NCBI RefSeq assembly: GCF_020150455.1
Contig: NZ_CP083740.1
Span: forward strand, 2,790,001-2,854,000
Direction: 5' to 3'
DNA from: Bremerella sp. TYQ1
GTDB lineage: Bacteria > Planctomycetota > Planctomycetia > Pirellulales > Pirellulaceae
DNA length: 64,000 nt
The position numbers were made by a program, and so were the translations under genes. The notes below the pieces were generated by a model. The model saw nothing but the letters and a program-made list of their open reading frames with translations, made no database searches and had not been told where the DNA came from. Position 1 is the first letter of the stretch; every line of letters begins with the position of its first letter. This document shows positions 1 through 64,000 of the stretch, in pieces.

Positions 1-55
1 CTCGCTATGGATCAAACCAATTGTCCCCCTTCATCACTTTGGAGACCCGCGACTA

Positions 56-574
56 ATGAACACGCAAACCACCAAGAAGCCTCGCGAATACTTCGTACCT
101 GAGAAACAGCTTGGCGAGGCTTACAAGTTTATCCGCAACGCACTGTCCACGCTTGCCACAGGACGAGAGGACATTGACTTCAGTCGAATGGAACTGTGCT
201 ACGAGCAAATCGATCGACCGTGGAACCTGGTAGCCAGCGATGTTTACAGCGTGCGACATGCCAACGAACTGGAAAACGAGATTGCCCAGATCTCGAAAGA
301 AGAGCATGACGAAGCAGTTGCCGACGCTAACGATATTGCTTCACAGATTGAAAATCTGCGTGAACAGATCCGCGATGCCCAGCATCGGCTTATGGCTGCC
401 AAACGCAAAGCGGATAAATGGGCCTTTCCAACAGGCCGACTGCGACAGCTGCAGTCAGACAACCCCGATCTCTTCGCGGATATCGAAGAGTTGAGCGAGG
501 GCGGCAGAATGGCAACGGAACGGCCATGCAAGGTTGCCGTGCTGCACGAAATACGGGCCGCTCTCCAACGCTAA
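56..574 (+). CDS. Unknown coiled-coil protein, paralogue of the next gene
   Basis: A 172-residue protein I do not recognise. The start follows a GGAG at about 41-44. Residues about 80-130 are rich in Glu/Gln/Lys/Arg and should form a helix or coiled coil. It contains NPDLFADIEEL near residue 140, which matches NPTLFADLDQL in the following gene. The N-terminal halves also align (a Y-F start, then a helical FIRNA/FIREA segment and an LCYEQI/LEAAYGRI segment), so the two are diverged tandem duplicates. No transmembrane segment or enzyme motif is visible. The location next to phage morphogenesis relics suggests an accessory phage protein. Confidence 0.6.
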   Translation: MNTQTTKKPREYFVPEKQLGEAYKFIRNALSTLATGREDIDFSRMELCYEQIDRPWNLVASDVYSVRHANELENEIAQISKEEHDEAVADANDIASQIENLREQIRDAQHRLMAAKRKADKWAFPTGRLRQLQSDNPDLFADIEELSEGGRMATERPCKVAVLHEIRAALQR

Positions 575-629
575 CCTGTGGCATTTGCTCCCCTTTAATC
601 CATCGACACCAAATAAGAAGCCCAATCCC

Positions 630-1109
630 ATGACTGAGAGCCAAGCAGAGACATCGTACTTTTCCGGACCTGGCACGCGACGTGAGGCCGTTGTCTTCAT
701 TCGCGAGGCATGCCAGGCAATGTCACAAGGGGACCATCATGAGGTTGATCTCCCCATGCTCGAAGCCGCCTATGGCAGGATTGGTCGCAACTGGCAGCGA
801 CGGTCAGCGGACTTCGCTGCGATGAAAAACCACATTAACAACATCAAGCAGCTGGGAGAGAGTATGGGCGGCTTGGACTTCAATCAGTTGCGGCAGCTAA
901 GAGACGATGCGGATGCCCGTTACCAGCAGGCCAAAGAGGAAAGAGTAGCAGCCCGGCAACGGCTTAACGGTGCGAGCCATCTCGATGGAATGATTAAGAC
1001 CATCGAAGAGAACAATCCAACGCTGTTCGCGGATCTCGATCAACTATGCGGCAAGGCCCACCCTTCGACGGAAGCAGATGTTCCACTGAAAGAACAATCG
1101 TTGCCATAG
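630..1109 (+). CDS. Unknown coiled-coil protein, paralogue of the preceding gene
   Basis: A 159-residue protein. I chose the ATG at 630 because the protein from here aligns with the start of the upstream paralogue, while the longer open frame covers the intergenic gap. It shares the FIREA helix, an LEAAYGRI-like segment, a charged helical middle and the NPTLFADLDQL signature near residue 135. The function is unknown. The two genes are 55 bp apart and co-directional, so probably one transcript. Confidence 0.6.
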   Translation: MTESQAETSYFSGPGTRREAVVFIREACQAMSQGDHHEVDLPMLEAAYGRIGRNWQRRSADFAAMKNHINNIKQLGESMGGLDFNQLRQLRDDADARYQQAKEERVAARQRLNGASHLDGMIKTIEENNPTLFADLDQLCGKAHPSTEADVPLKEQSLP

Positions 1110-1343
1110 CGGCGGATTGTCTGCCATAAGAACACACCCCTACCCCCTGGCCTGCCAGAGGGGGAGGGCGGGTCAAATCCTCCCCGGCTGGCACATAAGA
1201 CCGCCCGTTTAAGCGTTTACGTTTTTTGGCAAAAAACGATAGGGGGGGTAAATCACTGCCAATGGCAAAAAGGCGAGGGGGGTAGGCCCTCAAGATTTTC
1301 CCTTCGAATGAGTTCTTGTAGCCGGAGACAGGCTGAGCAAACC

Positions 1344-1595
1344 ATGCAAAACGGCGCTCTCACTTGTGATCCTCGGAAGCCTCTTCCGGCCGCGGTCGTG
1401 CGACGTGTTCGCCTTCCGTGGTCGGATGGCTTTCGATTTAGCTGTTGGTGGCTCGACGGTCCTTCCCTCACTGTCTACAAACCAGAAACAGTCGCTGGGT
1501 TTCGTGAGTGGCAATACAAGGATCATCCAAGCGCCGAGTTCATCGATATGCTGCTTATCGACTTCTTTCGTGCAGTCAAGCTGGAAAACAACTGA
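1344..1595 (+). CDS. Small unknown protein upstream of the S49 protease
   Basis: An 83-residue open frame with a C-terminal part of normal protein composition (WQYKDHPSAEFIDMLLIDFF). It stops 9 bp before the protease start, which suggests translational linkage. The N-terminal quarter reads poorly (CDPRKPLPAAVVRRVRLP), so the true start may be further in. The preceding 230 bp (1110-1343) hold only G/C-rich runs and no gene I can support. The function is unknown. Confidence 0.4.
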   Translation: MQNGALTCDPRKPLPAAVVRRVRLPWSDGFRFSCWWLDGPSLTVYKPETVAGFREWQYKDHPSAEFIDMLLIDFFRAVKLENN

Positions 1596-1604
1596 GGCCG
1601 TGAA

Positions 1605-2573
1605 ATGAGTACTAACGAGTTATTGCCGCTATTTCGAAAGAATGAAGTACTTGCGATTACCTCGGAAGGTTACGACCAGATGGTTCGTATGGCGGAATCT
1701 GGAAAGAAGATGCGTGATGCCGCAGGGCCAGCGGCTCGAGGGACTGTTGCAGTTATCCCGATTAAAGGCCCGATTCTCTACTTCGATTCTTGGATGGGCG
1801 TCAATACGAACCGTATTGGCGATGCTATTGAGGCAGCCGCTGACAGCCCGAGAGTTTCCAAGATCGTTCTCGACATCGACAGTCCAGGCGGCACATCGTA
1901 CATGACGCAGGAACTATCAGATCGAATCCTTGTGGCTGGCGAAAAGAAGCGGATTGAAGCGGTTGCCAATCCTTTGTCGGCCTCTGCTGCCTACTGGATT
2001 GGCAGCGCGGCTCATCGTCTCTACGCAACACCATCAGGTGATGTCGGCAGCCTCGGCACCTATCAGATGCACGTTGATTATTCCAAGGCAATGGAAGATA
2101 TGGGCATCCAGGTCACATTCATCCACGCTGGGAAAAATAAGGTGGAGTGGTCACCTTATCACGAGCTGAAGCAGGAAACCATCGATCATGCCCAAGAGGA
2201 GGTGAACCAGGTCAATGATCTGTTCATGTCCGATGTTGCCCGCAACCGTGGTGTGCCCAAGTCGGTTGTAACCAGTGCAGCGTGGGGGCAAGGAAGGACG
2301 CTCATTGCTTCGCGGGCTCTAGCGGTTGGCATGATCGACGGCATTCGTACGCTAAACAACGTGGTCTCTGACAGGCCTTCCAAGACCCATACACGTAGCG
2401 TGGCTGCGATGAACACTCAAGCACAGATTACCGACTTGTTAAATGAATCCTGGGAAAATGGCTATTCGAGCCGGTTTACCCCCGTCAATGATGGGTTGCG
2501 AGATCAGATTGTAACGCGCCGTCGTGATCGGGAGCGGGCTACTTTGGCAATGGCGAAGCTCACTCAGAAGTAA
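1605..2573 (+). CDS. S49-family serine peptidase (phage head-maturation protease type)
   Basis: A 322-residue protein with the SppA/phage protein-C fold signature: VLDIDSPGG near residue 90, a turn with the probable nucleophile in PLSASAAYWIGSAAHR near 123-138, and a GDVGSLGTYQ stretch. Residues to about 250 match the single-domain phage enzymes that cut scaffold inside the procapsid. A later KNKVEWSP segment lies where S49 enzymes carry the catalytic Lys, though I cannot assign that residue with certainty. Phage versions normally lie between portal and capsid genes; here neither is present and a tape-measure gene follows at once. A cellular SppA-like role is possible but less likely from context. 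Confidence 0.8.
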   Translation: MSTNELLPLFRKNEVLAITSEGYDQMVRMAESGKKMRDAAGPAARGTVAVIPIKGPILYFDSWMGVNTNRIGDAIEAAADSPRVSKIVLDIDSPGGTSYMTQELSDRILVAGEKKRIEAVANPLSASAAYWIGSAAHRLYATPSGDVGSLGTYQMHVDYSKAMEDMGIQVTFIHAGKNKVEWSPYHELKQETIDHAQEEVNQVNDLFMSDVARNRGVPKSVVTSAAWGQGRTLIASRALAVGMIDGIRTLNNVVSDRPSKTHTRSVAAMNTQAQITDLLNESWENGYSSRFTPVNDGLRDQIVTRRRDRERATLAMAKLTQK

Positions 2574-2622
2574 ATGCTCTGCGCTGGATTTTAGAGCGAA
2601 GCGCAAACGGAGATGATTGATT

Positions 2623-3918
2623 ATGGCCGGAACGGTAATCGCCAACCTGAAGATCATGCTATCGGCCAGTTGGGCGAAGCTGAAGAGCGATTTTGGCAAG
2701 GCCAGCAAAACCGTACGAGGTTTTAGGACCCAGGTCGCCTCTTCGATGCACGATCTTGTCAGTGCTTTTGGTGGGCTTGGTGGCGCAGCCGGTCGCCTCA
2801 CTACACAGATCGCAATGCTTCATGCTGTACTCGCTCCGCTTGAAGCCACCGTAGCAGCCGTTGTTGCAGCACTGGCTTTGCTGTTCGCCGGGACTATGTT
2901 TGCCGGTTGGGGCGTTACAATCGCCGCTCAAGCGGAGCAGGCTGAAGTAGCCATGACCACAATGCTGGGCAATGCTCAGCATGCCAAGGCAGTCATGAGC
3001 CAGGTCGAGCAGTTCGCCGCTGAGACGCCGTTTCAGACCGACGTGCTGACCAAGTCGGCCAAGATGCTCGCCGCATTCCAGTTCCAAGCGGGAGATATCA
3101 TTCCGACGCTTCGGATGCTAGGGGACGTCTCCGCACTGATCGGTGCCCCGATCGACGAGATGGCCGAACTGTTCGGCAAGGCCAAAGTCCAGGGCCGCCT
3201 CTTCATGGAGGATATCAACCAGTTCCAAGGGCGTGGCGTGCCCATCATGCAGGCTCTGGCGGACGTCATGGGGGTCAGCACCGAAGAGGTGCGAAATCTG
3301 GTCTCCGAAGGGAAAGTGGGCTTTGCCGAGTTGCACGCTGCATTCTCTTCGCTTACGTCCGAAGGAGGCAAATTCCATAACGGGATGATCGCTCAGTCGG
3401 AAACGCTCGCCGGTCTGTGGTCGACACTCAAAGATCAGTTCTCGTTAATTGCCAAGGACATTGGGCAGGACTTACTGCCCATTCTGAAAGAATTGACGAA
3501 ATATGCGGTTGCTGGGATGCGAGGATTTAGAGATGGAGTCCGCGGCGTGAAAGAACTTCTTGGACTTGATGGAGGTAAAGTCTCGATCGATCTCCCCAAA
3601 GAAGATTTCTCGAAGGCAACGGAAGGCTTAAAACAGGCTCAAGAGTCTTTAAGGGAAGGTACGAAAGAGATCAAGAAGAACACTCTCGATGTTGCGAAGA
3701 TTACCTCTGATGTCCAACGGATGCAGTTCGCAAGTCCGGTCGGTGCGTTCAACCGTTACACAACGTCAGGTTTTTCGGCAGTGGAAGCGGCCAAGCGAGC
3801 AAGTATCAATGAAGAGAAGCGTGAGATCGAACTACAAAAGCGAATTCTTGATGCGATCAAAGAGGGCAACACAATCGCGCTCAGCAATCGCGTCACTGTC
3901 CATCGACGTAGGATGTAG
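2623..3918 (+). CDS. Tape-measure-like phage tail protein, short
   Basis: A 431-residue protein with the N-terminal region of phage tape-measure proteins: an LKIMLSASWAKLK start, a long hydrophobic stretch near residues 70-110, then the conserved ETPFQTDVLTKSAKMLAAF, a GAPIDEMAELFGKAKVQGRLFMEDINQF-type segment (residues about 180-207) and GRGVPIMQALAD. The start at 2623 follows GGAG at 2609. Most tape-measure proteins are longer because length sets tail length; this one ends soon after the conserved module, with a helical tail. It is unrelated in sequence to the 687-residue tape measure at 49.5 kb. It may be a truncated relic or a protein adapted to another use. Confidence 0.7.
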   Translation: MAGTVIANLKIMLSASWAKLKSDFGKASKTVRGFRTQVASSMHDLVSAFGGLGGAAGRLTTQIAMLHAVLAPLEATVAAVVAALALLFAGTMFAGWGVTIAAQAEQAEVAMTTMLGNAQHAKAVMSQVEQFAAETPFQTDVLTKSAKMLAAFQFQAGDIIPTLRMLGDVSALIGAPIDEMAELFGKAKVQGRLFMEDINQFQGRGVPIMQALADVMGVSTEEVRNLVSEGKVGFAELHAAFSSLTSEGGKFHNGMIAQSETLAGLWSTLKDQFSLIAKDIGQDLLPILKELTKYAVAGMRGFRDGVRGVKELLGLDGGKVSIDLPKEDFSKATEGLKQAQESLREGTKEIKKNTLDVAKITSDVQRMQFASPVGAFNRYTTSGFSAVEAAKRASINEEKREIELQKRILDAIKEGNTIALSNRVTVHRRRM

Positions 3919-3920
3919 TC

Positions 3921-4259
3921 ATGAAGGCAAGTGAATTTCTTATCAGTTACGAGCAAACGTATCCAGAGAAGAGTTCGGTCGAAGGTCTCTTTGTAGCTTT
4001 CAATTGCTTTCGCGAAGCGAGCCGTCAAGGAGTTGAGCTTTCAGACGAGAACTCGGGAGACCTTGCAAACATGTGGGCATTACGTGCCAGACAACTATGG
4101 GAACAAATTGAAGGACTTGATGAGGAGTCCGACGCATTGACTAGGCGCAGTAATGCCGGAGAGATAATTCCTCCAGAGGAATATGCCAAGTTGGCGACCA
4201 GGGTAATCAAGATGTACCGCAAGGCAATCGATGAGCAGATCCTGATTCCCAAGTCTTGA
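3921..4259 (+). CDS. Unknown helical protein
   Basis: A 112-residue, mostly helical, acidic protein starting 3 bp after the tape-measure stop, so probably co-transcribed and translationally coupled. It has no signal peptide, membrane segment or cysteine motif. Its position matches small minor tail or chaperone-type genes after a tape measure, but no family is recognised. Confidence 0.55.
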   Translation: MKASEFLISYEQTYPEKSSVEGLFVAFNCFREASRQGVELSDENSGDLANMWALRARQLWEQIEGLDEESDALTRRSNAGEIIPPEEYAKLATRVIKMYRKAIDEQILIPKS

Positions 4260-4324
4260 TTGCCGATTTCTCCGAGACACAATAGGGCCACGTTAAATCA
4301 TGGTCACTCTCGGGGAAACGTTCG

Positions 4325-5224
4325 ATGACATCGGAACAGCAGGTAAAGTCTTTTTGGGATAAGCACGGTCGCAAGATCATCCTCGGGGCATTCGTCTTTC
4401 TCTTTGCCCTCTGGATAATTCATCCATTCATCGTTTCCGGCATGCTCTTCATCATCGGCCGGAACGACACGCCAGCCAATCAAGGAACGCTTGGGGATTC
4501 CTACGGCGGGCTCAACTCGCTTCTATCTGGTATCGCAATGATCGCGGCCGTATCCGCGGTACTGATTCAAACCTTCGAATTCAAAGCCCAGAGGGAAGAA
4601 CTAGGCCTTTCGCGCGAGCAGCTAAGACTTCAACTCGAAGAGATGCAGCAACAGCGAGAGGAAATGTCTGCTGCAAATAAGGTCAATCAAATTCGACTTA
4701 GTTTTGATAAGAGCGTTCACGAATACAGTATTCGGAAGGACTTTCTCGCACTTTTTGACGAGTTCCATTCCGATGAAATGAAGGATGCAAAGAACACGGT
4801 CTATTGGCTCAAACGGACAAAAAAGCACAACGACATAGTTCCGTACATCCTGCACGCCCTAGATCCCAATCTGGCTCCTAGTCCTCATGAAAACTTTAGA
4901 CCCAAAGATGGGATAACAAATGATCAGGTCAAGACTAGTGCTAAGCGTGCTTTAAACCTAATCGCGTTTTATCATCGACTGGCTATTTCTCAGTTGGAAG
5001 AGAGATATTTTGCACATTTCATTGAGTCGATTTGTGATCATCGAGAGATTCTTGAAGACTACGTACTTCAGTCGCAGTCCGCATTTCCTACCGCAGCACC
5101 GCCATGGACTTATACGATACCTATTTTAATCGATAAGGCAGTCTTGATGGCGCACATGTCTGGCAAACACCAACAACTGATCAAAGAGACTGCGGAAGTA
5201 CAGTCCAATGAAGAGGCGAACTAA
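4325..5224 (+). CDS. Putative phage abortive-infection protein (AbiC-like membrane protein)
   Basis: A 299-residue protein with two membrane segments (about residues 19-41 and 62-81). Between them lies a GDSYGGLNSLLSG motif, then a repetitive Glu/Gln/Arg coiled coil (about 85-118) and a cytosolic helical domain with an LALFDEFHSDEM segment. This order, with a GD(S/T)(F/Y)G-LN motif before the second helix followed by an REEL-type coil, is typical of the putative AbiC family of phage-exclusion proteins. The gene stands alone with its own 65-bp upstream gap, as cargo genes often do. The family assignment is moderately sure; activity is inferred. Confidence 0.6.
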   Translation: MTSEQQVKSFWDKHGRKIILGAFVFLFALWIIHPFIVSGMLFIIGRNDTPANQGTLGDSYGGLNSLLSGIAMIAAVSAVLIQTFEFKAQREELGLSREQLRLQLEEMQQQREEMSAANKVNQIRLSFDKSVHEYSIRKDFLALFDEFHSDEMKDAKNTVYWLKRTKKHNDIVPYILHALDPNLAPSPHENFRPKDGITNDQVKTSAKRALNLIAFYHRLAISQLEERYFAHFIESICDHREILEDYVLQSQSAFPTAAPPWTYTIPILIDKAVLMAHMSGKHQQLIKETAEVQSNEEAN

Positions 5225-5247
5225 ATCACTTTGGCAAGCTCACCAAT

Positions 5248-5529
5248 CTACTTCTGTCTCTTTCTTTTTCGCTCTGATTCTATTGCCCCTAACCTGGCAA
5301 TCGTCTTGAGCTTCCTTCGCTTTGATTGCGGTTCATCAACTGGTATCTCAAACCGAGCGAATTTGGTTAAGTCATCATGGAGAACATAGGCTGTTTTTCC
5401 CAGCCAGACTCGGCGTAGCCCCTGCTTGAACCAGTTGTAAATAGTGCGTTGTGAGACGCCGAGTTTTTCAGGAAGATCCTTAACCCTCGTCATATGATCG
5501 GGGTGAATCCGCTCGATTTGAATTCCCAC
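5248..5529 (-). CDS. HTH DNA-binding protein, excisionase/AlpA-like
   Basis: A 93-residue protein with a helix-turn-helix near residues 13-40: VKDLPEKLGVSQRTIYNWFKQG followed by a short strand WLGKTAYVLHDDL, the winged-helix layout of excisionase and MerR-like proteins. The C-terminus is strongly basic (KRRKLK...RKRKRQK). It lies convergent to the AbiC-like gene and could be the excisionase or regulator of element A. Confidence 0.6.
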   Translation of the reverse strand: MGIQIERIHPDHMTRVKDLPEKLGVSQRTIYNWFKQGLRRVWLGKTAYVLHDDLTKFARFEIPVDEPQSKRRKLKTIARLGAIESERKRKRQK

Positions 5530-5722
5530 GATAAGGGCACAGCCAATTTACGATTCTTGAGTTTGGCGAATTCAGCGGCTCTTCCCGCCCTTAGCAATAA
5601 AACGAGTTTTCGCGATTAGAAAGTCAAGCGATTAAAGACAACGTGACGATACAAGAACCAGTGTAGGCAGCAGCAACTGCCCATTTACAATTCCATCACG
5701 TTCTATTTGAAAGGGATTTCAA

Positions 5723-5881
5723 ATGGCGAAAGCATTGCTTTCAGGCGTGGTGGCAATCGCTCTTGGCCTTGGCCTCCATTCCTATGCAAAATTGCATGGG
5801 GATGATTGGGTTATCGATCTTGGTAGCGATGCCATCCGTCTCATAGAGCAACTGATCGGCGTTGTCGAACGGTTTTCTTGA
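5723..5881 (+). CDS. Small secreted or membrane-anchored protein
   Basis: A 52-residue protein beginning MAKALLSGVVAIALGLGLHS, a good signal anchor or signal peptide, followed by an acidic amphipathic helix (IRLIEQLIGVVERF). An AAGGGA sits about 10 bp upstream of the ATG. No family is recognised. It is an orphan between two minus-strand genes. The 155 bp after it (5882-6036) hold no gene I can support. Confidence 0.5.
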   Translation: MAKALLSGVVAIALGLGLHSYAKLHGDDWVIDLGSDAIRLIEQLIGVVERFS

Positions 5882-6036
5882 GTCAAATGAGATTTGCGAC
5901 CGCAATAAAATGCGAGAGCGAACGAAGGCCGGCCCACAATGGGTCGGCCTTATCTATATCCACAAAGAAAGAACGCGGACAACTCGGCGTCTGGGTGTAT
6001 ACACCCAGTCAGCTAGCGATACTGGGAACGGCAATG

Positions 6037-6666
6037 TCAGGAAGCACCATAGTTACTTCGAACCGTTCTCTGGAATCCATCGATTTCATCAACCAGCACA
6101 CGCTCAATATGCTCAACCATTTTGGATCTGTCCTGAAGGAATTCGCCGGTTGCCATCATGCATGGAAATGGCTGACTTGCATGACCCGTTTTACCGGGAT
6201 CCATAATAACGGTCAGTCGTACTTCTGATGCCGCACAATGCAGAAACAGTGCGATCGAAGCATCGTTCTCTCCAGAGAACTTGTAGGACATGGATAGTAT
6301 GACGGTCTTTTCTCCGCCACGAATGTGCTCTTCGTCGTCAGGCCCTCGAAGAACTCCACCTGGAAACTCAGTTTGAATTATTTCCAGAGCCGGTTTGATG
6401 GTATCGCGAAACAACGCATGCCCCAGCCGCACTGATTCACTAAGAGCCTTTCGGTTCGCATCTTCGATCTGCTTTCTCTGCCGCTCCTCTTCCGCTTTTC
6501 TTGCGGCTTCCTCCTCTTGTTGTCGCTGAAAACTCTTGTCGACTTTCTCAGTTTTACGTTTGAACCGGCTGGCAAAATCGTTTCCGTCGCTCAAATCTAA
6601 TCCCCCCGAGCAATAACCTGGGAATTGCACAACAGTGGTACCAGGAACAGTACGACGATGGTTCAC
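6037..6666 (-). CDS. Unknown protein with charged coiled coil
   Basis: A 209-residue minus-strand protein. Residues about 35-75 form a strongly charged helix (QQEEEAARKAEEERQRKQ), followed by an alpha/beta region with strands such as EKTVILSMSYKF and SEVRLTVIMDPG. I preferred it to the overlapping plus-strand frames because its composition is protein-like throughout. No known family or catalytic motif is visible. Confidence 0.5.
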   Translation of the reverse strand: MNHRRTVPGTTVVQFPGYCSGGLDLSDGNDFASRFKRKTEKVDKSFQRQQEEEAARKAEEERQRKQIEDANRKALSESVRLGHALFRDTIKPALEIIQTEFPGGVLRGPDDEEHIRGGEKTVILSMSYKFSGENDASIALFLHCAASEVRLTVIMDPGKTGHASQPFPCMMATGEFLQDRSKMVEHIERVLVDEIDGFQRTVRSNYGAS

Positions 6667-7138
6667 CTATCATCCCGTAGCAGTTCCGCCATCGTGCAAG
6701 GATACCGAAACGCTGCTACGCATGCACGCAGGTATTCTATGTTTTGCAACGCCTCATTTTGCCTCAGGGCGTTCTTGATTTCCCAAGTCCCTGTTGACCG
6801 AGACGCCCGAATATCGCAAATTGAAAGTTCCTGATTTGGTCCTGAGAGCGTGATAACTCAAAGGATTGAAGCCAACTTGTTACAATCGGGAAATAACTAT
6901 GTTTGTACGTAAGTACAAAGGGCAACAGCCCGAGCCTTCGTGCGTCCGTTCATTATTTGAGATCCGTCAGAGGACGGGGAGAGAAGACGACGCGTCCCTG
7001 GGTAACAACAGGGATTATCACCCGGGGGTTCGGGCTGTTGCCGTATCGGTACGAGCGAAGCGATCCAACTGGGGGATGTCGCGGCCATGGGGCTGGACTC
7101 CCCTTTTTTCGTGCGCTCGGCCGGAAAGGTCATTTTCG
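6667..7138. other. Non-coding stretch, no gene supported
   Basis: This 470-bp stretch lies between a divergently oriented unknown gene and the next plus-strand gene. An open frame runs through its right half in phase with the following gene, but its composition (many Arg/Trp/Cys/Ser) argues against translation. I see no clear hairpin or repeat. Confidence 0.4.
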
Positions 7139-7756
7139 ATGACGGCTCAAGAGCGAAAGACGGAACGAGACGGAGCGAACGCTCAACAGGGTATCGCCTC
7201 CAACCAAAGTGAAGCCTCCGAGACTACCATTAAGAAACTCGAATGGAGTCCCGAGGTTGCCCCAGGTCTTCGGGTTCAGTACTGTGCAGACACAGCTCTC
7301 AATGGTGACGATGGCAAGCCTGATCCCGATTCTCTCGGACAAGTGTACAAGCTGTTGTACGAGGGCCATGTAGACCGAAATCAAGGCGAGCGTTTCGAAC
7401 TGCTGGCCAATATCGACACGCGGAAAAGAATGGTGGTTGAAGTTGCTGCAGATCGCCTCAGATCTGCGGCCGCGGAGCTTTTAGCAGTTGCGGAGCACCT
7501 TTGCCCAACTGCTCTTGAAGATCTCCCCACGCTGCTTGTAGAAGAGTTGCAGCCAGATGGAAAGCGGGCTCGAGTGATCGAGATGGAAGATCCGCGAATG
7601 CTCTTCTGCCGACATCATGCGGAGTACCTTCGCAATGGCAACACGACTCGGGCAATCGTTTGTCCTGAGCCTGGTATAGTGCCAGACTTCAGTTTCACCG
7701 ACAAGGGATTGCAGCGAGAGATCGACGCCGGAAAATACGGCACCGCTGCGGACTAA
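7139..7756 (+). CDS. Unknown protein, element A
   Basis: A 205-residue protein. The ATG at 7139 was preferred over upstream in-frame starts because protein-like composition begins here and GGAAAGG lies about 12 bp upstream. The sequence is acidic and helical; VYKLLYEGHVDRNQGERFELL and AAAELLAVAEHLCP look like packed helices. No family or motif is recognised. Confidence 0.5.
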   Translation: MTAQERKTERDGANAQQGIASNQSEASETTIKKLEWSPEVAPGLRVQYCADTALNGDDGKPDPDSLGQVYKLLYEGHVDRNQGERFELLANIDTRKRMVVEVAADRLRSAAAELLAVAEHLCPTALEDLPTLLVEELQPDGKRARVIEMEDPRMLFCRHHAEYLRNGNTTRAIVCPEPGIVPDFSFTDKGLQREIDAGKYGTAAD

Positions 7757-7847
7757 TCCACCGATAGCCGGTCCGAGAGGCATTCCCCAGTGAGCCTCTT
7801 GGGCTGGCAATTTCGATAACTCCGCTTGCCCTGAATGGGGCTGAGTT

Positions 7848-7985
7848 CTAATGGCTGGCGAGCAGTTGGTAAAAACCAGCAAAGCCACCAACAGCCAAGA
7901 ACTGCAAGACGACAGCCCAAATGAAGGCAACTTGCACGTATCTCGGTTGTTTCGATAGCCACTTGAAGAATAATTCCAAGACCAC
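7848..7985 (-). CDS. Small single-span membrane protein
   Basis: A 45-residue peptide starting at GTG with AGGAG about 8 bp upstream. After an amphipathic start (VVLELFFKWLSKQPRYVQV) it has one hydrophobic segment, AFIWAVVLQFLAVGGFAGFY, and ends in LLASH. It was found by reading the short frame directly. The good ribosome-binding site and clean topology support it. Function unknown; small membrane proteins of this type are common in phage-like islands. Confidence 0.45.
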   Translation of the reverse strand: MVLELFFKWLSKQPRYVQVAFIWAVVLQFLAVGGFAGFYQLLASH

Positions 7986-8084
7986 TTCACGTTCTCCTAT
8001 AGACGATCTGCGCAGCAACAGGCATCGAAGTCATCGACTATCAAGAGAGTTCGCCTTTAACGATTTTGAGGAAGATTTAGCCCA

Positions 8085-8579
8085 ATGACCGGCACAAAGA
8101 AAACCCCTGAGAACGCCAGCTTTGTGGTTTATGAACTCGAGGCGCTAAGGAAGTCGTTCGAAATCTTGATTGAGCTGCAGAAGGACTCACGAATTGGCAC
8201 AGGACACGGCCCCAACAGTAAATGGGAAATCAACATTCACCTGGAATCGTTTCTATTGCATTTCCGCCAACTTCGAGATTTCTTCTACGGCATTAAGAAT
8301 CCCCACAGGGATGACCTATTTGCTACTGACTTTATCACAGACTGGGATGAAGAGTGCCCATCCTTCATTGCTGACTTGCGAGGCAAACTCAATGCTTCTC
8401 TCGCACATATCTCTACCCAGCGTTCTCAATACATGCCTCCGAATGATGACTGGGAGCTTGAGAAAATGACTGCGATGCTTCGCAAGACGATCGACAAGTT
8501 TGACCGCAAATGTATAGAGGAAGGAATATCCAGCTGGTTTGACTACCCTCAGCGACTCGGCACACAGGACTCGAACTAG
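8085..8579 (+). CDS. Unknown cytosolic helical protein at element A right end
   Basis: A 164-residue soluble, largely helical protein with two histidine- and aromatic-rich helices (HLESFLLHFRQLRDFFYG, then KNPHRDDLFATDFI). No catalytic motif is clear, although the helical bundle with conserved-looking R and H could be a HEPN-like fold. It is the last gene before a strong terminator and the attachment site, the usual cargo position. Confidence 0.5.
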   Translation: MTGTKKTPENASFVVYELEALRKSFEILIELQKDSRIGTGHGPNSKWEINIHLESFLLHFRQLRDFFYGIKNPHRDDLFATDFITDWDEECPSFIADLRGKLNASLAHISTQRSQYMPPNDDWELEKMTAMLRKTIDKFDRKCIEEGISSWFDYPQRLGTQDSN

Positions 8580-8643
8580 CCAAGCAGATTTGTGGGCCCA
8601 AACATGTAAGAGCCCGGAGATCGACATGCTCACCAACGGAATT

Positions 8644-8675
8644 AAGAAAAGCCCGGCAATACCCGGGCTTTTCTT
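8644..8675 (+). terminator. Bidirectional intrinsic terminator
   Basis: A 13-bp perfect stem (AAGAAAAGCCCGG pairing with its complement) and a 6-nt loop. The A-rich 5' side and T-rich 3' side make it work in both directions. It closes the last gene of element A. Confidence 0.85.
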
Positions 8676-8678
8676 TTG

Positions 8679-8741
8679 GTGCTACCCGCTTTCGTGCTAC
8701 CGATACCTATCTTTCTCCCAAGAGTAGCACCGGGGTAGCAC
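8679..8741. repeat. Clustered GTGCTACC sites, possible recombinase arm sites of element A
   Basis: Two direct copies of GTGCTACC (8679 and 8694) are followed by two inverted copies (near 8724 and at 8734-8741). They lie about 70-130 bp from the tRNA 3'-end copy. Element B has a different repeated motif at the equivalent distance, so these may be arm-type sites for another integrase. Confidence 0.45.
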
Positions 8742-8767
8742 AAAGGACCCTATAGCGATCAGGGCAC

Positions 8768-8807
8768 GAAAAAGCCTTCCGTAAATCACTGCTACGAAAG
8801 GCTTTAC
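8768..8807 (-). terminator. Displaced tRNA-Pro terminator
   Basis: An AAAGCCTT/AAGGCTTT stem ending in five T residues on the minus strand, directly downstream of the tRNA 3'-end copy. A near-equivalent hairpin follows the intact tRNA, so this looks like the terminator that travelled with the displaced copy. Confidence 0.65.
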
Positions 8808-8810
8808 AAG

Positions 8811-8853
8811 TCGGGGCAACAGGATTCGAACCTGCGACCTTTTGACCCCCAGT
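8811..8853. repeat. Left attachment site of element B (tRNA-Pro 3' end copy)
   Basis: These 43 bp match the 3' part of the tRNA-Pro gene at 16937-16979 with a single C/T difference, then the sequences diverge at the anticodon stem. A duplicated tRNA 3' end on both sides of an integrase-bearing island is the standard mark of tRNA-targeted integration. Confidence 0.9.
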
Positions 8854-8863
8854 ACGACATACA

Positions 8864-8886
8864 CCCCGGGTTTTCCGGGGTTTTTT
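8864..8886 (+). terminator. Intrinsic terminator at element B left end
   Basis: A CCCCGG stem, GTTTT loop and CCGGGG followed by six T residues, pointing into the element. It would block read-through from element A into the integrase control region. Confidence 0.8.
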
Positions 8887-8894
8887 AATGCCGT

Positions 8895-8980
8895 TGTACC
8901 TAATTGATTCCCCGAGAATGCCAGAATTAGGTACAAATGTACCTAATCTGACCTTTTGACCACAGGGCGAATTAGGTACA
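8895..8980. repeat. AATTAGGTACA arm-type sites, left end
   Basis: Four copies of AATTAGGTACA or its complement occur here: inverted at 8895, direct at 8925, inverted at 8938 and direct at 8970. The middle two form a dyad. The last copy ends 9 bp before the integrase start. Matching copies occur at the right end, so these are probable integrase or excisionase binding sites, perhaps also controlling int. Confidence 0.7.
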
Positions 8981-8989
8981 GCAAGTTCA

Positions 8990-10543
8990 ATGAATTATTA
9001 CGAATACTGCAAAAAGACCGGCATAAAACTTGAACTTTCACCGCACCGGGGCAAGACCTGGAAGAAGTTCCACAAAGGCAAGTATTACTATTTTTCGCAT
9101 CCGACCACGAAAGCCGGATACGAACTAGCCCTTGAAGAGTGGATTTTAACGAAGGCTCAAAAAGACGGACAGCGAGAACACGCACAGCAGATCAATCGCT
9201 TGTTGCCGCACTTTCAGAAGGTAATCCATTATTACAGCGTGATGGGATGCCCGAAGAATGAGCAACGACTCCGACAGCAAGTAGTTGAATTTATCTCAAT
9301 GCTTGAAGAACTTCTATCTCTCCCCAAGGCAGACGTAAGAAATGACTGTGTTAATTTCGCCTGGGATAATCTCGAATTCCTAAACGAATTCGTCGATAGT
9401 GGGCTACTCCGTTTTCAGGTATCGCAAGGCGGATACAAGTTATCGGATAAATGGTTGGATCGTCTTGAGAAGATGGCACCACAGGAAGCCGACAAGCTTC
9501 CCCAGACAATCGACTATTGGCTTCAAGCCTATCTAGGACGAACGGAAAACCGAGTAAATCGGACGATTAAGAAGAACACTTCGAACGATAGAGCAGCGAA
9601 GCTAAAGCCGCTTGAAAAGTATACCGATAAGCTCGCCCACGTTTCGCATTTGAACGGTGCATTTGTCGAAAGCTATCACAGCTATTTGGATGACCTAAAG
9701 GCAGTCAAGACAGCCAAAAAGGGAGAGAAGCCGAAACCAGGAAAGGAACTTGCGAAGTCCACGAAAGAAGGATACTTCAAAGCCTTTCGCATGTTTTGCC
9801 GTTGGTTAGATCGGCAAGCCGGTTGCGAATACGACAAGCCTAAAAACCTTGACGACAGGGAATACGTTTTCAGAGAACCGGCAGGCCAAGGGCGAAAGCG
9901 TATGAAGCGGAAAACTCTTTTATGGATAAACGAAGAAGTCGATCAAGCATTAGAGCAATTTCCCGAAACCTATGGTTGTTTTCTCTTGCTCATGCTCAAT
10001 TGCGGCTTTCGGCATTCCGATATCAGCAACCTTCGACATGATGACCTAGACCTAGAAAATGGTCGGCTTATCTACCAACGGGAGAAACTGAATCAGCAGC
10101 TAACGGCCCCAGTCGTCAATTACAAGCTTTGGGCGAAAACGATTGCCGCCATACGTGAAGCAAAAAGCGATGATCCTGTTTATGTATTTCGAAATGCCTC
10201 AGGCGGTCCCGTTGAAGACAGCATGAAAAGTTGGTGGAAGCGATGGCAAAGGGCGAATGCCGATAACCCTTTGGCTTCCAAGCGATGGGACTACCTGAGA
10301 AAAACAGGCTCAACAATTGTCGCACGATATGATAATGGCTTAGACGAAATATATTTAGCCGAATCGCTTTCTACGACCGCCAAAATCCATTACACATTTA
10401 CCGATGGCGAACCTTGCGAAAAACTAGATAAGGCAATCGCCTATCTTGGCTCAGAATTCGGTTTTTGCGATCCACCGGCGAAGACGATTGAGCTAACCCC
10501 TGAGATCGTTAAGGCATTGGCCAAGGCAAAGATAAAGGTTTAG
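8990..10543 (+). CDS. Tyrosine recombinase (integrase) of element B
   Basis: A 517-residue site-specific recombinase. The C-terminal catalytic region carries the first Arg in LNCGFRHSDI (about residue 343), a later WDYLRKTGST box supplying the second Arg (with Asp in place of the usual His), and a C-terminal IHYTFTDG segment as the likely active Tyr. The N-terminal half has a basic helical DNA-binding part and a core-binding domain from about residue 180. It lies directly beside the left attachment site, and an AATTAGGTACA site overlaps its promoter region. It should integrate and excise the element at the tRNA-Pro 3' end. Confidence 0.85.
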   Translation: MNYYEYCKKTGIKLELSPHRGKTWKKFHKGKYYYFSHPTTKAGYELALEEWILTKAQKDGQREHAQQINRLLPHFQKVIHYYSVMGCPKNEQRLRQQVVEFISMLEELLSLPKADVRNDCVNFAWDNLEFLNEFVDSGLLRFQVSQGGYKLSDKWLDRLEKMAPQEADKLPQTIDYWLQAYLGRTENRVNRTIKKNTSNDRAAKLKPLEKYTDKLAHVSHLNGAFVESYHSYLDDLKAVKTAKKGEKPKPGKELAKSTKEGYFKAFRMFCRWLDRQAGCEYDKPKNLDDREYVFREPAGQGRKRMKRKTLLWINEEVDQALEQFPETYGCFLLLMLNCGFRHSDISNLRHDDLDLENGRLIYQREKLNQQLTAPVVNYKLWAKTIAAIREAKSDDPVYVFRNASGGPVEDSMKSWWKRWQRANADNPLASKRWDYLRKTGSTIVARYDNGLDEIYLAESLSTTAKIHYTFTDGEPCEKLDKAIAYLGSEFGFCDPPAKTIELTPEIVKALAKAKIKV

Positions 10544-10547
10544 GCCA

Positions 10548-10579
10548 AGCACTTTCACCGCGTACGCGGTGAAAGTGCT
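10548..10579. repeat. 32-bp perfect palindrome after int
   Basis: A perfect palindrome whose half is AGCACTTTCACCGCGT, starting 5 bp after the integrase stop. The tip sequence CCGCGTACGCGG resembles the tips of other long hairpins in this element. There is no T-tract, so it is a weak candidate for a normal terminator. Confidence 0.75.
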
Positions 10580-10611
10580 AATTGGCACAAAGACAACAAG
10601 GAATGCTCTGC

Positions 10612-11208
10612 ATGTATGAATTCTTAGTCGATATTATTATCCCGCTCGTTGCTGGAATTGCCGTACCTTTTATCTCGGTCTACTACGCAGCTAAATTCGC
10701 TAACGTGGACGCATGGAAGCGAGAAGCTAGGGAACAACTAGTTCTTATCGCCGAACACGTCGATAAGCTTATCGTCGAAACTGTCGAGTTTCGATCATGG
10801 TGGCTCTCTCAAGACATTAATCAATTCGATACGTCCGAGCGTATGCATTTCGAGGATGAACAACTATCGAGGCGTAGCCGTAGATCGTCAAAATTGCGAC
10901 AGATATCGAATGATATGCTCACGGTTAAACTTCTCTTTGGGCTACCAGGGATTCCTTTGTATGAGCAACTTGCCGCTCTTTCTAAATACGTCAACGACTC
11001 TGAGAGAAGGCATCGAAAAGACTTTGAGGGTGAAACAAAGGAACTGCCGTTGAAAGTATTTGGTGAGATCGAAAAACTTGGCGATTTCGTGGCACACCGA
11101 TCAATATTTAGCGATGTCCATCCAGGTACACCACCGCCAACCCTGTTGCCGCCAAATGAGGAAGACAAGCCGCTTGAAGATAACCCTCCAAACAGCACCA
11201 CAACTTAA
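10612..11208 (+). CDS. Membrane-anchored helical protein of element B
   Basis: A 198-residue protein starting MYEFLVDIIIPLVAGIAVPF, with one N-terminal membrane segment. A long helical cytosolic part follows (WKREAREQLVLIAEHVDKLIVE) and a proline/acidic tail (PPPTLLPPNEEDKPLEDNPP). The ATG at 10612 is placed best behind AAGGA; an earlier ATG at 10603 is too close. Its stop codon overlaps the first base of the iteron array. No family is recognised. Sitting between int and the iterons, it could be cargo such as an exclusion protein. Confidence 0.6.
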   Translation: MYEFLVDIIIPLVAGIAVPFISVYYAAKFANVDAWKREAREQLVLIAEHVDKLIVETVEFRSWWLSQDINQFDTSERMHFEDEQLSRRSRRSSKLRQISNDMLTVKLLFGLPGIPLYEQLAALSKYVNDSERRHRKDFEGETKELPLKVFGEIEKLGDFVAHRSIFSDVHPGTPPPTLLPPNEEDKPLEDNPPNSTTT

Positions 11209-11290
11209 CGGGCAAACGGGCAAACGGGCAAACGGGCAAACGGACAGACGGACAGACGGACAGACGGACAAACGGACAGACGGACAGACG
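11208..11290. repeat. Tandem 8-bp iterons (10 copies)
   Basis: Ten head-to-tail octamers: four ACGGGCAA, then six ACGGACAG or ACGGACAA, plus three extra bases. The period is exactly 8 bp and the two variants are grouped. The same octamer recurs about 12 times inside the primase gene. An initiator-binding origin is the simplest reading; a protein-binding regulatory array is the alternative. Confidence 0.85.
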
Positions 11291-11944
11291 TAAACCTTCC
11301 CATCTATTGATTCTCTTATTTGGTTGTCTCAGCTAGACGGCCCGTGCTTTTTATCGAACCGTCTAGGGATGGCGAACGTATCGCCCCCTCAGACATTTTT
11401 TCTTAGGTAAAATGCGACTTATTAGGGGCCTACATACAGATTCAGGCATTTAATAACACGATCCAGCCAAGTTAGAGCAATACCCCCTGCAAAAGTCTGT
11501 ATCTATAGGCTCAGAATACGCCCGGTCATGTCGTTCTAGAGAGAGTGAATTAAACAACAGGGGGTTTCAAAAAACCGGTTTTTCTGAGGGTGGCAGTAAA
11601 TGAACACCCGCCCCCTGCTTACGTTTTTCCTGGGGAAAAAGCCCCTTTCGAGAAGGCTCCCTTGATACCCCTTTTCCCTTGGCGATAGATCACGACCACG
11701 TTTACGCCGCATCGCGGCGTAAACGTCGGCCCCTACTTCTCTGCCCTGGGGGGAGGGGGAATATACCCGTATTTTCTGGCGCAGGGTTTCACATGGCGAC
11801 CTCACCCCATGCGTACATATTTTGGACCGTTTTGGGGCATTCTGCATTTCTCCATATTTTTTACATTTTTCCATACATTTTCGCATATGTCTTACTATCT
11901 ATATTTTGTATACTTTTCAACTCATACCTTAACAGGAGTTCAGA
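11291..11944. promoter_or_regulatory. Non-coding control/origin region of element B
   Basis: About 650 bp with no convincing gene. It contains several G runs, a long hairpin at 11698-11726 and, at 11850-11930, a very AT-rich stretch with repeated CATT and CCATA motifs, ending at the Shine-Dalgarno of the HTH gene. Downstream of the iterons, the AT-rich part could be a DNA-unwinding element, or it may simply hold the promoter for the replication operon. Confidence 0.5.
11698..11726. repeat. Long-stem hairpin, element B family
   Basis: A 13-bp perfect stem (ACGTTTACGCCGC) with a 3-nt ATC loop. It has the same layout as the hairpins at 12595, 13271, 15298 and 16764, but the stem sequence differs. 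Confidence 0.7.
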
Positions 11945-12109
11945 ATGTATTTAACACTAGACGCAGTTTCAAAACGGCTCATGGTTAGCCGCCCAACAGT
12001 GGTTGGCTTGATCAAGAGCGGGGAACTAAAGGCAATAATGGTTGGCACTCAATATCGAATTACTGAAGCAGACCTAACGGCCTATTGTGAATCGGCAGTA
12101 TGCCGATAA
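11945..12109 (+). CDS. Small HTH protein, AlpA/excisionase-like
   Basis: A 54-residue protein with a textbook excisionase-family helix-turn-helix: LTLDAVSKRLMVSRPTVVG, then LIKSGELKAIMVGTQYRI and a final helix EADLTAYCE. AGGAG lies 7 bp upstream of the ATG. In P4-like satellites the equivalent small regulator controls excision and the replication operon, and this gene leads the replication genes here. It may bind the AATTAGGTACA sites or the iterons; this is inference. Confidence 0.75.
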   Translation: MYLTLDAVSKRLMVSRPTVVGLIKSGELKAIMVGTQYRITEADLTAYCESAVCR

Positions 12110-12231
12110 GCATCACGGCTTTCGATTTTCGCTAGCGGTGTAGCTATCGAAAACGAAGGCAATACCTTTCGACGAAAGGACAGAATTACTTAGCATTAAC
12201 TGCCGGACGATCCGGCGAAGGATAACACCCC

Positions 12232-12582
12232 ATGGGTGAAAAATTTGTAATCGGAGACGGAAGCAATCAACCGGAAATTAAACCAGGGCAACACGTTGCC
12301 AAGTTCAAGGGCTTAGAGCCGATCACCGAAGGGCAATTCGGACCTTATCGGCCCTGGGTTTTCGAGGGCGAAGACGGAACGATCTACAAGGGATTTTGCA
12401 ATGTCCCGAAGTCCGGTCCTAAAACAAACAATCAGCTAGGGCGTTGGTTGTGCGGACTAGCTGGCAAACCATTAGCAGCAGGCCAAGAGATTGAACCGGA
12501 TGCCCACATAGGACAACGGTACATGCTGTTCTACGGTGAAAAAGATGGCAAGGTAAAGCTCCAAGCCATCACGAAAATGTAG
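12232..12582 (+). CDS. Small protein upstream of the primase, possible OB-fold/ssDNA-binding
   Basis: A 116-residue protein rich in predicted beta strands (GQHVAKFKGLEPI, GPYRPWVFEGEDGTIYKGF, RYMLFYGEKDGKVKLQAI) with a central LGRWLCGLAG helix. This pattern and its place just before the primase suggest an OB-fold replication accessory protein like small phage ssDNA-binding proteins. The fold is inferred only. A terminator-like hairpin follows it. Confidence 0.5.
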   Translation: MGEKFVIGDGSNQPEIKPGQHVAKFKGLEPITEGQFGPYRPWVFEGEDGTIYKGFCNVPKSGPKTNNQLGRWLCGLAGKPLAAGQEIEPDAHIGQRYMLFYGEKDGKVKLQAITKM

Positions 12583-12594
12583 TTCCGACAAGCA

Positions 12595-12640
12595 AACAGC
12601 CTACCGGCTTGGAGCCGGTAGGCTGTTCTTGTTTTCCACG
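12595..12640 (+). terminator. Terminator-like hairpin before the primase gene
   Basis: A 15-bp perfect stem (AACAGCCTACCGGCT) with a TGG loop, followed by TCTTGTTTT. Its geometry matches the other element B hairpins, but this one has a T-rich tail and could terminate or attenuate transcription ahead of the primase. Confidence 0.7.
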
Positions 12641-12681
12641 AAAGAAAGTTCTCATTTATGATTTAACATTAACTTAGTAAT

Positions 12682-15270
12682 ATGTATACAGAAACACTCA
12701 AAATAGCGCAAGCCTATATGGATTTAGGCTATGCCGTTTTCCCCATAAATTACGTTCGCTCAGACGGTACTTGCTCTTGCGGCAGGGATTGCGGAAAGCA
12801 AGCAGGCAAGCATCCGGCTTGCCGCCAAGGCTTCAAGGTTGCCACCAAAGATATCGAGACGTTCAAGGGGCTTATGAAGAATCTCCCTGATTACAACATC
12901 GCCGTAGCTACCGGCGAAGTCTCAGGCATTTGGACTTTAGACGATGATGACGTAGAAGCCAATCGGGCAATTATGGACCGTTTACCTGAGACGGTTTGCT
13001 TTAAGACCGGCTCAGGCAATCGGCAATTTGTCTTTCGTTATGACGAAAACTCGAAAGACTTAAAACTTGCTCAGAAGGTTGGCGGTCATTCTATCGACGT
13101 TAGACCGGATGGCGGTTATGCAATCTTGCCGCCAAGCAATCACGTTAAAGGTTCTTACGAATGGATCGTCAGTCCCGACGAGATGGAACCGTCTATTGCC
13201 CCTGGTTGGCTTATTGAAATGCTACCGAAGACGGATAAGCCAAAAGCCGAAAAGGCTAAGACTCAGAAGGACGATTCTGCCGCTACGCGGCAGAATCGTA
13301 GCGGCGAAACCTTCCACGTTGGCGATGAGATGGAAGCAAGGGCAAAGGAATACCTTGCCGAATGCGAACCAGCAATTGAAGGCGAAGGTGGAATGAACAG
13401 AACCTTCAAAATCGCCTGCTATCTTATCGAGCATTTTGGTTGTCTCTCGGATGAAACCTTGCTTGATTGCATGGAAGACTGGAACAACCGTTGCGAACCA
13501 CCTTGGACCGAAAAGGAATTACGCCGCAAGCTTTCAGACGCACGAAAGAAAACGGAATATAAAGGCGAAAGCAAAGACCCCCAAGACAACCAAAATATAG
13601 AAGATGACAAAGAGGAACACGAAGCTCACCTAGAGCCTGAATTCCCAAGCCTTGGGAATGAAGCTTACCAAGGCTTATTTGGGGAAATCGTTAAAACGAT
13701 TGAGCCTGAAACCGAAGCCGATCCGGCAGGCGTAATGCTTTCGCTTTTGACTGCCTTTAGCAACGTGGTAGGAAATAGACCTAGATTTACCATCGGTTCA
13801 GGGCAGCAACATTGTAATCTTTTCGGTTGCATCGTTGGAAATACCGCAAGCGGTAAGGGGCAAGCTTGGTCGATAGCCAAAAACATTATGCAAAAAGCCG
13901 ATGCCGATTGGGCAACGTCCAGTATCGAACGTGGGCTATCCTCTGGCGAAGGCTTAATCGAGCGTGTTTCAGACGATGCAGAATCGCCCCATGATGCCCC
14001 CGAAGAACTAAAAAGGTTAATGGTTATAGAAGAGGAATTCGGCAAGCCTTTAACCGTAATGAGAAGGGAAGGAAATACGTTGTCTAAGGTTTTAATTTCC
14101 GCTTGGGACAACGAAAAACTAGCCTGCATGAATCGAGGTAAGAACAAGCTATTCGCATCGAGTGCCTATATCTCAATCCTTGGGCACATTACCCCCGACG
14201 AGCTAAAAAGCTACCTGAAAAACTCGTTGGATTTGTCCAACGGCTTTTGCAATCGCTTTCTTTTTGGGTGCGTACGTTCATCCAAAGACCTACCGCATGG
14301 CGGTAATCATAGAATCCTAGATCGTTTCACATCTCCCATGCGTGATGCCATCGCTAGAGCCAAAAGCATAGGCGTCATGGAACGAAGCGAGGAAGCGAAC
14401 CGACTATGGGAAATCCATTATGCAAGGTTAAAACATTCCAACGGAAAAGCGGCAGAACGTGGGGCTCCCCAAGTCGTAAGGCTTTCAATGCTTTTCGCTC
14501 TAGTCGATGGATCGGCAACGATATGCCGAGATCACCTAAAGGCGGCTTTAGCTGTATGGGATTACTGCGAAGCTTCGGCCCGTTGGCTGTTTGGTGGCAA
14601 TGATTCCACGCCAAGCGATCCAGTTGAGGCAAAGATAATTGAAGGCATTCTAGAAGCTTTAGAAGATGGACCGAAGACGAAAACAGCTATCAGAGATCGG
14701 CTATCCAGTAGCAAGCAAACCCGAAAGCTATTCCCCACAATCTTGGAAAGCTTACTGGCAAGCGGAAAGATTGAGATGGACGGACAACAATATCGGCTGT
14801 CCGTTGTCCGTTCTGCCCGTTCTGTCCGTTCAGAATCAGGAAACGGGCAAAACGGACAAACGGGCAAGCGGACAGAAGCTTATTCCGAACGGGCAAACGG
14901 ACAAAACGGGCAGACGGACAGCGGATACGAAGAAGCCGAAAGCGAAGATGCCCTGGTGAACCTAATCGACTGGCGAAACCTGAACGGTATAGAATTTACC
15001 AAGCGATCCAATGGTCTAATTTGGGTGTCTAATCATTACACCCATTTGCTGACGCCATCACTGGAAAGTGCGATAAGGGATCACCAAACCGAACTTGAAC
15101 CGCTTGCCGTTGCTGACGATGACAAGCGGGATCAATTCTACAAGCAGGTAAGCGAAGAACTACAGATTATCTGCGATGGCGATAAGCCGACACTAAAGCC
15201 GAAGGACACAAGCCGAGCGATATCGGCAGATGAATTCCTTGCCGAACTTAGAGCCTTGAACGAAGAGTAG
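12682..15270 (+). CDS. Primase-polymerase / DUF3987 ATPase fusion (replication protein)
   Basis: An 862-residue replication protein. Residues about 5-170 form a bifunctional primase/polymerase domain: a Cys-rich zinc knuckle (CSCGRDCGKQ), the metal-binding Asp cluster WTLDDDD near residue 93 and DVRPDGGYAILPPS near 140. A primase C-terminal-like helical part follows at about 210-290. From about 330 a DUF3987-type P-loop ATPase carries IVGNTASGKGQAW (Walker A, residues about 384-396) and later YISILGHITPDEL. The C-terminal 200 residues contain a linker encoded by iteron DNA, then a small domain. It should prime and unwind the excised element; iterons in its own gene suggest it or a partner starts replication there. 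Confidence 0.8.
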   Translation: MYTETLKIAQAYMDLGYAVFPINYVRSDGTCSCGRDCGKQAGKHPACRQGFKVATKDIETFKGLMKNLPDYNIAVATGEVSGIWTLDDDDVEANRAIMDRLPETVCFKTGSGNRQFVFRYDENSKDLKLAQKVGGHSIDVRPDGGYAILPPSNHVKGSYEWIVSPDEMEPSIAPGWLIEMLPKTDKPKAEKAKTQKDDSAATRQNRSGETFHVGDEMEARAKEYLAECEPAIEGEGGMNRTFKIACYLIEHFGCLSDETLLDCMEDWNNRCEPPWTEKELRRKLSDARKKTEYKGESKDPQDNQNIEDDKEEHEAHLEPEFPSLGNEAYQGLFGEIVKTIEPETEADPAGVMLSLLTAFSNVVGNRPRFTIGSGQQHCNLFGCIVGNTASGKGQAWSIAKNIMQKADADWATSSIERGLSSGEGLIERVSDDAESPHDAPEELKRLMVIEEEFGKPLTVMRREGNTLSKVLISAWDNEKLACMNRGKNKLFASSAYISILGHITPDELKSYLKNSLDLSNGFCNRFLFGCVRSSKDLPHGGNHRILDRFTSPMRDAIARAKSIGVMERSEEANRLWEIHYARLKHSNGKAAERGAPQVVRLSMLFALVDGSATICRDHLKAALAVWDYCEASARWLFGGNDSTPSDPVEAKIIEGILEALEDGPKTKTAIRDRLSSSKQTRKLFPTILESLLASGKIEMDGQQYRLSVVRSARSVRSESGNGQNGQTGKRTEAYSERANGQNGQTDSGYEEAESEDALVNLIDWRNLNGIEFTKRSNGLIWVSNHYTHLLTPSLESAIRDHQTELEPLAVADDDKRDQFYKQVSEELQIICDGDKPTLKPKDTSRAISADEFLAELRALNEE
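13271..13299. repeat. Long-stem hairpin inside the primase gene
   Basis: A 13-bp perfect stem (ACGATTCTGCCGC) with a TAC loop, coding for part of the linker between primase and ATPase domains. Being inside a coding region, it is unlikely to be only a terminator. Confidence 0.7.
14780..14921. repeat. Iteron cluster inside the primase gene (about 13 octamers, two orientations)
   Basis: One direct octamer at 14780 is followed by four inverted copies at 14797-14829 (CTGTCCGT, TTGTCCGT, CTGCCCGT, CTGTCCGT). A 13-bp spacer follows, then eight direct copies at 14843-14875 and 14889-14921, one with an initial G. These are the same ACGG(G/A)CA(A/G) octamers as at 11208-11290. The protein segment they encode is a low-complexity Asn-Gly-Gln/Ser-Arg linker, suggesting DNA-level selection. 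Confidence 0.8.
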
Positions 15271-15297
15271 ATCTGATGGCAAGTATTGAAAAACCTG

Positions 15298-15328
15298 TGC
15301 ATCTTTGCCGCATAGCGGCAAAGATGCA
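15298..15328. repeat. Long-stem hairpin after the primase gene
   Basis: A 14-bp stem (TGCATCTTTGCCGC) with an ATA loop, about 30 bp after the primase stop and about 40 bp before the cargo gene. There is no T-tract. Confidence 0.75.
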
Positions 15329-15370
15329 AGAGGATAGAAGGTTCACATTTCAGAATGCGTGAATAACTCA

Positions 15371-16747
15371 ATGGCGAATTTCGAATCTCTAAAGCAGCTA
15401 ATCGCAAACACTTTATACAGGGTCAAAGCTTACAACCTTCCAAGTGTTTGCCTGTCCCTAGGCATGAGCGAAGGTGAAGAGTCCGAAGCTCGTTCTAGCA
15501 AACGCCAATATGTACTTAGCCGAATCGAAAATTGGGATGATAACCAAGCTCTTGAACTCGCTGGCAAAGTACAAGCCCGATTTCCAGATGACTTTCTTCA
15601 AAAACAAATTGAAGAATTAACGCCTTCGCACCCACTTGCGATTTCAGAGATAACTCGGCAAGCAATTTTTTCTCGTCTAGATGAATTCGGAACCATCGAA
15701 GGCAAATTGGATATCCTCACATTTATGGAACGGCTTTGGCCGCTTCAGTCGATGCGTCCTTCGCTTTGGGACTATGACTGCATGAATGCAAGGGACGAAA
15801 TCATCAAGCACAAAATCCAAAATGATGATGATACATTCGTGCAAATGCTTGAACGCATCGAAGTGCTAGATATGTCGAACACAAAGCTAGTCGAATTGCT
15901 TGAGCTTGCGGCACATCCCCTAGTCCGAGTAGATGACGATCAATCTTCGTTCGTCAGCGCATTTGATGCGATATTGCGTAAAGATGGCTTAGAGTTCGTA
16001 CCAGCCGAGCAAGTCTCTGGCTATCCGGTTTTTAAGATCGTCCCTATTTCTCAAGGTGTAAAAGGCTCGTTCAAGAATTTAATCTTCGCTGCGATTGGCC
16101 TAAAGCCTGAAATTGTTTTGAAAGATGCTCTAAACAACGATCTCGAAATCGTCAAACATAAAGACAACTGCTTGATTTATGACTTGCCGATTTCAGGACT
16201 AGATGGCCTAAGCTGGAAACAGCTAAAGGAATGGTATTTCGGAAAGCATAATTGGGACGACAACGAAGACTCCGAACGTGATTTCTACAGACGACTTCGA
16301 CAATCTATTCCCGAAAACTCACCTGGGGAATATCTGATTTTCCAAACCTATTTCGGCACGTTTCGTTCAGAGTATGGTGAATCACTCCCAGCCCTCATTC
16401 CCCAAGTCTATTTGCATTACGATCCATACACTGCACGCCAATTGAACCAAAAACGATTAGAGCGGCAACGAATGGATTTCCTCTTACTTTTGCCGTCGTC
16501 CGCTAGAGTGGTGATAGAAGTAGACGGGAAACATCACTACGCCGATGGCGAAAAACCATCTCCCAAGAAATACAGTGAGATGATTTCGGCAGATCGAGAT
16601 TTAAGGCTTGCTGGCTATGAAGTGTACCGCTTTGGTGGCTTTGAGTTCATGGATGATGAGACGGGCAAGGAGTTGATAATTGAGTTCTTCCAGTCTCTAT
16701 TTCAAAAGCATCGAGTCCCCAAACGACCACTTCCCGACAGCGAATAG
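15371..16747 (+). CDS. AbiJ-like protein with PD-(D/E)XK nuclease C-terminus (candidate defence effector)
   Basis: A 458-residue three-part protein. Residues about 1-75 are a small helical domain (LKQLIANTLYRVKAYNLPSV, then YVLSRIENW), a type seen at the N-terminus of defence proteins. Residues about 85-230 resemble an AbiJ N-terminal domain: ILTFMERLWPLQSM, NARDEIIKHKIQNDDD and LLELAAHPLVRVDDD with the His-Pro-Leu-Val-Arg box. Near residues 365-430 a restriction-like nuclease core appears: RMDFLLLLP, then VVIEVDGKHHY (E-x-D-G-K) and a DRDLRLAGYEVYRFGGFEF tail as in DUF559/Vsr-like nucleases. It is the last gene before the right end, the usual cargo slot. An abortive or nuclease defence role is inferred. 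Confidence 0.65.
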   Translation: MANFESLKQLIANTLYRVKAYNLPSVCLSLGMSEGEESEARSSKRQYVLSRIENWDDNQALELAGKVQARFPDDFLQKQIEELTPSHPLAISEITRQAIFSRLDEFGTIEGKLDILTFMERLWPLQSMRPSLWDYDCMNARDEIIKHKIQNDDDTFVQMLERIEVLDMSNTKLVELLELAAHPLVRVDDDQSSFVSAFDAILRKDGLEFVPAEQVSGYPVFKIVPISQGVKGSFKNLIFAAIGLKPEIVLKDALNNDLEIVKHKDNCLIYDLPISGLDGLSWKQLKEWYFGKHNWDDNEDSERDFYRRLRQSIPENSPGEYLIFQTYFGTFRSEYGESLPALIPQVYLHYDPYTARQLNQKRLERQRMDFLLLLPSSARVVIEVDGKHHYADGEKPSPKKYSEMISADRDLRLAGYEVYRFGGFEFMDDETGKELIIEFFQSLFQKHRVPKRPLPDSE

Positions 16748-16763
16748 ATGAACCTAAACATGA

Positions 16764-16796
16764 AAACACTTTGCCCGCTACGCGGGCAAAGTGTTT
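16764..16796. repeat. Long-stem hairpin after the cargo gene
   Basis: A 15-bp perfect stem (AAACACTTTGCCCGC) with a TAC loop, 17 bp after the cargo stop codon. It closes the set of element B hairpins. Confidence 0.75.
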
Positions 16797-16813
16797 GGTC
16801 CGAATGCCGCAAG

Positions 16814-16883
16814 AATTAGGTACAACCTGAAAACCTAATTAGAAAATTTAGGTACAGCCGAAACTAGATGCGAATTAGGTACA
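16814..16883. repeat. AATTAGGTACA arm-type sites, right end
   Basis: Direct copies lie at 16814, at about 16846 (AATTTAGGTACA) and at 16873, with an inverted partial copy ACCTAATT at 16833. They mirror the left-end cluster, as expected for integrase arm sites on both sides of the attachment cores. Confidence 0.7.
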
Positions 16884-16895
16884 GAATCACCCAAA

Positions 16896-16930
16896 GAAAA
16901 AAGCCCTAAACCGTTGTGATTTAAGGCTTT
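16896..16930 (-). terminator. Terminator of tRNA-Pro
   Basis: A hairpin AAGCCTTAAA/TTTAGGGCTT on the minus strand with a six-T tail, 7 bp after the tRNA 3' end. Lying inside the element boundary, it is supplied by element B and restores tRNA termination after integration. Confidence 0.7.
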
Positions 16931-16936
16931 ACGTAG

Positions 16937-16979
16937 TCGGGGTAACAGGATTCGAACCTGCGACCTTTTGACCCCCAGT
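16937..16979. repeat. Right attachment site of element B
   Basis: The copy of the 43-bp direct repeat that lies within the functional tRNA-Pro gene. It differs from the left copy by T instead of C at the seventh base (plus strand), which falls in the acceptor stem, so the crossover and strand origin can be traced. Confidence 0.9.
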
Positions 16980-17011
16980 CAAACGCGCTAACCAGGCTGC
17001 GCTATACCCCG
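16937..17011 (-). tRNA. tRNA-Pro (anticodon GGG)
   Basis: A 75-nt minus-strand cloverleaf: acceptor CGGGGTA/TACCCCG with discriminator A, D-arm GCGC/GCGC, anticodon stem TTTGA/TCAAA with loop CTGGGGG (anticodon GGG, reads CCC), and T-arm GCAGG TTCGAAT CCTGT. No encoded CCA. Its 3' part (16937-16979) doubles as the right attachment site of element B. Confidence 0.95.
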
Positions 17012-17192
17012 TGGTTTGCCGCTGGGCGTGTGTTGGGACACGCCGGGGTGGTCGTGGTTCGCTTGGTGGGCGTCCGGACCTCAGCGGGAAGGTACCAATA
17101 TGCCAATTTTGGTGCTCAGTAACAAGGCCTCATCGCTTCTTAATGGTCGTCTTAGGGTTGTTTCTCCGGGGCAGTTATTCGAAACATCTTGC

Positions 17193-17954
17193 TTACGGGG
17201 TCGAATTCCGGGAATCGCGGATTTCCCAGGTGATTGGGTTCAACTGCGGTACCACATTCAACTTGTCGAGCGTCGCGGCAATGTCGATGTCGTTTTCCTG
17301 ACCGAGCCGTAAAACGTTGCGGCCGCCGCGGCTTTGCTTTAAGCGGTCGGCCAGGGTCGTCGCGGTGAGTCCTACTTTCGCTTCTTGCCAGGCATCTAAA
17401 GCGATCTGGGCCTGGTCGTTGATTGGTAGCGGCTCGGTGGCGCCGGCGTTCAATTGATCGACGATCGCCCCGGCCAACAGCACATCTTCTCGAGTCACTT
17501 CTCCTTCCGTCCCAGCACATACGATCTGTACGTGATGATGTTCCGACAACGCATTGCACACCGCGGTCAAGTTCACAAACGCCGCGATGAAAATCTCATC
17601 GGCCAATGCACATGCATTCATCGCCTTGGTGCCGTTGGTGGTGGTGAAGATTATTTTCTTGCCACGGACCACATCGGCAGGGTACTCTGCCGGAGAGTTG
17701 CCCAGGTCGAAACCTTCGATCTTTTGTCCGCCCCGTTCGCCGCCGAGCAATGCGTCCGGCAACTGACTCCCCTGCTCTTTCGCTTCGTCGATGGTCAGGC
17801 ACGGAATGACGCATTCGGCCCCGTTAGCAATCGCATGAGCAATGGTAGTTGTCGCTCGTAACACGTCGATCACCACGGCAACGCTTCCCGCTAACTCCGT
17901 GGCTCCCAACAAACTGGGTAAAAGGTAGACGTCAATCCGCTGCGTTTTCACCAT
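17193..17954 (-). CDS. comB: 2-phosphosulfolactate phosphatase-like protein
   Basis: A 253-residue ComB-family protein. Signature segments are VAVVIDVLRATTTIAHAIANG near residues 23-43, GGERGGQKIEGFDLGNSPAEY near 70-90 and IIFTTTNGTKAM near 99-110, all acidic Mg2+-site regions of this phosphatase. The enzyme removes phosphate from 2-phosphosulfolactate in coenzyme M synthesis. In bacteria without coenzyme M the family is widespread and the true substrate is uncertain. AAGGA lies just upstream of the ATG. It is the first clear chromosomal gene right of the tRNA; the 180 bp between them show no other gene. Confidence 0.85.
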   Translation of the reverse strand: MVKTQRIDVYLLPSLLGATELAGSVAVVIDVLRATTTIAHAIANGAECVIPCLTIDEAKEQGSQLPDALLGGERGGQKIEGFDLGNSPAEYPADVVRGKKIIFTTTNGTKAMNACALADEIFIAAFVNLTAVCNALSEHHHVQIVCAGTEGEVTREDVLLAGAIVDQLNAGATEPLPINDQAQIALDAWQEAKVGLTATTLADRLKQSRGGRNVLRLGQENDIDIAATLDKLNVVPQLNPITWEIRDSRNSTP

Positions 17955-18054
17955 TTGTTCCTTACGAGCTTCAATTTTCCTTAAGGGGCGACGAATCTAA
18001 TAATAAGACGACACACCACAACATTGATTATTGCCGACAAGGATTACTTGAGGA

Positions 18055-18462
18055 ATGACGGAGAACAACAACACACACTCGATCATCGTCGGATACATTG
18101 CCTGGGCGTTCGGCGTCTTTGGGGCTCACCGTTTTTATTACGGCAAGTGGGTCACCGGGATCATCTGGATGCTGACGCTGGGCGTCTTCTTCATCGGCTG
18201 GATTATCGACTTGTTTCTCATCCCATCGATGGATGCCGAGTGCAACCAACGGTTTAAAGCTGGTCCGCTCGACTACACCGTGGCCTGGCTGCTGACGGTG
18301 TTCCTCGGCTACCTGGGGATCCATCGCTTTTACATGGGTAAGTGGATCAGCGGTATCATCTGGCTGCTTTCGGCGGGGCTGTTTGGCGTGGGGTGGCTGT
18401 ACGACTGCTGCACGATCAATCAGCAAGTCGATGAAATAAATCGAGAACTCACCACGGCTTAG
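18055..18462 (+). CDS. Duplicated TM2-domain membrane protein
   Basis: A 135-residue membrane protein with two TM2 units. Each has an [17 protein letters not shown] / [17 protein letters not shown] helix with the conserved G-x-HRFY-x-GK turn, then a second hydrophobic helix (about residues 12-60 and 80-125). Most bacterial TM2 proteins have a single unit, so this is an internal duplication. Function is not known. GAGGA lies directly before the ATG. Confidence 0.85.
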
Positions 18463-18770
18463 AACGCCTGGATCGCGAAGCTCACTCGGTTTTCAAAGAG
18501 CACGTCCTGCCCAGTGCGCAGACGTGCTTCGATTGTCGCAAAAACATGTCCAAGCGTCCCGTTTCTTTTACGATTCAGGGCGGTCACGTTTTGAACGCCC
18601 TTAATTTCGGCCCAAAGCAGGCGCAGACTTCCGCGAATTACCGCTGGAAACGCTCTCACTTTCCATGATTTCGCGCATAATTGATGTACGCTTGTGCAAT
18701 ACTTCGTTACAATTAACGAAATCAAAGGGCAAAACGGTCTTAGCGACATTTAAGGGAAACGCAACGGGCG
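18463..18770. other. Intergenic region between convergent genes
   Basis: About 300 bp between the plus-strand TM2 gene and a minus-strand gene. A minus-strand open frame crosses it but has poor composition and no ribosome-binding site. I see nothing else definite. Confidence 0.4.
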
Positions 18771-19709
18771 TTATTTCGCTTTGGCCATATCACGAACCCC
18801 GGTCAGGTTCGTCGGATCGAGCTCGAAGGTGACCGGATAGTGGTAGCCGTCCGCTTTTTCTGGGAACAGTTTTCGCCAGGCCCGGACGACCGAGAACGCG
18901 GCTACTTTCATTTTGTAGCCCATTCCTTCGGTATCTTGCGACAACGTCTGGTAACCCATCTTGTGACGCAAGAAGCGATTGGCGCGGAACAGTTTGATGC
19001 GGCGACGAGCCTTCGGCGTGAGATGCTCAGTCGTCAGCGAAACGTTCAAGCCTTCTAAATTGCTCACGCGGTGGGGGGTGTTCTGCGGCCAGGTAATCAT
19101 TTGCCCGGGCTGAAGATCGACCACCATTGCTTCCGCGTCGAACTCGGGCTGATAGTCAAGCTCTTCATTCGAGATGCCGCAGATCACATCTTCCACTTTT
19201 TGCTGCGTAACGTAACGCTCGTTGAATGGCGGATAGGCGAACACCCGCTTCACGCCACGCAAGTGCCAGAGCATGTTGCACGGAATGTCGAGATGGTAAT
19301 AGACCAGCGCACTGGGCGAACTGATCAGCAAGTTGGCCGATCGCTGCATCGCGTAGAAGCCTGGCGCCTTGGCTTGAACTTCGTCGTAGATCTGATTGAC
19401 CAGCTTGTTGTAATCTTCATGATGCTGGGCCATGTTCCGCACGTTCAGCCACAAGCGGCCTGCTTTGGTCGCTTCCAGCAGTTGCTCGCCGGAAAGCTTC
19501 GAGGCATCTCCTTCGCGCCATTCGTTGGATGTCTCGTCGGTCCCCATGGTGTGGACGTTTAAATAGTCGCGCGGATGAGTGTCCAGAACGCGGATTAATT
19601 GTTCGTCTTCAAACAGACCGGTTTCCAGCAGGCGATGCTGCACCGTCAACGGCGTTTGCTCCAACTTTTCGTTGGTGAAGTTACAGTCAATCAGGTTCGT
19701 GGCGACCAT
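18771..19709 (-). CDS. JmjC/cupin-like 2-oxoglutarate oxygenase-type protein
   Basis: A 312-residue protein with a double-stranded beta-helix core. ALVYYHLDIPCNMLWHLRGV near residues 133-152 supplies the H-x-D pair, VFAYPPFNERYV follows, and TWPQNTPHRVSNLEGLNVSL near 209-228 supplies the distal His and strand. This is the JmjC/cupin-8 arrangement of Fe(II)/2-oxoglutarate hydroxylases. The substrate is unknown; related proteins hydroxylate proteins or small molecules. It has its own leader region and appears monocistronic. Confidence 0.7.
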   Translation of the reverse strand: MVATNLIDCNFTNEKLEQTPLTVQHRLLETGLFEDEQLIRVLDTHPRDYLNVHTMGTDETSNEWREGDASKLSGEQLLEATKAGRLWLNVRNMAQHHEDYNKLVNQIYDEVQAKAPGFYAMQRSANLLISSPSALVYYHLDIPCNMLWHLRGVKRVFAYPPFNERYVTQQKVEDVICGISNEELDYQPEFDAEAMVVDLQPGQMITWPQNTPHRVSNLEGLNVSLTTEHLTPKARRRIKLFRANRFLRHKMGYQTLSQDTEGMGYKMKVAAFSVVRAWRKLFPEKADGYHYPVTFELDPTNLTGVRDMAKAK

Positions 19710-20014
19710 GATTCAGCTTCTCTTGGGGGGACATCAATTCCAACAACGGTTTAAAAAGTCTAGTGCGAAGGCCGAAGTTAGCTTCGCTATACCTATCCTC
19801 TTTCCCTAATCCACCACCCAGGCCCCACCGACCGATTGATTTATTCCTTCTAACCGTTACCAATGGAGGTACCGCGCCCCTTGCCGCTGATTGTCAGCAC
19901 GGGGGGGATGCGTTATTCTGTCGGCAAGTCAGACGGTTCATCCCCGGTGGGCTATCTGATTTGTCGCACTGGCCCGTAACGACACCTATTGAGAACAAAT
20001 TGAGGATCCCAAGC

Positions 20015-20623
20015 ATGGCATACACACTTCCCGCACTGCCATATGCGTACGACGCCCTGGAACCACACATCGATGCCAAGACGATGGAAATCCATCACAC
20101 CAAGCATCACCAGGCCTACATCAACAAGGTCAACGCCGCCATCGAAGGCACCGACCTGGAAGGGAAGTCGATTGAAGATCTGGTTGCCGGCATCAACTCG
20201 GTTCCTGAAAACATCCGTGGTGCCGTCCGCAACAATGGTGGCGGTCACGCGAACCACTCGCTGTTCTGGACCGTCATGAAGCCAGGCGGTGGCGGCTCGC
20301 CATCGGGCGAACTGGGCGCTGCCATCGACGGCGAGCTGGGTGGCTACGAAAAGTTCAAAGAAGATTTCAGCAACGCTGCCGCAACCCGTTTCGGTTCCGG
20401 TTGGGCCTGGCTGGTTGTTTCCGGCGGTAAGCTGGAAGTGATGAGCACCCCGAACCAAGACTCGCCACTGATGGAAGGCAAAACGCCTATCCTCGGTTTG
20501 GACGTTTGGGAACACGCTTACTACTTGAACTACCAGAACAAGCGACCCGACTACATCTCCGCGTTCTTCAACGTGATCAACTGGGAAGAAGTCGCTTCCC
20601 GTTACGCCGCCGCCAAAGGTTAA
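20015..20623 (+). CDS. sodA: Superoxide dismutase, Mn-type
   Basis: A 202-residue Fe/Mn superoxide dismutase converting superoxide to oxygen and hydrogen peroxide. Metal ligands are visible: His in [11 protein letters not shown] (about residue 26), His in [10 protein letters not shown] (about 80), and [19 protein letters not shown] near 168-186 with the last Asp and His. The GGGHANHS context and NQDSPL with its Gln are features of Mn enzymes rather than Fe enzymes. The ATG at 20015 gives the normal family length; the longer frame only covers the leader. A terminator follows. Confidence 0.95.
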
Positions 20624-20688
20624 GCCTGACGCTGGCCGGCATCCAACCACGTCACCGTGTGATGCGGTGACGACTTGAAACTTAAGAG

Positions 20689-20726
20689 ATGGCTATCTGG
20701 TGAAAGTACCAGGTAGCCATTTTTTG
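20689..20726 (+). terminator. Terminator of the superoxide dismutase gene
   Basis: A 13-bp stem ATGGCTATCTGGT with a GAAAGT loop and six T residues, about 65 bp after the stop. A smaller GTCACCG/CGGTGAC hairpin precedes it. Confidence 0.85.
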
Positions 20727-21341
20727 TTTCTTGTTCACCGGGAAGAAGTGTGGGGAAAGCCATGCCGACGAAGACGACGGCAGGCACCCAGACTTGAAGG
20801 GCAGTTGGTTTTGAAGTCCAGCCAGGTTTGATGGGGACGCTGAGTTGAAGGGGAAAGCGTATGCGACGTTTCCTGTCCCCTCTCCACCGTCTGCGGGGGA
20901 GAGGGTTAGGGTGAGGGGGCGAACCAGGTACCCGCTTCGCCAACAGTCACCCTTGGGAAGGAAGATGGGAACCGGAAGTTGTGTTGATAGCAGCGCCTTC
21001 ATTGCTGCGGGGGCGGATCGTGGCTTTTTTGTTGGCTTCGCTAGGAACATGGCGACAATGGCATTGACCGCGACGGGGCCCCTCATTACGATCCGCCACG
21101 ATTTCCTCGGCTGGTGTCAAACTGGGCGGGGATTTCTGGAAATTCGAATCGGAATGGCTGAAGGCCGCCTGCGCATGTTCCGATCTCAAACTAAAGGTAG
21201 GGTTCCATTCGCGAGAGCTGAAGCGGTGCGATAGCACTGTTCGCCGCGAGACGAACCAAATATTGAAACACAACCGAATGAGTCCGCAGACGGAAAAGGA
21301 TTTTCCGAGGCTGGCTCGTGCTATCCGAAGGCAGGGACGCC
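20727..21341. other. Intergenic region without a supported gene
   Basis: About 600 bp. It contains a G/C-rich inverted motif near 20873-20918 (CCCTCTCC ... GGGGAGAGGGTTAGGGTG), a kind of short dispersed intergenic repeat known from several bacterial genomes. No open frame has convincing composition. The right end holds the leader of the lipoprotein gene. Confidence 0.45.
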
Positions 21342-22370
21342 ATGCGAATGCACACCAAACATTGGTCGCTACTGTTCGCCGTAGCCGTTTCCGTTACCTC
21401 CGTCGCTGCGACGGGGTGCAAGTCGATGCCCGGCTATAACTACATGGCCAAATGGGGTGCTCCTCAGAAAGCGTCGGCTGGAGCTTCGGAAGCTCCGAAG
21501 TATGCGGCCGCTCCTTCGGCCACATCGACTCCGGTTCCTTCCAGCTCGCAGTTGGCTAGCCGCCAGACGGTGACGCCTAACTACTTAGCTGGGGCCACGC
21601 CATCCAACGGTTCGGCAAGCCCTTACGCTTACCAACAGCCATCGCAAGGTGGTGCCCAAGCTCAAGCTTCGATGCAGCCGCAGCGTGGCTTCTATGCTTC
21701 GGCTCCAAGCGGATCGGCCGCCAGCGCTCCACAAACGGGCTACGGTGCTTACAACCCATCCGCCCAGGGCAGCAGCTACGGGACTTCGCCAGCGGCTTAC
21801 ACCGCCAACGCGAACACCACTTCCACCTACAGCGGCACGGCACCGGCCGGTTACTCGGCTCCGCCAGCTTCCTACACGCAGCCATCCGCCTCGGCACCGA
21901 CGAGCGGTTCCGCTTACAGCGGCGGTTCGTCCTATTCCGGTGGTCAGGCCTCGAGCTACAGCGGTGCCGCTTCGACGCCATCGCCAAGCAGCTACCCAAG
22001 CACCGGCGGAAGCAGCTACCGTGCGACATCGACGCCAAGCCCAAGCTATCCGTCGACGTCGTCGCCTAACAGCAGCTACCCATCGACTTCGACGCCACAG
22101 TCGAGTTACCCTTCGACCGGTAGCCCTCAGGCCAGCAGCTATCCTTCGACGAGCAGCTACTCCGGTACGGCTGCTCCGAATCCAAACAACTACCAGGCGA
22201 TGACCAGCCCTGCTTACCAAACGGCTTCGAGCAGTTCGGCAGCTGGCAGCGATTCGCACTACCGCCCCGGCGGCACGACCAACTACAGCGGTTCGTCGAG
22301 CACCAGCGGCGGAACGACCTCGCGTTACGGCAGCACCGAGTCGAGCTATCCAAGCACGTACACTCGCTAA
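21342..22370 (+). CDS. Low-complexity Ser/Pro/Tyr-rich lipoprotein
   Basis: A 342-residue exported protein. It starts MRMHTKHWSLLFAVAVSVTS and has a lipobox-like AATGC near residue 26, so it is a likely lipoprotein. The rest is low-complexity Ser, Pro, Ala, Tyr and Gly with repeating YPSTS, SSYPST and SYSG units, resembling an extended or aggregating surface polymer. The ATG at 21342 is chosen because it gives the signal sequence. The exact role is unknown; a cell-envelope or adhesive function is inferred. Confidence 0.75.
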   Translation: MRMHTKHWSLLFAVAVSVTSVAATGCKSMPGYNYMAKWGAPQKASAGASEAPKYAAAPSATSTPVPSSSQLASRQTVTPNYLAGATPSNGSASPYAYQQPSQGGAQAQASMQPQRGFYASAPSGSAASAPQTGYGAYNPSAQGSSYGTSPAAYTANANTTSTYSGTAPAGYSAPPASYTQPSASAPTSGSAYSGGSSYSGGQASSYSGAASTPSPSSYPSTGGSSYRATSTPSPSYPSTSSPNSSYPSTSTPQSSYPSTGSPQASSYPSTSSYSGTAAPNPNNYQAMTSPAYQTASSSSAAGSDSHYRPGGTTNYSGSSSTSGGTTSRYGSTESSYPSTYTR

Positions 22371-22401
22371 GTCGACGCGATCACAAAACAACAACTGCGA
22401 G

Positions 22402-22431
22402 GGGGAGTGGGCTGGTTCACTCCCCTTTTTT
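22402..22431 (+). terminator. Terminator of the lipoprotein gene
   Basis: A GGGGAGTG stem, 8-nt loop and CACTCCCC followed by six T residues. Confidence 0.85.
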
Positions 22432-22549
22432 ATGCGCGGTGAGCAAGCGAGCAGCTTGAAGCACACAGGGTGGCGCCGGTTTTAAAACCGGGAACACTCA
22501 CACGGTCTTTCGGCAACCATGTTTTGCCAGGCCAGCCATCAAGAAACGA

Positions 22550-22579
22550 AAATGCCCACACTTGGCGGCGTGGGCATTT
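22550..22579 (-). terminator. Hairpin after the small minus-strand gene
   Basis: A 10-bp stem AAATGCCCAC/GTGGGCATTT with a 10-nt loop, about 30 bp downstream of the minus-strand gene that ends at 22608. T-rich sides are short in both directions. Confidence 0.6.
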
Positions 22580-22607
22580 CGCTTGATCGGAGTTCCAACG
22601 TTCGGTC

Positions 22608-22835
22608 TTAGCGGCCCGTTGGACAGAAGTTTTGGCTGACGATGCGGGAGAGGGTTCCCTGCAGTTTGAGGGTCGTCAATTTCTTTTCAGCGGATGGACG
22701 GTCGGCAAACGTACCGACTCTCTTCCACACACGTTCGGTGGCATCAAAGGCATCGACAAACACCTGTCGCGCCATCCCACCAGGGGCACTGACGGAAATC
22801 CACTTTCCCGCCGAGCTTTGTAAGGATTGCTTCAT
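22608..22835 (-). CDS. Small conserved-looking unknown protein
   Basis: A 75-residue protein with GGGAG well placed before the ATG. The core reads like a small alpha/beta fold (MARQVFVDAFDATERVWKRVGTF, then PSAEKKLTTLKLQG). No family is recognised and there is no membrane segment. It is probably monocistronic because a hairpin follows. Confidence 0.55.
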   Translation of the reverse strand: MKQSLQSSAGKWISVSAPGGMARQVFVDAFDATERVWKRVGTFADRPSAEKKLTTLKLQGTLSRIVSQNFCPTGR

Positions 22836-22969
22836 GGCTCAATCTCCCAAGAATTGAGAAGCGGTTCTATTTGCATCGAACCATTTCCCCGCGGTTGATA
22901 AGCGAAATTCTGGGAAATCAGCCGTGATGAGGTATTTTGCGGCTACCTGAAGTCTGTCGGTTAGGGCGT

Positions 22970-23296
22970 TTACCAGCCCATGACCATGTTCGATTCGATT
23001 GCTTTGCGGGCCTGGTTTAAGTCGTTGCCGGTTTCGTTCATATACAAACGAATCGCATGGACTTTATCCCCTTCCGCCTTCGAGAGGCAATCGCGTGCGA
23101 CGATGCACGGATCGAGCGGTCCGGTCGTCAGACCGAGGGCGGCCTTCGAGATCACCCACGAAGTGCGAGGGCGTTTGGATATCCGGATGATGTCGTCGCC
23201 GGGGTAGTTGTCGTAGATCTGTCCTTTGGCCTCGTTTTCGTCATTCGCCCATGTAATGACGATATGTGCGTTGGTTTCGACCTCGAAAAGCGCCAT
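22970..23296 (-). CDS. Small unknown protein with L7/L12-like C-terminus
   Basis: A 108-residue protein with GGAG 8 bp before the ATG. The first 45 residues are a beta-rich half (HIVITWANDENEAKGQIYD, DDIIRISKRPRTSW). The last 30 (KVHAIRLYMNETGNDLNQAR) resemble the helix-turn-helix of the ribosomal L7/L12 C-terminal domain, a motif that recurs in stand-alone small proteins. Function not known. Confidence 0.6.
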   Translation of the reverse strand: MALFEVETNAHIVITWANDENEAKGQIYDNYPGDDIIRISKRPRTSWVISKAALGLTTGPLDPCIVARDCLSKAEGDKVHAIRLYMNETGNDLNQARKAIESNMVMGW

Positions 23297-23706
23297 GGAG
23301 AATCTCCTTTCAACGAAGACTTAAAGAGAAAGCAAGCGTGATAAGAACCGGCCTCATCCTCTTCTGGCCTGACCCTCGCTTTCTTTCTTCGCGCTAGAAT
23401 CTCTACCACAGCCAACGCCACGTGGGCGCGAGCGGTACCTGGGGCGATATCGTGGTAGAAGAAAGAAACATAACGAGGCGGCTTGTTAGAACAAAATGAG
23501 GTGGTTTCCGGCGAATGTAAATCTTCGAAACGAGGGCGTCAAACAAATTCTGCACCTAGGGGAACCTGCGAGAAATCGTCGTAAAACCGTAGTGGTCGAC
23601 TCTTTGCCGTTGTTCTCGAAAGAGGCTCGATTCTGGTAGAATGCAGGCGATCGTCCCTAAGCCAACGATTACCTATTTTCTTTCCGCTGAACCGGCCGAG
23701 CCGCTC
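23297..23706. other. Intergenic region between divergent genes
   Basis: About 400 bp between the leaders of a minus-strand and a plus-strand gene. It presumably holds both promoters. An in-frame ATG at 23641 could lengthen the next protein by 22 residues. Confidence 0.4.
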
Positions 23707-24633
23707 ATGACCGAGACGCCCAACTCACCTTCCGATCCTTCGCAGCCCACCGCCTCTGGCCCGACGACTCCCCCGCCGCGCCGCCGCCCAGGCTATCTGC
23801 GCATCTTCTGGATCGTGCTGGGACTGACGGTGCTCTACCTGGGATATAGCTTTCTGACGCCGACGTCGATGGCAGAGTTCAAGTGGGCCGCGGCCATGGA
23901 TGCGTTCGATGCCGAGAACACCGAAGAAGCGAAAAAGCTCGGAAAGGAAGCGATTGAATGGGCACCTGAAAACGCCGAGCTCCATCTTCGCATGGCCGAA
24001 CTGTACTTTCGCTTAGACGAAGCGACCGATGCGCGGATTCAACTGGAAGAAGCGATCGCGCTGGCCAAGGACGACCCTTACGTGATTCGCCAGGCCAGCT
24101 TCCTGCTTTCACGCATGGAACAGCACGACGGAGCATTGATGTTGTCGGACCGCCTGGTCGATCTGTCGGAGAAACAGCAAACCATTCATATGCACCAAGC
24201 GCTGAACCATCGGGCCTATGCTGTCGCGATGGCTGCCGCGGACGATGCAGCCACGAAAGAGCAAGTGACCGACGGCTTGAAAGATATTGAACGAGCCATC
24301 GCCATCTATGGCAACTACGCCTCGTACATCGACACACGAGGCTATCTGAAAGTCTTTTCCGGCGACCTCGACGGAGCGATGAAAGACCTGGACGATGCCA
24401 TTGGCTACTTCGAGGCACAGCGGACGAAACTGCTGAGCCAGCTTTCGCCGGAGCAAGTCGAGGAGATGCCGCAAGAGGTATCGTTCGCCGATACTCAGCT
24501 CAAGCAAGTCTTGGCGGTACTCTACTCGCATCGAGCGCTGGCGTATGAGAAACTCGACGAGCAAGACAAAGCTCAGGAAGATCACGATCGAGCCGAATCG
24601 TACGGGCTCGATCGCAAGCTTGGCATTTGGTAG
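23707..24633 (+). CDS. Membrane-anchored tetratricopeptide-repeat protein
   Basis: A 308-residue protein. It begins with a Pro/Ser/Thr-rich cytosolic lead (TPPPRRRPGYL), one membrane segment IFWIVLGLTVLYLGYSFL (about residues 31-48) and then TPR helices. Clear TPR units include EEAKKLGKEAIEWAPENAEL, ARIQLEEAIALAKDDPYV and a C-terminal HRALAYEKLDEQDKAQEDHD. TPR arrays bind partner proteins, so this is a scaffold facing the periplasm or cytosol. It converges on the diguanylate cyclase with a 10-bp gap. Confidence 0.75.
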   Translation: MTETPNSPSDPSQPTASGPTTPPPRRRPGYLRIFWIVLGLTVLYLGYSFLTPTSMAEFKWAAAMDAFDAENTEEAKKLGKEAIEWAPENAELHLRMAELYFRLDEATDARIQLEEAIALAKDDPYVIRQASFLLSRMEQHDGALMLSDRLVDLSEKQQTIHMHQALNHRAYAVAMAAADDAATKEQVTDGLKDIERAIAIYGNYASYIDTRGYLKVFSGDLDGAMKDLDDAIGYFEAQRTKLLSQLSPEQVEEMPQEVSFADTQLKQVLAVLYSHRALAYEKLDEQDKAQEDHDRAESYGLDRKLGIW

Positions 24634-24643
24634 CCAGAAACCG

Positions 24644-25669
24644 CTAGACCGTTTCGGCGTGCGGTTCTTCGACAGCGGCTGACTTATCGCTCAGACGCTG
24701 TCCGAGAGAACGTTCGAGCGAGCGAACTTCTTCCAGCAGGTTTTCTTCGTCTTCGTGGCTGATGACGGCCTGCGTTTGTTCTGGCAGAGGGTTGGCCTGA
24801 ACGCCGGTCCCCGTGTGGCAATAAATCGAGTTACGTCCGTTCGACTTGGCTCGGTACAACGCCGCATCGGCACGAGCGATCAATGTCTGTGGTTCGTCTG
24901 AAGCACTCGCTTGAGCCACGCCGCCACTAAGGGTAACCTTCAAACGATCTTCGACCGCCGCACGCACGCGTTCGGCAAAGATCATTCCGCCGGCCAAATC
25001 GGTGGATGGCATCAGAATGACGAACTCTTCGCCGCCGTATCGTGTGACGACATCGGTTTCGCGGACGCACGTATCGATCAGCGTCGCCACTTCCTGCAGC
25101 ACGCGATCCCCTTCCAGGTGACCATACTCGTCGTTGATCTTCTTGAAGTGGTCGACATCCAGAATGCAAAGTGAGAACGTCAGTTCGTAACGTTCCTTCA
25201 TCGCAAACAGGCTTTCCAGACTGTCGTCCAATGCACGGCGATTGCTCAGCCCGGTCAGTGGATCGGTACGCGACTCGGTAAACGTCATCAGCAAGTTGGC
25301 TTGCTGGCGAACTTCGTCGTAGGCGTTGGCAATTTGAGCCGAAAGACGCATCGTGGGGCTCAACATGCGTTCTGCTTCTTCGCACAACGTTTGCCACGAT
25401 TCGCCGGAATGGTCGGTTTCAGAACTCATCAGCACGATGCGTTCTTTGAAATGAGCGATGCTCGACTGATGCGAGGCCAAGTTACGACGGACTTCACGCG
25501 AGATTTCTTCCAGCTGTTGTACGATCGCTTTGGCACGCTTCAGTTCGCGACGCGCGTAGGCTTCCCCTACGGACACGTTGCGAGGTGTCTTCTTGCCGAT
25601 CACATAGCCAATCAATGCAACCAGTGCTAAGGCGGCCGGCGTTGGTATGCCAAAAATCCAGTCTTCCAT
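24644..25669 (-). CDS. GGDEF diguanylate cyclase
   Basis: A 341-residue protein. After an N-terminal membrane segment (FGIPTPAALALVALIGYVIG) and a helical sensor part (about residues 30-140), the GGDEF domain starts with DPLTGLSNRRALDDSLESL. It contains DVDHFKKINDEYGHLEGDRV and the active-site RYGGEEFVILMPS (GGEEF, functional form), then SGGVAQA and ADAALYRAKSNGRN. It makes cyclic di-GMP from two GTP. A canonical R-x-x-D product-inhibition site was not obvious to me. The short cytosolic tail is acidic. Confidence 0.9.
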   Translation of the reverse strand: MEDWIFGIPTPAALALVALIGYVIGKKTPRNVSVGEAYARRELKRAKAIVQQLEEISREVRRNLASHQSSIAHFKERIVLMSSETDHSGESWQTLCEEAERMLSPTMRLSAQIANAYDEVRQQANLLMTFTESRTDPLTGLSNRRALDDSLESLFAMKERYELTFSLCILDVDHFKKINDEYGHLEGDRVLQEVATLIDTCVRETDVVTRYGGEEFVILMPSTDLAGGMIFAERVRAAVEDRLKVTLSGGVAQASASDEPQTLIARADAALYRAKSNGRNSIYCHTGTGVQANPLPEQTQAVISHEDEENLLEEVRSLERSLGQRLSDKSAAVEEPHAETV

Positions 25670-25757
25670 CCTGGGTCAATCCTGCACGCTCAAAAAGTAA
25701 ATCAATGGGTAAGACGCAAATGTGGTGGGGGTTAGGTAGGCAATGTGGAATTTACTG

Positions 25758-25952
25758 TTAGCCGCGTGTCTTGCTTCCGACACCCTTCAAACACAAAATC
25801 CCGAATCCAACGACGACGACAAAAGCGATCGTCCATTCGACGGTGCCCATGTGCTCGACGAATTGTTCCGTCTCTCGAATTGCTTGCGCTACGAAGCCAC
25901 GCATGGTCGGGTATCCGAAACCTGGAGAAAGTTGACAAACAAGGTTCCACAT
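25758..25952 (-). CDS. Possible small membrane protein
   Basis: A frame of up to 64 residues with a plausible membrane segment VEWTIAFVVVVGFGILCLKG near its end and a basic tail. No clear ribosome-binding site precedes either candidate ATG; the internal one at 25904 gives a 48-residue protein. It sits upstream of the diguanylate cyclase on the same strand, so could be expressed with it. Confidence 0.35.
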   Translation of the reverse strand: MWNLVCQLSPGFGYPTMRGFVAQAIRETEQFVEHMGTVEWTIAFVVVVGFGILCLKGVGSKTRG

Positions 25953-26168
25953 TTCAACGTTAGGTCACGAACCGACGCTCTGGGGGGATTTCTAAGGGAA
26001 ATGCCTAGTTCGCGCGAACAGTTTGGCGGCAGAAGGGTCCGTAGAATCGGCACAGGCAGCAATTTCGATGGGCGAGCGAGCCCGAGAAAAAATTGCGGTC
26101 AAATAATCGCCAGGGGGGCCTTGAGTTTCAGAGCGATGGGCCTATATTAACGTATCTCAACACGAGTT

Positions 26169-26242
<74 letters not shown>

Positions 26243-26275
26243 CTTTTCCGTTTAAATCGGAAGCGATCTTTTGAA

Positions 26276-26312
26276 CATGGCAGTCCTAGGTTCCTAGAGA
26301 CTGCCATGTTTT
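26276..26312 (+). terminator. Terminator after tRNA-Asp
   Basis: A CATGGCAGTC/GACTGCCATG stem with an inner CTAGG/CCTAG, followed by TTTTA. Confidence 0.7.
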
Positions 26313-26338
26313 ACGCGCTGATCTTAAAGGAGTGTCTC

Positions 26339-26506
26339 GTGCAAGAGTCGTTTGAAACGATCGTCGGTTTTGAATTGAAAACAAACGAAGGCTATTCAAG
26401 CGTGTTGCTAAACCAGCAGGATGATTGCGTTGAAATTCATGTATCGCAAATCGACCGCCTGATAGAACTCTTGAAGTCCGCTAAGTCCGAACTTTCCAGC
26501 AACTAG
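26339..26506 (+). CDS. Small unknown protein
   Basis: A 55-residue protein. I chose the GTG at 26339 because AAAGGAG lies 6 bp upstream; the longer frame starts inside the tRNA. It reads as a compact acidic alpha/beta peptide (FETIVGFELKTNEGYSSVLL, then IDRLIELLKSAKSEL). No family is recognised. A structured hairpin follows the stop. Confidence 0.55.
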   Translation: MQESFETIVGFELKTNEGYSSVLLNQQDDCVEIHVSQIDRLIELLKSAKSELSSN

Positions 26507-26522
26507 GGCAAGTCCCGATAAG

Positions 26523-26614
26523 GGCCATTTGCCCGGGGTCGCAATGGAAACTCTTTGGCACTTGCTGCCAAAATCTCGTTTCGTGTACTACATTGCGACG
26601 CCGGGCTAATGGCC
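26523..26614. ncRNA. Nested long hairpin, candidate structured RNA or cruciform
   Basis: A 92-nt stretch folds into consecutive stems: GGCCAT/ATGGCC outside, then CCCGG/CCGGG, then TCGCAATG/CATTGCGA, then an inner TTGGCA/TGCCAA hairpin on a 43-nt loop, separated by small internal loops. It starts 16 bp after the preceding stop codon. There is no T-tract, so it is not an ordinary terminator. Candidates are a small RNA, a 3' UTR element or a cruciform mobile miniature element. Confidence 0.55.
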
Positions 26615-26887
26615 TAATCTTCTGAGAATCTTTCCGATCTATCCACCGTATTTCTATCCGGTGAAATCAGTCGTACATGTTTTCCTGATTTAACGACTTG
26701 CGCGGCCCACCGGAGTGCTACTCCGGTGCATTCTCATTCTCGCGACGCGAAAACTTAGCACCAAATTAACCATAGTGCTGCTGGATTTTTCACCAACCGA
26801 GGGCCCGCTGTCGGTGGAATACCAACCTCCCTGAAACTACAATGGCAGCCTTCTAGTTCGCGCGAAGTGACTCTTAAGGTGCAGCCC
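26615..26887. promoter_or_regulatory. Leader region of the SHD1 gene with small hairpins
   Basis: Non-coding. It has a CACCGGAG/CTCCGGTG hairpin at about 26708-26730 and a weaker CACCG/CGGTG one at about 26650. The right part is AT-richer and should contain the promoter for the next gene. Confidence 0.4.
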
Positions 26888-27889
26888 ATGAGTGAAGGCC
26901 GTCAGAATGTCGTGATTGTGCAAGGCGCAGAAAGCAATGGCTTGGGAATTGCCGGGTTCGTGCTCTCTCTTCTGGGCCTAATTACTTGCGGTCTGTTTGG
27001 CCCCTTGGGTTTTTTAGTTTCTCTTTTTGGCTTGGCTTATCGTCCACGCGGCTTCGCAGTGGCCGGCCTAGTGCTGGGTGGGCTAACCACAGGGATCTTT
27101 GCATTCTTTGGCTTTGCTCTGCTATCGACCTTGTTTGCAGCGGTTACTGGTATTCAGTTTGCAGCAAGTGAAGCGTCGAATTCGCTTCGAATGAAGGCAA
27201 GCAACCTGCAGATTGTCAACGAATTCAAAGAGTTTGGGGCAATACCATCAACCGAAAAAGGAAACGACATAATCAATGAGAACCGCAGCAAATCACAACC
27301 GTTTACAGGCTATCAGCGCGTCGATGAATTTCAGTACAAACTGACCGTTGCCGGCCTGGATCGAGAACTTGGTACTGAGGACGATCGAACCGAAGCGTTC
27401 GATATTCGTGAACAAGTTCGAGAGTATCAAGAATTTATTGACCTAGCTGCCAGTGACAAGGAGCAAGAACCGTCAGTACCGACACCTAAACCAAAAGCCA
27501 AAGTCGCCCCGACGAATGCTCAACCGGAGGCGGTAGCCCAAGAACCGGATCCACCCAAGATGCCTCGTCAGATTCCGTTACTGATGCCAAGCACACCGAC
27601 GGACACAGACCTCTCTGAAGCACCGACGATCGAGGATGCAAGTAGCAAAAAATTCAACCGCCAACCCTCAGCCCTAACTGGCTCAATCGAGTTTGACAAC
27701 GAGCCCGAACGATTGTGGCAATCAATCGATGGAAAGTTCTCGACCAACGCAACTCTTCTGAAATTTGATCGCGACAAGGAAGAGGTTAGCCTAAGAAAAC
27801 AAGATGGAACCAAGATCACAGTACCTATCAAAACTCTTTCGCTTGATGATCGAAACTACATTCGCAGGCAAGCACGCCAAGCCGAATAA
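26888..27889 (+). CDS. SHD1-domain membrane protein
   Basis: A 333-residue protein. Residues about 17-90 form DUF4190-like membrane helices (GIAGFVLSLLGLITCGLFGP, LGFLVSLFGLAYRPRGFAVA, GGLTTGIFAFFGFALLSTLF). A long hydrophilic, proline-rich linker leads to a C-terminal SHD1 (Sla1-homology) beta-barrel: RLWQSIDGKFSTNATLLKF, EEVSLRKQDGTKITVPI and TLSLDDRNYIRR. SHD1 proteins are a hallmark of planctomycetes. The start at 26888 lies behind AAGG; an in-frame GTG upstream is possible. Function unknown. Confidence 0.8.
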   Translation: MSEGRQNVVIVQGAESNGLGIAGFVLSLLGLITCGLFGPLGFLVSLFGLAYRPRGFAVAGLVLGGLTTGIFAFFGFALLSTLFAAVTGIQFAASEASNSLRMKASNLQIVNEFKEFGAIPSTEKGNDIINENRSKSQPFTGYQRVDEFQYKLTVAGLDRELGTEDDRTEAFDIREQVREYQEFIDLAASDKEQEPSVPTPKPKAKVAPTNAQPEAVAQEPDPPKMPRQIPLLMPSTPTDTDLSEAPTIEDASSKKFNRQPSALTGSIEFDNEPERLWQSIDGKFSTNATLLKFDRDKEEVSLRKQDGTKITVPIKTLSLDDRNYIRRQARQAE

Positions 27890-27917
27890 GCGGCAATAAT
27901 CTGCGATTCTATTTACG

Positions 27918-27947
27918 AAAGCCGCGGCCAATCGGTCGCGGCTTTTT
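27918..27947 (+). terminator. Terminator of the SHD1 gene
   Basis: A 9-bp stem AAAGCCGCG/CGCGGCTTT extended by G-C pairs, ending in TTTTT. About 30 bp after the stop. Confidence 0.8.
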
Positions 27948-28557
27948 GCTGCGCTGCCGCAAATTTCTTTTCACACTCAGCTTGACGCCTTAGCGTTTCC
28001 GGCTATCTTGGTCCTTCAGTACACGAAACGAGCGTCGCAATCACGCGGCCGATCACCTCCAACAATCTGCTGGTGATCCCTCTTAAAAACTCCCGCAAGT
28101 TCTTCGATAGACCGTTTGGTCTGATCCATCGTCTGCGCCACTAATCCGTACACATGTGCTTACTCGGCGGCGTGGTCACGATTGGTCGGAGTATCTTGCA
28201 CACACTCCGAAATTGATCGCAGCCGTTTCGCGGAAGTTTCCGGCGTTGGCTGCGACGCCGAGCTTTGGATGGTTCAGTAGCGGCGCGGATTACTTCGAAT
28301 CCCCGCGCCGCTGCTGGCCGCCTTCTCATGCAACGCTACCGCGTTGATGTGACAGTCAATGCTTGGCTCATTCGAACGGATGACTTTCATGCGTCGTACT
28401 TCCGTGCGCATATATCGAACGACCGAACAAAACGGCGTGAAAACGTCGCACCAATACGCGCGGGAAAGCGCGATCCCCAGGGAGGCCTTCACCCCGGCAG
28501 CTGCAGCGACGGACGCGAGGAGCAAGCAGCGATCGGAATCTTGCATGAGGCTGAACC
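27948..28557. other. Non-coding junction before the prophage integrase
   Basis: About 600 bp without a gene I can support. It holds a dyad at about 28277-28311 (GCGGCGCGG ... CCGCGCCGC with ATTACTTCGAAT between) and several other G/C-rich inverted segments. The left attachment site of the prophage is expected here, but I could not find a matching repeat at the other end. Confidence 0.45.
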
Positions 28558-29529
28558 ATGATTTCCCAACCACCCTTAACGCCCGCAGCCACGCTGCGTT
28601 TACTCTTCAAGCGTCACTACCTTCCGCACTGCATCGAAGATCCAACCAGCCGAAATATCGAAGGCTACCAGCGCGCGCTCGATTTGTGGGAGGAGCTTAC
28701 CGACAACCCCGGGATCAACGAAATCAGCTGCGAAACGCTTTCCGATTTCAAAGCCAAGTTAATGGCTTATCGCTTTCGCAGTCGACCGCTATCAGCCAAT
28801 ACGGTCCACAAGCACCTATCGCACATTCAATGGATTCTCGACCAGGCCGGACCGCCTGGCCGCCGCGGCAAGGAAAAGTCCGCGCTGGGTTATCTCGATC
28901 GAGTTCCTTATACCAAGCTTCCCAAACGACGAGAAACCTATCAGGACGAGATTCCGGCCGAAGAAGTGATTCGACTGTTTCATACAGCCGGTATGGATGC
29001 CACGTTCCCCAAACTGGATGGCATTTTGCCAGGACATCTTTGGCAGGCATTGTTTGGCGTGATGCTTTGTACGTCACTCCGAATCGGGCAATGTGCCGCG
29101 ATTCCCATGAGCGCGGTCCGTTGGAATCGAATGCAAATCCTGTTGCCCCACGAGATCTGCCGCAAGTCGAAAAAGGACGAACCGAAGCCGATCCATCCTT
29201 ACGCGATGCAACTGCTGATGCGGATCCGCGGGCCGCGAGACCTTTTGTTTCCCATCTTCCTAGAACGATCCAAGAAGACCTTCTACGACGAACTGCATCG
29301 CTTGCAGGACTTGGCCGGCGTGTCACACTTCGGCTTCCACGCAATCCGCGCGATCACACTAACCAGCTTGTCCGAGATCAACGCCGAAGCCGCGCAATTT
29401 GCGGCCGGTCATTCCAGCATGCGAACGACTCGGATCTATCAGAAGGTTCGCCTTTTGGAATCGGCTCAAGAAAAGCTAACGATCTTCGACGCCTTGAAAC
29501 ATGGACAGGGAGAATCAGAACTAGGCTAG
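28558..29529 (+). CDS. Tyrosine recombinase (prophage integrase)
   Basis: A 323-residue phage-type integrase. Residues about 5-100 form a SAM-like core-binding domain (RLLFKRHYLPHCIEDP, YRFRSRPLSANTVHKHLSHI). The catalytic domain carries CTSLRIGQCAAIP (first Arg), a Lys in the beta turn after PHEICRKSKKDEPK, HFGFHAIRAITLTSL (H-x-x-R) and AAGHSSMRTTRIYQKVR with the last His and nucleophilic Tyr. All catalytic residues are visible. It leads the prophage region, so it probably drives its integration. Confidence 0.9.
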   Translation: MISQPPLTPAATLRLLFKRHYLPHCIEDPTSRNIEGYQRALDLWEELTDNPGINEISCETLSDFKAKLMAYRFRSRPLSANTVHKHLSHIQWILDQAGPPGRRGKEKSALGYLDRVPYTKLPKRRETYQDEIPAEEVIRLFHTAGMDATFPKLDGILPGHLWQALFGVMLCTSLRIGQCAAIPMSAVRWNRMQILLPHEICRKSKKDEPKPIHPYAMQLLMRIRGPRDLLFPIFLERSKKTFYDELHRLQDLAGVSHFGFHAIRAITLTSLSEINAEAAQFAAGHSSMRTTRIYQKVRLLESAQEKLTIFDALKHGQGESELG

Positions 29530-29690
29530 GCCGAACTTTTAGTTGTCCTCCCCTGCCCTTCCCTTTGCACCATCGTGCGATCTGAACCAAAAGGAGAAAA
29601 CGGGAATGGATTCCACGAAGCCGAGCAAACAAATTGTTAAGTCACAAGCGATCATCGCATGCGATGTTGTCGCGGTTTTCGACCATCAGA

Positions 29691-29728
29691 AAACGCCCGC
29701 GCGAGGTTTGCGCGGGCGTTTCTTTTTT
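29691..29728 (+). terminator. Strong terminator before csrA
   Basis: A perfect 12-bp stem AAACGCCCGCGC with a GAGGTTT loop and six-T tail. It isolates csrA from the integrase. Confidence 0.9.
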
Positions 29729-29772
29729 GCCCCCTTGGTCGCTAACGCGGCCGCTAGTGAAAGGATTCCGAA

Positions 29773-29976
29773 ATGCTAGTTCTATCGCGTCGCGTAGGTG
29801 AGTCGGTCCAAATCGATCAAGACGTTTCGGTCACCGTTTTAAAGGTGAAAGGCGACCGCGTCCGCCTTGGCATCGCCGCCCCCAACGATATCAAAGTTCA
29901 CCGCCAAGAGATCTGGTTGAAGATCCAAGACGGCGACGACGAAACCGGCCAAACGGAAGCGAAGCCGGCAGCCTAA
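29773..29976 (+). CDS. csrA: CsrA-family RNA-binding translational regulator
   Basis: A 67-residue CsrA with all family marks: MLVLSRRVGESVQIDQDVSV, GDRVRLGIAAP, and VHRQEIW with the RNA-binding Arg. CsrA dimers bind GGA motifs near ribosome-binding sites and repress or stabilise mRNAs. AAAGGA lies about 9 bp before the ATG. Placed next to the integrase, it is likely phage-encoded and may rewire host or phage translation. The C-terminal tail is acidic and Ala-rich. Confidence 0.9.
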   Translation: MLVLSRRVGESVQIDQDVSVTVLKVKGDRVRLGIAAPNDIKVHRQEIWLKIQDGDDETGQTEAKPAA

Positions 29977-30053
29977 ACACATAGTTCTACGCTCGGTTCC
30001 TACCGACGCGTTTCTTAGAAGGAGTTTTCCCCGATGTTACGAGAACGGACTTT

Positions 30054-30105
30054 GATCGCGTCGGCAATCTGTCGGCAAGGTGTCGACACATTCGCGACAC
30101 AATCA
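30054..30105. promoter_or_regulatory. Repeated GTCGGCAA sites upstream of the replication gene
   Basis: A 14-bp motif GATCGCGTCGGCAA at 30054 is followed by GTCGGCAA and GTCGACAC at about 11-bp spacing, close to one helical turn. The same 14-mer recurs at 30512 inside the gene, there followed by an inverted half (GCCGACAA). This suggests an operator for the early genes or replication-origin sites bound by the gene's own product. Confidence 0.45.
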
Positions 30106-30125
30106 CGGAAAGGAGCGCGGTAGCC

Positions 30126-31118
30126 ATGGCAGGCGAGTGGATGCAAATCGACATCGACATTATGGAAAAGCCGGAGTTCCTAAGAATCATCGAGATCACC
30201 GGCGAAACGGATGAGGTGGTTTTGTTCCGTCTGGTGAGGTTGTGGGCCTGGATCGAACGCGCGACGACCGACGGTATTTTCCCCGGCCTGACGATCGACA
30301 CGCTGGCCCGAAAGTTTGGCGGCGATCGCGAATTTTGGGAGGCCTTAGCAGATCCGGCCGTTGATTGGCTGTGGATCCATCCGGAAGGCCTGCAGATTCC
30401 CCGCTACGAAAAGCGGTTCGACAAGTCGGCCAAGCGTCGCGCACAAGATGCGAAGTCGAAGGCAAAGAAACGCCAGGCTTCCGCGGATAAGGCCAAGCCG
30501 GTCAAGCATCGGATCGCGTCGGCAACGTGCCGACAAAATGACGACCAAGAAAACAGTGAGAACAAGAACAACAATTTAACTGGTCAGAGTATCAGCGAAC
30601 CGGCGCGCACACCTTCCAAGCAGAAACAACCCGCGGCAGCTGTTCCCCCTGATCACTCTGACCAAGTAAAAGCGAAGGAAGGGGAGAAGGCCCAAGGCGA
30701 ACTGTTTACCGAAGTCGAGCTGGCCCGCGTGGTCGACGTTGCCGAAGAGCTATTTCGCCAGGCGAACTATAGCGGCGACGACGGCGGGATCTTCTACAAG
30801 GCGGCCGCGATCTTGGAAGCCAATCCCGGCCCGCTAACGCGTCATAAGCTGACCGACGCTGCCCGCGGCTGCCGCGGATCGGCGAACCCGCCTGGCTACT
30901 TCCGGCAGTCGATGCGGAATATCTGCCCCGACTTCGACGATAGGGCGTTGGGCGTCTGGATAGAACCACGCTGGCCGAAGGAACCGCCAAACAAGATACC
31001 GCGCAAAAGACGCGCCGAGCTGCAGCTGCGAGGCGTCCCGAAAGGATCCGCGGCCGGCCACGATCCCGAGCAACGGCGCGATGAGGTTCTGGCACAACTG
31101 GCAGAAGTCGGCACGTAA
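30126..31118 (+). CDS. Phage replication organiser-like protein
   Basis: A 330-residue protein. The N-terminal domain (MAGEWMQIDIDIMEKPEFLR to about residue 105) has the layout of phage replisome organiser winged helices, with VVLFRLVRLWAWIERATTDG and WEALADPAVDWLWI. A disordered Lys/Ala/Gln linker (about 110-200) follows, then a helical C-terminal domain typical of DnaD-like or helicase-loader ends. The repeated GATCGCGTCGGCAA site falls in the linker-coding DNA, as in lambda O where the origin lies inside the gene. Proposed role: origin binding and helicase recruitment. Confidence 0.6.
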   Translation: MAGEWMQIDIDIMEKPEFLRIIEITGETDEVVLFRLVRLWAWIERATTDGIFPGLTIDTLARKFGGDREFWEALADPAVDWLWIHPEGLQIPRYEKRFDKSAKRRAQDAKSKAKKRQASADKAKPVKHRIASATCRQNDDQENSENKNNNLTGQSISEPARTPSKQKQPAAAVPPDHSDQVKAKEGEKAQGELFTEVELARVVDVAEELFRQANYSGDDGGIFYKAAAILEANPGPLTRHKLTDAARGCRGSANPPGYFRQSMRNICPDFDDRALGVWIEPRWPKEPPNKIPRKRRAELQLRGVPKGSAAGHDPEQRRDEVLAQLAEVGT

Positions 31119-31135
31119 CCACAAAGGAAAGCAAT

Positions 31136-31351
31136 ATGCCCCGATATCGATGCCTTGTCCGAACGTGCGACCACGCACGCCAGGATGGCCAGCTATTTTG
31201 TCGGCCGCATTGGTTCGCCTTGTCTGCCGAGTTACGCGGCCGGATCTGGCGACTATTCCGAAACCAACCAGGCGGCAGCGAACACCGCGCCGCGATCCGT
31301 GAAGCGATCCGCCTGGCCAACAAGCAAGCGAAGGAGCAACGCACAAGATGA
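31136..31351 (+). CDS. Small zinc-finger-like early protein
   Basis: A 71-residue basic protein starting MPRYRCLVRTCDHARQDGQL, with Cys/Cys/His/Cys/His spacing (C6, C11, H13, C22, H25) that could hold a zinc ion. A basic helical tail follows (REAIRLANKQAKEQRTR). It overlaps the next gene by 4 bp (ATGA), so translation is coupled. Function unknown. Confidence 0.6.
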   Translation: MPRYRCLVRTCDHARQDGQLFCRPHWFALSAELRGRIWRLFRNQPGGSEHRAAIREAIRLANKQAKEQRTR

Positions 31352-31854
31352 GCATCGCGCAACCGATCGACCTGGTTGTTTGGGTGGGACCTGGTCGCGA
31401 CCATTCGCCAATCCTACAGCATACGAAGATCGAAACGCCAGGCGGCGAGATCACCTTGCGGGCGAACCTGGTGTTGTACATGGCACCGGCCGACGTTCCG
31501 AAGGAGCCAGGCCTCTACCTGGTGAAAGCCGACGCCCAAGTGTTCAAACGGCCAGGCTACGGCACCGACTGCCGGCTGATCTTCCGGAAGGCCAAGCAAG
31601 TCGCCGGCGACCTGGCCGAACTAGTCCGAGGCCATGCGACCCACTGGGATCAAAACGGCGACCCGGTCGCGGATCCGCATAGCTACGCCAGCGACGCGAT
31701 CATGGCACCTGGCGAAGTGTTTGAGCTCTTCCGCGGATGGCACAACGGACCGCGGTTCTTTCATGTGTTCGAGACGACTACCGGCATCGAGGTCGAAGAA
31801 ATCGGTCGCGATGAATTCGAGCAGCAAAGCAACGCAAAGAAAGGGGCGGCCTGA
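31348..31854 (+). CDS. Unknown early phage protein
   Basis: A 168-residue beta-rich soluble protein (IDLVVWVGPGRDH, EITLRANLVLYMAP, GLYLVKADAQVFK). It overlaps neighbours by 4 bp and 1 bp at its two ends, marking a tight early operon. No family or catalytic motif is recognised. Confidence 0.55.
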   Translation: MSIAQPIDLVVWVGPGRDHSPILQHTKIETPGGEITLRANLVLYMAPADVPKEPGLYLVKADAQVFKRPGYGTDCRLIFRKAKQVAGDLAELVRGHATHWDQNGDPVADPHSYASDAIMAPGEVFELFRGWHNGPRFFHVFETTTGIEVEEIGRDEFEQQSNAKKGAA

Positions 31855-32024
31855 TGCCCGAAAAGAAACGCGATCCGAACGAATGGCGGAACTACTTCTG
31901 GAAGTGTAACCGCTGCTACGTGATCAGAACGCCGCTGGTTGGATATTGTCCTCGGTGCGCTTCGCCCGAGTTTACTCTGCTGGAACGTGCCGCCATGGTC
32001 GGTAAGCAATTGAATCTCTTCTAG
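31854..32024 (+). CDS. Small zinc-ribbon protein
   Basis: A 56-residue protein with two CxxC knuckles, FWKCNRCYVI and GYCPRCASPEF, a standard zinc ribbon. Its ATG shares a base with the preceding TGA. It was read directly because it is short. Likely a nucleic-acid- or protein-binding accessory. Confidence 0.65.
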   Translation: MPEKKRDPNEWRNYFWKCNRCYVIRTPLVGYCPRCASPEFTLLERAAMVGKQLNLF

Positions 32025-32043
32025 GGAAGGAAACCCGGAAGCG

Positions 32044-32139
32044 ATGGAAAAAAGCAAAGCGATCGGACTGCCCCCCCGCGATCGCACCTATCAACCAATT
32101 CACCAGGCCAGCCAAAGCCGGCCAAATATCCTTTTTTAG
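32044..32139 (+). CDS. Possible 31-residue peptide
   Basis: A short frame with AGGAAA 8 bp before its ATG, reading MEKSKAIGLPPRDRTYQPIH and ending in NILF. It fits the spacing of the operon (20 bp after one stop, 24 bp before the next start), but length and composition alone are weak support. Confidence 0.3.
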   Translation: MEKSKAIGLPPRDRTYQPIHQASQSRPNILF

Positions 32140-32163
32140 TTCTTTATTGAAAGGCCCCCTACG

Positions 32164-32457
32164 ATGACTCAAGCCCCCAAGATTAGCAAAGCCGACGCGA
32201 TTCGATCACACCTGGAAACAAATCCCGACGCGTCGCCAACGACGATCGCCAAAGCATTGCGGAAAGCTGGCTACAAAGATCTTACGCCGCAATATGTCAG
32301 CACGATTAAGAGCATGGACAAACGAAAGTCGGCCGGAACATCGCGACGCGGTCCGCTAACTGGTGACGACTTGATCGCTACCAAGGAATTCGTTGCAAAG
32401 CTTGGCGGCCTGGAACGTGCCAAGCATTCGATCGAGATGCTGCAGAAGTTGAATTAG
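32164..32457 (+). CDS. Small HTH-like protein
   Basis: A 97-residue protein with a winged-helix-like N-terminus: KADAIRSHLETNPDASPTTI, then AKALRKAGYKDLTPQYVSTI, the pattern of small regulators that read the next step of a program. The C-terminal helix (FVAKLGGLERAKHSIEMLQK) is probably for dimerisation. It may be a phage transcription regulator. Confidence 0.6.
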   Translation: MTQAPKISKADAIRSHLETNPDASPTTIAKALRKAGYKDLTPQYVSTIKSMDKRKSAGTSRRGPLTGDDLIATKEFVAKLGGLERAKHSIEMLQKLN

Positions 32458-32470
32458 GAGCGCGGCAGCT

Positions 32471-32812
32471 ATGCGGAACATGAGCTGCGCTCTAACGAAA
32501 ACCCAGATTCGCGACGGATCGAAAACGGTAACGCGTCGCGATGCATGGTTGAAGCTGCAGGCCGGCGATCTGTTGCGGCCAGTAAATAAAACGGTGGGTT
32601 CCAAGAAGGGGGAGCGACCGCACCCCCTTCTGCCCGTCGGGCACCATTTGCGCGTGGTATCGGTCCGCCGCGAACCGTTGGAGGCGATCACGCAAGAGGA
32701 CGTGATCGCCGAAGGCTTCTCCGAGATGACGCCGGCCGCACCCAAAGCATGCACAGCGAATACAATTGCGCAGCAATGCGCTGTGAGGAGCATAGGTGAA
32801 GGTTCGGCTTGA
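32471..32812 (+). pseudogene. ASCH-family phage protein, truncated by integron relic
   Basis: The first 89 or so residues match phage ASCH proteins: MRNMSCALTKTQIRDGSKTV, then TVTRRDAWLKLQAGDLLRPV and RVVSVRREPLEAITQEDVIA, up to GFSEMTPA. Family members continue with an EF...M helix and a CTPDT...RIEF end. Here the match stops at about 32738 and unrelated residues follow to a chance stop. The break coincides with the start of cassette DNA, so the gene was split by an insertion. ASCH folds bind RNA or nucleotide-like ligands. The missing 3' end was not found nearby. Confidence 0.65.
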
Positions 32813-32848
32813 GCACCTTGCTGAGTGAAACTGCGTACTTCACGATTA

Positions 32849-33298
32849 CTAGACTTCTTTGTCTAAGACTATAACGACCTTAGAATCACCCAGCTCATTA
32901 ACAACGCCTGTAATATTGAACCCTTTGCGTATATTCAGGATGAGCATTTCTTTAAATTTATTTTCAGTGTAGGTCCTGACTAATCGATAGCCTTTCTCTT
33001 TTGCCCATGCATGTTGCAAATCCATAAGATGACTAGCAACACCTTTTTCTCTATATTCTGGAACCACACCACCATTCCAACTGTAGAAAATCCTCGATGT
33101 CATTTCGTAACCAAGCTTAAAGCCAATAGGTTCCCCGCCCGAAAAGGCGATTAAACTATATAGTCCGGGTTTAACAGAGGCCTCTCTTGTAATTTTTTCC
33201 CTAGAGTATGGTTCATCAAAGACTTTGCTCTCGAGCGAACAGACTAAGTCGATAAGCTCATCACTCACACGAGAATAAGACTTAAATTCTATTTTCAT
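32849..33298 (-). CDS. GNAT-family N-acetyltransferase on an integron cassette
   Basis: A 149-residue GNAT enzyme. Motif A, which binds the acetyl-CoA pyrophosphate, reads VVPEYREKGVASHLMDLQHA (about residues 78-97), preceded by SRIFYSWNGG and followed by YRLVRTYTENKFKEML. GNATs move an acetyl group to amines; the substrate is unknown. The gene is visibly AT-richer than the phage DNA around it and begins 20 bp after the attI core, the normal place for an expressed cassette gene. Confidence 0.75.
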   Translation of the reverse strand: MKIEFKSYSRVSDELIDLVCSLESKVFDEPYSREKITREASVKPGLYSLIAFSGGEPIGFKLGYEMTSRIFYSWNGGVVPEYREKGVASHLMDLQHAWAKEKGYRLVRTYTENKFKEMLILNIRKGFNITGVVNELGDSKVVIVLDKEV

Positions 33299-33317
33299 AG
33301 CGACTCACTTATTCACA

Positions 33318-33362
33318 CCCAACTAGTATTTATTCAGAACCGCTCCGAATACCGTGCGCACG
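33318..33362 (-). other. attI-like recombination site, copy 1
   Basis: On the minus strand the integrase end is followed by an inverted repeat (TCCGAATA ... TTCGGA, one mismatch), GGTTCTGAATAAATACTA and then GTTGGGT, which fits the integron core consensus GTTRRRY. The same sequence up to GTT is found at 61778-61819 with a different cassette beyond, so the junction falls at the GTT core. Confidence 0.65.
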
Positions 33363-33546
33363 TTATTCGGAATCCAGGCTATCAAAATCAGCCGGGCTGC
33401 GGACGTCGCGTCCTCCCTGGTTCAAAACATGAGTATAAATCATCGTCGTCCTAACGTCACTGTTGCCAAGGAGTTCTGTACCACGCGGATGTCGTAGCTA
33501 TTTGCCAGTAAATGCGTGGCAAACTAATGCCGGAATGTGTGGCTTT
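33363..33546 (-). pseudogene. Integron integrase 3' fragment, copy 1 (broken)
   Basis: The minus strand encodes the end of an IntI/XerC-like recombinase: SHTFRH, an in-frame TAG where Ser is expected, [16 protein letters not shown], then after a frame change [19 protein letters not shown] and [12 protein letters not shown] before the stop. MIYTH carries the catalytic Tyr. The stop codon and frameshift show it is dead. Further upstream similarity to copy 2 resumes at 33661-33746. Confidence 0.75.
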
Positions 33547-33893
33547 TGACTCACTTGGTCAAACGGGCTTTTGGACCGCCGAGCTTCAAACATGCTCAGG
33601 ACGAACCGACACTGTTTACAAAGTTCTCGTGATCCACACGTCTCTGGTTATGCCCCCCGGTCTAGGTTCTTCCCTGGGGGTGGTCGAAGTCGACCCCGAC
33701 GGGAACAGTCGAAAAACGGGACTTTGTTTCTTTCCGTGTCCGCCCGTCCGGCGGCAAGCCAGGCAAAACGCGAAAGCCAGGGGCCGAAGCTGCCCCGCGA
33801 TTTTCCGAATAGATCAAAGAAAGCTGCTAAAACGTCTGGACTTCTGTACATGCTGGTGCCTATCTTGGTGGGCGTTATCCATAGGGGCAGCTT
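33547..33893. other. Non-coding DNA between integron relic 1 and the phage genes
   Basis: Contains an 86-bp block (33661-33746) that recurs at 62062-62147 with few changes and may be an older part of the integrase gene; read on the minus strand it gives FRLFPSGS and TPREEP, similar to the central part of integron integrases. The rest up to the next gene shows no support for coding. Confidence 0.45.
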
Positions 33894-34079
33894 ATGAAGA
33901 TCGATCTGGAAGATCGTGAGTCGATCGTTTTCCTGGGGAAACGAATCATTAACGACGCCGGCCGGAAGATCCGCCTGGTAGTTTTGAACGAACCTGGCGA
34001 ACAGATCCAAGTCGATCGCCGTAAGTTCCCCAAGAAGGGAAAGGCACCGCCGCCAATCCCGAAAGCCACCGCGATCTAA
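33894..34079 (+). CDS. Small beta-rich unknown protein
   Basis: A 61-residue basic protein (IDLEDRESIVFLGKRIINDA, IRLVVLNEPGEQIQVDRRKF) that resembles the size and strand pattern of small RNA-binding regulators such as CsrA, but lacks the CsrA motifs. It is the first phage gene after the integron relic and is followed by a terminator. Confidence 0.5.
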   Translation: MKIDLEDRESIVFLGKRIINDAGRKIRLVVLNEPGEQIQVDRRKFPKKGKAPPPIPKATAI

Positions 34080-34138
34080 ATCGATCCGGCTACCATCCCC
34101 ACGCGGCTTCGGCCGCAACCGGCACCGTAACAACACAA

Positions 34139-34185
34139 CGCCGGCCGCCACTTTCAGCACCGAAAGTAGCGGCCGGCTTTTTTTG
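34139..34185 (+). terminator. Terminator of early genes
   Basis: A GCCGGCCGC stem joined to ACTTTC/GAAAGT with a 6-nt loop, ending in seven T residues. Confidence 0.85.
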
Positions 34186-34369
34186 TTTCATCGCGTCCCA
34201 ATACGACGCGTCGCAATAGGGCGAAGGATCGCCCGACCAAATCCGGCGAAGGATCGCCGGGATCCGACGCCTGGCTTCTAGGGGCAGTGCCAGGCGAAGG
34301 GGGCAAGGAAAGCGGCCAAGGATGGCCAACGCCGCAAGGATGCAGCCTTTCCTTTTTTTAGCAGCGAGG

Positions 34370-34402
34370 CCGCGGCGGTCAAACTTGACCGCCGCGGTTT
34401 TT
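34370..34402 (+). terminator. Second terminator, 34.4 kb
   Basis: A 13-bp stem CCGCGGCGGTCAA with a 2-nt loop and a five-T tail, just before the late block. Confidence 0.75.
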
Positions 34403-34424
34403 AGTGCCCCATGGGGAGCCAAGG

Positions 34425-34865
34425 ATGGCACGATTAGCAAAGTCAACAGTGCGTTCTATCGTGATGCACGCGTTAGAGAAGTTCGGCAAGAGCCAAGCCG
34501 ATCGATCGGAATTATGCGGCGGCGACAAGTTCGACCTGGACCTGGTGGTCAGCGGCAAGATCGGCAACCAGAAGGTTGAAGAAGCCTGCCACGGAACGCT
34601 TTCCGTAGGGCATGACGGGACCAGGAATTCCAGCAACGGGATCGCCCCGGCCAAGCTGGTCGCGTTTCTTGTGAACGCGAACCCTAAGACCGCTAAGAAG
34701 CGAGCCGAGCAGCTGCGAGAGTTCGCCAAGAACGGCAAGATCGGCGAAAAGATCACGGCCGATCAGGAAGCCCAAGCCGACGGCCTAATCAAGCTGTTCA
34801 ACCAAACGGTCAGCAATCCGGTCAAAGGATCCGTTTCGTTTTCCGTTGCTAAGGCGGCCGCGTAG
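34425..34865 (+). CDS. Unknown phage protein with helical C-terminus
   Basis: A 146-residue protein starting MARLAKSTVRSIVMHALEKF, which looks like a HTH or dimerisation helix, then a GKIGNQKVEEACHGTLSVGH segment and Lys-rich helices. The ATG is behind GGGGAG/AAGG. The stop codon is 2 bp before the next ATG, so the pair is coupled. No family recognised. Confidence 0.5.
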   Translation: MARLAKSTVRSIVMHALEKFGKSQADRSELCGGDKFDLDLVVSGKIGNQKVEEACHGTLSVGHDGTRNSSNGIAPAKLVAFLVNANPKTAKKRAEQLREFAKNGKIGEKITADQEAQADGLIKLFNQTVSNPVKGSVSFSVAKAAA

Positions 34866-34867
34866 TT

Positions 34868-35503
34868 ATGGACCGACGACGAACCGCCGCCGCGATCGTG
34901 ATCTTGGCCGCATGCCTGGCATCAGGCGAGGCGGCCGTTCACTTAGCGGTAACTTACTTTCGGCCGAAGCCGGTCGATCTATCACGGCCGCCGGCCGACG
35001 TTCCTTTCCCGCTGCGAGTTCGCAACTATTGGGGCGGCAGCTGTTACCACGCGTCTACTCAAGTCGCGTTGCGGTGGGCCGACCAGGGTGCGATCGCCGA
35101 CAACTGGCGGAACAACTACGGCGGCGGGGCGTCCACAAGCAAGATTGCGTCGATTCTCGACAAGTTCGGCATTCCCTACAAATGCACGAAATTGGTTGGG
35201 CGTGGTCCCTACGAATCGGCTGATATATCGATTCTGAATTATGCCCACGACAATCGTCTGGTTGCCGCGATTCACTACTTCCCCAACCACGCGATTAGCT
35301 TTCTCGGTTGGGTTCAAACCGACGGCAGGGAATACGCCTGCCTGCTAGACAACAACCGGCCGAAGGACTTCATCTTCGTGCCCAAACAAGACTTTCTAAA
35401 GCGGTGGAGATCCTACGGAGGCGGCGCAATCGTTCCGCTGGTGAAGGCGCCGCCGCCATCGCCCTATGACCCTCTCGACTACGTGGAGACGCCCAAGCCA
35501 TGA
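34868..35503 (+). CDS. Exported C39/papain-like cysteine peptidase
   Basis: A 211-residue protein. An N-terminal signal or anchor (AAAIVILAACLASGEAAVHL) is followed by a compact cysteine-peptidase fold: the nucleophile in WGGSCYHASTQVALRW (about residue 57), a helix STSKIASILDKFGIPY, the active His in NHAISFLGWV (about 138) and Asn/Asp in LLDNNRP. This matches C39-like peptidases. The late-gene position and export signal suggest a lysis or envelope-degrading role, since no peptidoglycan hydrolase is evident; planctomycete walls are unusual. Alternatively it processes a secreted peptide. Confidence 0.6.
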   Translation: MDRRRTAAAIVILAACLASGEAAVHLAVTYFRPKPVDLSRPPADVPFPLRVRNYWGGSCYHASTQVALRWADQGAIADNWRNNYGGGASTSKIASILDKFGIPYKCTKLVGRGPYESADISILNYAHDNRLVAAIHYFPNHAISFLGWVQTDGREYACLLDNNRPKDFIFVPKQDFLKRWRSYGGGAIVPLVKAPPPSPYDPLDYVETPKP

Positions 35504-35805
35504 AAAGCGACAAGCCAGAGCAAGACCAGGAGCCGATCTGCATTTACACGAAGGCAGAGCCTAGCGACTACTTCAACGTCGGCCTGGCGTTGGTGTTTCT
35601 GTTCTCGGTTGTGATGTCCGCAATCTATTTCTGCGATCGATTCGTTCCGGAGCTGAAAGCGTGGGTTTATTCGCCGACGCATTGCCAATGCTTGGACTGC
35701 GAAGCGATTCGACTAAACAACCGCCCACGGCCCGCGCCTTCGCCGATGCCGATGGTCCGCCCTAATCATCGCCCCCTGCCGCCTATACAACCGCCGGAAA
35801 TTTAA
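35500..35805 (+). CDS. Single-span membrane protein, possible holin or spanin
   Basis: A 101-residue protein with one membrane helix (FNVGLALVFLFSVVMSAIYF), a short Cys-containing region and a Pro-rich tail (RPRPAPSPMPMVRPNHRPLP). It overlaps the C39-like gene by 4 bp. One helix plus a proline-rich outer part resembles spanin or accessory lysis proteins, but evidence is topology and context only. Confidence 0.5.
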   Translation: MKSDKPEQDQEPICIYTKAEPSDYFNVGLALVFLFSVVMSAIYFCDRFVPELKAWVYSPTHCQCLDCEAIRLNNRPRPAPSPMPMVRPNHRPLPPIQPPEI

Positions 35806-35862
35806 CCGGCCAAACCATCAACCGTTTTCGCTAACTGTCACCGTTCAAAACCTGGGGGAACC

Positions 35863-36645
35863 ATGAACCACAAACTAATTGCCGGCGTGATCGTCGGTCT
35901 ATCGCTATTGGCCAGCGGCTTCGCTGAGTCCACGCCACCGGAGGCCGACAAGATGGAATTCGTTGAAGAGATCGATCGAATTGATCTGCCCAAGAACCAG
36001 CGATGGTATACGGTTCTGGTAACCGCCAAGGGAAAGGCCACGCCGATCACTGGATGGTTTCAATCGGATCCACGTCTTGCGGAGCTGCAGCGGCGAACGG
36101 AATGGCGGCAGTATGAAAGCGATAGCCCGACTTTCGTTCATCAACTCAAATCGGCCTATGGAAACGACTATCCGATTCTGACGATCCAAGACCAAACGGG
36201 CGCGATGCGTGCCCAACTGACGGGAACCGTTTTAAAGTCGATCGAGAACGCTGAGCAGCTGGTCGGGGCGTTGGACCTGGCAGCGCAGACGTTACGGCCG
36301 ATAGAAGAGCAGAAAGTTCGCGAACACCGTGTCGGCGGTTGGTTATTCAATCGACGGCCGCGGCCAAATCCGAACGTCTGCCCCGGTCCTAATTGCAATC
36401 CAGATCTTCCGCCCGCGCCGATCGAAGGCGAGAACAACGCACCACCGGAAGACGAACCGGCAAAGGAAACACCGCCGGCCAAGTCTTCAACGCCTTGGGC
36501 CGACCTGGCGATCTCTATCTTCGGCGAACGTGCCAAACCTTGGGTGAATGGATTTAACCCAGCGGAAACGGTTATCGCCGGCGGACTAGTTGGCGCCGCG
36601 TTCTGGTGGAAACGCCGGAAGAATCGCAAGACGCCGAAGTCGTAG
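35863..36645 (+). CDS. Exported protein with C-terminal membrane anchor
   Basis: A 260-residue protein. It has a signal peptide (LIAGVIVGLSLLASGFAEST), a soluble domain of about 140 residues (KNQRWYTVLVTAKGKATPIT, FVHQLKSAYGNDYPILTIQD), a Pro-rich linker and a C-terminal membrane helix (TVIAGGLVGAAFWWKRRKNR). Looks like a tail-anchored surface or lysis-associated protein. No family. Confidence 0.5.
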   Translation: MNHKLIAGVIVGLSLLASGFAESTPPEADKMEFVEEIDRIDLPKNQRWYTVLVTAKGKATPITGWFQSDPRLAELQRRTEWRQYESDSPTFVHQLKSAYGNDYPILTIQDQTGAMRAQLTGTVLKSIENAEQLVGALDLAAQTLRPIEEQKVREHRVGGWLFNRRPRPNPNVCPGPNCNPDLPPAPIEGENNAPPEDEPAKETPPAKSSTPWADLAISIFGERAKPWVNGFNPAETVIAGGLVGAAFWWKRRKNRKTPKS

Positions 36646-36689
36646 TTTTTCGGATCCAATCACAACGCACAACGAAGGGAATCGTTGCC

Positions 36690-37163
36690 ATGGAAATTTT
36701 AACCCAGCCGCTATTCTGGGGCATCATCGCCGCCGGCTACATCATGTTCGTTCACAAGCCAAAGGACGAAGCGGAAGCCGACCAGGCAGCCGCGACCACG
36801 AAGCCGAAGGAAATGACGCTGGCCGGCCGCCTGGTCGATCGTGTGGAATCAAAAGTACTGCAGAAGGCACAAGCCGCCGCGGCTCGCTATGGTCTGCCAG
36901 TGACCGCGGAATTGCTGGCCGCGGTCGATCGAGGCGACGGCGTCGCGTTGGGCACGATCGCGGAAAACCTGGTCGAGCAATTGTCCACGTCCGAAGGACG
37001 CCGCTACCTGATGGGGAAAGCGGTCCGCAGCTGGATCGCCGAATCGGCCGCGAATGACCCTGGCGAGTTTACAGCGATCGCCGCGGACGTGAACAACCGC
37101 AAGAAGGATATCGAGGACAACGCCAAACGGATCACCGCGAACGAAGATCTCAAAGCGCAGTAA
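36690..37163 (+). CDS. N-terminally anchored helical protein
   Basis: A 157-residue protein with a short membrane helix (LFWGIIAAGYIMFVHKPKDE) and a long Ala/Glu-rich helical domain (LVDRVESKVLQKAQAAAARY). The ATG at 36690 follows a GAAGGGA; the longer frame overlaps the previous gene. Another small component of the membrane/lysis block. Confidence 0.5.
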   Translation: MEILTQPLFWGIIAAGYIMFVHKPKDEAEADQAAATTKPKEMTLAGRLVDRVESKVLQKAQAAAARYGLPVTAELLAAVDRGDGVALGTIAENLVEQLSTSEGRRYLMGKAVRSWIAESAANDPGEFTAIAADVNNRKKDIEDNAKRITANEDLKAQ

Positions 37164-37349
37164 CTCGCAAACCTAAGAGGCGGCCGCGTGCTGGACCAAT
37201 GGACCGGCACGCGGCATTCATACAAGCGGCCGCCGCGGCTAACGGTTTCATCCATCCGCTGGCCAGGTCATTCGCAAGATTCGCGGCGGCCGTTTTTTCT
37301 ATTTCTCGATGCTCAGGAAAACTCTTTGAAACCGGCCGAAGCGACACGG

Positions 37350-37508
37350 ATGTCCATGAAGAAGGCCGCGGAGCTGCTGAAAGTCGATCGGTCCGTTGTG
37401 GTCGAATTGGTGGCGCAAGGATGCCCACGCAATAAGGACGGGACGATCAACGTCTATCAGCTGGCCGCCTGGCTATTGCTGCGCACCAAGGGGGGACCGA
37501 TTGGTTAG
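37350..37508 (+). CDS. Small HTH protein, possible terminase small subunit
   Basis: A 52-residue protein (MSMKKAAELLKVDRSVVVEL, then PRNKDGTINVYQLAAW) with a Nu1-like excisionase-type HTH. It overlaps the terminase large subunit by 8 bp, exactly where the small DNA-binding subunit belongs. It may start 24 bp earlier at a TTG. The hairpin at about 37228-37302 (GGCCGCCGCGG/CGCGGCGGCC with T-tract) lies upstream. Confidence 0.5.
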   Translation: MSMKKAAELLKVDRSVVVELVAQGCPRNKDGTINVYQLAAWLLLRTKGGPIG

Positions 37509-39789
37509 CTTGAATATCGACGCGGCCGAATTGTTGGCAAGAGTCAACGATGCCGGCCTGGGCAAAGTGATCGACGCGCGGACGCTGCGACGGCACCGCG
37601 AAGAATGGGAGCTTGGCAAGTCGATCGACCTGGGAACCTACGTAGGGCACCTGGTCGAACGGTACCAGGCCAAGCAAACCCAGTCGACCAACTACGAAGC
37701 CAAGAAGGACCGCGCACGCGATCGCAGCGCGGAGGCCTCCAAGAAGGGCCGCGATATTGGACCGCTGCCCGAAGTCGTGGATCCGGAACGCCGCGAAGCG
37801 TGCCGATACGATCTGCGTTTGTTCTTCGATACCTACATTAAGCCCGAGGGGTTCTTCGCCTGGTCCGAAGATCATCTGGCCTGCTTTGAAACCGCACAAA
37901 ACGCGATTTTAACCGGCGGCAATTTCGCGTTGGCGATGCCCCGCGGATCTGGCAAGACCACGATTACCGAAGCCGCTGCCCTATGGGCGATGCTGTTTGG
38001 CCACGTCAAGTTCTGCGTGATCATCGGAGCAACCAGCGAGAAAGCCGAAGCCCTTCTCGAGACGATCAAGACGTACCTAGTAGCGAAGGAGCTGCTGGTC
38101 GAAGACTTTCCCGAGGCCTGCTTCCCGATCGTTAAGCTGGAAGGCCAACCCAATCGCTGCCGCGGCCAGCTGTGCAAAGGCGAACGCACCCAAATAAGTT
38201 GGCATGAAGACGAGCTCGTTTTTCCAACGATCGAAGGCAGCGAATGCAGCGGCGCGATAATCCGGACGTTCGGCATCACATCGAAGGGCATCCGCGGCCA
38301 GAAGTACACCAACGCCAACGGCGACACGTTCCGGCCTGACCTGGTGCTGCTGGACGACCCGCAAGACGATGAAGCGGCCGCCAACCCCGCGCAAGTTCGC
38401 AAACGCGAGAAGGTGATCAACGGCACGATTCTTGGCATGGCGGGGCCTGGTAAATCGCTTACTGCGATTATGCCTTGTACGATCATCGAACCCGAGGACC
38501 TGGCGGCGCGATTCCTGGACCGCAAGCGGAACCCCGAATGGCAAGGGATCCGCGTCCAAATGCTCAAGTCGATGCCGACCAATGAGGCGAAGTGGGAGGA
38601 GTACTTCGAGATCCGACGGGCCGACCTGGAAGCGGGCCTCGGCGTCGAACGTGCCAACGCGTTCTATATCAATCACCGCGAAGAATTGGACCGCGGCGCG
38701 GTCGCCTACTGGGAAAGCCGGTACGATCCTGGCGAGATCTCCGCAATTCAACACGCGATGCACCTACGCGACCGCGACCCCGCTACGTTCGCCGCGGAAT
38801 ATCAGAACGACCCGATCAGCGCGGAAACGGTCGACCTGATTCTGGTGACCGCGGACCAAATCGCGGCCAAGGTTCATAGCTACCGCCGCGATCAAATCCC
38901 ATTAGATGCCGAGAAGGTGGTCGGCTACGTCGACTTGCAGTTGCGGCTTCTCTATTACGCCTTGGGCGCGATGCGTTCCGACTTCACTGGCCACATTCAC
39001 GATTACGGGACCTGGCCGAAACAGCCAACGAAGTACTTCGTTTATGGGCCGAAGGTCGCCAAGCCAATTCAAGGGCACCGAACCGAGGAAGGGATTGTGC
39101 TAGGCGACCTATCGGAAGAAGCCCAAATTCGCCAAGCGCTCGAGATCCTGATCAACCAAGATCTGATGCTGCGAACCTGGAAGCGTGAAGGCGACGGCGC
39201 AGAATTTCAGATTGATCTACTGCTGATCGATATGGGCAACTGGACGAATATCGTTAAGCAGTTTATCGCCGAGTCACCGCACCGGGCGCGACTGATGCCG
39301 AACAAGGGGAAAGGCGTCCTAGCCAAAGAGAAGAAGATCAGCGAAACGGTTAAGAAGCCAGGCGAAGAGATTGGCGAGGAATGGATCATTCCACGCGCCC
39401 GAGGTCGGAACGCGTTGCGGCATATCATCCACGACACCAACCACTGGAAAAGCGCCCTGCAGAACCGTTGGAAGTCGCCAATCGGCCAGCCTGGTTGTCT
39501 AACGCTGTTCAATGCTAAGCCATTAGAACACCGGATGATCTCGGAACATTGTTCGGCCGAATTCGCCACTCGCGTCAAAGCGAAGGGCAACACGGTCGAC
39601 GAATGGGGGCTCAAGCCGAACCGCGACAACCACCTTCTCGACTGCGTTTCTGGTTTGCATGTGGCCGCAAGCCGTAAGGGCTGCGCCGTGCCGTCGGCCG
39701 ACCTGATGAAAGCGAAGCCGAAAAAGAAAAAGAGCGGCAGCCGAACGAAGCTAAGCGATCTACGCCGGCAGAAGCAGATGGGGGGCTAA
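37501..39789 (+). CDS. Terminase large subunit
   Basis: A 762-residue DNA-packaging motor. The ATPase domain shows FALAMPRGSGKTTITEAAAL (Walker A, about residue 140-160), an adenine-related segment, and DLVLLDDPQDDEAA (Walker B plus catalytic Asp, near 280). The C-terminal part contains VVGYVDLQLRLLYYALGAM, a nuclease-like start with the Asp after G-Y-V. The TTG at 37501 overlaps the upstream small gene; a long N-terminal helical extension precedes the ATPase. It cuts and pumps DNA into the procapsid with the portal below. Confidence 0.85.
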   Translation: MVSLNIDAAELLARVNDAGLGKVIDARTLRRHREEWELGKSIDLGTYVGHLVERYQAKQTQSTNYEAKKDRARDRSAEASKKGRDIGPLPEVVDPERREACRYDLRLFFDTYIKPEGFFAWSEDHLACFETAQNAILTGGNFALAMPRGSGKTTITEAAALWAMLFGHVKFCVIIGATSEKAEALLETIKTYLVAKELLVEDFPEACFPIVKLEGQPNRCRGQLCKGERTQISWHEDELVFPTIEGSECSGAIIRTFGITSKGIRGQKYTNANGDTFRPDLVLLDDPQDDEAAANPAQVRKREKVINGTILGMAGPGKSLTAIMPCTIIEPEDLAARFLDRKRNPEWQGIRVQMLKSMPTNEAKWEEYFEIRRADLEAGLGVERANAFYINHREELDRGAVAYWESRYDPGEISAIQHAMHLRDRDPATFAAEYQNDPISAETVDLILVTADQIAAKVHSYRRDQIPLDAEKVVGYVDLQLRLLYYALGAMRSDFTGHIHDYGTWPKQPTKYFVYGPKVAKPIQGHRTEEGIVLGDLSEEAQIRQALEILINQDLMLRTWKREGDGAEFQIDLLLIDMGNWTNIVKQFIAESPHRARLMPNKGKGVLAKEKKISETVKKPGEEIGEEWIIPRARGRNALRHIIHDTNHWKSALQNRWKSPIGQPGCLTLFNAKPLEHRMISEHCSAEFATRVKAKGNTVDEWGLKPNRDNHLLDCVSGLHVAASRKGCAVPSADLMKAKPKKKKSGSRTKLSDLRRQKQMGG

Positions 39790-39792
39790 TCG

Positions 39793-39984
39793 ATGTCGAC
39801 CAATGGCCAGGCCGTGAAAGTTCAAGCAGAACCGTCGGATGCTTCCGGCGTGCAATGTCCGTCGTGCGGATGCGGTCACGCGCCGGTTTATTACACACGC
39901 CGGCGACTAAAGAAGACGGTCCGCGTCCGGATCTGCCGGAATTGCAATCGCAAGTTTTCCACTACCGAACGCGTTTCAGGATGA
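39793..39984 (+). CDS. Zinc-ribbon protein, Ogr/NrdR-like
   Basis: A 63-residue protein with CPSCGCGHAPVYYTRRRLKK and RICRNCNRKFSTTER, a four-Cys ribbon with the basic strand pattern of Ogr/Delta late activators and NrdR. In P2-like phages such proteins activate late genes; in satellites they hijack the helper. Here it follows the terminase by 3 bp. Confidence 0.65.
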   Translation: MSTNGQAVKVQAEPSDASGVQCPSCGCGHAPVYYTRRRLKKTVRVRICRNCNRKFSTTERVSG

Positions 39985-39995
39985 TTGACCGCAAG

Positions 39996-41516
39996 TTATT
40001 GCGAAATCTCTCTCATGTTAGGAAGTTCCTTGTACGTTAAATCGTTTCGAAGGGTTTCCGTTAAATTGCCTGCTTTCAATTCCACGGAGATGGGAAAAGT
40101 GTTCGGGAAAGCAATTGAGCGGAAAAGGTTCGCGTAGTTTACGTTTGCCGACTCGACGGTTGTCGAGGCAGTACCGGAAAGACTGCGATTCTCGAGTGTT
40201 GTAGCAGCGGTGTGATTTTTCCGTAGGAGAAACTCAAAGAGTTCTTTCTCATGCTGATCAATTGCCACCTCAATTGTGTTTTGAACTACCTCCTTAAAGT
40301 CATATTGGTAGTCGCTCAATGGGTCTTTTGAGGAGACGTATCCTCTGACTGGCAACACTAGATCTTTTTGTGTGTCGATAACGTAAATTTGATTTGACTC
40401 AGACTGAACAAAGATCAAATGCTTTCGTTTTCCTTGTGGAAACACGTACGCCTTTTGGACTCCTGCCTGGCCAGTTGCTTGACGAGAAATTGCACTGAGA
40501 ATGTCATCATCGCTGAGAGTTGTAGCTTGATTCGAATTGCTATTTGAGGGCGACGCAGTGGACAATCCTAGAGATTTCATGCCCGGGATTTTGGTGTATG
40601 GGACGCTAATAAAGAACTTCTTTGTGACACTTCCAATGCTTAAGCGTGCGTTGACGGTGCACTGGCTCTCAAAATAGCTTGGTTTTCCTTCTACGACTTC
40701 TAGTTTGACTGGCTCTTTAGAAGAGATGTTAGTTGCTTTGAAGGCTTCCAGTTCACTTTGCCGAAGGGAGCCGATTATTGCTTCTTCCAATTCGCTCTTG
40801 TTGTGCCGAAACGCGTTTGACATCATTTCAGTTATTTCATTGAGGTATTCTTTACGGGCTTCTCCCGTATACGCTGGCAGTACAGTGTCACTATTTCGGT
40901 CGACATAAAACGCTTCACCACTATCGGCCAGATAAAACCCTTTCGAGCGAACTTTGGAGTTAGGTAGTCCATAGACTTCTCGAAAGGGATTCTTGGCAAC
41001 TCGCCGAATTGCCTTGGCTATAAATTCGGCGTCATCGTCAGCGGCTGAAGTTTGCTTTCCGGTAGGCGGAGCTGTTGAGGTCGACACAGTCGGCCCAGAA
41101 TTAGAATTTAATTCTGCCCGGATTAGTTGGACCAATTCGCTTTTCAAGGCTTTACGATCTTCCTGAAGGGCTTCTGCAATCTGTTTAGCTTCATTTGCGA
41201 TAGAAGAAGATTCGGAAGCTACTTTTTGCAGATTCGTGGTTTCTACGGAGAACCTTTCCTGGCCTGTCTTGATTTGATCGAAGTCTTGCATAACTGCTTC
41301 GACTTTAGACTGTACTTTTTTGCTGGTATTTGAGCCGGCATTTACTGCATCGGCAATCTTCTTCTGATTTTCCTCGATTCGAGTTAAACGCTCAGATTGT
41401 TCATTTTGTAGTCGCTCGAGCTTTAAGTTCCACAATCCAAATACCATTGTTAGAACACCGAACAATACGACGTTTACAATCACGGCGACATATCGTCCGC
41501 CCGAAGCCGCAGACAT
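39996..41516 (-). CDS. Membrane-anchored coiled-coil protein with duplicated domain (cargo gene)
   Basis: A 506-residue protein on the opposite strand to all neighbours and visibly AT-richer. I chose the ATG at 41516 because AAGGA lies 7 bp before it. A membrane segment (VAVIVNVVLFGVLTMVFGLW, residues about 10-29) leads into a coiled coil of about 110 residues (LERLQNEQSERLTRIEENQK). Two related beta-alpha domains follow: one contains GEAFYVDRNSDTVLPAYTGE and the other NQIYVIDTQKDLVLPVRGYV, each followed by a helical pair. Function unknown; its insertion between packaging and head genes suggests a lysogenic accessory gene. Confidence 0.6.
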   Translation of the reverse strand: MSAASGGRYVAVIVNVVLFGVLTMVFGLWNLKLERLQNEQSERLTRIEENQKKIADAVNAGSNTSKKVQSKVEAVMQDFDQIKTGQERFSVETTNLQKVASESSSIANEAKQIAEALQEDRKALKSELVQLIRAELNSNSGPTVSTSTAPPTGKQTSAADDDAEFIAKAIRRVAKNPFREVYGLPNSKVRSKGFYLADSGEAFYVDRNSDTVLPAYTGEARKEYLNEITEMMSNAFRHNKSELEEAIIGSLRQSELEAFKATNISSKEPVKLEVVEGKPSYFESQCTVNARLSIGSVTKKFFISVPYTKIPGMKSLGLSTASPSNSNSNQATTLSDDDILSAISRQATGQAGVQKAYVFPQGKRKHLIFVQSESNQIYVIDTQKDLVLPVRGYVSSKDPLSDYQYDFKEVVQNTIEVAIDQHEKELFEFLLRKNHTAATTLENRSLSGTASTTVESANVNYANLFRSIAFPNTFPISVELKAGNLTETLRNDLTYKELPNMREISQ

Positions 41517-41828
41517 TTTCAAATCCTTCGCGTAGGGGGTGGCTGGCATCGCCGAATAGTATGTCTCCAATTGAGAGCCGTTGCAACTTAGGTTTTTAAT
41601 AGCCCGAATAATCACGATTCATCGAATCTGAAACGAGCTTTACTTTCAATCGTTCCAGATATGGAACGCAAATAGGAAAACGGCCGCGAAGGGGCCGATT
41701 CGATCTAACCAACGCCGCCGCGAAGTCGTAAGACGACCATCTACCCAGCGCGGCAAAGGGGGGCAATCTTGCGAGATCGCCGAAGCCGCGCGTTCTTTTA
41801 TTCACGCGTAGCGATCCAAGGGGCAAGG

Positions 41829-42029
41829 ATGGCCAAGACGAACCAAGAAGCGATCGAGCAGCTGGAAGCGGCAGCAACCAAGCCGAAGCAAGTCACCGTC
41901 GACGGCGTGACGGTTCAAGGGCATTCGATCGCGGATCTAATCGCGTTAGATAAACACATTGCCGCCAAGAAGGCGGCCCAACGTGGCGGGATGCGGATTC
42001 AGAAGATCGTCCCGCCTGGTACCGCGTAG
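41829..42029 (+). CDS. gpW-like head-tail joining protein
   Basis: A 66-residue protein starting MAKTNQEAIEQLEAAATKPK, with VTVDGVTVQGHSIADLIALD, the small fold and size of lambda gpW-type joining proteins. It lies directly before the portal gene (11-bp gap), in the same place as in lambda. The ATG follows GGGGCAAGG. Confidence 0.7.
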   Translation: MAKTNQEAIEQLEAAATKPKQVTVDGVTVQGHSIADLIALDKHIAAKKAAQRGGMRIQKIVPPGTA

Positions 42030-42040
42030 GAGCTGCCGAC

Positions 42041-43555
42041 GTGGTACAAGCCAATAAGTCATATAGCCCGATTCTAGGAAGCAACGGAAAGCCGATGGTG
42101 CGCGAGCCGTCGGCGGGTGTGATTGCACGGCAGCGGGAAAAGATCCAGAGCCTACGCGCGAAATATGACGCGGCGGTTACCAACTTCGACAACATGAAAC
42201 ACTGGGCGAATGCGGACAATCTTTCCGCGTCGTCTGCAGCCAACCCAGACGTGCGGCGTCGGCTGCGATCGCGTGCCCGTTACGAGTGCCGCGAAAACAA
42301 TAGCTTCGCCAAGGGAATGATCGACACGCTGGCCAACGATATCGTCGGCCGCGGTCCGAATCTGCAGATCCACAACGCAGGCCAGGAAGCGGCAGCGAAG
42401 CAGCTCGAGCGGAACTTCCGCCGCTGGATGAATCGAATCGGCTTGGCACCTACGCTACGAACGGGGATCACTAGCGAGGTTTCCGACGGCGAGATCTTCG
42501 CCGTTGCGGTCAACAACCCCAATATCCGGAATGGCGTCCAATTGGACGTGAGGCTTCTTGAGGCGGATTACTGCAGCGACTTCGGCGGCATTCAAACGGT
42601 CGATTATGACGACGGGATCGAGTACGACAAAAACGGTTACCCGGTCGCCTACAACTTTCTGAAAGATCACCCCGGCGACAACTTCGCCGGCGTAAGCCAT
42701 TGGGAAACCAAACGCGTCTTGGCGGACAAGGTGGTACATTACTTCCGCCAAGATCGACCAGGCCAACGCCGCGGTATTCCATGGGTTACGCCCGCGCTTC
42801 CGCTGTTCGCCCTGATGCGTCGCTATACGCTGGCCGTCACGCTGTGCGCTGAGACGGCCGCCCGCTATTCCGGCGTCATGTACGCCGACGGCAACCAGGT
42901 GGTGCCCGACGAAGATGTCGACCCGATGGATTCGATCGAATTCGAGATGAATTCCATGTTGACGTTGCCGATGGGCTGGAAGCTGGGACAGCTGAAAGCG
43001 GAACAGCCAACGACGACGTACCAGATGTTTCGCGATGCTTTGCTTTGCGAGATCTCGCGATGCCTCAACATGCCTTTCAACAAGGCCTCGGGGAATTCGA
43101 GCGGCTACAACTTCGCCAGCGGCCGCCTTGATCATCAAACCTATTTTGAATTCGTCGACATCGAGCGAAGCAATCTGGAAACGCGTTTCTTAGATCGCGT
43201 CTTCCGCTGGTGGATTGACGAGGCCGTTTTCATTCCTGGCGAGATCCCGCCCGGTATCGGCCCGATTGATCAGCTGGACTATAGCTGGCGATGGCCAAGC
43301 CATCAGCACATCGATCCGCAAAAGCAGGCCGCGGCCGACCTGATTCTGTGGAACGCGGGCCTTCTGACGGATGAAGAATATCAGCTCAAATCTGGCAACG
43401 ATCCAGAAGAGTACTATGCGAGCCTGGAACGAATGTACAAACGCCGATCGGCGATCGGTGCCCCTCTGCCTGGCTTCCAACAAGGAGCCGGCCAAGATCC
43501 AAACAACGACAACGAAACCAACGAAGAAGAGGCGGCCGCCGATGACAACGCGTAA
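42041..43555 (+). CDS. Portal protein, lambda family
   Basis: A 504-residue portal starting at GTG. It shows RRRLRSRARYECRENNSFAK and GMIDTLANDIVGRGPNLQIH, then EVSDGEIFAVAV and GYPVAYNFLKDHPGDNF. A DNA-channel and crown region follow (FRDALLCEISRCLNMPFNKA, then NSSGYNFASGRLDHQTY). It forms the dodecameric ring through which the terminase packs DNA and to which the tail attaches. It overlaps the next gene by 14 bp. Confidence 0.9.
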   Translation: MVQANKSYSPILGSNGKPMVREPSAGVIARQREKIQSLRAKYDAAVTNFDNMKHWANADNLSASSAANPDVRRRLRSRARYECRENNSFAKGMIDTLANDIVGRGPNLQIHNAGQEAAAKQLERNFRRWMNRIGLAPTLRTGITSEVSDGEIFAVAVNNPNIRNGVQLDVRLLEADYCSDFGGIQTVDYDDGIEYDKNGYPVAYNFLKDHPGDNFAGVSHWETKRVLADKVVHYFRQDRPGQRRGIPWVTPALPLFALMRRYTLAVTLCAETAARYSGVMYADGNQVVPDEDVDPMDSIEFEMNSMLTLPMGWKLGQLKAEQPTTTYQMFRDALLCEISRCLNMPFNKASGNSSGYNFASGRLDHQTYFEFVDIERSNLETRFLDRVFRWWIDEAVFIPGEIPPGIGPIDQLDYSWRWPSHQHIDPQKQAAADLILWNAGLLTDEEYQLKSGNDPEEYYASLERMYKRRSAIGAPLPGFQQGAGQDPNNDNETNEEEAAADDNA

Positions 43556-45848
43556 ATTTTCCAACCTGTTTGGTTTGCTGCCAATATTGCACGCCGGCGG
43601 AACGGCCGCGGCTGGTCTGCCTAATGCACCGACCGAGCTTCCCGAAGTTCTGACGCTGGAAGCCGAAGGCGACGTGGAATGGATCAAGGCCAACGGCGAA
43701 GAGGATGGCGACGAAGGCGCGGCGACGCCCAAGTTTTCGATGGTGGCTTATCGCGGCGGCAAGATGCGGCCGGCAGGCTGGGGCGGCGATGTCGTGCTTG
43801 ACCTGGCCGGTACCACGATCGCGAAAGGCAAACGGCCCGCGCTCTACAACCACAATTCCCAAACGCCGGTCGGTCATTTCGAGGACGGCGGGATCCAGAA
43901 CAACGGAAAGCAGATCAAGGCCGAAGGCGTTCTTTCGGTCGAGTCTGACGAGCAACGCAAAATCATTCAATCGAGCCGCGCCGGCTTCCCCTGGAAGTCT
44001 TCGATCGGTGCCGCGCCCGATTGGTCGAAGATCGAGTTCGTCGACGCGGGTGATTCGCGACGCGTCAACGGAAAAGTACAACGCGGCCCATTTACCTATG
44101 TGAAGGCCGCCCAAGTCCACGAAGTTTCTTTTGTCACGATCGCCGGCGATGACACGTCTAGCGCGGCCGTGAAAGCCAACCGATCCATGGAGGGATCTCA
44201 CACGATGACTTTTGAACAATTTCTCGAGGCCAACGGCTACGACATCGAAACGCTGACCGAAAAGCAGCTCAAGCCACTACGCGCGGCTTGGAAGGCTGAA
44301 TTGAAAGCCAGCGGCGACGATGGCGGAAACGATTCCGACGCGGAACCTGGCAACACGCGCCGCGAATTGAACGCCGGCGGAAACACCCAAACCAATCAGC
44401 AACCCGAAAACGAGCTTCCTTCGCTTGCTGACCAGCTGCGAGCCGAAGGGGCTGCCGAAGTGGAACGCCAAAGCAAGCTGCGCGGGCTGTTCGCGGGTGC
44501 TCAGTTGCCAGAAGATCGACGCGGCGAATTGCTTGCCCAAGCGATTAGCGAAAACTGGAACAACGACCGCGCCGAGCTGGAGATCCTACGAGCTGGCCGA
44601 GGCGACGTTGGCAACGGCGGCCAGGTTGCAATTCACTCCCGCAATAAGAACCTGACCGCCGGCGCGTTGTCGGCATCGGTCGCGCAGACGATCGGCGTAC
44701 CGGAAGAGATCGCGGCCCGCGGCGTGTCCGAGAAGGATATGAACATTGCGGCCGAAGCCGAAAACCGCGGCTTGACCCTTCACGCCCTGATGGACGTGAT
44801 CTTCCTGAAAGCCAACGGCTATCAATACAGCGGCAACCGCAAGTCGCCTGACTTCGTGCGTGCCGTCGGCCGCGCTGATCGTCAGCTGGCCGCCGCTGGG
44901 TTCTCTTCGAGCTTGAACGCTTCCGGCAACACCACGATCAGTTTGACCGGGATCTTGGGCAACGTCGGCAACAAGGCCATGCTGGCCGCGTTTGAATCGG
45001 TCGAGACGGTTTATCAACAACTGTGCCGCATGGCCAGCCATTCCGACTTCAAGCCGCGGTCGACTTACCGCCTTGATATCGATGGTGGTTATAAGCTGGT
45101 TGGCCCTGATGGTCTGTTGAAGCATTCCGAAATGTCGGAAACCGGATTCACCGCGAAGGTGGACACCTACGGTACCATGCTGACGCTGACGCGCCAGGAC
45201 ATGATCAACGACGACCTGGACGCGTTCGCGCAGATCGCGACCCAGTTGGGCATCATGGCCGGTACCGTGATGGAAGAAGTCTTCTGGAAGTTGGTCCTGG
45301 GCAACTTCAACAACTTCTTTAGCGTCGCCAACAAAAACAAGCTTTCCGGCGCGCAATACTCCTTGGGAATCGAAGGCCTGCAGAAGGCGGTCTCGGCGTT
45401 TAACAAGCGAGTGAAAAAGGACGGTTCGCCGATCCTACTTTCGCCAAAGAAGATCGCCGTCGGCACCTTGCTGGAAGACACGGCCAACGACCTCTACGTC
45501 GAAAAAGACGTTCAAGTTACCGGCACGGCCAGCAAGAAGTCGATCGCGTCGAACCGCCACCGCGGGAAGTACATGCCGGTCGCGTCGCCTTATCTCGACA
45601 ACGAGGACATCCGCGATCGAGAAGGGAAAGCGATTCCGAATCAATCGGCTTCGAAGTACATCTTGTTTGCCGATCCGAAGAACCGCGCCGCCTTCGTGTG
45701 TGCCACGCTCAACGGCAACAACTTGCCCACGATTGAATCCGACGAATCGGCGTTCAACACGCTGGGCATGCAATGGCGCGGCGTGCATGACTTCGGCTTC
45801 GGTGAAGGCGAGCCAGAAGCCGCCTTGGAAGTCGACGGCACCGACTAA
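43542..45848 (+). CDS. Head protease - major capsid protein fusion (Mu gpT-like capsid)
   Basis: A 768-residue polyprotein. Residues about 60-215 are a prohead protease of the U35/S78 type: ALYNHNSQTPVGHF with the active His, PWKSSIGAAPDW with the active Ser, and VHEVSFVTIAGDD. A Glu/Ala/Gln-rich scaffold-like region runs from about 220 to 360. The C-terminal 400 residues resemble Mu gpT capsid protein (AAFESVETVYQQLCRMASHS, then ETGFTAKVDTYGTMLTLTRQ, ending LPTIESDESAFNT). Usually these are separate genes; in the fusion the protease must cut itself and the scaffold free. Confidence 0.8.
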   Translation: MTTRKFSNLFGLLPILHAGGTAAAGLPNAPTELPEVLTLEAEGDVEWIKANGEEDGDEGAATPKFSMVAYRGGKMRPAGWGGDVVLDLAGTTIAKGKRPALYNHNSQTPVGHFEDGGIQNNGKQIKAEGVLSVESDEQRKIIQSSRAGFPWKSSIGAAPDWSKIEFVDAGDSRRVNGKVQRGPFTYVKAAQVHEVSFVTIAGDDTSSAAVKANRSMEGSHTMTFEQFLEANGYDIETLTEKQLKPLRAAWKAELKASGDDGGNDSDAEPGNTRRELNAGGNTQTNQQPENELPSLADQLRAEGAAEVERQSKLRGLFAGAQLPEDRRGELLAQAISENWNNDRAELEILRAGRGDVGNGGQVAIHSRNKNLTAGALSASVAQTIGVPEEIAARGVSEKDMNIAAEAENRGLTLHALMDVIFLKANGYQYSGNRKSPDFVRAVGRADRQLAAAGFSSSLNASGNTTISLTGILGNVGNKAMLAAFESVETVYQQLCRMASHSDFKPRSTYRLDIDGGYKLVGPDGLLKHSEMSETGFTAKVDTYGTMLTLTRQDMINDDLDAFAQIATQLGIMAGTVMEEVFWKLVLGNFNNFFSVANKNKLSGAQYSLGIEGLQKAVSAFNKRVKKDGSPILLSPKKIAVGTLLEDTANDLYVEKDVQVTGTASKKSIASNRHRGKYMPVASPYLDNEDIRDREGKAIPNQSASKYILFADPKNRAAFVCATLNGNNLPTIESDESAFNTLGMQWRGVHDFGFGEGEPEAALEVDGTD

Positions 45849-45874
45849 GCCGAACGGCTAACCGTTCAAATCTG

Positions 45875-45900
45875 ACGCCGCGGCCAGGCCGCCGCGGCGT
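45875..45900 (+). terminator. Weak terminator-like hairpin after the capsid gene
   Basis: A 9-bp stem ACGCCGCGG/CCGCGGCGT with an 8-nt loop followed by TCCTTTC. It may lower transcription after the highly expressed capsid gene. Confidence 0.5.
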
Positions 45901-45946
45901 TCCTTTCACGAATCAACCAAGCCAAACCATTTAGCGAGATAGAGCA

Positions 45947-46306
45947 ATGAGCTTCGAAGCAAAGTTTGACAGCGGCGACCCGTTGATGGTCGACCACGTA
46001 CCAGCCGCGGCCGTTGCCGCCGGCGAAGTCGTCGTCCTGGCCGATACGGTCCGAATTGCCCACCGTGCCATCGCGGCCGGCGAAAAAGGCGCGTTGGCTG
46101 CCTGCGGTGGAACGTATGTCGTTCCCAAGGCTGCCGGTGGATCCACCGCGATCGCCGACGGCAAGAAGGTTTATTGGGACGACGCCAACAACCGAGTCAC
46201 GGCGACCGCGTCGACCCACAAGCGTATCGGCTACGCCGTAGGCGCTTCGCTGGACGCCGACACCAGCCAGGTGATTGAACACGCACCTGGACCGGCCGAA
46301 GCGTAA
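45947..46306 (+). CDS. DUF2190-type capsid decoration protein
   Basis: A 119-residue beta-rich protein: PLMVDHVPAAAVAAGEVVVL, then RIAHRAIAAGEKGALAACGG and GKKVYWDDANNRVTATASTH with IGYAVGASL. This is the compact barrel of DUF2190/gpD-like decoration proteins that trimerise on the capsid surface. Its position right after the capsid gene agrees. Confidence 0.8.
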   Translation: MSFEAKFDSGDPLMVDHVPAAAVAAGEVVVLADTVRIAHRAIAAGEKGALAACGGTYVVPKAAGGSTAIADGKKVYWDDANNRVTATASTHKRIGYAVGASLDADTSQVIEHAPGPAEA

Positions 46307-46389
46307 GCCAAAGCAATCGAGGGGCAACGCGTCCGCGTCGGTTTGGGGGGATGGCCGGCGCGGCGCGTTGATACCTGGGGAACGAATCA

Positions 46390-46773
46390 ATGGGATTTTT
46401 CGACGACGCAATCGCTTGGGCACGTGGACAGATTCACGACGCCGCGCCTTCGTTCATCGTCTATCAAACCGATAGCGATAGCCTGGCACTGAAAGCGACC
46501 AAGGGGGCGTCGGAATTCCAAGCCGAAGCGGGGGACGACTTCGCGGCCGAAGACCATACGATCGACTTCCTGATCGATCCGACAAAGCTGGTCGCGGCCG
46601 GGACGCCGTTTAAGCCGAAGGCAGGGCATGAGATCCACGAACTAGACGGCGAAGGGGGCAACCTGGTCGCCAAGTATCGCGTCACCGCATTGCCAGGCGT
46701 TCCGCCTTGGACCTGGTCTGGTCAATCGCGGGCAATGATGCGGATCCATTCGAGGCAAATCGGCGATGAGTGA
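46390..46773 (+). CDS. Head-tail connector-like protein
   Basis: A 127-residue protein between decoration and tail genes (FDDAIAWARGQIHDAAPSFI, TIDFLIDPTKLVAAGTPFKP, HEIHELDGEGGNLVAKYRVT). Size, beta-rich content and position fit a head-completion or stopper protein. It overlaps the next gene by 8 bp. Confidence 0.55.
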   Translation: MGFFDDAIAWARGQIHDAAPSFIVYQTDSDSLALKATKGASEFQAEAGDDFAAEDHTIDFLIDPTKLVAAGTPFKPKAGHEIHELDGEGGNLVAKYRVTALPGVPPWTWSGQSRAMMRIHSRQIGDE

Positions 46774-47233
46774 CAAAGGAGCTGCGATCGACCTGGCCGA
46801 CGGCCTGGCGTGCAAACTTTCCGACCTGGGATTCCCAGCGGTGCGATCGCATTACCCGATCATCCGGTCCGACGATGTCGAAAGCGTGAAGATCTTCGCG
46901 ATACCTGGTGGCAACAAGACAACGATCAAGTCACGCACCACCAACGCGCACGAAGTCGTGGCGTCGATCATGGTGGTTAAGAACTTGAAGGATCAGGAAG
47001 ACGCCAGCGAATTCGACGGCGTCGCGCAGACGATCGAAGCGATCAAGCGGCTGTGGGAAAACCCGACACTGACCGACACGCTAGGCGACAACGCCGGGGC
47101 ACTACGACGCGATCCGATCGCCGGCCTGGCATGGAAGGGCATCAATAGCGACGCCCTATTCGATCAGAATCGACTTTATGAACACAACCAGCTGGTGAGC
47201 ATCATCCAGTTGACCTATTACGGAACCAGGTAG
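46766..47233 (+). CDS. Tail-terminator-like protein
   Basis: A 155-residue protein (IDLADGLACKLSDLGFPAVR, then VVASIMVVKNLKDQEDASEF and HNQLVSIIQLTYYGTR). The start with short helix plus strands and the position between connector and tail tube match the minor tail protein that caps the tube (tail terminator). Sequence assignment is weak; context supports it. Confidence 0.5.
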   Translation: MSDKGAAIDLADGLACKLSDLGFPAVRSHYPIIRSDDVESVKIFAIPGGNKTTIKSRTTNAHEVVASIMVVKNLKDQEDASEFDGVAQTIEAIKRLWENPTLTDTLGDNAGALRRDPIAGLAWKGINSDALFDQNRLYEHNQLVSIIQLTYYGTR

Positions 47234-47250
47234 CCAGGGAGGGCAACCCG

Positions 47251-47727
47251 ATGACTTTTGAACGCGATAGCGTCCTCGGTAAAGACTGTTTTCTTTATTA
47301 CAACACCGGCACGAACGCGACGCCCGTCTGGGTCGAAATCGAACGCGCCATGGACGTCGACATCACGCCTTTTAGCAAAGGCAAGGCCGAACAAAAAAGC
47401 CGCGCGTCGAAGTGGAATTTCAAGCGTGGCACGTTCGTCGAGCTAGGCGTTTCGTTCGGCTACGACTACGAACCAGGTGGCGGCGACACTGTCTTCGCGG
47501 CTTTGCTCGATTCGATGCTGAACAATACGCCGATCGAGTTCTGGGCACCTGATGGACCGGCGGCCACGGTCGGATCCGGCGGCATGCGTATGGTCTGCGA
47601 AGTCTTCGAATGCCCCATGGGTCAAAAGCTGGAAGAAGCCGGCAAGTTCGATATCGCCGCGGAGATCACGCGTGTTACCGAAGGGGGCAGCCTGGTCGAA
47701 CCGGAATGGTACGAAATCGAAGCGTAA
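47251..47727 (+). CDS. Tail tube protein
   Basis: A 158-residue beta-rich protein: LGKDCFLYYNTGTNATPVWV, then VDITPFSKGKAEQKSRASKW and KRGTFVELGVSFGYDYEPGG, and a conserved-looking ITRVTEGGSLVEPEWYEI end. This fits phage major tail tube subunits whose hexamer rings stack on the tape measure. It is followed by the tail chaperone genes, the standard order. Confidence 0.7.
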   Translation: MTFERDSVLGKDCFLYYNTGTNATPVWVEIERAMDVDITPFSKGKAEQKSRASKWNFKRGTFVELGVSFGYDYEPGGGDTVFAALLDSMLNNTPIEFWAPDGPAATVGSGGMRMVCEVFECPMGQKLEEAGKFDIAAEITRVTEGGSLVEPEWYEIEA

Positions 47728-47807
47728 CGCCAGGCGTTTGACCTGGCGGAACCTTACCGCACAACAACCCGTTTTTTTGAATCTCTAACCTTTGAGGAAT
47801 TGAAGCC

Positions 47808-47972
47808 GTGACACCTGAAGAAAAGCAAACCTTGGAGATCCTGACCCAAGCCACGAAGGATCTGAAACCGAAGCAGCTGGTTCACGTCCAAGCCGGCGAC
47901 GTGGCCACGATCTGCCGCCTGGCCGCGAAGTCGGTACCGGCGACGCCTTCCAAGCCAGAAGGCAGCAAGTAG
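47808..47972 (+). CDS. Small unknown protein between tube and chaperone genes
   Basis: A 54-residue protein starting at GTG with GAGG about 9 bp upstream. It reads TPEEKQTLEILTQATKDLKP and LVHVQAGDVATICRLAAKSV. Acidic N-terminus, helical middle. Possibly a minor tail accessory. A G/C-rich hairpin follows at about 47980-48025. Confidence 0.55.
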   Translation: MTPEEKQTLEILTQATKDLKPKQLVHVQAGDVATICRLAAKSVPATPSKPEGSK

Positions 47973-48082
47973 TCCAATAAAGGAGGCCTGGCCGCCGGCC
48001 AATGCGGCCCGCGGCAGGCCTTCCCCATTGCACGCAAACCATCCACCAAACCAACGAGGGAATGCCTAGGCGTTCGGTAACC

Positions 48083-48607
48083 ATGCAGGAAGCAAACACC
48101 CAACCGCAAACCACTACCTTTGTCGATAGCAAGGGTCGCAAGTGGTCGGCTACGGTCGACGTGCCAACCGTGAAAGCGATCCGCAACGCGTTGAACATCG
48201 ATCTGCTTGAGCTGTTAAACGGCAAAGATCAATCTTTGCGGCAACTGATCGAGGATCCGATTATGCTGGTCGACGCGCTGTATCTGGTATGCCGCGACCA
48301 GTGCAACGACGCCGGTATCGACGACAACGAATTCGGCCGCGGTCTGTACGGCGAAGGGATCGACAACGCGGTCGATGCGTTCCTGGTGGGCCTTGCCTAT
48401 TTTTTCCCGAAAGGCCGTCGCGAGATCGTGCTGGGCGTGATTCGGAAAATGAACGAATCGCTGGACCGCGTGATGGCGAAAGCGTTGGCGGCCTTGGAGG
48501 ATCCGAGAGTGATGGCGGCAGTCGATCGCGAAAGCGACCAGGCGGTCGAACAGTGGCTGACCCGAATGGACAACCTCGGAACTGGTGGAAAATCCTCTAC
48601 GAGTTAG
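48083..48607 (+). CDS. Tail assembly chaperone, short form (gpG-like)
   Basis: A 174-residue acidic protein: VPTVKAIRNALNIDLLELLN, RQLIEDPIMLVDALYLVCRD, then AFLVGLAYFFPKGRREIVLG, ending GTGGKSSTS. The placement between tail tube and tape measure, and the open -1 frame past its stop, mark the G/GT chaperone pair. An earlier ATG at 48062 is possible but too close to its GAGG. It would bind the tape measure before tail assembly. Confidence 0.7.
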   Translation: MQEANTQPQTTTFVDSKGRKWSATVDVPTVKAIRNALNIDLLELLNGKDQSLRQLIEDPIMLVDALYLVCRDQCNDAGIDDNEFGRGLYGEGIDNAVDAFLVGLAYFFPKGRREIVLGVIRKMNESLDRVMAKALAALEDPRVMAAVDRESDQAVEQWLTRMDNLGTGGKSSTS

Positions 48608-48903
48608 CGGCCGTTTGCCAATTGGAACCGGACCGACGCGGGAGAACGCTTCGCGAGCTGGTTTGGATGAGCCACCAACGCGGCAAGCATGAGTGGCACC
48701 AAACGGCCTTGCTGGCTTCGATCCTGATTAACGCCAACCGCGATTCCAAGAAGCAGCGGCAGCCGATCGATCCGGCGCAACTCAATCCCTACATCGAAGA
48801 GAAGCCGCGCAGAAGCGAAGGCGTTCGCGTTTGCAAAGCTAACCGGGACATTATCAAAAAACTATGTAGCAAACGGGGCGGCAATGTCATCGGCAAAACT
48901 TAG
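48586..48903 (+). CDS. -1 frame extension of the tail chaperone (gpGT-like)
   Basis: A frame lacking its own good start continues from the chaperone: ILYELAAVCQLEPDRRG, then RTLRELVWMSHQRGKHEWHQ and ILINANRDSKKQRQPIDPAQ. TLRELVWM and the HEWHQTALLASI helix are typical of the T domain of phage tail chaperones. A slip of -1 at GGAAAA (48587-48592), with the preceding T giving TGGAAAA, fuses both parts into a protein of about 273 residues. The stop at 48605 is 13 bp further on. Confidence 0.7.
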   Translation, partial: WKILYELAAVCQLEPDRRGRTLRELVWMSHQRGKHEWHQTALLASILINANRDSKKQRQPIDPAQLNPYIEEKPRRSEGVRVCKANRDIIKKLCSKRGGNVIGKT

Positions 48904-49429
48904 CTTCAACGTAAACATGCGAATGAAGCAGATGTTTTTCGATCGGCCGGCTGTGATTCGATCAATTGAACCGGGCAAGCTGCGAGTTCTTCGCACGCAC
49001 GCGGGATCGATCCGAAAGACGGCGCGGCGTTCGATGAAACGCGTGTCGAAGGCAGCGAAGAAAAAGGCCGCCCGGTTAAGGGCCGAAGCGATTCAGCGAG
49101 GCGACCGCACGTTTCGAGATCCGACGGTTAGCAAGCCAGGCCAACCGCCCAAGATCCACACCGAGGGGGACTTCAACCCGAAGCGTATTTTGTTCGGCTA
49201 CGACACCAACACGGATAGCGTCGTCGTCGGACCGATTCGGACCAATTCACGACACAACGCGGTCGAGACGTTGGAGCATGGCGGCAGCGTCCCGATTTAC
49301 ATGGGGCGGCGACGAAAACGAAAGCTAATCAAAACGGTCTACATACGAGCGAGGCCGTTTATGGGACCGGCAGAAGAAGAGATGCGGCCGGAATTCGAGG
49401 CGGCATGGGCTGACATTCAGCAAGTTTAG
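48884..49429 (+). CDS. HK97 gp10-like tail protein
   Basis: A 181-residue basic protein (RKTARRSMKRVSKAAKKKAA, then SKPGQPPKIHTEGDFNPKRI and HNAVETLEHGGSVPIYMGRR, with a RPFMGPAEEEMRPEF end). The ETLEHGG turn and the RPFMGPAEE end are family features of HK97 gp10-like connector and minor tail proteins. It overlaps the chaperone frame by 20 bp, just before the tape measure. Confidence 0.65.
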   Translation: MSSAKLSFNVNMRMKQMFFDRPAVIRSIEPGKLRVLRTHAGSIRKTARRSMKRVSKAAKKKAARLRAEAIQRGDRTFRDPTVSKPGQPPKIHTEGDFNPKRILFGYDTNTDSVVVGPIRTNSRHNAVETLEHGGSVPIYMGRRRKRKLIKTVYIRARPFMGPAEEEMRPEFEAAWADIQQV

Positions 49430-49531
49430 CGCAACGCTGCCGCGTCGAATCCGTTAGGGAACGATACGGCGGCAACCAGGCGGGAAACCGCCTAACGAAG
49501 AGACGCGAACCAAGGAAGGAACGCGGGGGCA

Positions 49532-51595
49532 ATGGCAACGGGGGGAGTACGAGCGGGCGCGGCCTTTATCGAGCTGTACGTTAAAAACGGCTTGGATAAG
49601 GGACTACGAAAAGCACGCGCGAAGCTGCAGACGTTTTCGAATAGCGTCCAAAATATTGGGCGCAATCTGACTAGCGTTGCCGCGGTGGGCGCTGCCCCTC
49701 TAGCGATTGCGGCCACGACTTATGCGAATTTCGCCGACAAGATGGCCGAAGTTCGAGCCGTTACCGGGGCAACCGAGCGGCAGTTCGGCCAGCTGGAGGC
49801 GAAGGCGCGAGAGCTGGGGGCAACCACCAGCTATTCGGCCAGTCAAGTCGCCGAAGCAATGAAGTTCTTAGGGATGGCCGGCTTCAATCCTGACCAGATC
49901 ACGGCCGGGATTCCTGCCGTCTTGAACCTGGCTCGAGCGGGATCGACCGACCTGGCCACGGCGGCGGATATCGCTTCCGACGTTGGATCTGCCTTCGGGC
50001 TAACCGCTGACGAGCTGGGGCACGTGGCCGACGTGATGGCGACGACGGCATCGAGCGCCAACACCTCTATCGAAATGATGGGCGAGACCCTCAAGTATGC
50101 CGCGCCGCTGGCGAAGGCAGCTGGCCAGTCGATCGAGGACACGGCCGCGGCGATCGGCGTGCTGGGCAACAACGGTATCAAGGCGAGCATGGCCGGTACC
50201 GACATGGCCGAAATCATGAAGTCGATCGGCAGCAAGTCGGTTAAAGGGATCGAGGCGATCGGCGTTAAGACTAGCGACGCGGAAGGGAACATTCGCAATC
50301 TGTTAGACGTGATGAAGGATATCGGCGCGGCGACCGCGGAAATGGGACAAGCCGAACGCCTGGCGTTCTTTGAAGCGAGCTTCGGCCGCGCTGCCAAGTC
50401 GGCTTTGATCTTGGCTGATTCCGGCGACGCAATGGATGACCTACGGAAGAAGATCGACGGCGCCGAAGGATCCGCGGCAGAGATGGCCGCAATGATGGAC
50501 GACAACTTGGGCGGTGCGTTCCGTCGGTTTATGTCGGCATTCGAGGGCATGCAAATCTCCATCGGCAAAGCGTTGGACGGTCCGCTGCAGGATTGGATCA
50601 ACTGGGGCGGCGAGGCATTGGGATCGATTGAGGCCTTCATATCAGCCAATCCTCAACTCGTGACATCGATCGCGGCAATTATCGCGATCGCGGGCGCGGC
50701 TGGCGTTGGTTTTCTAGGCCTGGCGTTTGTTCTAAATATCGTCGTCGGCGCCATAACGGGCGTGGTGACTGTCGTGGGCGTCCTATCGTCGATCATTGGT
50801 TTATTGTTCACGCCACTTGGGGCTGGCATCGCGATCTTGGCCGCCTTGGTGATTGCCTTCACCGATTTTGGTTCGGCCGCAAACGCGGCATCGGGAATGA
50901 TTGCCGACGCCTTCAAATATGTAGAAGACACGGTCAACCCGATTCTGGAATCGCTTTTAAATGCCCTGCGATCAAGCGACTGGGAATTGGCCGCGAAGAT
51001 CTTATGGCAAGGCGTGAAGGTTGTCTTCCTGGATTCGATGGCAGAGATCTCGAAAGAGGTCGAGATCTGGAAAGAAGGCCTAACGTCGGTACTGAAAGAC
51101 GTGGCCTCTTTTAATTCGATGATTGCCGGCGGGCCTCTGCTTGAAGGTTTTTGGCATGACCAGATCGACACCGCGGCCGATATGGTTGGGGCAACTTCCG
51201 AAGGCATCGAAATAGAAGGCAAACGTGCCCGAAACATTTTGGAGCAACTGCAGAAAGAGGCCAACGAAGCGGGCAAACTCCAGAGCATCTTAGACGGCCT
51301 GCCAGGTGTTTCGGCCTATGGATTGGAGGACTTGGAAGGTAGCGAAAAACTGGATGCGGTCGCCGATATTGCCGACGCCAAACCGCAGATTGAATTGCCG
51401 GACTTGGAAGGCGTCGGCGATCAAGTGGCGAAGGCCTGGGAGATGGCCGTCGGTACGTCTAATAGCTTTGCGGTCGATCGCATTGGCTTACAAGCGCGAC
51501 CGATGGAACGGGTCGAAAACGAGCTGCGAGAAGTCAACAACAAACTGGCCGAATTGGTCGAACAAGGGGAGGACGCGGACACGTTCGCGGAATAG
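49532..51595 (+). CDS. Tail tape-measure protein
   Basis: A 687-residue tape measure of the TP901 type: SVAAVGAAPLAIAATTYANF, FADKMAEVRAVTGATERQFG, LEAKARELGATTSYSASQVA, then AMKFLGMAGFNPDQI and AAAIGVLGNNGIKASMAGTD, followed by two hydrophobic stretches (about residues 375-440). It sets tail length and passes through the tail during infection. It is relatively short, so the tail should be short to medium. It has no resemblance to the tape-measure-like gene of element A. Confidence 0.9.
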   Translation: MATGGVRAGAAFIELYVKNGLDKGLRKARAKLQTFSNSVQNIGRNLTSVAAVGAAPLAIAATTYANFADKMAEVRAVTGATERQFGQLEAKARELGATTSYSASQVAEAMKFLGMAGFNPDQITAGIPAVLNLARAGSTDLATAADIASDVGSAFGLTADELGHVADVMATTASSANTSIEMMGETLKYAAPLAKAAGQSIEDTAAAIGVLGNNGIKASMAGTDMAEIMKSIGSKSVKGIEAIGVKTSDAEGNIRNLLDVMKDIGAATAEMGQAERLAFFEASFGRAAKSALILADSGDAMDDLRKKIDGAEGSAAEMAAMMDDNLGGAFRRFMSAFEGMQISIGKALDGPLQDWINWGGEALGSIEAFISANPQLVTSIAAIIAIAGAAGVGFLGLAFVLNIVVGAITGVVTVVGVLSSIIGLLFTPLGAGIAILAALVIAFTDFGSAANAASGMIADAFKYVEDTVNPILESLLNALRSSDWELAAKILWQGVKVVFLDSMAEISKEVEIWKEGLTSVLKDVASFNSMIAGGPLLEGFWHDQIDTAADMVGATSEGIEIEGKRARNILEQLQKEANEAGKLQSILDGLPGVSAYGLEDLEGSEKLDAVADIADAKPQIELPDLEGVGDQVAKAWEMAVGTSNSFAVDRIGLQARPMERVENELREVNNKLAELVEQGEDADTFAE

Positions 51596-51601
51596 GCAAG
51601 G

Positions 51602-52462
51602 ATGCCAGAGATCTACGAAGTTGTTCAATCACAAAGCGGCAAGGATGGAACCGGCCGCAACTCAAAGCGAAAGCTGCTTTATCACGTCCTGGGCACGGAT
51701 GACGACGCGACGATCATGGCTACCGTCCTGGCGACTTCGCCGCCTAGTTTCGTGACGCCAGGTGGAACGCTTAATCTTGACGATGTCAGCAAGACACAAA
51801 TCGGCCCGGAATTCTGGGCGGCAGAAGTCAACTACATCGACCCCGAAAAGCAAGAGGACAAAAAGAAGCGGCCGACGGGAACACTGGTCGCCAGCTGGGA
51901 CACCACCGGCGGAACGCAGCATATCACAACAAGCCTGGAAACAGTCGACAAGGCGGGAGACTCTGCTTCCGAGCCGCCGCCCGATTTCCGGAACGCGATC
52001 GAAGTTACCGAAAGCGGCGTTAATGGCACCGACGTTGTCGTGCCTCTGCTTCGCTTGGAGCTGGAATATAAATTCCCCAACGCTTCGGTGACCGACGAAT
52101 ATATTCGCCAGCTGCGAGACCTGACCGGCACCACCAACCACGAAGAGTTCAAGGGCTGGGCGGCCGGCGAGCTGCTGTTCATGGGATCTAACGGCCGCCA
52201 ATCATCCGATGGCGATATCTCTGCCCGTTTTATCTTTGCGGCCGGCAAGAATATCGAGGTCGATTGCGAAAAGTATCGACTTGTGGAACAGCCAAGCGGC
52301 GAATGGGCAACGCTTACCAAGGGTGCCCATGATCATCTTTGGTTCTACTTCAAAAAGGCGATAGACGCGTCCGCGTCGAAAGTTGTTCACCGACCAATCG
52401 CGGCCTATGTGGAACGCGTTTATGAAAAAGAAAACTTTGCCCTGATTGGAATAGGGACCTAA
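51602..52462 (+). CDS. Unknown tail-associated protein
   Basis: A 286-residue protein starting 7 bp after the tape measure. It is beta-rich (LLYHVLGTDDDATIMATVLA, NAIEVTESGVNGTDVVVPLL, YVERVYEKENFALIGIGT), in the position of distal tail or tail-tip proteins. No motif links it to a known family. Confidence 0.5.
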   Translation: MPEIYEVVQSQSGKDGTGRNSKRKLLYHVLGTDDDATIMATVLATSPPSFVTPGGTLNLDDVSKTQIGPEFWAAEVNYIDPEKQEDKKKRPTGTLVASWDTTGGTQHITTSLETVDKAGDSASEPPPDFRNAIEVTESGVNGTDVVVPLLRLELEYKFPNASVTDEYIRQLRDLTGTTNHEEFKGWAAGELLFMGSNGRQSSDGDISARFIFAAGKNIEVDCEKYRLVEQPSGEWATLTKGAHDHLWFYFKKAIDASASKVVHRPIAAYVERVYEKENFALIGIGT

Positions 52463-52466
52463 TGCC

Positions 52467-53132
52467 ATGGAACGGCCTAACCTTCTGATTCATACCGCGA
52501 TTAGCGGATTTACCCAAAACGTCGGCCAATGGAACGGGATCCTGGACCTGACCGAGAAGCTACGCGAACAGTTCTGCGACGGCGTCCGAAGTCGTGTGCA
52601 TTACTACCCCTGGCACGCGAACTTTGCCCACGTGGCCGAATACTATTGGGCCTTGGGTGAAAAGTACGGCGTGAGGCCGATATTGGGCGTCTATGCTTAC
52701 AGCTGGGGAGCTGGCCGCGGGGCGATGGCGTTGGCCAAGCAGCTGCAGCGGCGCGGGATGATGGTCCGCGTGATGGTGTTAGCGGATCCCGTTTATCATC
52801 ACCCCTTTGCCCCTTGGCGGGCGATGCGATCGTGGTGCCTGCCGATCTTAGGCGAGCCAGTAATCCGCGTTCCGGATAACGTGAAAGAGGTCTATAGTTT
52901 TCACCAAACGCAGAACCGACCAGGCGGCCACAAGCTGATCAGCGCGGGGCGTTGCGGGGGTGCGTTCATCCATCCGCGGCAGCTGCTTCGATACGATCAC
53001 CAATACATGGACAACGCGCCCGAGTTTCACGCGTTGGCCTTGGAGGAAGCCGCGAAGCTGTGCAAGTTTGCCGGCGGCCGTCGGACCGAAGCCAATGGCC
53101 AATTAAAGGCGATCCGAGAAGCCAACGCTTAG
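52467..53132 (+). CDS. Alpha/beta-hydrolase-fold protein in the tail block
   Basis: A 221-residue protein with a lipase-like arrangement: strand and nucleophile elbow ILGVYAYSWGAGRGAMALAK (Ser in Y-S-W-G, about residue 79), strand VMVLADPVYHH with a possible acid Asp, and several His near the end (PRQLLRYDHQYMDNAPEFHA). This matches the alpha/beta-hydrolase family that includes phage esterases such as LysB. Lying next to the tail tip, it may cut envelope lipids or esters during entry or lysis. Catalysis is inferred from the motif only. Confidence 0.55.
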   Translation: MERPNLLIHTAISGFTQNVGQWNGILDLTEKLREQFCDGVRSRVHYYPWHANFAHVAEYYWALGEKYGVRPILGVYAYSWGAGRGAMALAKQLQRRGMMVRVMVLADPVYHHPFAPWRAMRSWCLPILGEPVIRVPDNVKEVYSFHQTQNRPGGHKLISAGRCGGAFIHPRQLLRYDHQYMDNAPEFHALALEEAAKLCKFAGGRRTEANGQLKAIREANA

Positions 53133-53147
53133 GAGTTCCCCCCGACC

Positions 53148-54251
53148 ATGAAACAGAAACGAGTCAGAGGCGGCCAGAAGATCGGCGGCAACTTATCGGC
53201 TGCCGCGATCAATGCGATTAACGGCCTGGTAGAACGTGACGATCTGACGCGCTTGAATAAGCCAGGCAACCGACGGCCGGAGATCCAGCAGCACGGCATC
53301 TTCGTAGATGCCGAAGCACACCGCGACATTGCCGCGGGCGAATGGCAGTACATATCGCCGCCCCTATTTCATCCCGACGACGTGGGCGAAAACTGGGGGC
53401 TTGGTGCCGAGTTCTATTGGGCCACAACCCAAGGAACGGTAGGGTATGGGCCAGGCGGACGCAACGAAGGGCTTATTCCCGCGATGGCGACCGAGTCGTT
53501 AAAGGATGGGGACGTTGGGCGTTTTCAGGTCGCCGGCGTTGCACGTACAAAAGTCAAATTTCCCTACTTGGCAAGTGTTCCGCCGCAATGGTCACTTTAC
53601 CGACAAGCCTATCGAACGGCGCACTTCAGCACGGCCGACGGCGTGCCCATTGCCACGGTAAATGATAACGGTCTGCTTGATGTTTTATGGCACGATGAAC
53701 CGGCAGGCGTGGAACTGCAAGACGCTACGGTGCGCTGGCCAGCTGTTCCGCGTTCCCCGCGGATGCTGCAGATTGTCGCCTTGTTCGATAACACCTCTTC
53801 CTCGTCTTCCTCATTCACATGCGATGGGTACCAATATCAGACTTTGACCACGCCTTATTTCGGCATCAACGGCACCGTTTCGCAACGTCCGTGCTTTCTA
53901 CGTGCTGGGGTCTACAAGATCACGGCCAACCTGTGGTGTGAGTTCGGCGGCGTTCTCGGTAGTGGTCACAACGGTTTGATCAAGGCCCGCGTGACGAAAA
54001 CCGGCCCTTCGCCACCTACAAACGCGGTTAATATAGCGGGGCATTGGACGAACGATTTACCCGACGGCCCTTCGATTGGGCATAGTACGATTTTCGCTTC
54101 CGGTTCTCAGTTGTGGAACGTGAATTCGTTCGATGAACTGTACGCGGAAATTGTCGCGGCAGACATCCAGTCGGCCAACGTTCGTGTTCAGATACAAATA
54201 GAAGGCCCTTTTAATAACGACTTTCCAGAGGTCACAACCTACGTGCCGTAA
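53148..54251 (+). CDS. Unknown tail or fibre structural protein
   Basis: A 367-residue protein. The first 200 residues are mixed alpha/beta (AAAINAINGLVERDDLTRLN, then HRDIAAGEWQYISPPLFHPD); the C-terminal 150 are beta-rich (YFGINGTVSQRPCFLRAGVY, RAGVYKITANLWCEFGGVLG), resembling a receptor-binding or C1q-like jelly roll. Likely a tail-tip or fibre part. Confidence 0.5.
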   Translation: MKQKRVRGGQKIGGNLSAAAINAINGLVERDDLTRLNKPGNRRPEIQQHGIFVDAEAHRDIAAGEWQYISPPLFHPDDVGENWGLGAEFYWATTQGTVGYGPGGRNEGLIPAMATESLKDGDVGRFQVAGVARTKVKFPYLASVPPQWSLYRQAYRTAHFSTADGVPIATVNDNGLLDVLWHDEPAGVELQDATVRWPAVPRSPRMLQIVALFDNTSSSSSSFTCDGYQYQTLTTPYFGINGTVSQRPCFLRAGVYKITANLWCEFGGVLGSGHNGLIKARVTKTGPSPPTNAVNIAGHWTNDLPDGPSIGHSTIFASGSQLWNVNSFDELYAEIVAADIQSANVRVQIQIEGPFNNDFPEVTTYVP

Positions 54252-54305
54252 CTTCGGCCGATCGCTTTCAGATTTAGAAACAAACGCCAGGGAGGGCGGT
54301 TCAAA

Positions 54306-54995
54306 ATGTCAAGGATGATTTTCGACCATGGTCTGCAGTTGGCCCAATTCAATAGCGGCGTGATTCGCGTGCTGCTGGAAGCCCACACGTCGACCTATTT
54401 GCCAGATCGATCGCACCAATATCTTTCTCAGTTCTTCGCCAACGGCGGCGTGGAGTTGTCCGAGCCTGCCAGCTACGCGCGGCAGACGCTAACCGGAAAA
54501 ACGGCCGCGGCCGACGTGGTCAAGCATCAATTCGAGCTAGACGCCAACGACGTCGCCTTCGGTACCCTTGAGATCTCAAGCCAACGGATCATTTCGGCAA
54601 TGTACTACATCGAAGTAGGCGGCGACGATTCGACGCCGGCCGATGATGTTTTGTGGATGCGTGACGATGGCAAGATTGATATCAAGCTGACCGCGGCCGC
54701 GTCGCTAAGCGATACCACGCTTTATGTCGAACCGATCGCCGCGGATCTTCGCGACGGCACCACAATCGAATTCAGCGGCGGCGGTACGTGTACGCTGGAC
54801 GGCGATCACTCCAAGGGAGACGACACGCTTTCCGTTTCTGCGTTGGCCACGTCGGCCGCGGCCCGCTGGGAAGTTGCCAGCGATGTCGATACGGTCGCGA
54901 TCATCCCTGGTTTGGACTGTATCGCGGTACCGCAAAACGGGCCGGTTAATATCGCCTTCGATCCCGACGGCCTGGTCTACTTCAAACAGCGTTAA
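54306..54995 (+). CDS. Unknown beta-rich structural protein
   Basis: A 229-residue protein (RMIFDHGLQLAQFNSGVIRV, then LKLTAAAS-like strand units and SLSDTTLYVEPIAADLRDGT) ending with an IPGLDCIAVPQNGPVNIAF stretch. The LYVEPIA...DGTTIEFSGGG repeat style is common in head-tail or fibre adaptors. It sits between two structural genes. Confidence 0.5.
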   Translation: MSRMIFDHGLQLAQFNSGVIRVLLEAHTSTYLPDRSHQYLSQFFANGGVELSEPASYARQTLTGKTAAADVVKHQFELDANDVAFGTLEISSQRIISAMYYIEVGGDDSTPADDVLWMRDDGKIDIKLTAAASLSDTTLYVEPIAADLRDGTTIEFSGGGTCTLDGDHSKGDDTLSVSALATSAAARWEVASDVDTVAIIPGLDCIAVPQNGPVNIAFDPDGLVYFKQR

Positions 54996-55035
54996 GCCGC
55001 TGCCAGGTTAGACCACGAAGGGAGGCGGGGCAGAG

Positions 55036-56241
55036 ATGGCCGTGATTTACAAAGATCGCGTGATGGAAGTCACGACGACGGCGGGAACGGGAACGCTAAC
55101 GCTTGGCGGTGCGCTGCCGAGCTGCCGCCCGTTTTCTGTTTGTGGTGACGGCGCGACGGTTCGTTACACGATCGAGCAAGGGGACGACTACGAGACGGGA
55201 GAAGGCGTGTACACGCTGGGCAGCAACTCGCTAACGCGTGCCACGCTCAAGCATAGCTCGACGGGGTCGAAGTTGAATCTGACCGGCGGCCCCGCCTATG
55301 TCTTTCTGAGTGTTACCGAGCAGCTGGTCGACGAACTGCTGGCCGGTCCCGACTTTGACCTGGTGGAAGAATCGCCTTCTACCTTTGGACCGAAAACCAA
55401 CAACGCGACCGATTGCGGAAGCCTGGCGAAACAATGGCGGCGCGGTTATTTCCAACACGTAAGCATCAATGGGCAGACGATCGCCCCGGTTACGAACCTA
55501 ACGCTATTGGGCATCAACACCCGGTTGTATGATCTAGAGGATCGGCCACGCGTTGGATATGACGGCCTAAGACTTTCCCGAACTTCGGGACATCAAATTG
55601 CGATCCAGCCCGGTTACGCGCACAACAACGACTATTCCAATTGGTTACGAGTCGAATCACCGATCACGGTGGATCTTTCGGTTGCTGGTTCCTTCGTGAA
55701 TGGCGCCGCAAGGTCTCTCAACACGTGGTACCACTTTTTGATTGGGCACGAGACCGCAACCGGCGACGTTGTGGCAGGCCTTTCGACCACGCTGGCGAAA
55801 CCGAGCGGCTGGGATGACTGGCAAATGGTTGGAGCGATGCGAACCAATGGCGTAGGGAGTGGCGACTGGGATCTATTCGTTCAAGATGGGGATTGGTTTT
55901 TTCAGCCGCTCGAAATTCAGCAATATTCGGTTACCACTCAAGGCACCGGTGAAACGGCCGTTCGGTGCTGGTGCCCGGCCGGTTCGTATCGCGTTAAGAA
56001 CTTCCTTCGAGCAAGCAATTCGACGGCAGGCTTCTACTGCCTGATAAGGCAAGTTCCGGCGGGTGCTTGGTGGCTTGCCCCGCACGTGATAACCGGACGC
56101 TACGTCAATGTCGAGTTCGATATGGTGACCGACTCCTTGGGTAATTTCTATTTCGCTAATACTGCGTCTTCCAACTTCGATATTTTTTCGTTTACGGGCC
56201 GGGCCTTTCGCTACCCCATCGGGAACGCTGCCAATGTCTAA
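55036..56241 (+). CDS. Tail fibre-like protein
   Basis: A 401-residue protein whose N-terminus has a common tail fibre attachment unit: MEVTTTAGTGTLTLGGALPS, TVRYTIEQGDDYETGEGVYT, then SLTRATLKHSSTGSKLNLTG and YVFLSVTEQLVDEL. This unit joins many different fibre tips to the baseplate. The rest (from about residue 120) is beta-rich, with ILNTWYHF-like and FTGRAFRYPIG segments. Host specificity is probably decided here. It overlaps the next gene by 8 bp. Confidence 0.7.
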   Translation: MAVIYKDRVMEVTTTAGTGTLTLGGALPSCRPFSVCGDGATVRYTIEQGDDYETGEGVYTLGSNSLTRATLKHSSTGSKLNLTGGPAYVFLSVTEQLVDELLAGPDFDLVEESPSTFGPKTNNATDCGSLAKQWRRGYFQHVSINGQTIAPVTNLTLLGINTRLYDLEDRPRVGYDGLRLSRTSGHQIAIQPGYAHNNDYSNWLRVESPITVDLSVAGSFVNGAARSLNTWYHFLIGHETATGDVVAGLSTTLAKPSGWDDWQMVGAMRTNGVGSGDWDLFVQDGDWFFQPLEIQQYSVTTQGTGETAVRCWCPAGSYRVKNFLRASNSTAGFYCLIRQVPAGAWWLAPHVITGRYVNVEFDMVTDSLGNFYFANTASSNFDIFSFTGRAFRYPIGNAANV

Positions 56242-56833
56242 CGGGATTGCATTCATTGAAAACGAGAGCGTGGCGTGGGCTTTCATTCACGAAGGCAATT
56301 ATTGCGTGACGTTTTTCGGCACGGATCCAATACCGGACCCGCTTCCACCTGGTTACGTTGCGGCGGATTCTCGCGAGGATGCCTTAACCGTTTACGATGC
56401 CCAAAACGGAACGAATCTGGCCGATCGAAGAACGAAACGCGAAGAGGTCTGGAACTGGTACCGGGAACAAATCGCGGCGGGATGGTATGCCCAACTTCGC
56501 GATGAATTCGACGTGGTGGTTTATGAGCCTGGTTTCACGCTGCGGATCGACGACGACGCCCGGAACGAATTCGACCAGCTGGCGACCAAGTGGACGATCG
56601 CGATTCTTAGCGGCCTATCGCCTGCGTTGGTATCTACGAAGATCTACGGCATGGACGAAACGAGCTCGAGCGGAAACGATGCCGGGCACCTGGTGACGGT
56701 CGACGTTTTCCTGGCCTTGATCGACGCGGGCGGCGCGTACTATCAAAGCTTGATGGATTTACGCGAGGCCTACTTCCAAGAGATCGACGCGGGCAACACT
56801 TCGTTTACCGTTGGCGATCCGCTACCGGAGTAA
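56234..56833 (+). CDS. Fibre-associated protein, DUF4376-like end
   Basis: A 199-residue protein. The N-terminal half is acidic and beta-rich; the C-terminal half (TVDVFLALIDAGGAYYQSLM, then DLREAYFQEIDAGN) resembles DUF4376-type modules found after fibre genes. It may be a fibre chaperone or a second fibre part. It overlaps the fibre gene. Confidence 0.5.
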   Translation: MSNGIAFIENESVAWAFIHEGNYCVTFFGTDPIPDPLPPGYVAADSREDALTVYDAQNGTNLADRRTKREEVWNWYREQIAAGWYAQLRDEFDVVVYEPGFTLRIDDDARNEFDQLATKWTIAILSGLSPALVSTKIYGMDETSSSGNDAGHLVTVDVFLALIDAGGAYYQSLMDLREAYFQEIDAGNTSFTVGDPLPE

Positions 56834-56837
56834 CGAC

Positions 56838-58814
56838 GTGCTAGGCTATTCGCCACTAGGTTCGACGCCGCTGGCTAAAGAGATCCGCCGCGTGATCATT
56901 CAGGGCGGAAGTACTTCCGCAAATTGCAACCAACCGGCTGCCGCGGCTTCGATCACTTCGACGGTATCAACGGATCCCATCCAAAGCGAGCTCGAGCTGG
57001 CTACCGGCGGCCTGGTGCCGTCGGTTTCAGTTCAAGGATTGGGCGTCGAGCTGCAGGCGTTCCACCTGGCCGACCAGGCGACGGCCGGCGGGTCGATCGA
57101 CCTGGCAGCGATCGAGCTGGAAGCGATCAAGCTGGATAACCTGGCAGCGGGAACGGCGACCACGTCCGCGGATCCTATCGCGGCCGACCTGGTGGCGGTG
57201 TCGCTGTTCCTGGAACAGACAAGCCAACTGCAGCCGCGGGGCGTTGAAGTACTCGAGACGACTTCGGCCACGTATCCGGCAGCCGCGACCACCCTGGCAC
57301 CTGGTGCGATCAGTCTGGAAGGCATCGCCGACGTGGGGCAGCTGCAGGCCTGGCGAACGATTCCGACGGATCCGCTGGAAGTCGATCTCGAGAAAACGGC
57401 CGGCGGCCTGGTGCCGTCGGTTTCGATCAGTTTGCCGGGCGTCGAGCTGCAGGCGTTCCACCTGGCCGACCAGGCGACGGCCGGCGGGTCGATCGACCTG
57501 GCAGCGGTCGAGCTGGAAGCGATCGAGCTGCCCGACCTGGTGGTCATTCCGCGAACGATCCCGGCCGGAGTACTCGAGGCGGAATTAGGCATGGCTACGG
57601 CCGACCTGGTTTATACGATGATCATCCTAAGCGGAGGAATCGAGCTGCAGGCGTTCCAGATGCCACGCCAGGCGACGGCCGGCGGATCGGTCGACCTGGC
57701 AGCGGTCGAGCTATCAGCGGGGCAACTGGGCGGCGTGGCAAGCGGTGTGGCGACAACGGCAGCCGGCCTCATTGGGGCGGACCTGGTCGCGGCTGGTGAG
57801 TTCCTGGAACAGTCGGCGAACTGGCAAGCGTTTCCGTTTGAGGCAATTCTGGGCCCTAACTCTATCGATCCAATAGCTGCAGCTGGCCTGGCACCTGGTG
57901 CGATCGAGCTGCTGGCGGGGCAAGCGGTACACCTGGCCAACGGGTCGATCGCGCTGGCGGCCGGTGGGGTCGAGCTGCTGGCCGGTACCGAAAAGCGAAC
58001 CTTTGAAACTGAACTGCTGATTCAGTTCTTCAGTTTCGACCTGATGGCGAAGCCGAGCCAGGCAGAAAGCCAGGCCAGCGGGGCGATCGCGGCCGGAGTA
58101 CTTCACGCCGCCGGCGACCTGGTGGCGGGGCAGCTGCAGGCCTGGCAATTCATGGCCGCGGATCCATTGGAAGGCTATCTCGAGCTAGCCACCGCCGGGG
58201 TGCTGACTTCGGCCGGTATCGATCAAGGCGGGCTCGAGCTGCAGGCGTTCCACCTGGCCGACAAGGCAGCGGCCGGCGGGGCGATCGCGGCCGGAATACT
58301 TCACGCAGCCGGCGACCTGGTGGCGGGGCAGCTGCAGGCCTGGCAGTTCATGGCCGCGGATCCGCTGGAAGTCGATCTCGAGAAAACGGCCGGCGGCCTG
58401 GTGCCGTCGGTTTCGATCCGTTTGCCGGCTGTCGAGCTGCAGGCGTACAACCTGGTCGACCAGGTAACGGCCGGCGGGTCGATCGACCTGGCAGCGGTCG
58501 AGATCTTCGCGGGGCAGCTGGGCGGCGTGGCGAACGGTTCGCGGACGATCCCGGCCGGAGTACTCGAGGCACAATTGCAGCCGATCGCCTGGCGTGGTTT
58601 CGGTCCGGTGCTGATCGCGCCGCCTGAATTGGTCTATACGTTGCCGTCGGCGTGGCCATACTATGCCCTTGCCGATAACCGGCTGGCACTGGACTTGGAC
58701 GATCAGCGGCTGGCCTTCGATCTGGTCGATCATCGGTTGGGCTACGACCTGGCGCCCGGCTGGTATCAATTCGACCTGCGCGACAATTTGCCAATCTATC
58801 GAATCGAGGAATAG
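56838..58814 (+). CDS. Repeat-built protein, possible fibre or scaffold
   Basis: A 658-residue protein starting at GTG behind GGAG at 56827. From about residue 70 it is built of imperfect repeats of 50-65 residues: ELQAFHLADQATAGGSIDLA, AAVELEAIELPDLVVIPRTI, TIPAGVLEAELGMATADLVY. The DNA of the repeats is nearly identical in places. The end (LDLDDQRLAFDLVDHRLGYD) is a different short repeat. No family is recognised. Repeat arrays of this kind often serve as a fibre shaft that can change length by recombination. Confidence 0.6.
   Translation: MLGYSPLGSTPLAKEIRRVIIQGGSTSANCNQPAAAASITSTVSTDPIQSELELATGGLVPSVSVQGLGVELQAFHLADQATAGGSIDLAAIELEAIKLDNLAAGTATTSADPIAADLVAVSLFLEQTSQLQPRGVEVLETTSATYPAAATTLAPGAISLEGIADVGQLQAWRTIPTDPLEVDLEKTAGGLVPSVSISLPGVELQAFHLADQATAGGSIDLAAVELEAIELPDLVVIPRTIPAGVLEAELGMATADLVYTMIILSGGIELQAFQMPRQATAGGSVDLAAVELSAGQLGGVASGVATTAAGLIGADLVAAGEFLEQSANWQAFPFEAILGPNSIDPIAAAGLAPGAIELLAGQAVHLANGSIALAAGGVELLAGTEKRTFETELLIQFFSFDLMAKPSQAESQASGAIAAGVLHAAGDLVAGQLQAWQFMAADPLEGYLELATAGVLTSAGIDQGGLELQAFHLADKAAAGGAIAAGILHAAGDLVAGQLQAWQFMAADPLEVDLEKTAGGLVPSVSIRLPAVELQAYNLVDQVTAGGSIDLAAVEIFAGQLGGVANGSRTIPAGVLEAQLQPIAWRGFGPVLIAPPELVYTLPSAWPYYALADNRLALDLDDQRLAFDLVDHRLGYDLAPGWYQFDLRDNLPIYRIEE
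57049..58510. repeat. Intragenic DNA repeats of the repeat-built protein
   Basis: The segment beginning GAGCTGCAGGCGTTCCACCT occurs at 57049, 57446, 58232, and with changes at 57642 and 58434. GCGGGTCGATCGACCTGGCA follows in most copies. Longer blocks (GGCGACCTGGTGGCGGGGCA to the next unit) also recur around 58110 and 58310. High identity of long blocks suggests recent unequal exchange or gene conversion. Confidence 0.75.
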
Positions 58815-58819
58815 CACCG

Positions 58820-59182
58820 ATGACCCTAGCCAAACAACGCGACTACGAGAAGAACCCGACCGAGGTTCCTAGCTTCGCGATCAATTGCGGGCCGGTGATG
58901 ATGACCGACGAAACGGTTACTTCGATCATTTCGGCAGACATCGCGCAAACCTACGAAGATGGCAGCGAGATCGCGGCCGTTGACAAGGTCGCCATTCAAG
59001 GGGCCGCCGCCAACGCGTCGAAGATCTGCGAGCCTGGCTTCGAACCTATTCCTATCGGCCGCGGGATTGTGGGCTTCGTTTCCGGCGGTACATCGTCCGA
59101 GAAACGCTACAAGATCACGATCCCTTTCGAAACAAGCGGCGGACAACGAAGGGACGCGGAGTTCCTTCTACGAATCCGCTAA
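58820..59182 (+). CDS. Unknown phage structural or accessory protein
   Basis: A 120-residue protein, 5 bp after the repeat gene (PSFAINCGPVMMTDETVTSI, GRGIVGFVSGGTSSEKRYKI, then FETSGGQRRDAEFLLRIR). The strand pattern suggests an Ig- or beta-sandwich fold of tail-surface proteins, but no family is recognised. Confidence 0.5.
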   Translation: MTLAKQRDYEKNPTEVPSFAINCGPVMMTDETVTSIISADIAQTYEDGSEIAAVDKVAIQGAAANASKICEPGFEPIPIGRGIVGFVSGGTSSEKRYKITIPFETSGGQRRDAEFLLRIR

Positions 59183-59212
59183 ACAACATTGATTTAACAC
59201 CAGGGGCAAATT

Positions 59213-59968
59213 ATGAAACGCATGTACCATGCGCAGGGGCAAACTCTTTATCAGGGCGATTGTCTGGCAGTTTTATCGGAAATGAAAAAGAAAGGCTATC
59301 AGTTCGATGGCCTGATCTCCGATCCACCATACTCGAGCGGCGGTTTGCATACGGGATCTCGCCAGGCGGCAACGAGTGCCAAGTACCAAAGCAGCGACGC
59401 CAAGAAGAAGTTTCCCGACTTCCTAGGCGACAACATGGACCAGCGATCCTATCGAGCCTGGGCGATGATGTGGTTGGGAGAAGCCATCGACATGCTAAAG
59501 CCAGGCGGAATCGTTTGTTTGTTCACCGATTGGCGGCAGTTGCCAACCATGACCGACATCTTTCAAGGTGCCGGCCTCTTGTGGCAAGGCGTAGCGCCGT
59601 GGGACAAAGGCAACGCGCGACCACGGATCGGTGGGATCTCTCAGCGATGTGAATTCGTGGTATGGGGATCGAAAGGCAAGCTCGAGCGAAAAGGGCCATC
59701 GCTGGCTGGTTCGCTACGCCATGGTCTCGTCCCCTCTTCGCGTCGCGTTCATTGTGCCGAGAAGCCGGTCGAACTGATGGCGGAATTGTTGAAGCTTATC
59801 GCATGGCGGGAAGACGCGACGGTCTTGGATCCGTTCGCCGGAAGCGGGTCTACGCTTGTTGCCGCACGGCAGATGAGCATGAAAGCAGTCGGCATCGAGA
59901 AAAGCCAAGAGATCGCGAAAATTGCCCGAGACCGCCTTAAGGGTGATTCGATCGCAGTTGCTGCTTAA
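59213..59968 (+). CDS. DNA adenine/cytosine-N4 methyltransferase, beta class
   Basis: A 251-residue methyltransferase. The catalytic loop comes first, GLISDPPYSSGG (DPPY, about residue 36), and the S-adenosylmethionine-binding motif is near the end, TVLDPFAGSGSTLVAARQMS (about 205-224). This order is the beta class that makes N6-methyladenine or N4-methylcytosine. There is no restriction enzyme beside it, so it is an orphan that probably protects phage DNA from host restriction or alters regulation. It is the last prophage gene. Confidence 0.85.
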   Translation: MKRMYHAQGQTLYQGDCLAVLSEMKKKGYQFDGLISDPPYSSGGLHTGSRQAATSAKYQSSDAKKKFPDFLGDNMDQRSYRAWAMMWLGEAIDMLKPGGIVCLFTDWRQLPTMTDIFQGAGLLWQGVAPWDKGNARPRIGGISQRCEFVVWGSKGKLERKGPSLAGSLRHGLVPSSRRVHCAEKPVELMAELLKLIAWREDATVLDPFAGSGSTLVAARQMSMKAVGIEKSQEIAKIARDRLKGDSIAVAA

Positions 59969-59978
59969 ATCTCGACAG

Positions 59979-60028
59979 ACACGAAACTGGCGGGTCGAAT
60001 TCAATATTCGACCTGCCTATTTTCGTGT
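59979..60028 (+). terminator. Terminator-like long hairpin at the prophage end
   Basis: A stem ACACGAAA/TTTCGTGT continuing into GGTCGAAT/ATTCGACC with small bulges. It starts 11 bp after the methyltransferase stop. T-tract is short, so it could also be part of an attachment or end structure. Confidence 0.65.
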
Positions 60029-60127
60029 GTCAAACTTCCAGACAGCTAATCTCGCTCACAAATGACACGCCCTCCTTGGGCATTTTTAAATGCGGGCTTT
60101 ACAGCGATCAGCCAAGTACCTGGCAAG

Positions 60128-60218
60128 AGAACGACCCAAGCTCAGCGACCCGGCCCACGAGCGCGTTGGATTGCAACCGGAGCGAGATGGCCGGGTTCGC
60201 TGCAGCCCATGGTTAGGC
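60128..60218 (-). repeat. attC-like site of cassette 2
   Basis: On the minus strand it begins GCCTAAC, a perfect fit to the RYYYAAC core. Imperfect inverted arms follow: GCAGCGAACCCGGCC against GGCCGGGTCGCTGAGC, with an unpaired base as in true attC hairpins. The far core is degenerate. Confidence 0.6.
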
Positions 60219-60225
60219 CGCGTTG

Positions 60226-60605
60226 TCATGTCGTATCTCTCGCAACTCCGAAGACAAGCCGCTTGTAAGCTCGCTGCGGTGTATCGGTCTCCGGCACGCG
60301 CACACGCACGTAGCCCCAGAATCCGTCGCGATGAAAGAGCGCGAAGTAACCATCGAACTCTGACTCGCTCGCCTGCTGTCCGCGACCTGGCACGATGCCA
60401 TCGACCCAATGTGGACGGCGGTCGGCCCCCAACTGCGCTGCAACTCCTGAACCGCAGCGTCCGCTCGGTCATGAATGCCGCCATCAGGTGCTGGATGCTC
60501 AATGCTACCGACATGCTCCTGAATCACACGCTCCCGAACACCAGAACCATCGGAAAGCTCGGTGATGAGTTCCTCCATGACCTGCGTTGCGGATGAGTGC
60601 GACAT
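60226..60605 (-). pseudogene. Cassette 2 gene, frameshifted unknown protein
   Basis: The 5' part reads MSHSSATQVMEELITELSDG and continues to about VQELQ; the 3' part in another frame reads GADRRPHWVDGIVPGRGQQA, then FDGYFALFHRDGFWGYVRVR, ending KRLVFGVARDTT. Each part has protein-like composition only in its own frame, and the switch near 60425 needs one frame change. Thus a gene of about 125 residues with a frameshift, assuming no sequencing error. No family is recognised. Confidence 0.5.
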
Positions 60606-60609
60606 AGCG

Positions 60610-60700
60610 GGCTAACGACGGCGATAACGGGGCCGCCGCCAAAAAACCATGATTTAAAATCCCGCGTGATCGGCGGCTCCCGTTCACCGCTTGGTTATGC
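60610..60700 (-). repeat. attC site of cassette 1
   Basis: On the minus strand this 91-bp site starts GCATAAC (containing the TAA stop of the cassette gene) and ends GTTAGCC. Between them AACGGG pairs with CCCCGTT and CCGCCG with CGGCGG, with unpaired bases, giving the hairpin expected of integron attC sites. Confidence 0.75.
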
Positions 60701-61762
60701 CATTTCGTCCTCGGGATTGGTGTCATTGGTAGTCACGGTAGCCTCGCGCTCACGGCGCAGTCGCTGCCCGCGGCTCCTTCGTTCTGACTCGAGGCGTTGA
60801 CGCTGCTCCGACTTGCATTTGTTGTATGCGGCAATGAAGTTCGTCGTGAGCGAGGACAGCCATTGCACATTGTCAATCGCGTCATCCGCGATTGGCTCTC
60901 GTTGCATCGTCGTCATCACCAGCGTGCCCCAGAAGTCGTTCGGCGTACAAACGACACGTATCGGCACCGTAATCACTCGGCGAAAATAGACATCGTTTGC
61001 AGGGGACTGTATTGTTCCATAAAGTTGGTGATGTTTGTCAAGCGAGTATTCGTCGGGAACGTGATTAGACCAAGCCATAACCGCAGGATGGCGATCACCC
61101 ATGCGTAGCGCTAATTCTTCATTTACGCGTTCCGAAGCATAGAAATACCAAAGGCCAAGAGATGTGTTCCCAAGCGTGGGACGATCCACCTGGCCCTCTT
61201 CAAGTTGCGTCCAGTCAATCGTAATGTCGTCGATTTGGTTGACATCCAAGTAAACCTCGATGGTGTAAACGCGATCCGTAATGCCCAATACGCGATCAAT
61301 TGTGGAGCGTGTTGGGGCAAAGACGTGATCCAGCAATTGTTGAAATTCATTTTCGCACCACCCGCTAACGTTGCATACTTGCGCGTTGTATTCGTCGAAT
61401 GACGCGCGAAGAGTCTGGTGGACTTCGGACTTTCGTCTAATCCCTTTGCGAAGTTCGGCGATATCCGTTCGTAATGTGGCATCATCAATTGTTGAGTGTG
61501 TGTTTCCACGCCGAAGTGCCGCGATACCAAACACAAGTTGTAGTCCCGTGCAGACCACAAGCAGAACAATCGTGATTGTGATATTCAGTCGGTCGGGAGT
61601 TGACGCATACAATTGAGTGACGAGCGCGTTCCCGAGTAGGCCCAAAAAGACTGGCATTACAAATAACGCCACAAGCTCGAGCCACCAAACAACGTTGCGC
61701 GCAGACGCCAATTCCTTTCGGACTTCGTCTGCAGCGTCAGGATTTAGTCGAATGTCAGACAT
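60695..61762 (-). CDS. Cassette 1: membrane-anchored protein with GAF-like end
   Basis: A 355-residue protein. Two membrane helices (VVWWLELVALFVMPVFLGLL, about residues 22-41; ITITIVLLVVCTGLQLVFGI, about 60-79) lead to a helical linker and a C-terminal sensor-like domain: RRVITVPIRVVCTPNDFWGT, GTLVMTTMQREPIADDAIDN, then VQWLSSLTTNFIAAYNKCKS, the closing strand-helix pattern of GAF domains. The basic tail is Arg-rich. The first ATG (61777) lies in the attI core; the second at 61762 is used here. Cassette position and attC are clear; function is not known. Confidence 0.6.
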   Translation of the reverse strand: MSDIRLNPDAADEVRKELASARNVVWWLELVALFVMPVFLGLLGNALVTQLYASTPDRLNITITIVLLVVCTGLQLVFGIAALRRGNTHSTIDDATLRTDIAELRKGIRRKSEVHQTLRASFDEYNAQVCNVSGWCENEFQQLLDHVFAPTRSTIDRVLGITDRVYTIEVYLDVNQIDDITIDWTQLEEGQVDRPTLGNTSLGLWYFYASERVNEELALRMGDRHPAVMAWSNHVPDEYSLDKHHQLYGTIQSPANDVYFRRVITVPIRVVCTPNDFWGTLVMTTMQREPIADDAIDNVQWLSSLTTNFIAAYNKCKSEQRQRLESERRSRGQRLRREREATVTTNDTNPEDEMA

Positions 61763-61777
61763 TGCAGTTTTGGGCAT

Positions 61778-61819
61778 AACTAGTATTTATTCAGAACCTT
61801 TCCGAATAACGTTCGCACG
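61778..61819 (-). other. attI-like recombination site, copy 2
   Basis: Right after the integrase stop a TCCGAATAACGT/ACGTTATTCGGA hairpin (12 bp, 4-nt loop) is followed by AGGTTCTGAATAAATACTA and the GTT core. It is almost identical to copy 1 until GTT, then different cassettes begin. Confidence 0.65.
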
Positions 61820-61976
61820 TTATTCGGAATCCAGGCAGTCGAAATCAGCCGGGCTGCGGACGCCACCGCCTCCCTGGTTCAAAATATGAGTATAAATCAT
61901 CGTCGTCCTAAAGTCACTTTGACCAAGCAGTTCCTGTACCGTACGGATATCATAGCCCGCCTCGCAATGAGCTGAG
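61820..61976 (-). pseudogene. Integron integrase 3' fragment, copy 2
   Basis: The minus strand encodes, in one frame, [20 protein letters not shown], then [20 protein letters not shown] and ADFDCLDSE before TAA. MIYTH holds the catalytic Tyr, and VRSP is the usual end of IntI-type enzymes. The region with HTFRH is missing, so this is only a 3' remnant. It is less damaged than copy 1. Confidence 0.75.
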
Positions 61977-62249
61977 CCCTCGAACTTCATGCACGCAAAG
62001 GACGAGCCGACCTGAGTCTCGAACCCTTCGGTAATTTGCTCGCAATTCGTACTGCCCCTGGGCTAGGTTCTTCCCTGGGGGTGGACGGAGTCGCCCCCGA
62101 CGGGAAAAGTCGAAAAAGGGGACTTTGTTTCTTTCCGTGTCCGGCCGGACAAATCGAATCAGGCAACAGAAATTGACTTACCCAGAACACCAAGCTGAGA
62201 ATGACGACACATCATTTCCGGTGACAGGTCGGAATCGCTCAAAGTGTGC

Positions 62250-63266
62250 CTACAGTTCTGTTGGAATACATAGTGGTGTATCCGCTTCTTCACGAACAAA
62301 CTCGCGATGTCTCGGCAAACTTGGAAAGCATTCATTGTTGATAAAGTCGAAGATCAACGTGCCTGCGCAGCAATGGCCATTCTTCTTTCCAGCAGCAGCG
62401 CTGTCAGTCAGGTGAGATTGGTCGAGTTCTCGCGTAATCGACGCAAGACAATTCTCGGAGATTTGAGTACATGCAATTTGAACTCTCGGGCCGAGTTCGC
62501 GAACGGCGTTGACGACTTCAGGCCGCGGAGTAGAGTGTCGTCCCCTACCAATTGAGAAGAAGACAATCTCAGGACTCGCCGCCCTCATAAAATCGTTCAC
62601 AAAACTTGCCAAATCACCAGCGCCCGCCCGGCCTCCATGGTGAGGAAAAACTACAATCTTTGCATTTAGTTCCTTTTCCTGCTCCACGATATTTTGAAGG
62701 CCGACTATATCAACATCCCCAGGCAGCAAAGCAAACGGATTGCCACCGTATAGCAGTCGTATAACGCCACTGTTGCTATTAGTACCGAGAGTTCTACCCT
62801 TGCGGTCAACGCTACCTGGGCCTTTCGATGCAAGATATGTGCTGGGTGCGACAATCTCGATTTCGACGTCCGTTGTATTGAAATCACCGGTTGATTCTGT
62901 TGTCAATATTGGCTGAAAGTCGATTCCTGGATTTTGTGACAACTCGAAAACGAGATCATCCCAAGTGCTGCTCGTCTTTGCGGAGTCAGTGTTCGCTCGA
63001 ACGACGCCAACCGAAACTGTGTCGCTCGCTAACAGTCCAATTAATCCGCCAATGTGATCAGTATCAGCGTGGGATAATAGAATTGTGTCAATATGTTTGA
63101 TTTCTTGCTCTCTTAGAAACTCAAGCAGTATTGCTCCCTGCCCTGTGTCAATAACGACGGTCACACCACCGTTTATTAGTACGGCAGAATTTCCGTGCCC
63201 AACGTCAAGAACAACGAAAGCGTCTTTCAACCGTTTGACTCCCGTCACGGCTTCTAAATCTCCCAA
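62250..63266 (-). CDS. ComEC-like metallo-beta-lactamase-fold protein
   Basis: A 338-residue protein with VLDVGHGNSAVLINGGVTVV near residues 18-37, VIDTGQG, then TILLSHADTDHIGGLIGLLA (the HxDxDH metal site), VRLLYGGNPFALLPGDVD (Asp ligand) and KIVVFPHHGGRAGAGDL (distal His). This is the ComEC/Rec2-type metallohydrolase domain without membrane helices. Such domains act as nucleases or phosphodiesterases. It overlaps the receiver-like gene by 13 bp. Proposed role: effector of the operon. The C-terminus (CCAGTLIFDFINNECFPSLP) is extra. Confidence 0.75.
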   Translation of the reverse strand: MGDLEAVTGVKRLKDAFVVLDVGHGNSAVLINGGVTVVIDTGQGAILLEFLREQEIKHIDTILLSHADTDHIGGLIGLLASDTVSVGVVRANTDSAKTSSTWDDLVFELSQNPGIDFQPILTTESTGDFNTTDVEIEIVAPSTYLASKGPGSVDRKGRTLGTNSNSGVIRLLYGGNPFALLPGDVDIVGLQNIVEQEKELNAKIVVFPHHGGRAGAGDLASFVNDFMRAASPEIVFFSIGRGRHSTPRPEVVNAVRELGPRVQIACTQISENCLASITRELDQSHLTDSAAAGKKNGHCCAGTLIFDFINNECFPSLPRHREFVREEADTPLCIPTEL

Positions 63267-63922
63267 TCTGAAAAATAAAGGTCTTCGTCTGATTCCGCGC
63301 CCAAATTTACTTGCGCGTGAAACCGTTGCTCTCCCTGTTTGACTTTGTTGACAACTTCTGAGGGACAGTCACTAATTTGAAGTCTTATTCGTTTCTTTGT
63401 ATCCCAAGCTGGAACGACAGCATATGCATAGCTGCAGCCGTCCTCGAAATCTTCAATTCGAACTAGCGCTCTCCAAGGCCGCCGAGGCACGATAAACTCT
63501 CCTCGAAACTCACGAACGCATAAGTTGAACGCTTCGAGAATATTCTCTGGCTCTGCCTCATCGTAGGAGATAACACGAGGAATGTACCGCCTGCGCCGTC
63601 GCAATAGACTCGCTTCCCAGTCCGTATACTTTGTGCATAGGACTACAGGTACCTTCGCTAAATAAAGAGAAGAAGCAAGTTCATCCCCATCAAACACGGC
63701 ATAGTTCCCATGTTTTTTAAGATGATAGTCGCAAAACGCCGCATCGACTCGGGGCCGCAGGTTCGCCACGTAACTGTCTAGAACATCCAATGGACCATCT
63801 TCAACAACCGGTGTGCAGTCCATATCTTCAATGGCAAGCTTGTAGGTATTCCGCCCACCGAGATCATCATCAATGACGGCAACTCTCGAGAATATTTTTT
63901 TGGACAAGGCCATGTCCGACAT
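63254..63922 (-). CDS. Receiver-like regulator
   Basis: A 222-residue protein. The N-terminal half is a response-regulator-like fold: FSRVAVIDDDLGGRNTYKLA (acidic pocket), AAFCDYHLKKHGNYAVFDGD with the likely phosphoacceptor Asp in FCDYH, VPVVLCTKYTDWEASLLRRR with the conserved Thr and an RYIPRVI strand with Arg in place of Lys. The C-terminal half (about residues 130-222) is beta-rich and unlike DNA-binding domains. It may pass a signal from the upstream protein to the metallohydrolase. Confidence 0.65.
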   Translation of the reverse strand: MSDMALSKKIFSRVAVIDDDLGGRNTYKLAIEDMDCTPVVEDGPLDVLDSYVANLRPRVDAAFCDYHLKKHGNYAVFDGDELASSLYLAKVPVVLCTKYTDWEASLLRRRRRYIPRVISYDEAEPENILEAFNLCVREFRGEFIVPRRPWRALVRIEDFEDGCSYAYAVVPAWDTKKRIRLQISDCPSEVVNKVKQGEQRFHAQVNLGAESDEDLYFSDWEI

Positions 63923-63925
63923 TAC

Positions 63926-64000
63926 TCACCTTCCGATAATTGGGATTTCAATGATGATTTCAACTCCACCTAATTCAGACGATTCACTAGCGTTAACTTT
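63926..64000 (-). CDS. C-terminal end of an upstream gene, possibly a histidine kinase
   Basis: Only the last 24 codons are in the window (KVNASESSELGGVEIIIEIP, then IIGR). A G-G-V-E-I-I-I-E-I-P strand close to the C-terminus is how GHKL ATPase domains of histidine kinases end. The stop is 3 bp before the receiver-like gene, so the three genes form one operon. The assignment rests on this short end and needs the next sequence. Confidence 0.35.
   Translation of the reverse strand, partial: KVNASESSELGGVEIIIEIPIIGR

Follow-up and report, generated by a model that had tools for sequence, protein, structure and literature searches.

Two decayed integrons inside a tRNA-Asp prophage of Bremerella sp. 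TYQ1 are probably copies of an integron platform found across its genus

The window, by which we mean the whole 64,000-nt stretch of Bremerella sp. TYQ1 analysed here (contig NZ_CP083740.1, positions 2,790,001 to 2,854,000), carries two 156-nt direct repeats (33321-33476 and 61778-61933, 89% identity; 33321-33498 and 61778-61956 at 87% when extended), which mark what we call relics 1 and 2. Both belong to a 41.4-kb element (26194-67567) that has inserted into tRNA-Asp and is bounded by an exact 54-nt tRNA repeat, whose second copy (67514-67567 in window numbering) lies beyond the window, 3.5 kb from its end (L205:3514-3567). Judged by its sequence, this element is a prophage or integrative element, given its tRNA direct repeats, its integrase and its structural phage genes (Table 1). 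A preliminary description of this DNA had placed the relics in and beside a prophage; the prophage context holds, while neither relic lies beside it.

Table 1. Features of the tRNA-Asp element and its two integron relics (window numbering)
Feature	Position	Strand	Basis or remark
tRNA-Asp	26169-26243
attL, 3′ part of tRNA-Asp	26194..26247	+	exact 54-nt repeat at 67514-67567
Phage-type tyrosine integrase of the element, 323 aa	28558..29529	+	PF00589 E 1.7e-12
Relic 1 putative cassette: GNAT acetyltransferase-like gene, 149 aa	32849..33298	-	PF00583 E 1.7e-07
Relic 1 attI	33321..33393	-	hairpin 33344-33372; GTT 33323-33321
Relic 1 intI C-terminal pseudogene, two frames, with stops	33387..33574	-	TIGR02249, translation
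Relic 1 5′-end repeat GTCGGTTCGTCC	33599..33610	-	one mismatch against GACGGTTCGWCC
D7 repeat adjoining relic 1	33654..33746	-	runs continuously into the phage late module
Late phage genes of the element	37396..51595	+	PHROGs
Terminase	37396-39789	+	PHROGs
Portal	42041-43555	+	PHROGs
Head/protease	43371-45848	+	PHROGs
Tape measure	49532-51595	+	PHROGs
E, conserved 3′ array end with terminator-like hairpin	60058..60133	-	begins at the GTT of the last attC
attC of relic 2 cassette 2	60129..60218	-	47.8 bits; ends in GTT at the start of E
Relic 2 cassette 2: 130-aa open frame, possibly coding	60213..60605	-	without family match
attC of relic 2 cassette 1	60613..60700	-	92.6 bits; folds
Relic 2 cassette 1: 360-aa protein, two predicted membrane helices, coiled coil, possible GAF-like domain	60695..61777	-
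Relic 2 attI	61778..61850	-	hairpin 61800-61829; GTT 61780-61778
Relic 2 intI C-terminal fragment	61844..61966	-	TIGR02249 57.4 bits
Relic 2 conserved upstream (5′) platform end	61960..62014	-	matches region upstream of intact intI (L054)
Relic 2 5′-end repeat	62000-62011	-	within conserved upstream end
D7 repeat adjoining relic 2	62055..62147	-	91% to D7 of relic 1

The IntI-like C-terminus, the hairpin at the stop codon and the GTT core that had been described in two minus-strand copies proved to be real. On that strand, both copies encode an integron-integrase C-terminus, copy 2 matching TIGR02249 over positions 273-313 and copy 1 over positions 251-286 (with TGA and TAG) and 283-313. Only such broken C-terminal fragments of IntI are found in the window, as the proposal that both integrases had decayed implied. 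The relics differ in their internal deletions, and that of relic 2 has fused the fragment to what was the upstream part of intI. Set against 200 shuffled sequences, the stop-codon hairpin of copy 2 is more stable than every one (z -4.49), and the hairpin of copy 1 is more stable than 196 (z -2.53). The junction leading up to GTT, previously called identical, is so over its last 21 nt but shows three differences over the last 34 nt, and the relics part exactly past GTT, as had been noted, into a GNAT gene in one and a membrane GAF-like gene in the other. By comparison with other copies, the GTT-ending segment beside the intI remnant is an attI site.

At relic 2, the first cassette has its ATG directly after GTT. 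Its product may be weakly GAF-like: such folds rank first, at E 0.007 and with no match reaching 0.001, for a structure model whose mean pLDDT is 61. Two foldable attC sites follow; a full attC had been claimed here, and the site at 60129-60218 was absent from that account. Our attC model, trained on 11 sites that include both of these, recovers its training sites and 48 more in 20 sources, with every match on the array strand of its locus, and in the RNAalifold consensus, computed on an alignment fitted to the model, 12 of 12 pairs show pairing-preserving changes on both sides. The cassette region of relic 1 stops at a truncated ASCH-like gene near 32738 in our own reading of the genes, and the model finds no attC at this relic at E up to 10. 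A candidate site in 32735-32870 was rejected (fold z -0.93, 29 of 200 shuffles as good, no model match), which leaves the cassette end proposed there unproven. Since relic 1 has no attC, its GNAT gene would be a cassette by its position only. Cassette exchange at attI, for which "direct evidence" had been claimed, may fairly be described in those terms at relic 2, where attC sites are present, and is inferred at relic 1. By our attC model, two attC sites with no functional IntI put relic 2, and not relic 1, among the CALIN (at least two attC), a class reportedly defined for IntegronFinder.

Small C-terminal pieces of tyrosine recombinases are hard to distinguish, and weak TIGR02249 matches occurred in 14 of 14 control genomes, so one might ask whether a plain Xer-type integrase, or that of a phage, left these fragments next to chance hairpins. 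We regard this as extremely improbable: the C-terminus of the relics belongs, in a second species of the genus (genome G002), to an IntI of full length, which scores 446.5 bits against a cut-off of 265 and has Vibrio IntI4 (2a3v) as its nearest solved chain, and 48 further attC sites lie downstream of the sequence family. The fragment is therefore not that of a plain Xer-type element lacking attC sites elsewhere, the first attC folds, and the integron origin first put forward is borne out.

Copies of this platform are found in all nine genomes of the genus searched, with at least two in each and at least 21 in total (19 in eight other genomes and 2 in the window), and two genomes of another genus hold one close copy each. 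In the TYQ1 genome itself (6,657,864 bases, one contig, 96.5% complete), there is no third copy at E ≤ 0.001, and the suggested search of this single assembly for an intact integron integrase found none. A full-length IntI occurs in one of the nine genomes, of which one is only 68% complete, and in the platforms of the genus, intI and the cassettes read in the same direction. Among 17 copies with the attI type of the relics, 15 end in GTT and the other two in TTT and GTA. Mean pairwise identity is 93% over the last 34 nt to GTT (14 copies of this type, intact copy excluded) and 30% over the first 30 nt past it (15 copies). From these sequences, the attI sites of the family look better preserved than its integrase genes: 21 of 588 attI bases are changed (3.6%), against 72 of 637 third codon positions (11.3%; Fisher 2.3e-7) and 77 of 1252 first and second positions (Fisher 0.025). 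These p-values are too small, because the copies are related and the stretch compared is also the one that served to find them. The counts exclude the intact copy and two copies in which the hairpin is deleted (L062 and L069), where attI differs at 7 of 14 and 6 of 12 bases.

The 14 genus copies of the same attI type are all 87.6-97.2% identical to the intact platform, whereas host flanks between species are 78-84% identical at the single locus of about 500 nt that served as a yardstick. Thus, the platforms probably passed between species of the genus once these had separated, although the stretch compared is coding sequence plus attI, hence constrained, and its high identity may overstate recent spread. 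Vertical inheritance from an ancestor of the genus, with likeness kept by long selection on the IntI C-terminus and attI, would agree with the presence of at least two copies in every genome and with the slower change of attI bases relative to third codon positions. We nevertheless hold it to be quite improbable. In a comparison of the 19 loci fetched from relatives, only one pair (L054/L066) shares its flanks, and that locus is empty in seven of the nine genomes, with the flank halves 3-78 nt apart. Moreover, the third positions of the 14 mostly broken copies differ from the intact one by 11.3%, which is less than the 16-22% of the host flank over all sites, and close copies exist in the other genus. 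The empty site did not serve to define exact platform ends, the adjoining intergenic sequence being too diverged.

It had also been proposed that one event of duplication accounts for the two relics. The nearest copy of relic 1 is a relic of another species (L052, 92.1%), followed by the intact copy (91.5%), and that of relic 2 is the intact copy (93.8%), while the relics are 87.6% identical to each other. Of their 14 and 10 derived changes, they share one. As they are not mutual nearest copies, and given this single shared change, there is no support for one relic being a duplicate of the other. A copying event within the prophage or between related phages, followed by decay and the arrival of different cassettes, would fit the one derived base in common and the fact that both relics stand about 45 nt from a D7 copy in the same orientation, but these 45 nt are scarcely similar between them, and their internal deletions also argue against it. 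A tree constrained to pair the relics is worse by 3.6 log units (AU p 0.056), so that a sister relationship is disfavoured, not rejected, and we consider such copying unlikely. The tree (17 copies, 178 columns) has 13 of 14 inner branches open and none well supported; its star shape thus partly reflects a lack of signal.

We therefore think it probable, with some confidence, that the relics are decayed integrons in a tRNA-Asp prophage, separately seeded copies of a genus platform that spread among the species once they had separated. Each would be a copy of a platform whose intI, like that of Treponema, reads towards attI and the cassettes. An integrase that still worked would once have inserted different cassettes at GTT in the two attI sites, after which the integrase genes would have decayed through internal deletion, frameshift and stops, leaving the attI ends in place. 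The relics would probably have come from a common functional platform and not one from the other.

Integrons are usually regarded as sedentary unless carried by a transposon or plasmid. More tentatively, and as a possibility that we would not rate highly, the platform could form a dispersed repeat family, in which a few intact sources seed new loci, prophages included, and most copies lose the integrase and keep an attI that can be served in trans. The unit would run from the upstream end through intI, attI and the cassettes to the 3′ segment E, with GACGGTTCGWCC repeats at its ends; prophages could carry platforms onward, and an integrase elsewhere could serve attI in trans, in the way of non-autonomous beside autonomous elements. 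With at most two mismatches, GACGGTTCGWCC follows E in 5 of 12 copies, relic 2 not being one of the five, and precedes 13 of 15 platforms. As a genome-wide repeat it was discarded, since its 76 matches in nine genomes, against 64 for the reversed control, mean that it is not enriched overall. One deletion junction is common to seven copies across both attI types, which would suggest that already broken platforms moved, but recurrent deletion at the 5-nt repeat CGAGG found at the joint explains it too, and for this reason we do not take it as proof. The tandem copies in L059 and L068 prompted the idea that E, the upstream end, intI and attI together form a single mobile cassette between GTT sites, which was dropped because other platforms have no preceding E or attC.

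A genus with platforms at many unrelated loci, a single intact integrase in at least 21 copies and attI kept better than integrase sequence would make it possible to ask both if such platforms move as whole units and if an integrase in trans still acts on orphan attI sites. The tRNA-Asp prophage with its two relics represents one possible carrier. That prophages can hold integrons and that intI genes decay is already published; newer is the family of dispersed platforms, whose 3′ end is conserved.

Integrons in a prophage had been called unusual, rightly, although a precedent exists. Shewanella prophage M16-3 is reported to carry an integron with an intact IntI and a CALIN (PMC9892861). As here, one cryptic prophage holds two arrays with different cassettes and an attI of the same type each, but in our case both IntI are decayed, intI points towards attI, and host and attI are unrelated. 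The shared direction of intI and cassettes recalls Treponema, where the system is reported to have been lost in lineages (PMC3607928), in contrast to the many dispersed platforms with nearly all intI broken in this genus. In Xanthomonas, intI genes are likewise broken by stops, frameshifts and large deletions while arrays stay, and several intI copies per genome and intI pseudogenes are known (PMC12444791, PMC2426708). The Xanthomonas platform is reported to be ancestral and, with few exceptions, downstream of ilvD (PMC12444791), whereas here 1 of 19 fetched loci pairs between species. The Delta-attI-type cassettes of mobile integrons (PMC12901181) are comparable in that an attI away from its usual place would recombine, but the attI sites of this family are still attached to an intI remnant. 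The same attachment distinguishes them from CALIN, which they resemble in having attC sites without a working integrase (as defined in PMC9892861 and PMC12444791).

Among virus and plasmid sequences, no IMG/VR contig matches the attI pattern exactly, while 52 encode relatives of IntI. The attI stretch has no match in phage records and one partial match in plasmid records, over an annotated integron integrase.

The two relics on the minus strand are integrons by origin. Each carries, in order, a decayed integrase C-terminus, a hairpin over the stop codon and then a short segment with GTT at its end, which confirms the preliminary description of two diverged copies. That different genes follow the GTT was likewise borne out: the gene for a 360-aa protein at relic 2 has its ATG immediately after it, and the GNAT gene at relic 1 begins 22 nt past it. 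Genome G002, from another species of the genus, has this same end as part of an open 345-aa integrase, which reaches 446.5 bits against TIGR02249 (cut-off 265 bits), so that the proposed IntI-like fragment is indeed the end of an integron integrase. The best solved relative of this intact protein is IntI4 (entry 2a3v, E 1.6e-93). Among named IntI relatives, the best are from a Planctomycetota MAG (66%) and from a Pirellula MAG (61%), which makes a planctomycete host probable. In the host's own genome, we found no integrase above the TIGR02249 cut-off and no third copy of the relic sequence. Integron-integrase relatives are also encoded by 52 IMG/VR contigs (L152-L203), which are candidate phage integrons.

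A covariance model for attC was built from 11 sequences, namely 60613-60700 at relic 2 and 10 chosen by eye just before segment E, the conserved 3′ end of the array. Over the window and 19 fetched loci, it recovered the 11 training sites and 48 additional ones, each on the same strand as the array at its locus. The RNAalifold consensus has 12 pairs, each with two-sided changes that preserve pairing, though the alignment, having been fitted to the model, is biased towards this result. Two attC sites lie in the window, both at relic 2, and none was detected at relic 1, even at E values up to 10. No match to the GNAT gene was found at E 1e-8 in the eight other genus genomes, and the 60 genomes searched gave five remote ones (31-41%); in the protein database, the GNAT product retrieved itself and one relative at 45%. 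The 360-aa protein has nine database entries, two of them its own and the others 54-84% identical, and a weak model suggests two membrane-length helices, a coiled coil and a GAF-like part. A phage gene, which we take to be ASCH-like, is truncated at the start of the relic 1 cassette stretch.

With 391 nt of relic 2 DNA as the query, 44 of 147 relatives gave matches, including all nine genus genomes, in a search that may overlook distant copies. Within the fetched regions, the eight other genus genomes account for 19 copies, and G026 and G087, both of another genus, for one apiece; adding those of the window gives 23. There are two attI types: type A (17 copies) ends in TGAATAAACACTAGTT, whereas type B (6 copies) has a different, longer end following the common IntI C-terminus. 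The GTT end is present in 15 of the 17 type-A copies, the exceptions being loci L068 (TTT) and L070 (GTA). Of the nine genus genomes, one with a completeness of 68%, only G002 yielded a full-length IntI; other genera of the family have full-length IntI with up to 67% identity. A partial literature search, including PMC2426708, PMC9892861, PMC3607928, PMC12444791 and PMC12901181, found no published report of such a dispersed family.

These platforms have recognisable ends. A conserved stretch upstream of the intact intI is also present upstream of relic 2, and segment E, with its terminator-like hairpin, follows the last attC at 12 loci, starting in 10 of them at the GTT of an attC chosen by eye. 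With up to 2 mismatches, the 12-nt repeat GACGGTTCGWCC precedes 13 of the 15 platforms tested and, in 5 of 12, recurs 23-31 nt beyond E; two of these five are shared with a platform that follows. Relic 2 has no such right-hand repeat after E, and the repeat is not enriched genome-wide (76 occurrences vs 64 in a reversed control); as a possible platform-end repeat, it is a lead only. Platforms occur in tandem at L059 and L068, where the upstream end of the second begins within about 30 nt past the E of the first.

The preliminary description also proposed a duplication, for which the comparison of copies gives no support and which it makes less likely. The relics are 87.6% alike, while the closest copy to relic 2 is the intact one (93.8%) and that to relic 1 is L052 (92.1%), followed by the intact one (91.5%). 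Few changes are shared among 17 copies, the two relics share one, and making them sisters carries a penalty of 3.6 log units (AU p 0.056). No branch in the tree of copies is well supported; across the roughly 178 nt compared, the intact copy departs from the majority sequence of the 17 at 1 position, the others at 4-18. Only one pair among the 19 fetched loci, L054 and L066, has flanks in common, and the remaining seven genus genomes lack a platform at this site. All 14 type-A genus copies are 87.6-97.2% identical to the intact platform, compared with 78-84% for the single host flank compared, which fits a spread of the platform after the species parted and later decay. Selection on the coding and attI stretch could partly account for this high identity instead. 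When 14 type-A copies were compared with the intact one (leaving out the latter, L062 and L069), attI appeared to be the least changed part, because differences affect 21 of 588 non-coding attI bases, but 72 of 637 bases at third codon positions and 77 of 1252 at first and second ones, a test weakened by shared descent and by the copies having been discovered by this very sequence. Such conservation would be expected if attI were still used or doubled as a promoter region.

The relics had been placed in and beside a prophage; the first part stands for both and the second does not. Both lie within one 41.4-kb prophage-like element, because an exact 54-nt repeat of the 3′ part of tRNA-Asp encloses them together with an integrase and PHROG matches to terminase, portal, head protease and tape measure genes. 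In G006, a related phage occupies this tRNA-Asp too and has 8.6 kb of different DNA at the position of relic 1. D7, a 93-nt repeat found upstream of each relic, belongs to the phage; the copy beside relic 1 forms one unbroken stretch with the late module in G006, G008 and G004, and the sequence to the left of D7 looks unrelated, by eye, in nine aligned copies. D7 loci also occur in G006, G008, G004 and G005, and in G006 and G004, it is additionally found inverted after the portal gene, thus bracketing part of the late module. The element also holds a metallo-beta-lactamase-fold protein beside relic 2, an N6 DNA methylase-like gene adjoins attR, and a 667-aa protein with repeated units about 198 nt apart is perhaps a tail protein.

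Coordinates of features in and just past the window (window numbering)
Feature	Position	Strand	Detail
tRNA-Asp 3′ repeat, first copy	26194-26247		
tRNA-Asp 3′ repeat, second copy	67514-67567		past window end
Tyrosine integrase	28558-29529		between tRNA-Asp repeats; PF00589 1.7e-12
Truncated phage gene	32471-32740		PHROG 874 match
Relic 1 GTT	33323-33321	minus	
D7, relic 1	33654-33746		
667-aa protein	56811-58814		
Repeated units of 667-aa protein	56939-58584		
attC in training set	60613-60700		
Relic 2 GTT	61780-61778	minus	
D7, relic 2	62055-62147		
Metallo-beta-lactamase-fold protein	62250-63266		PF00753 1.1e-13; weak ComEC-like match
N6 DNA methylase-like gene	66004-67362		L205:2004-3362, past window end; PF02384 2.7e-11
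tRNA-Pro end repeat	8809-8853 and 16935-16979		45 nt, 98%
AbiJ N-terminal domain protein	15359-16747		PF18860 2.4e-40
AACGGGCA arrays	11191-11294 and 14835-14919		8-nt repeat

Elsewhere in the window, a repeated tRNA-Pro end brackets 8.1 kb resembling a small integrative element, which encodes a 462-aa protein bearing an AbiJ N-terminal domain; two arrays of a short repeat were also observed.
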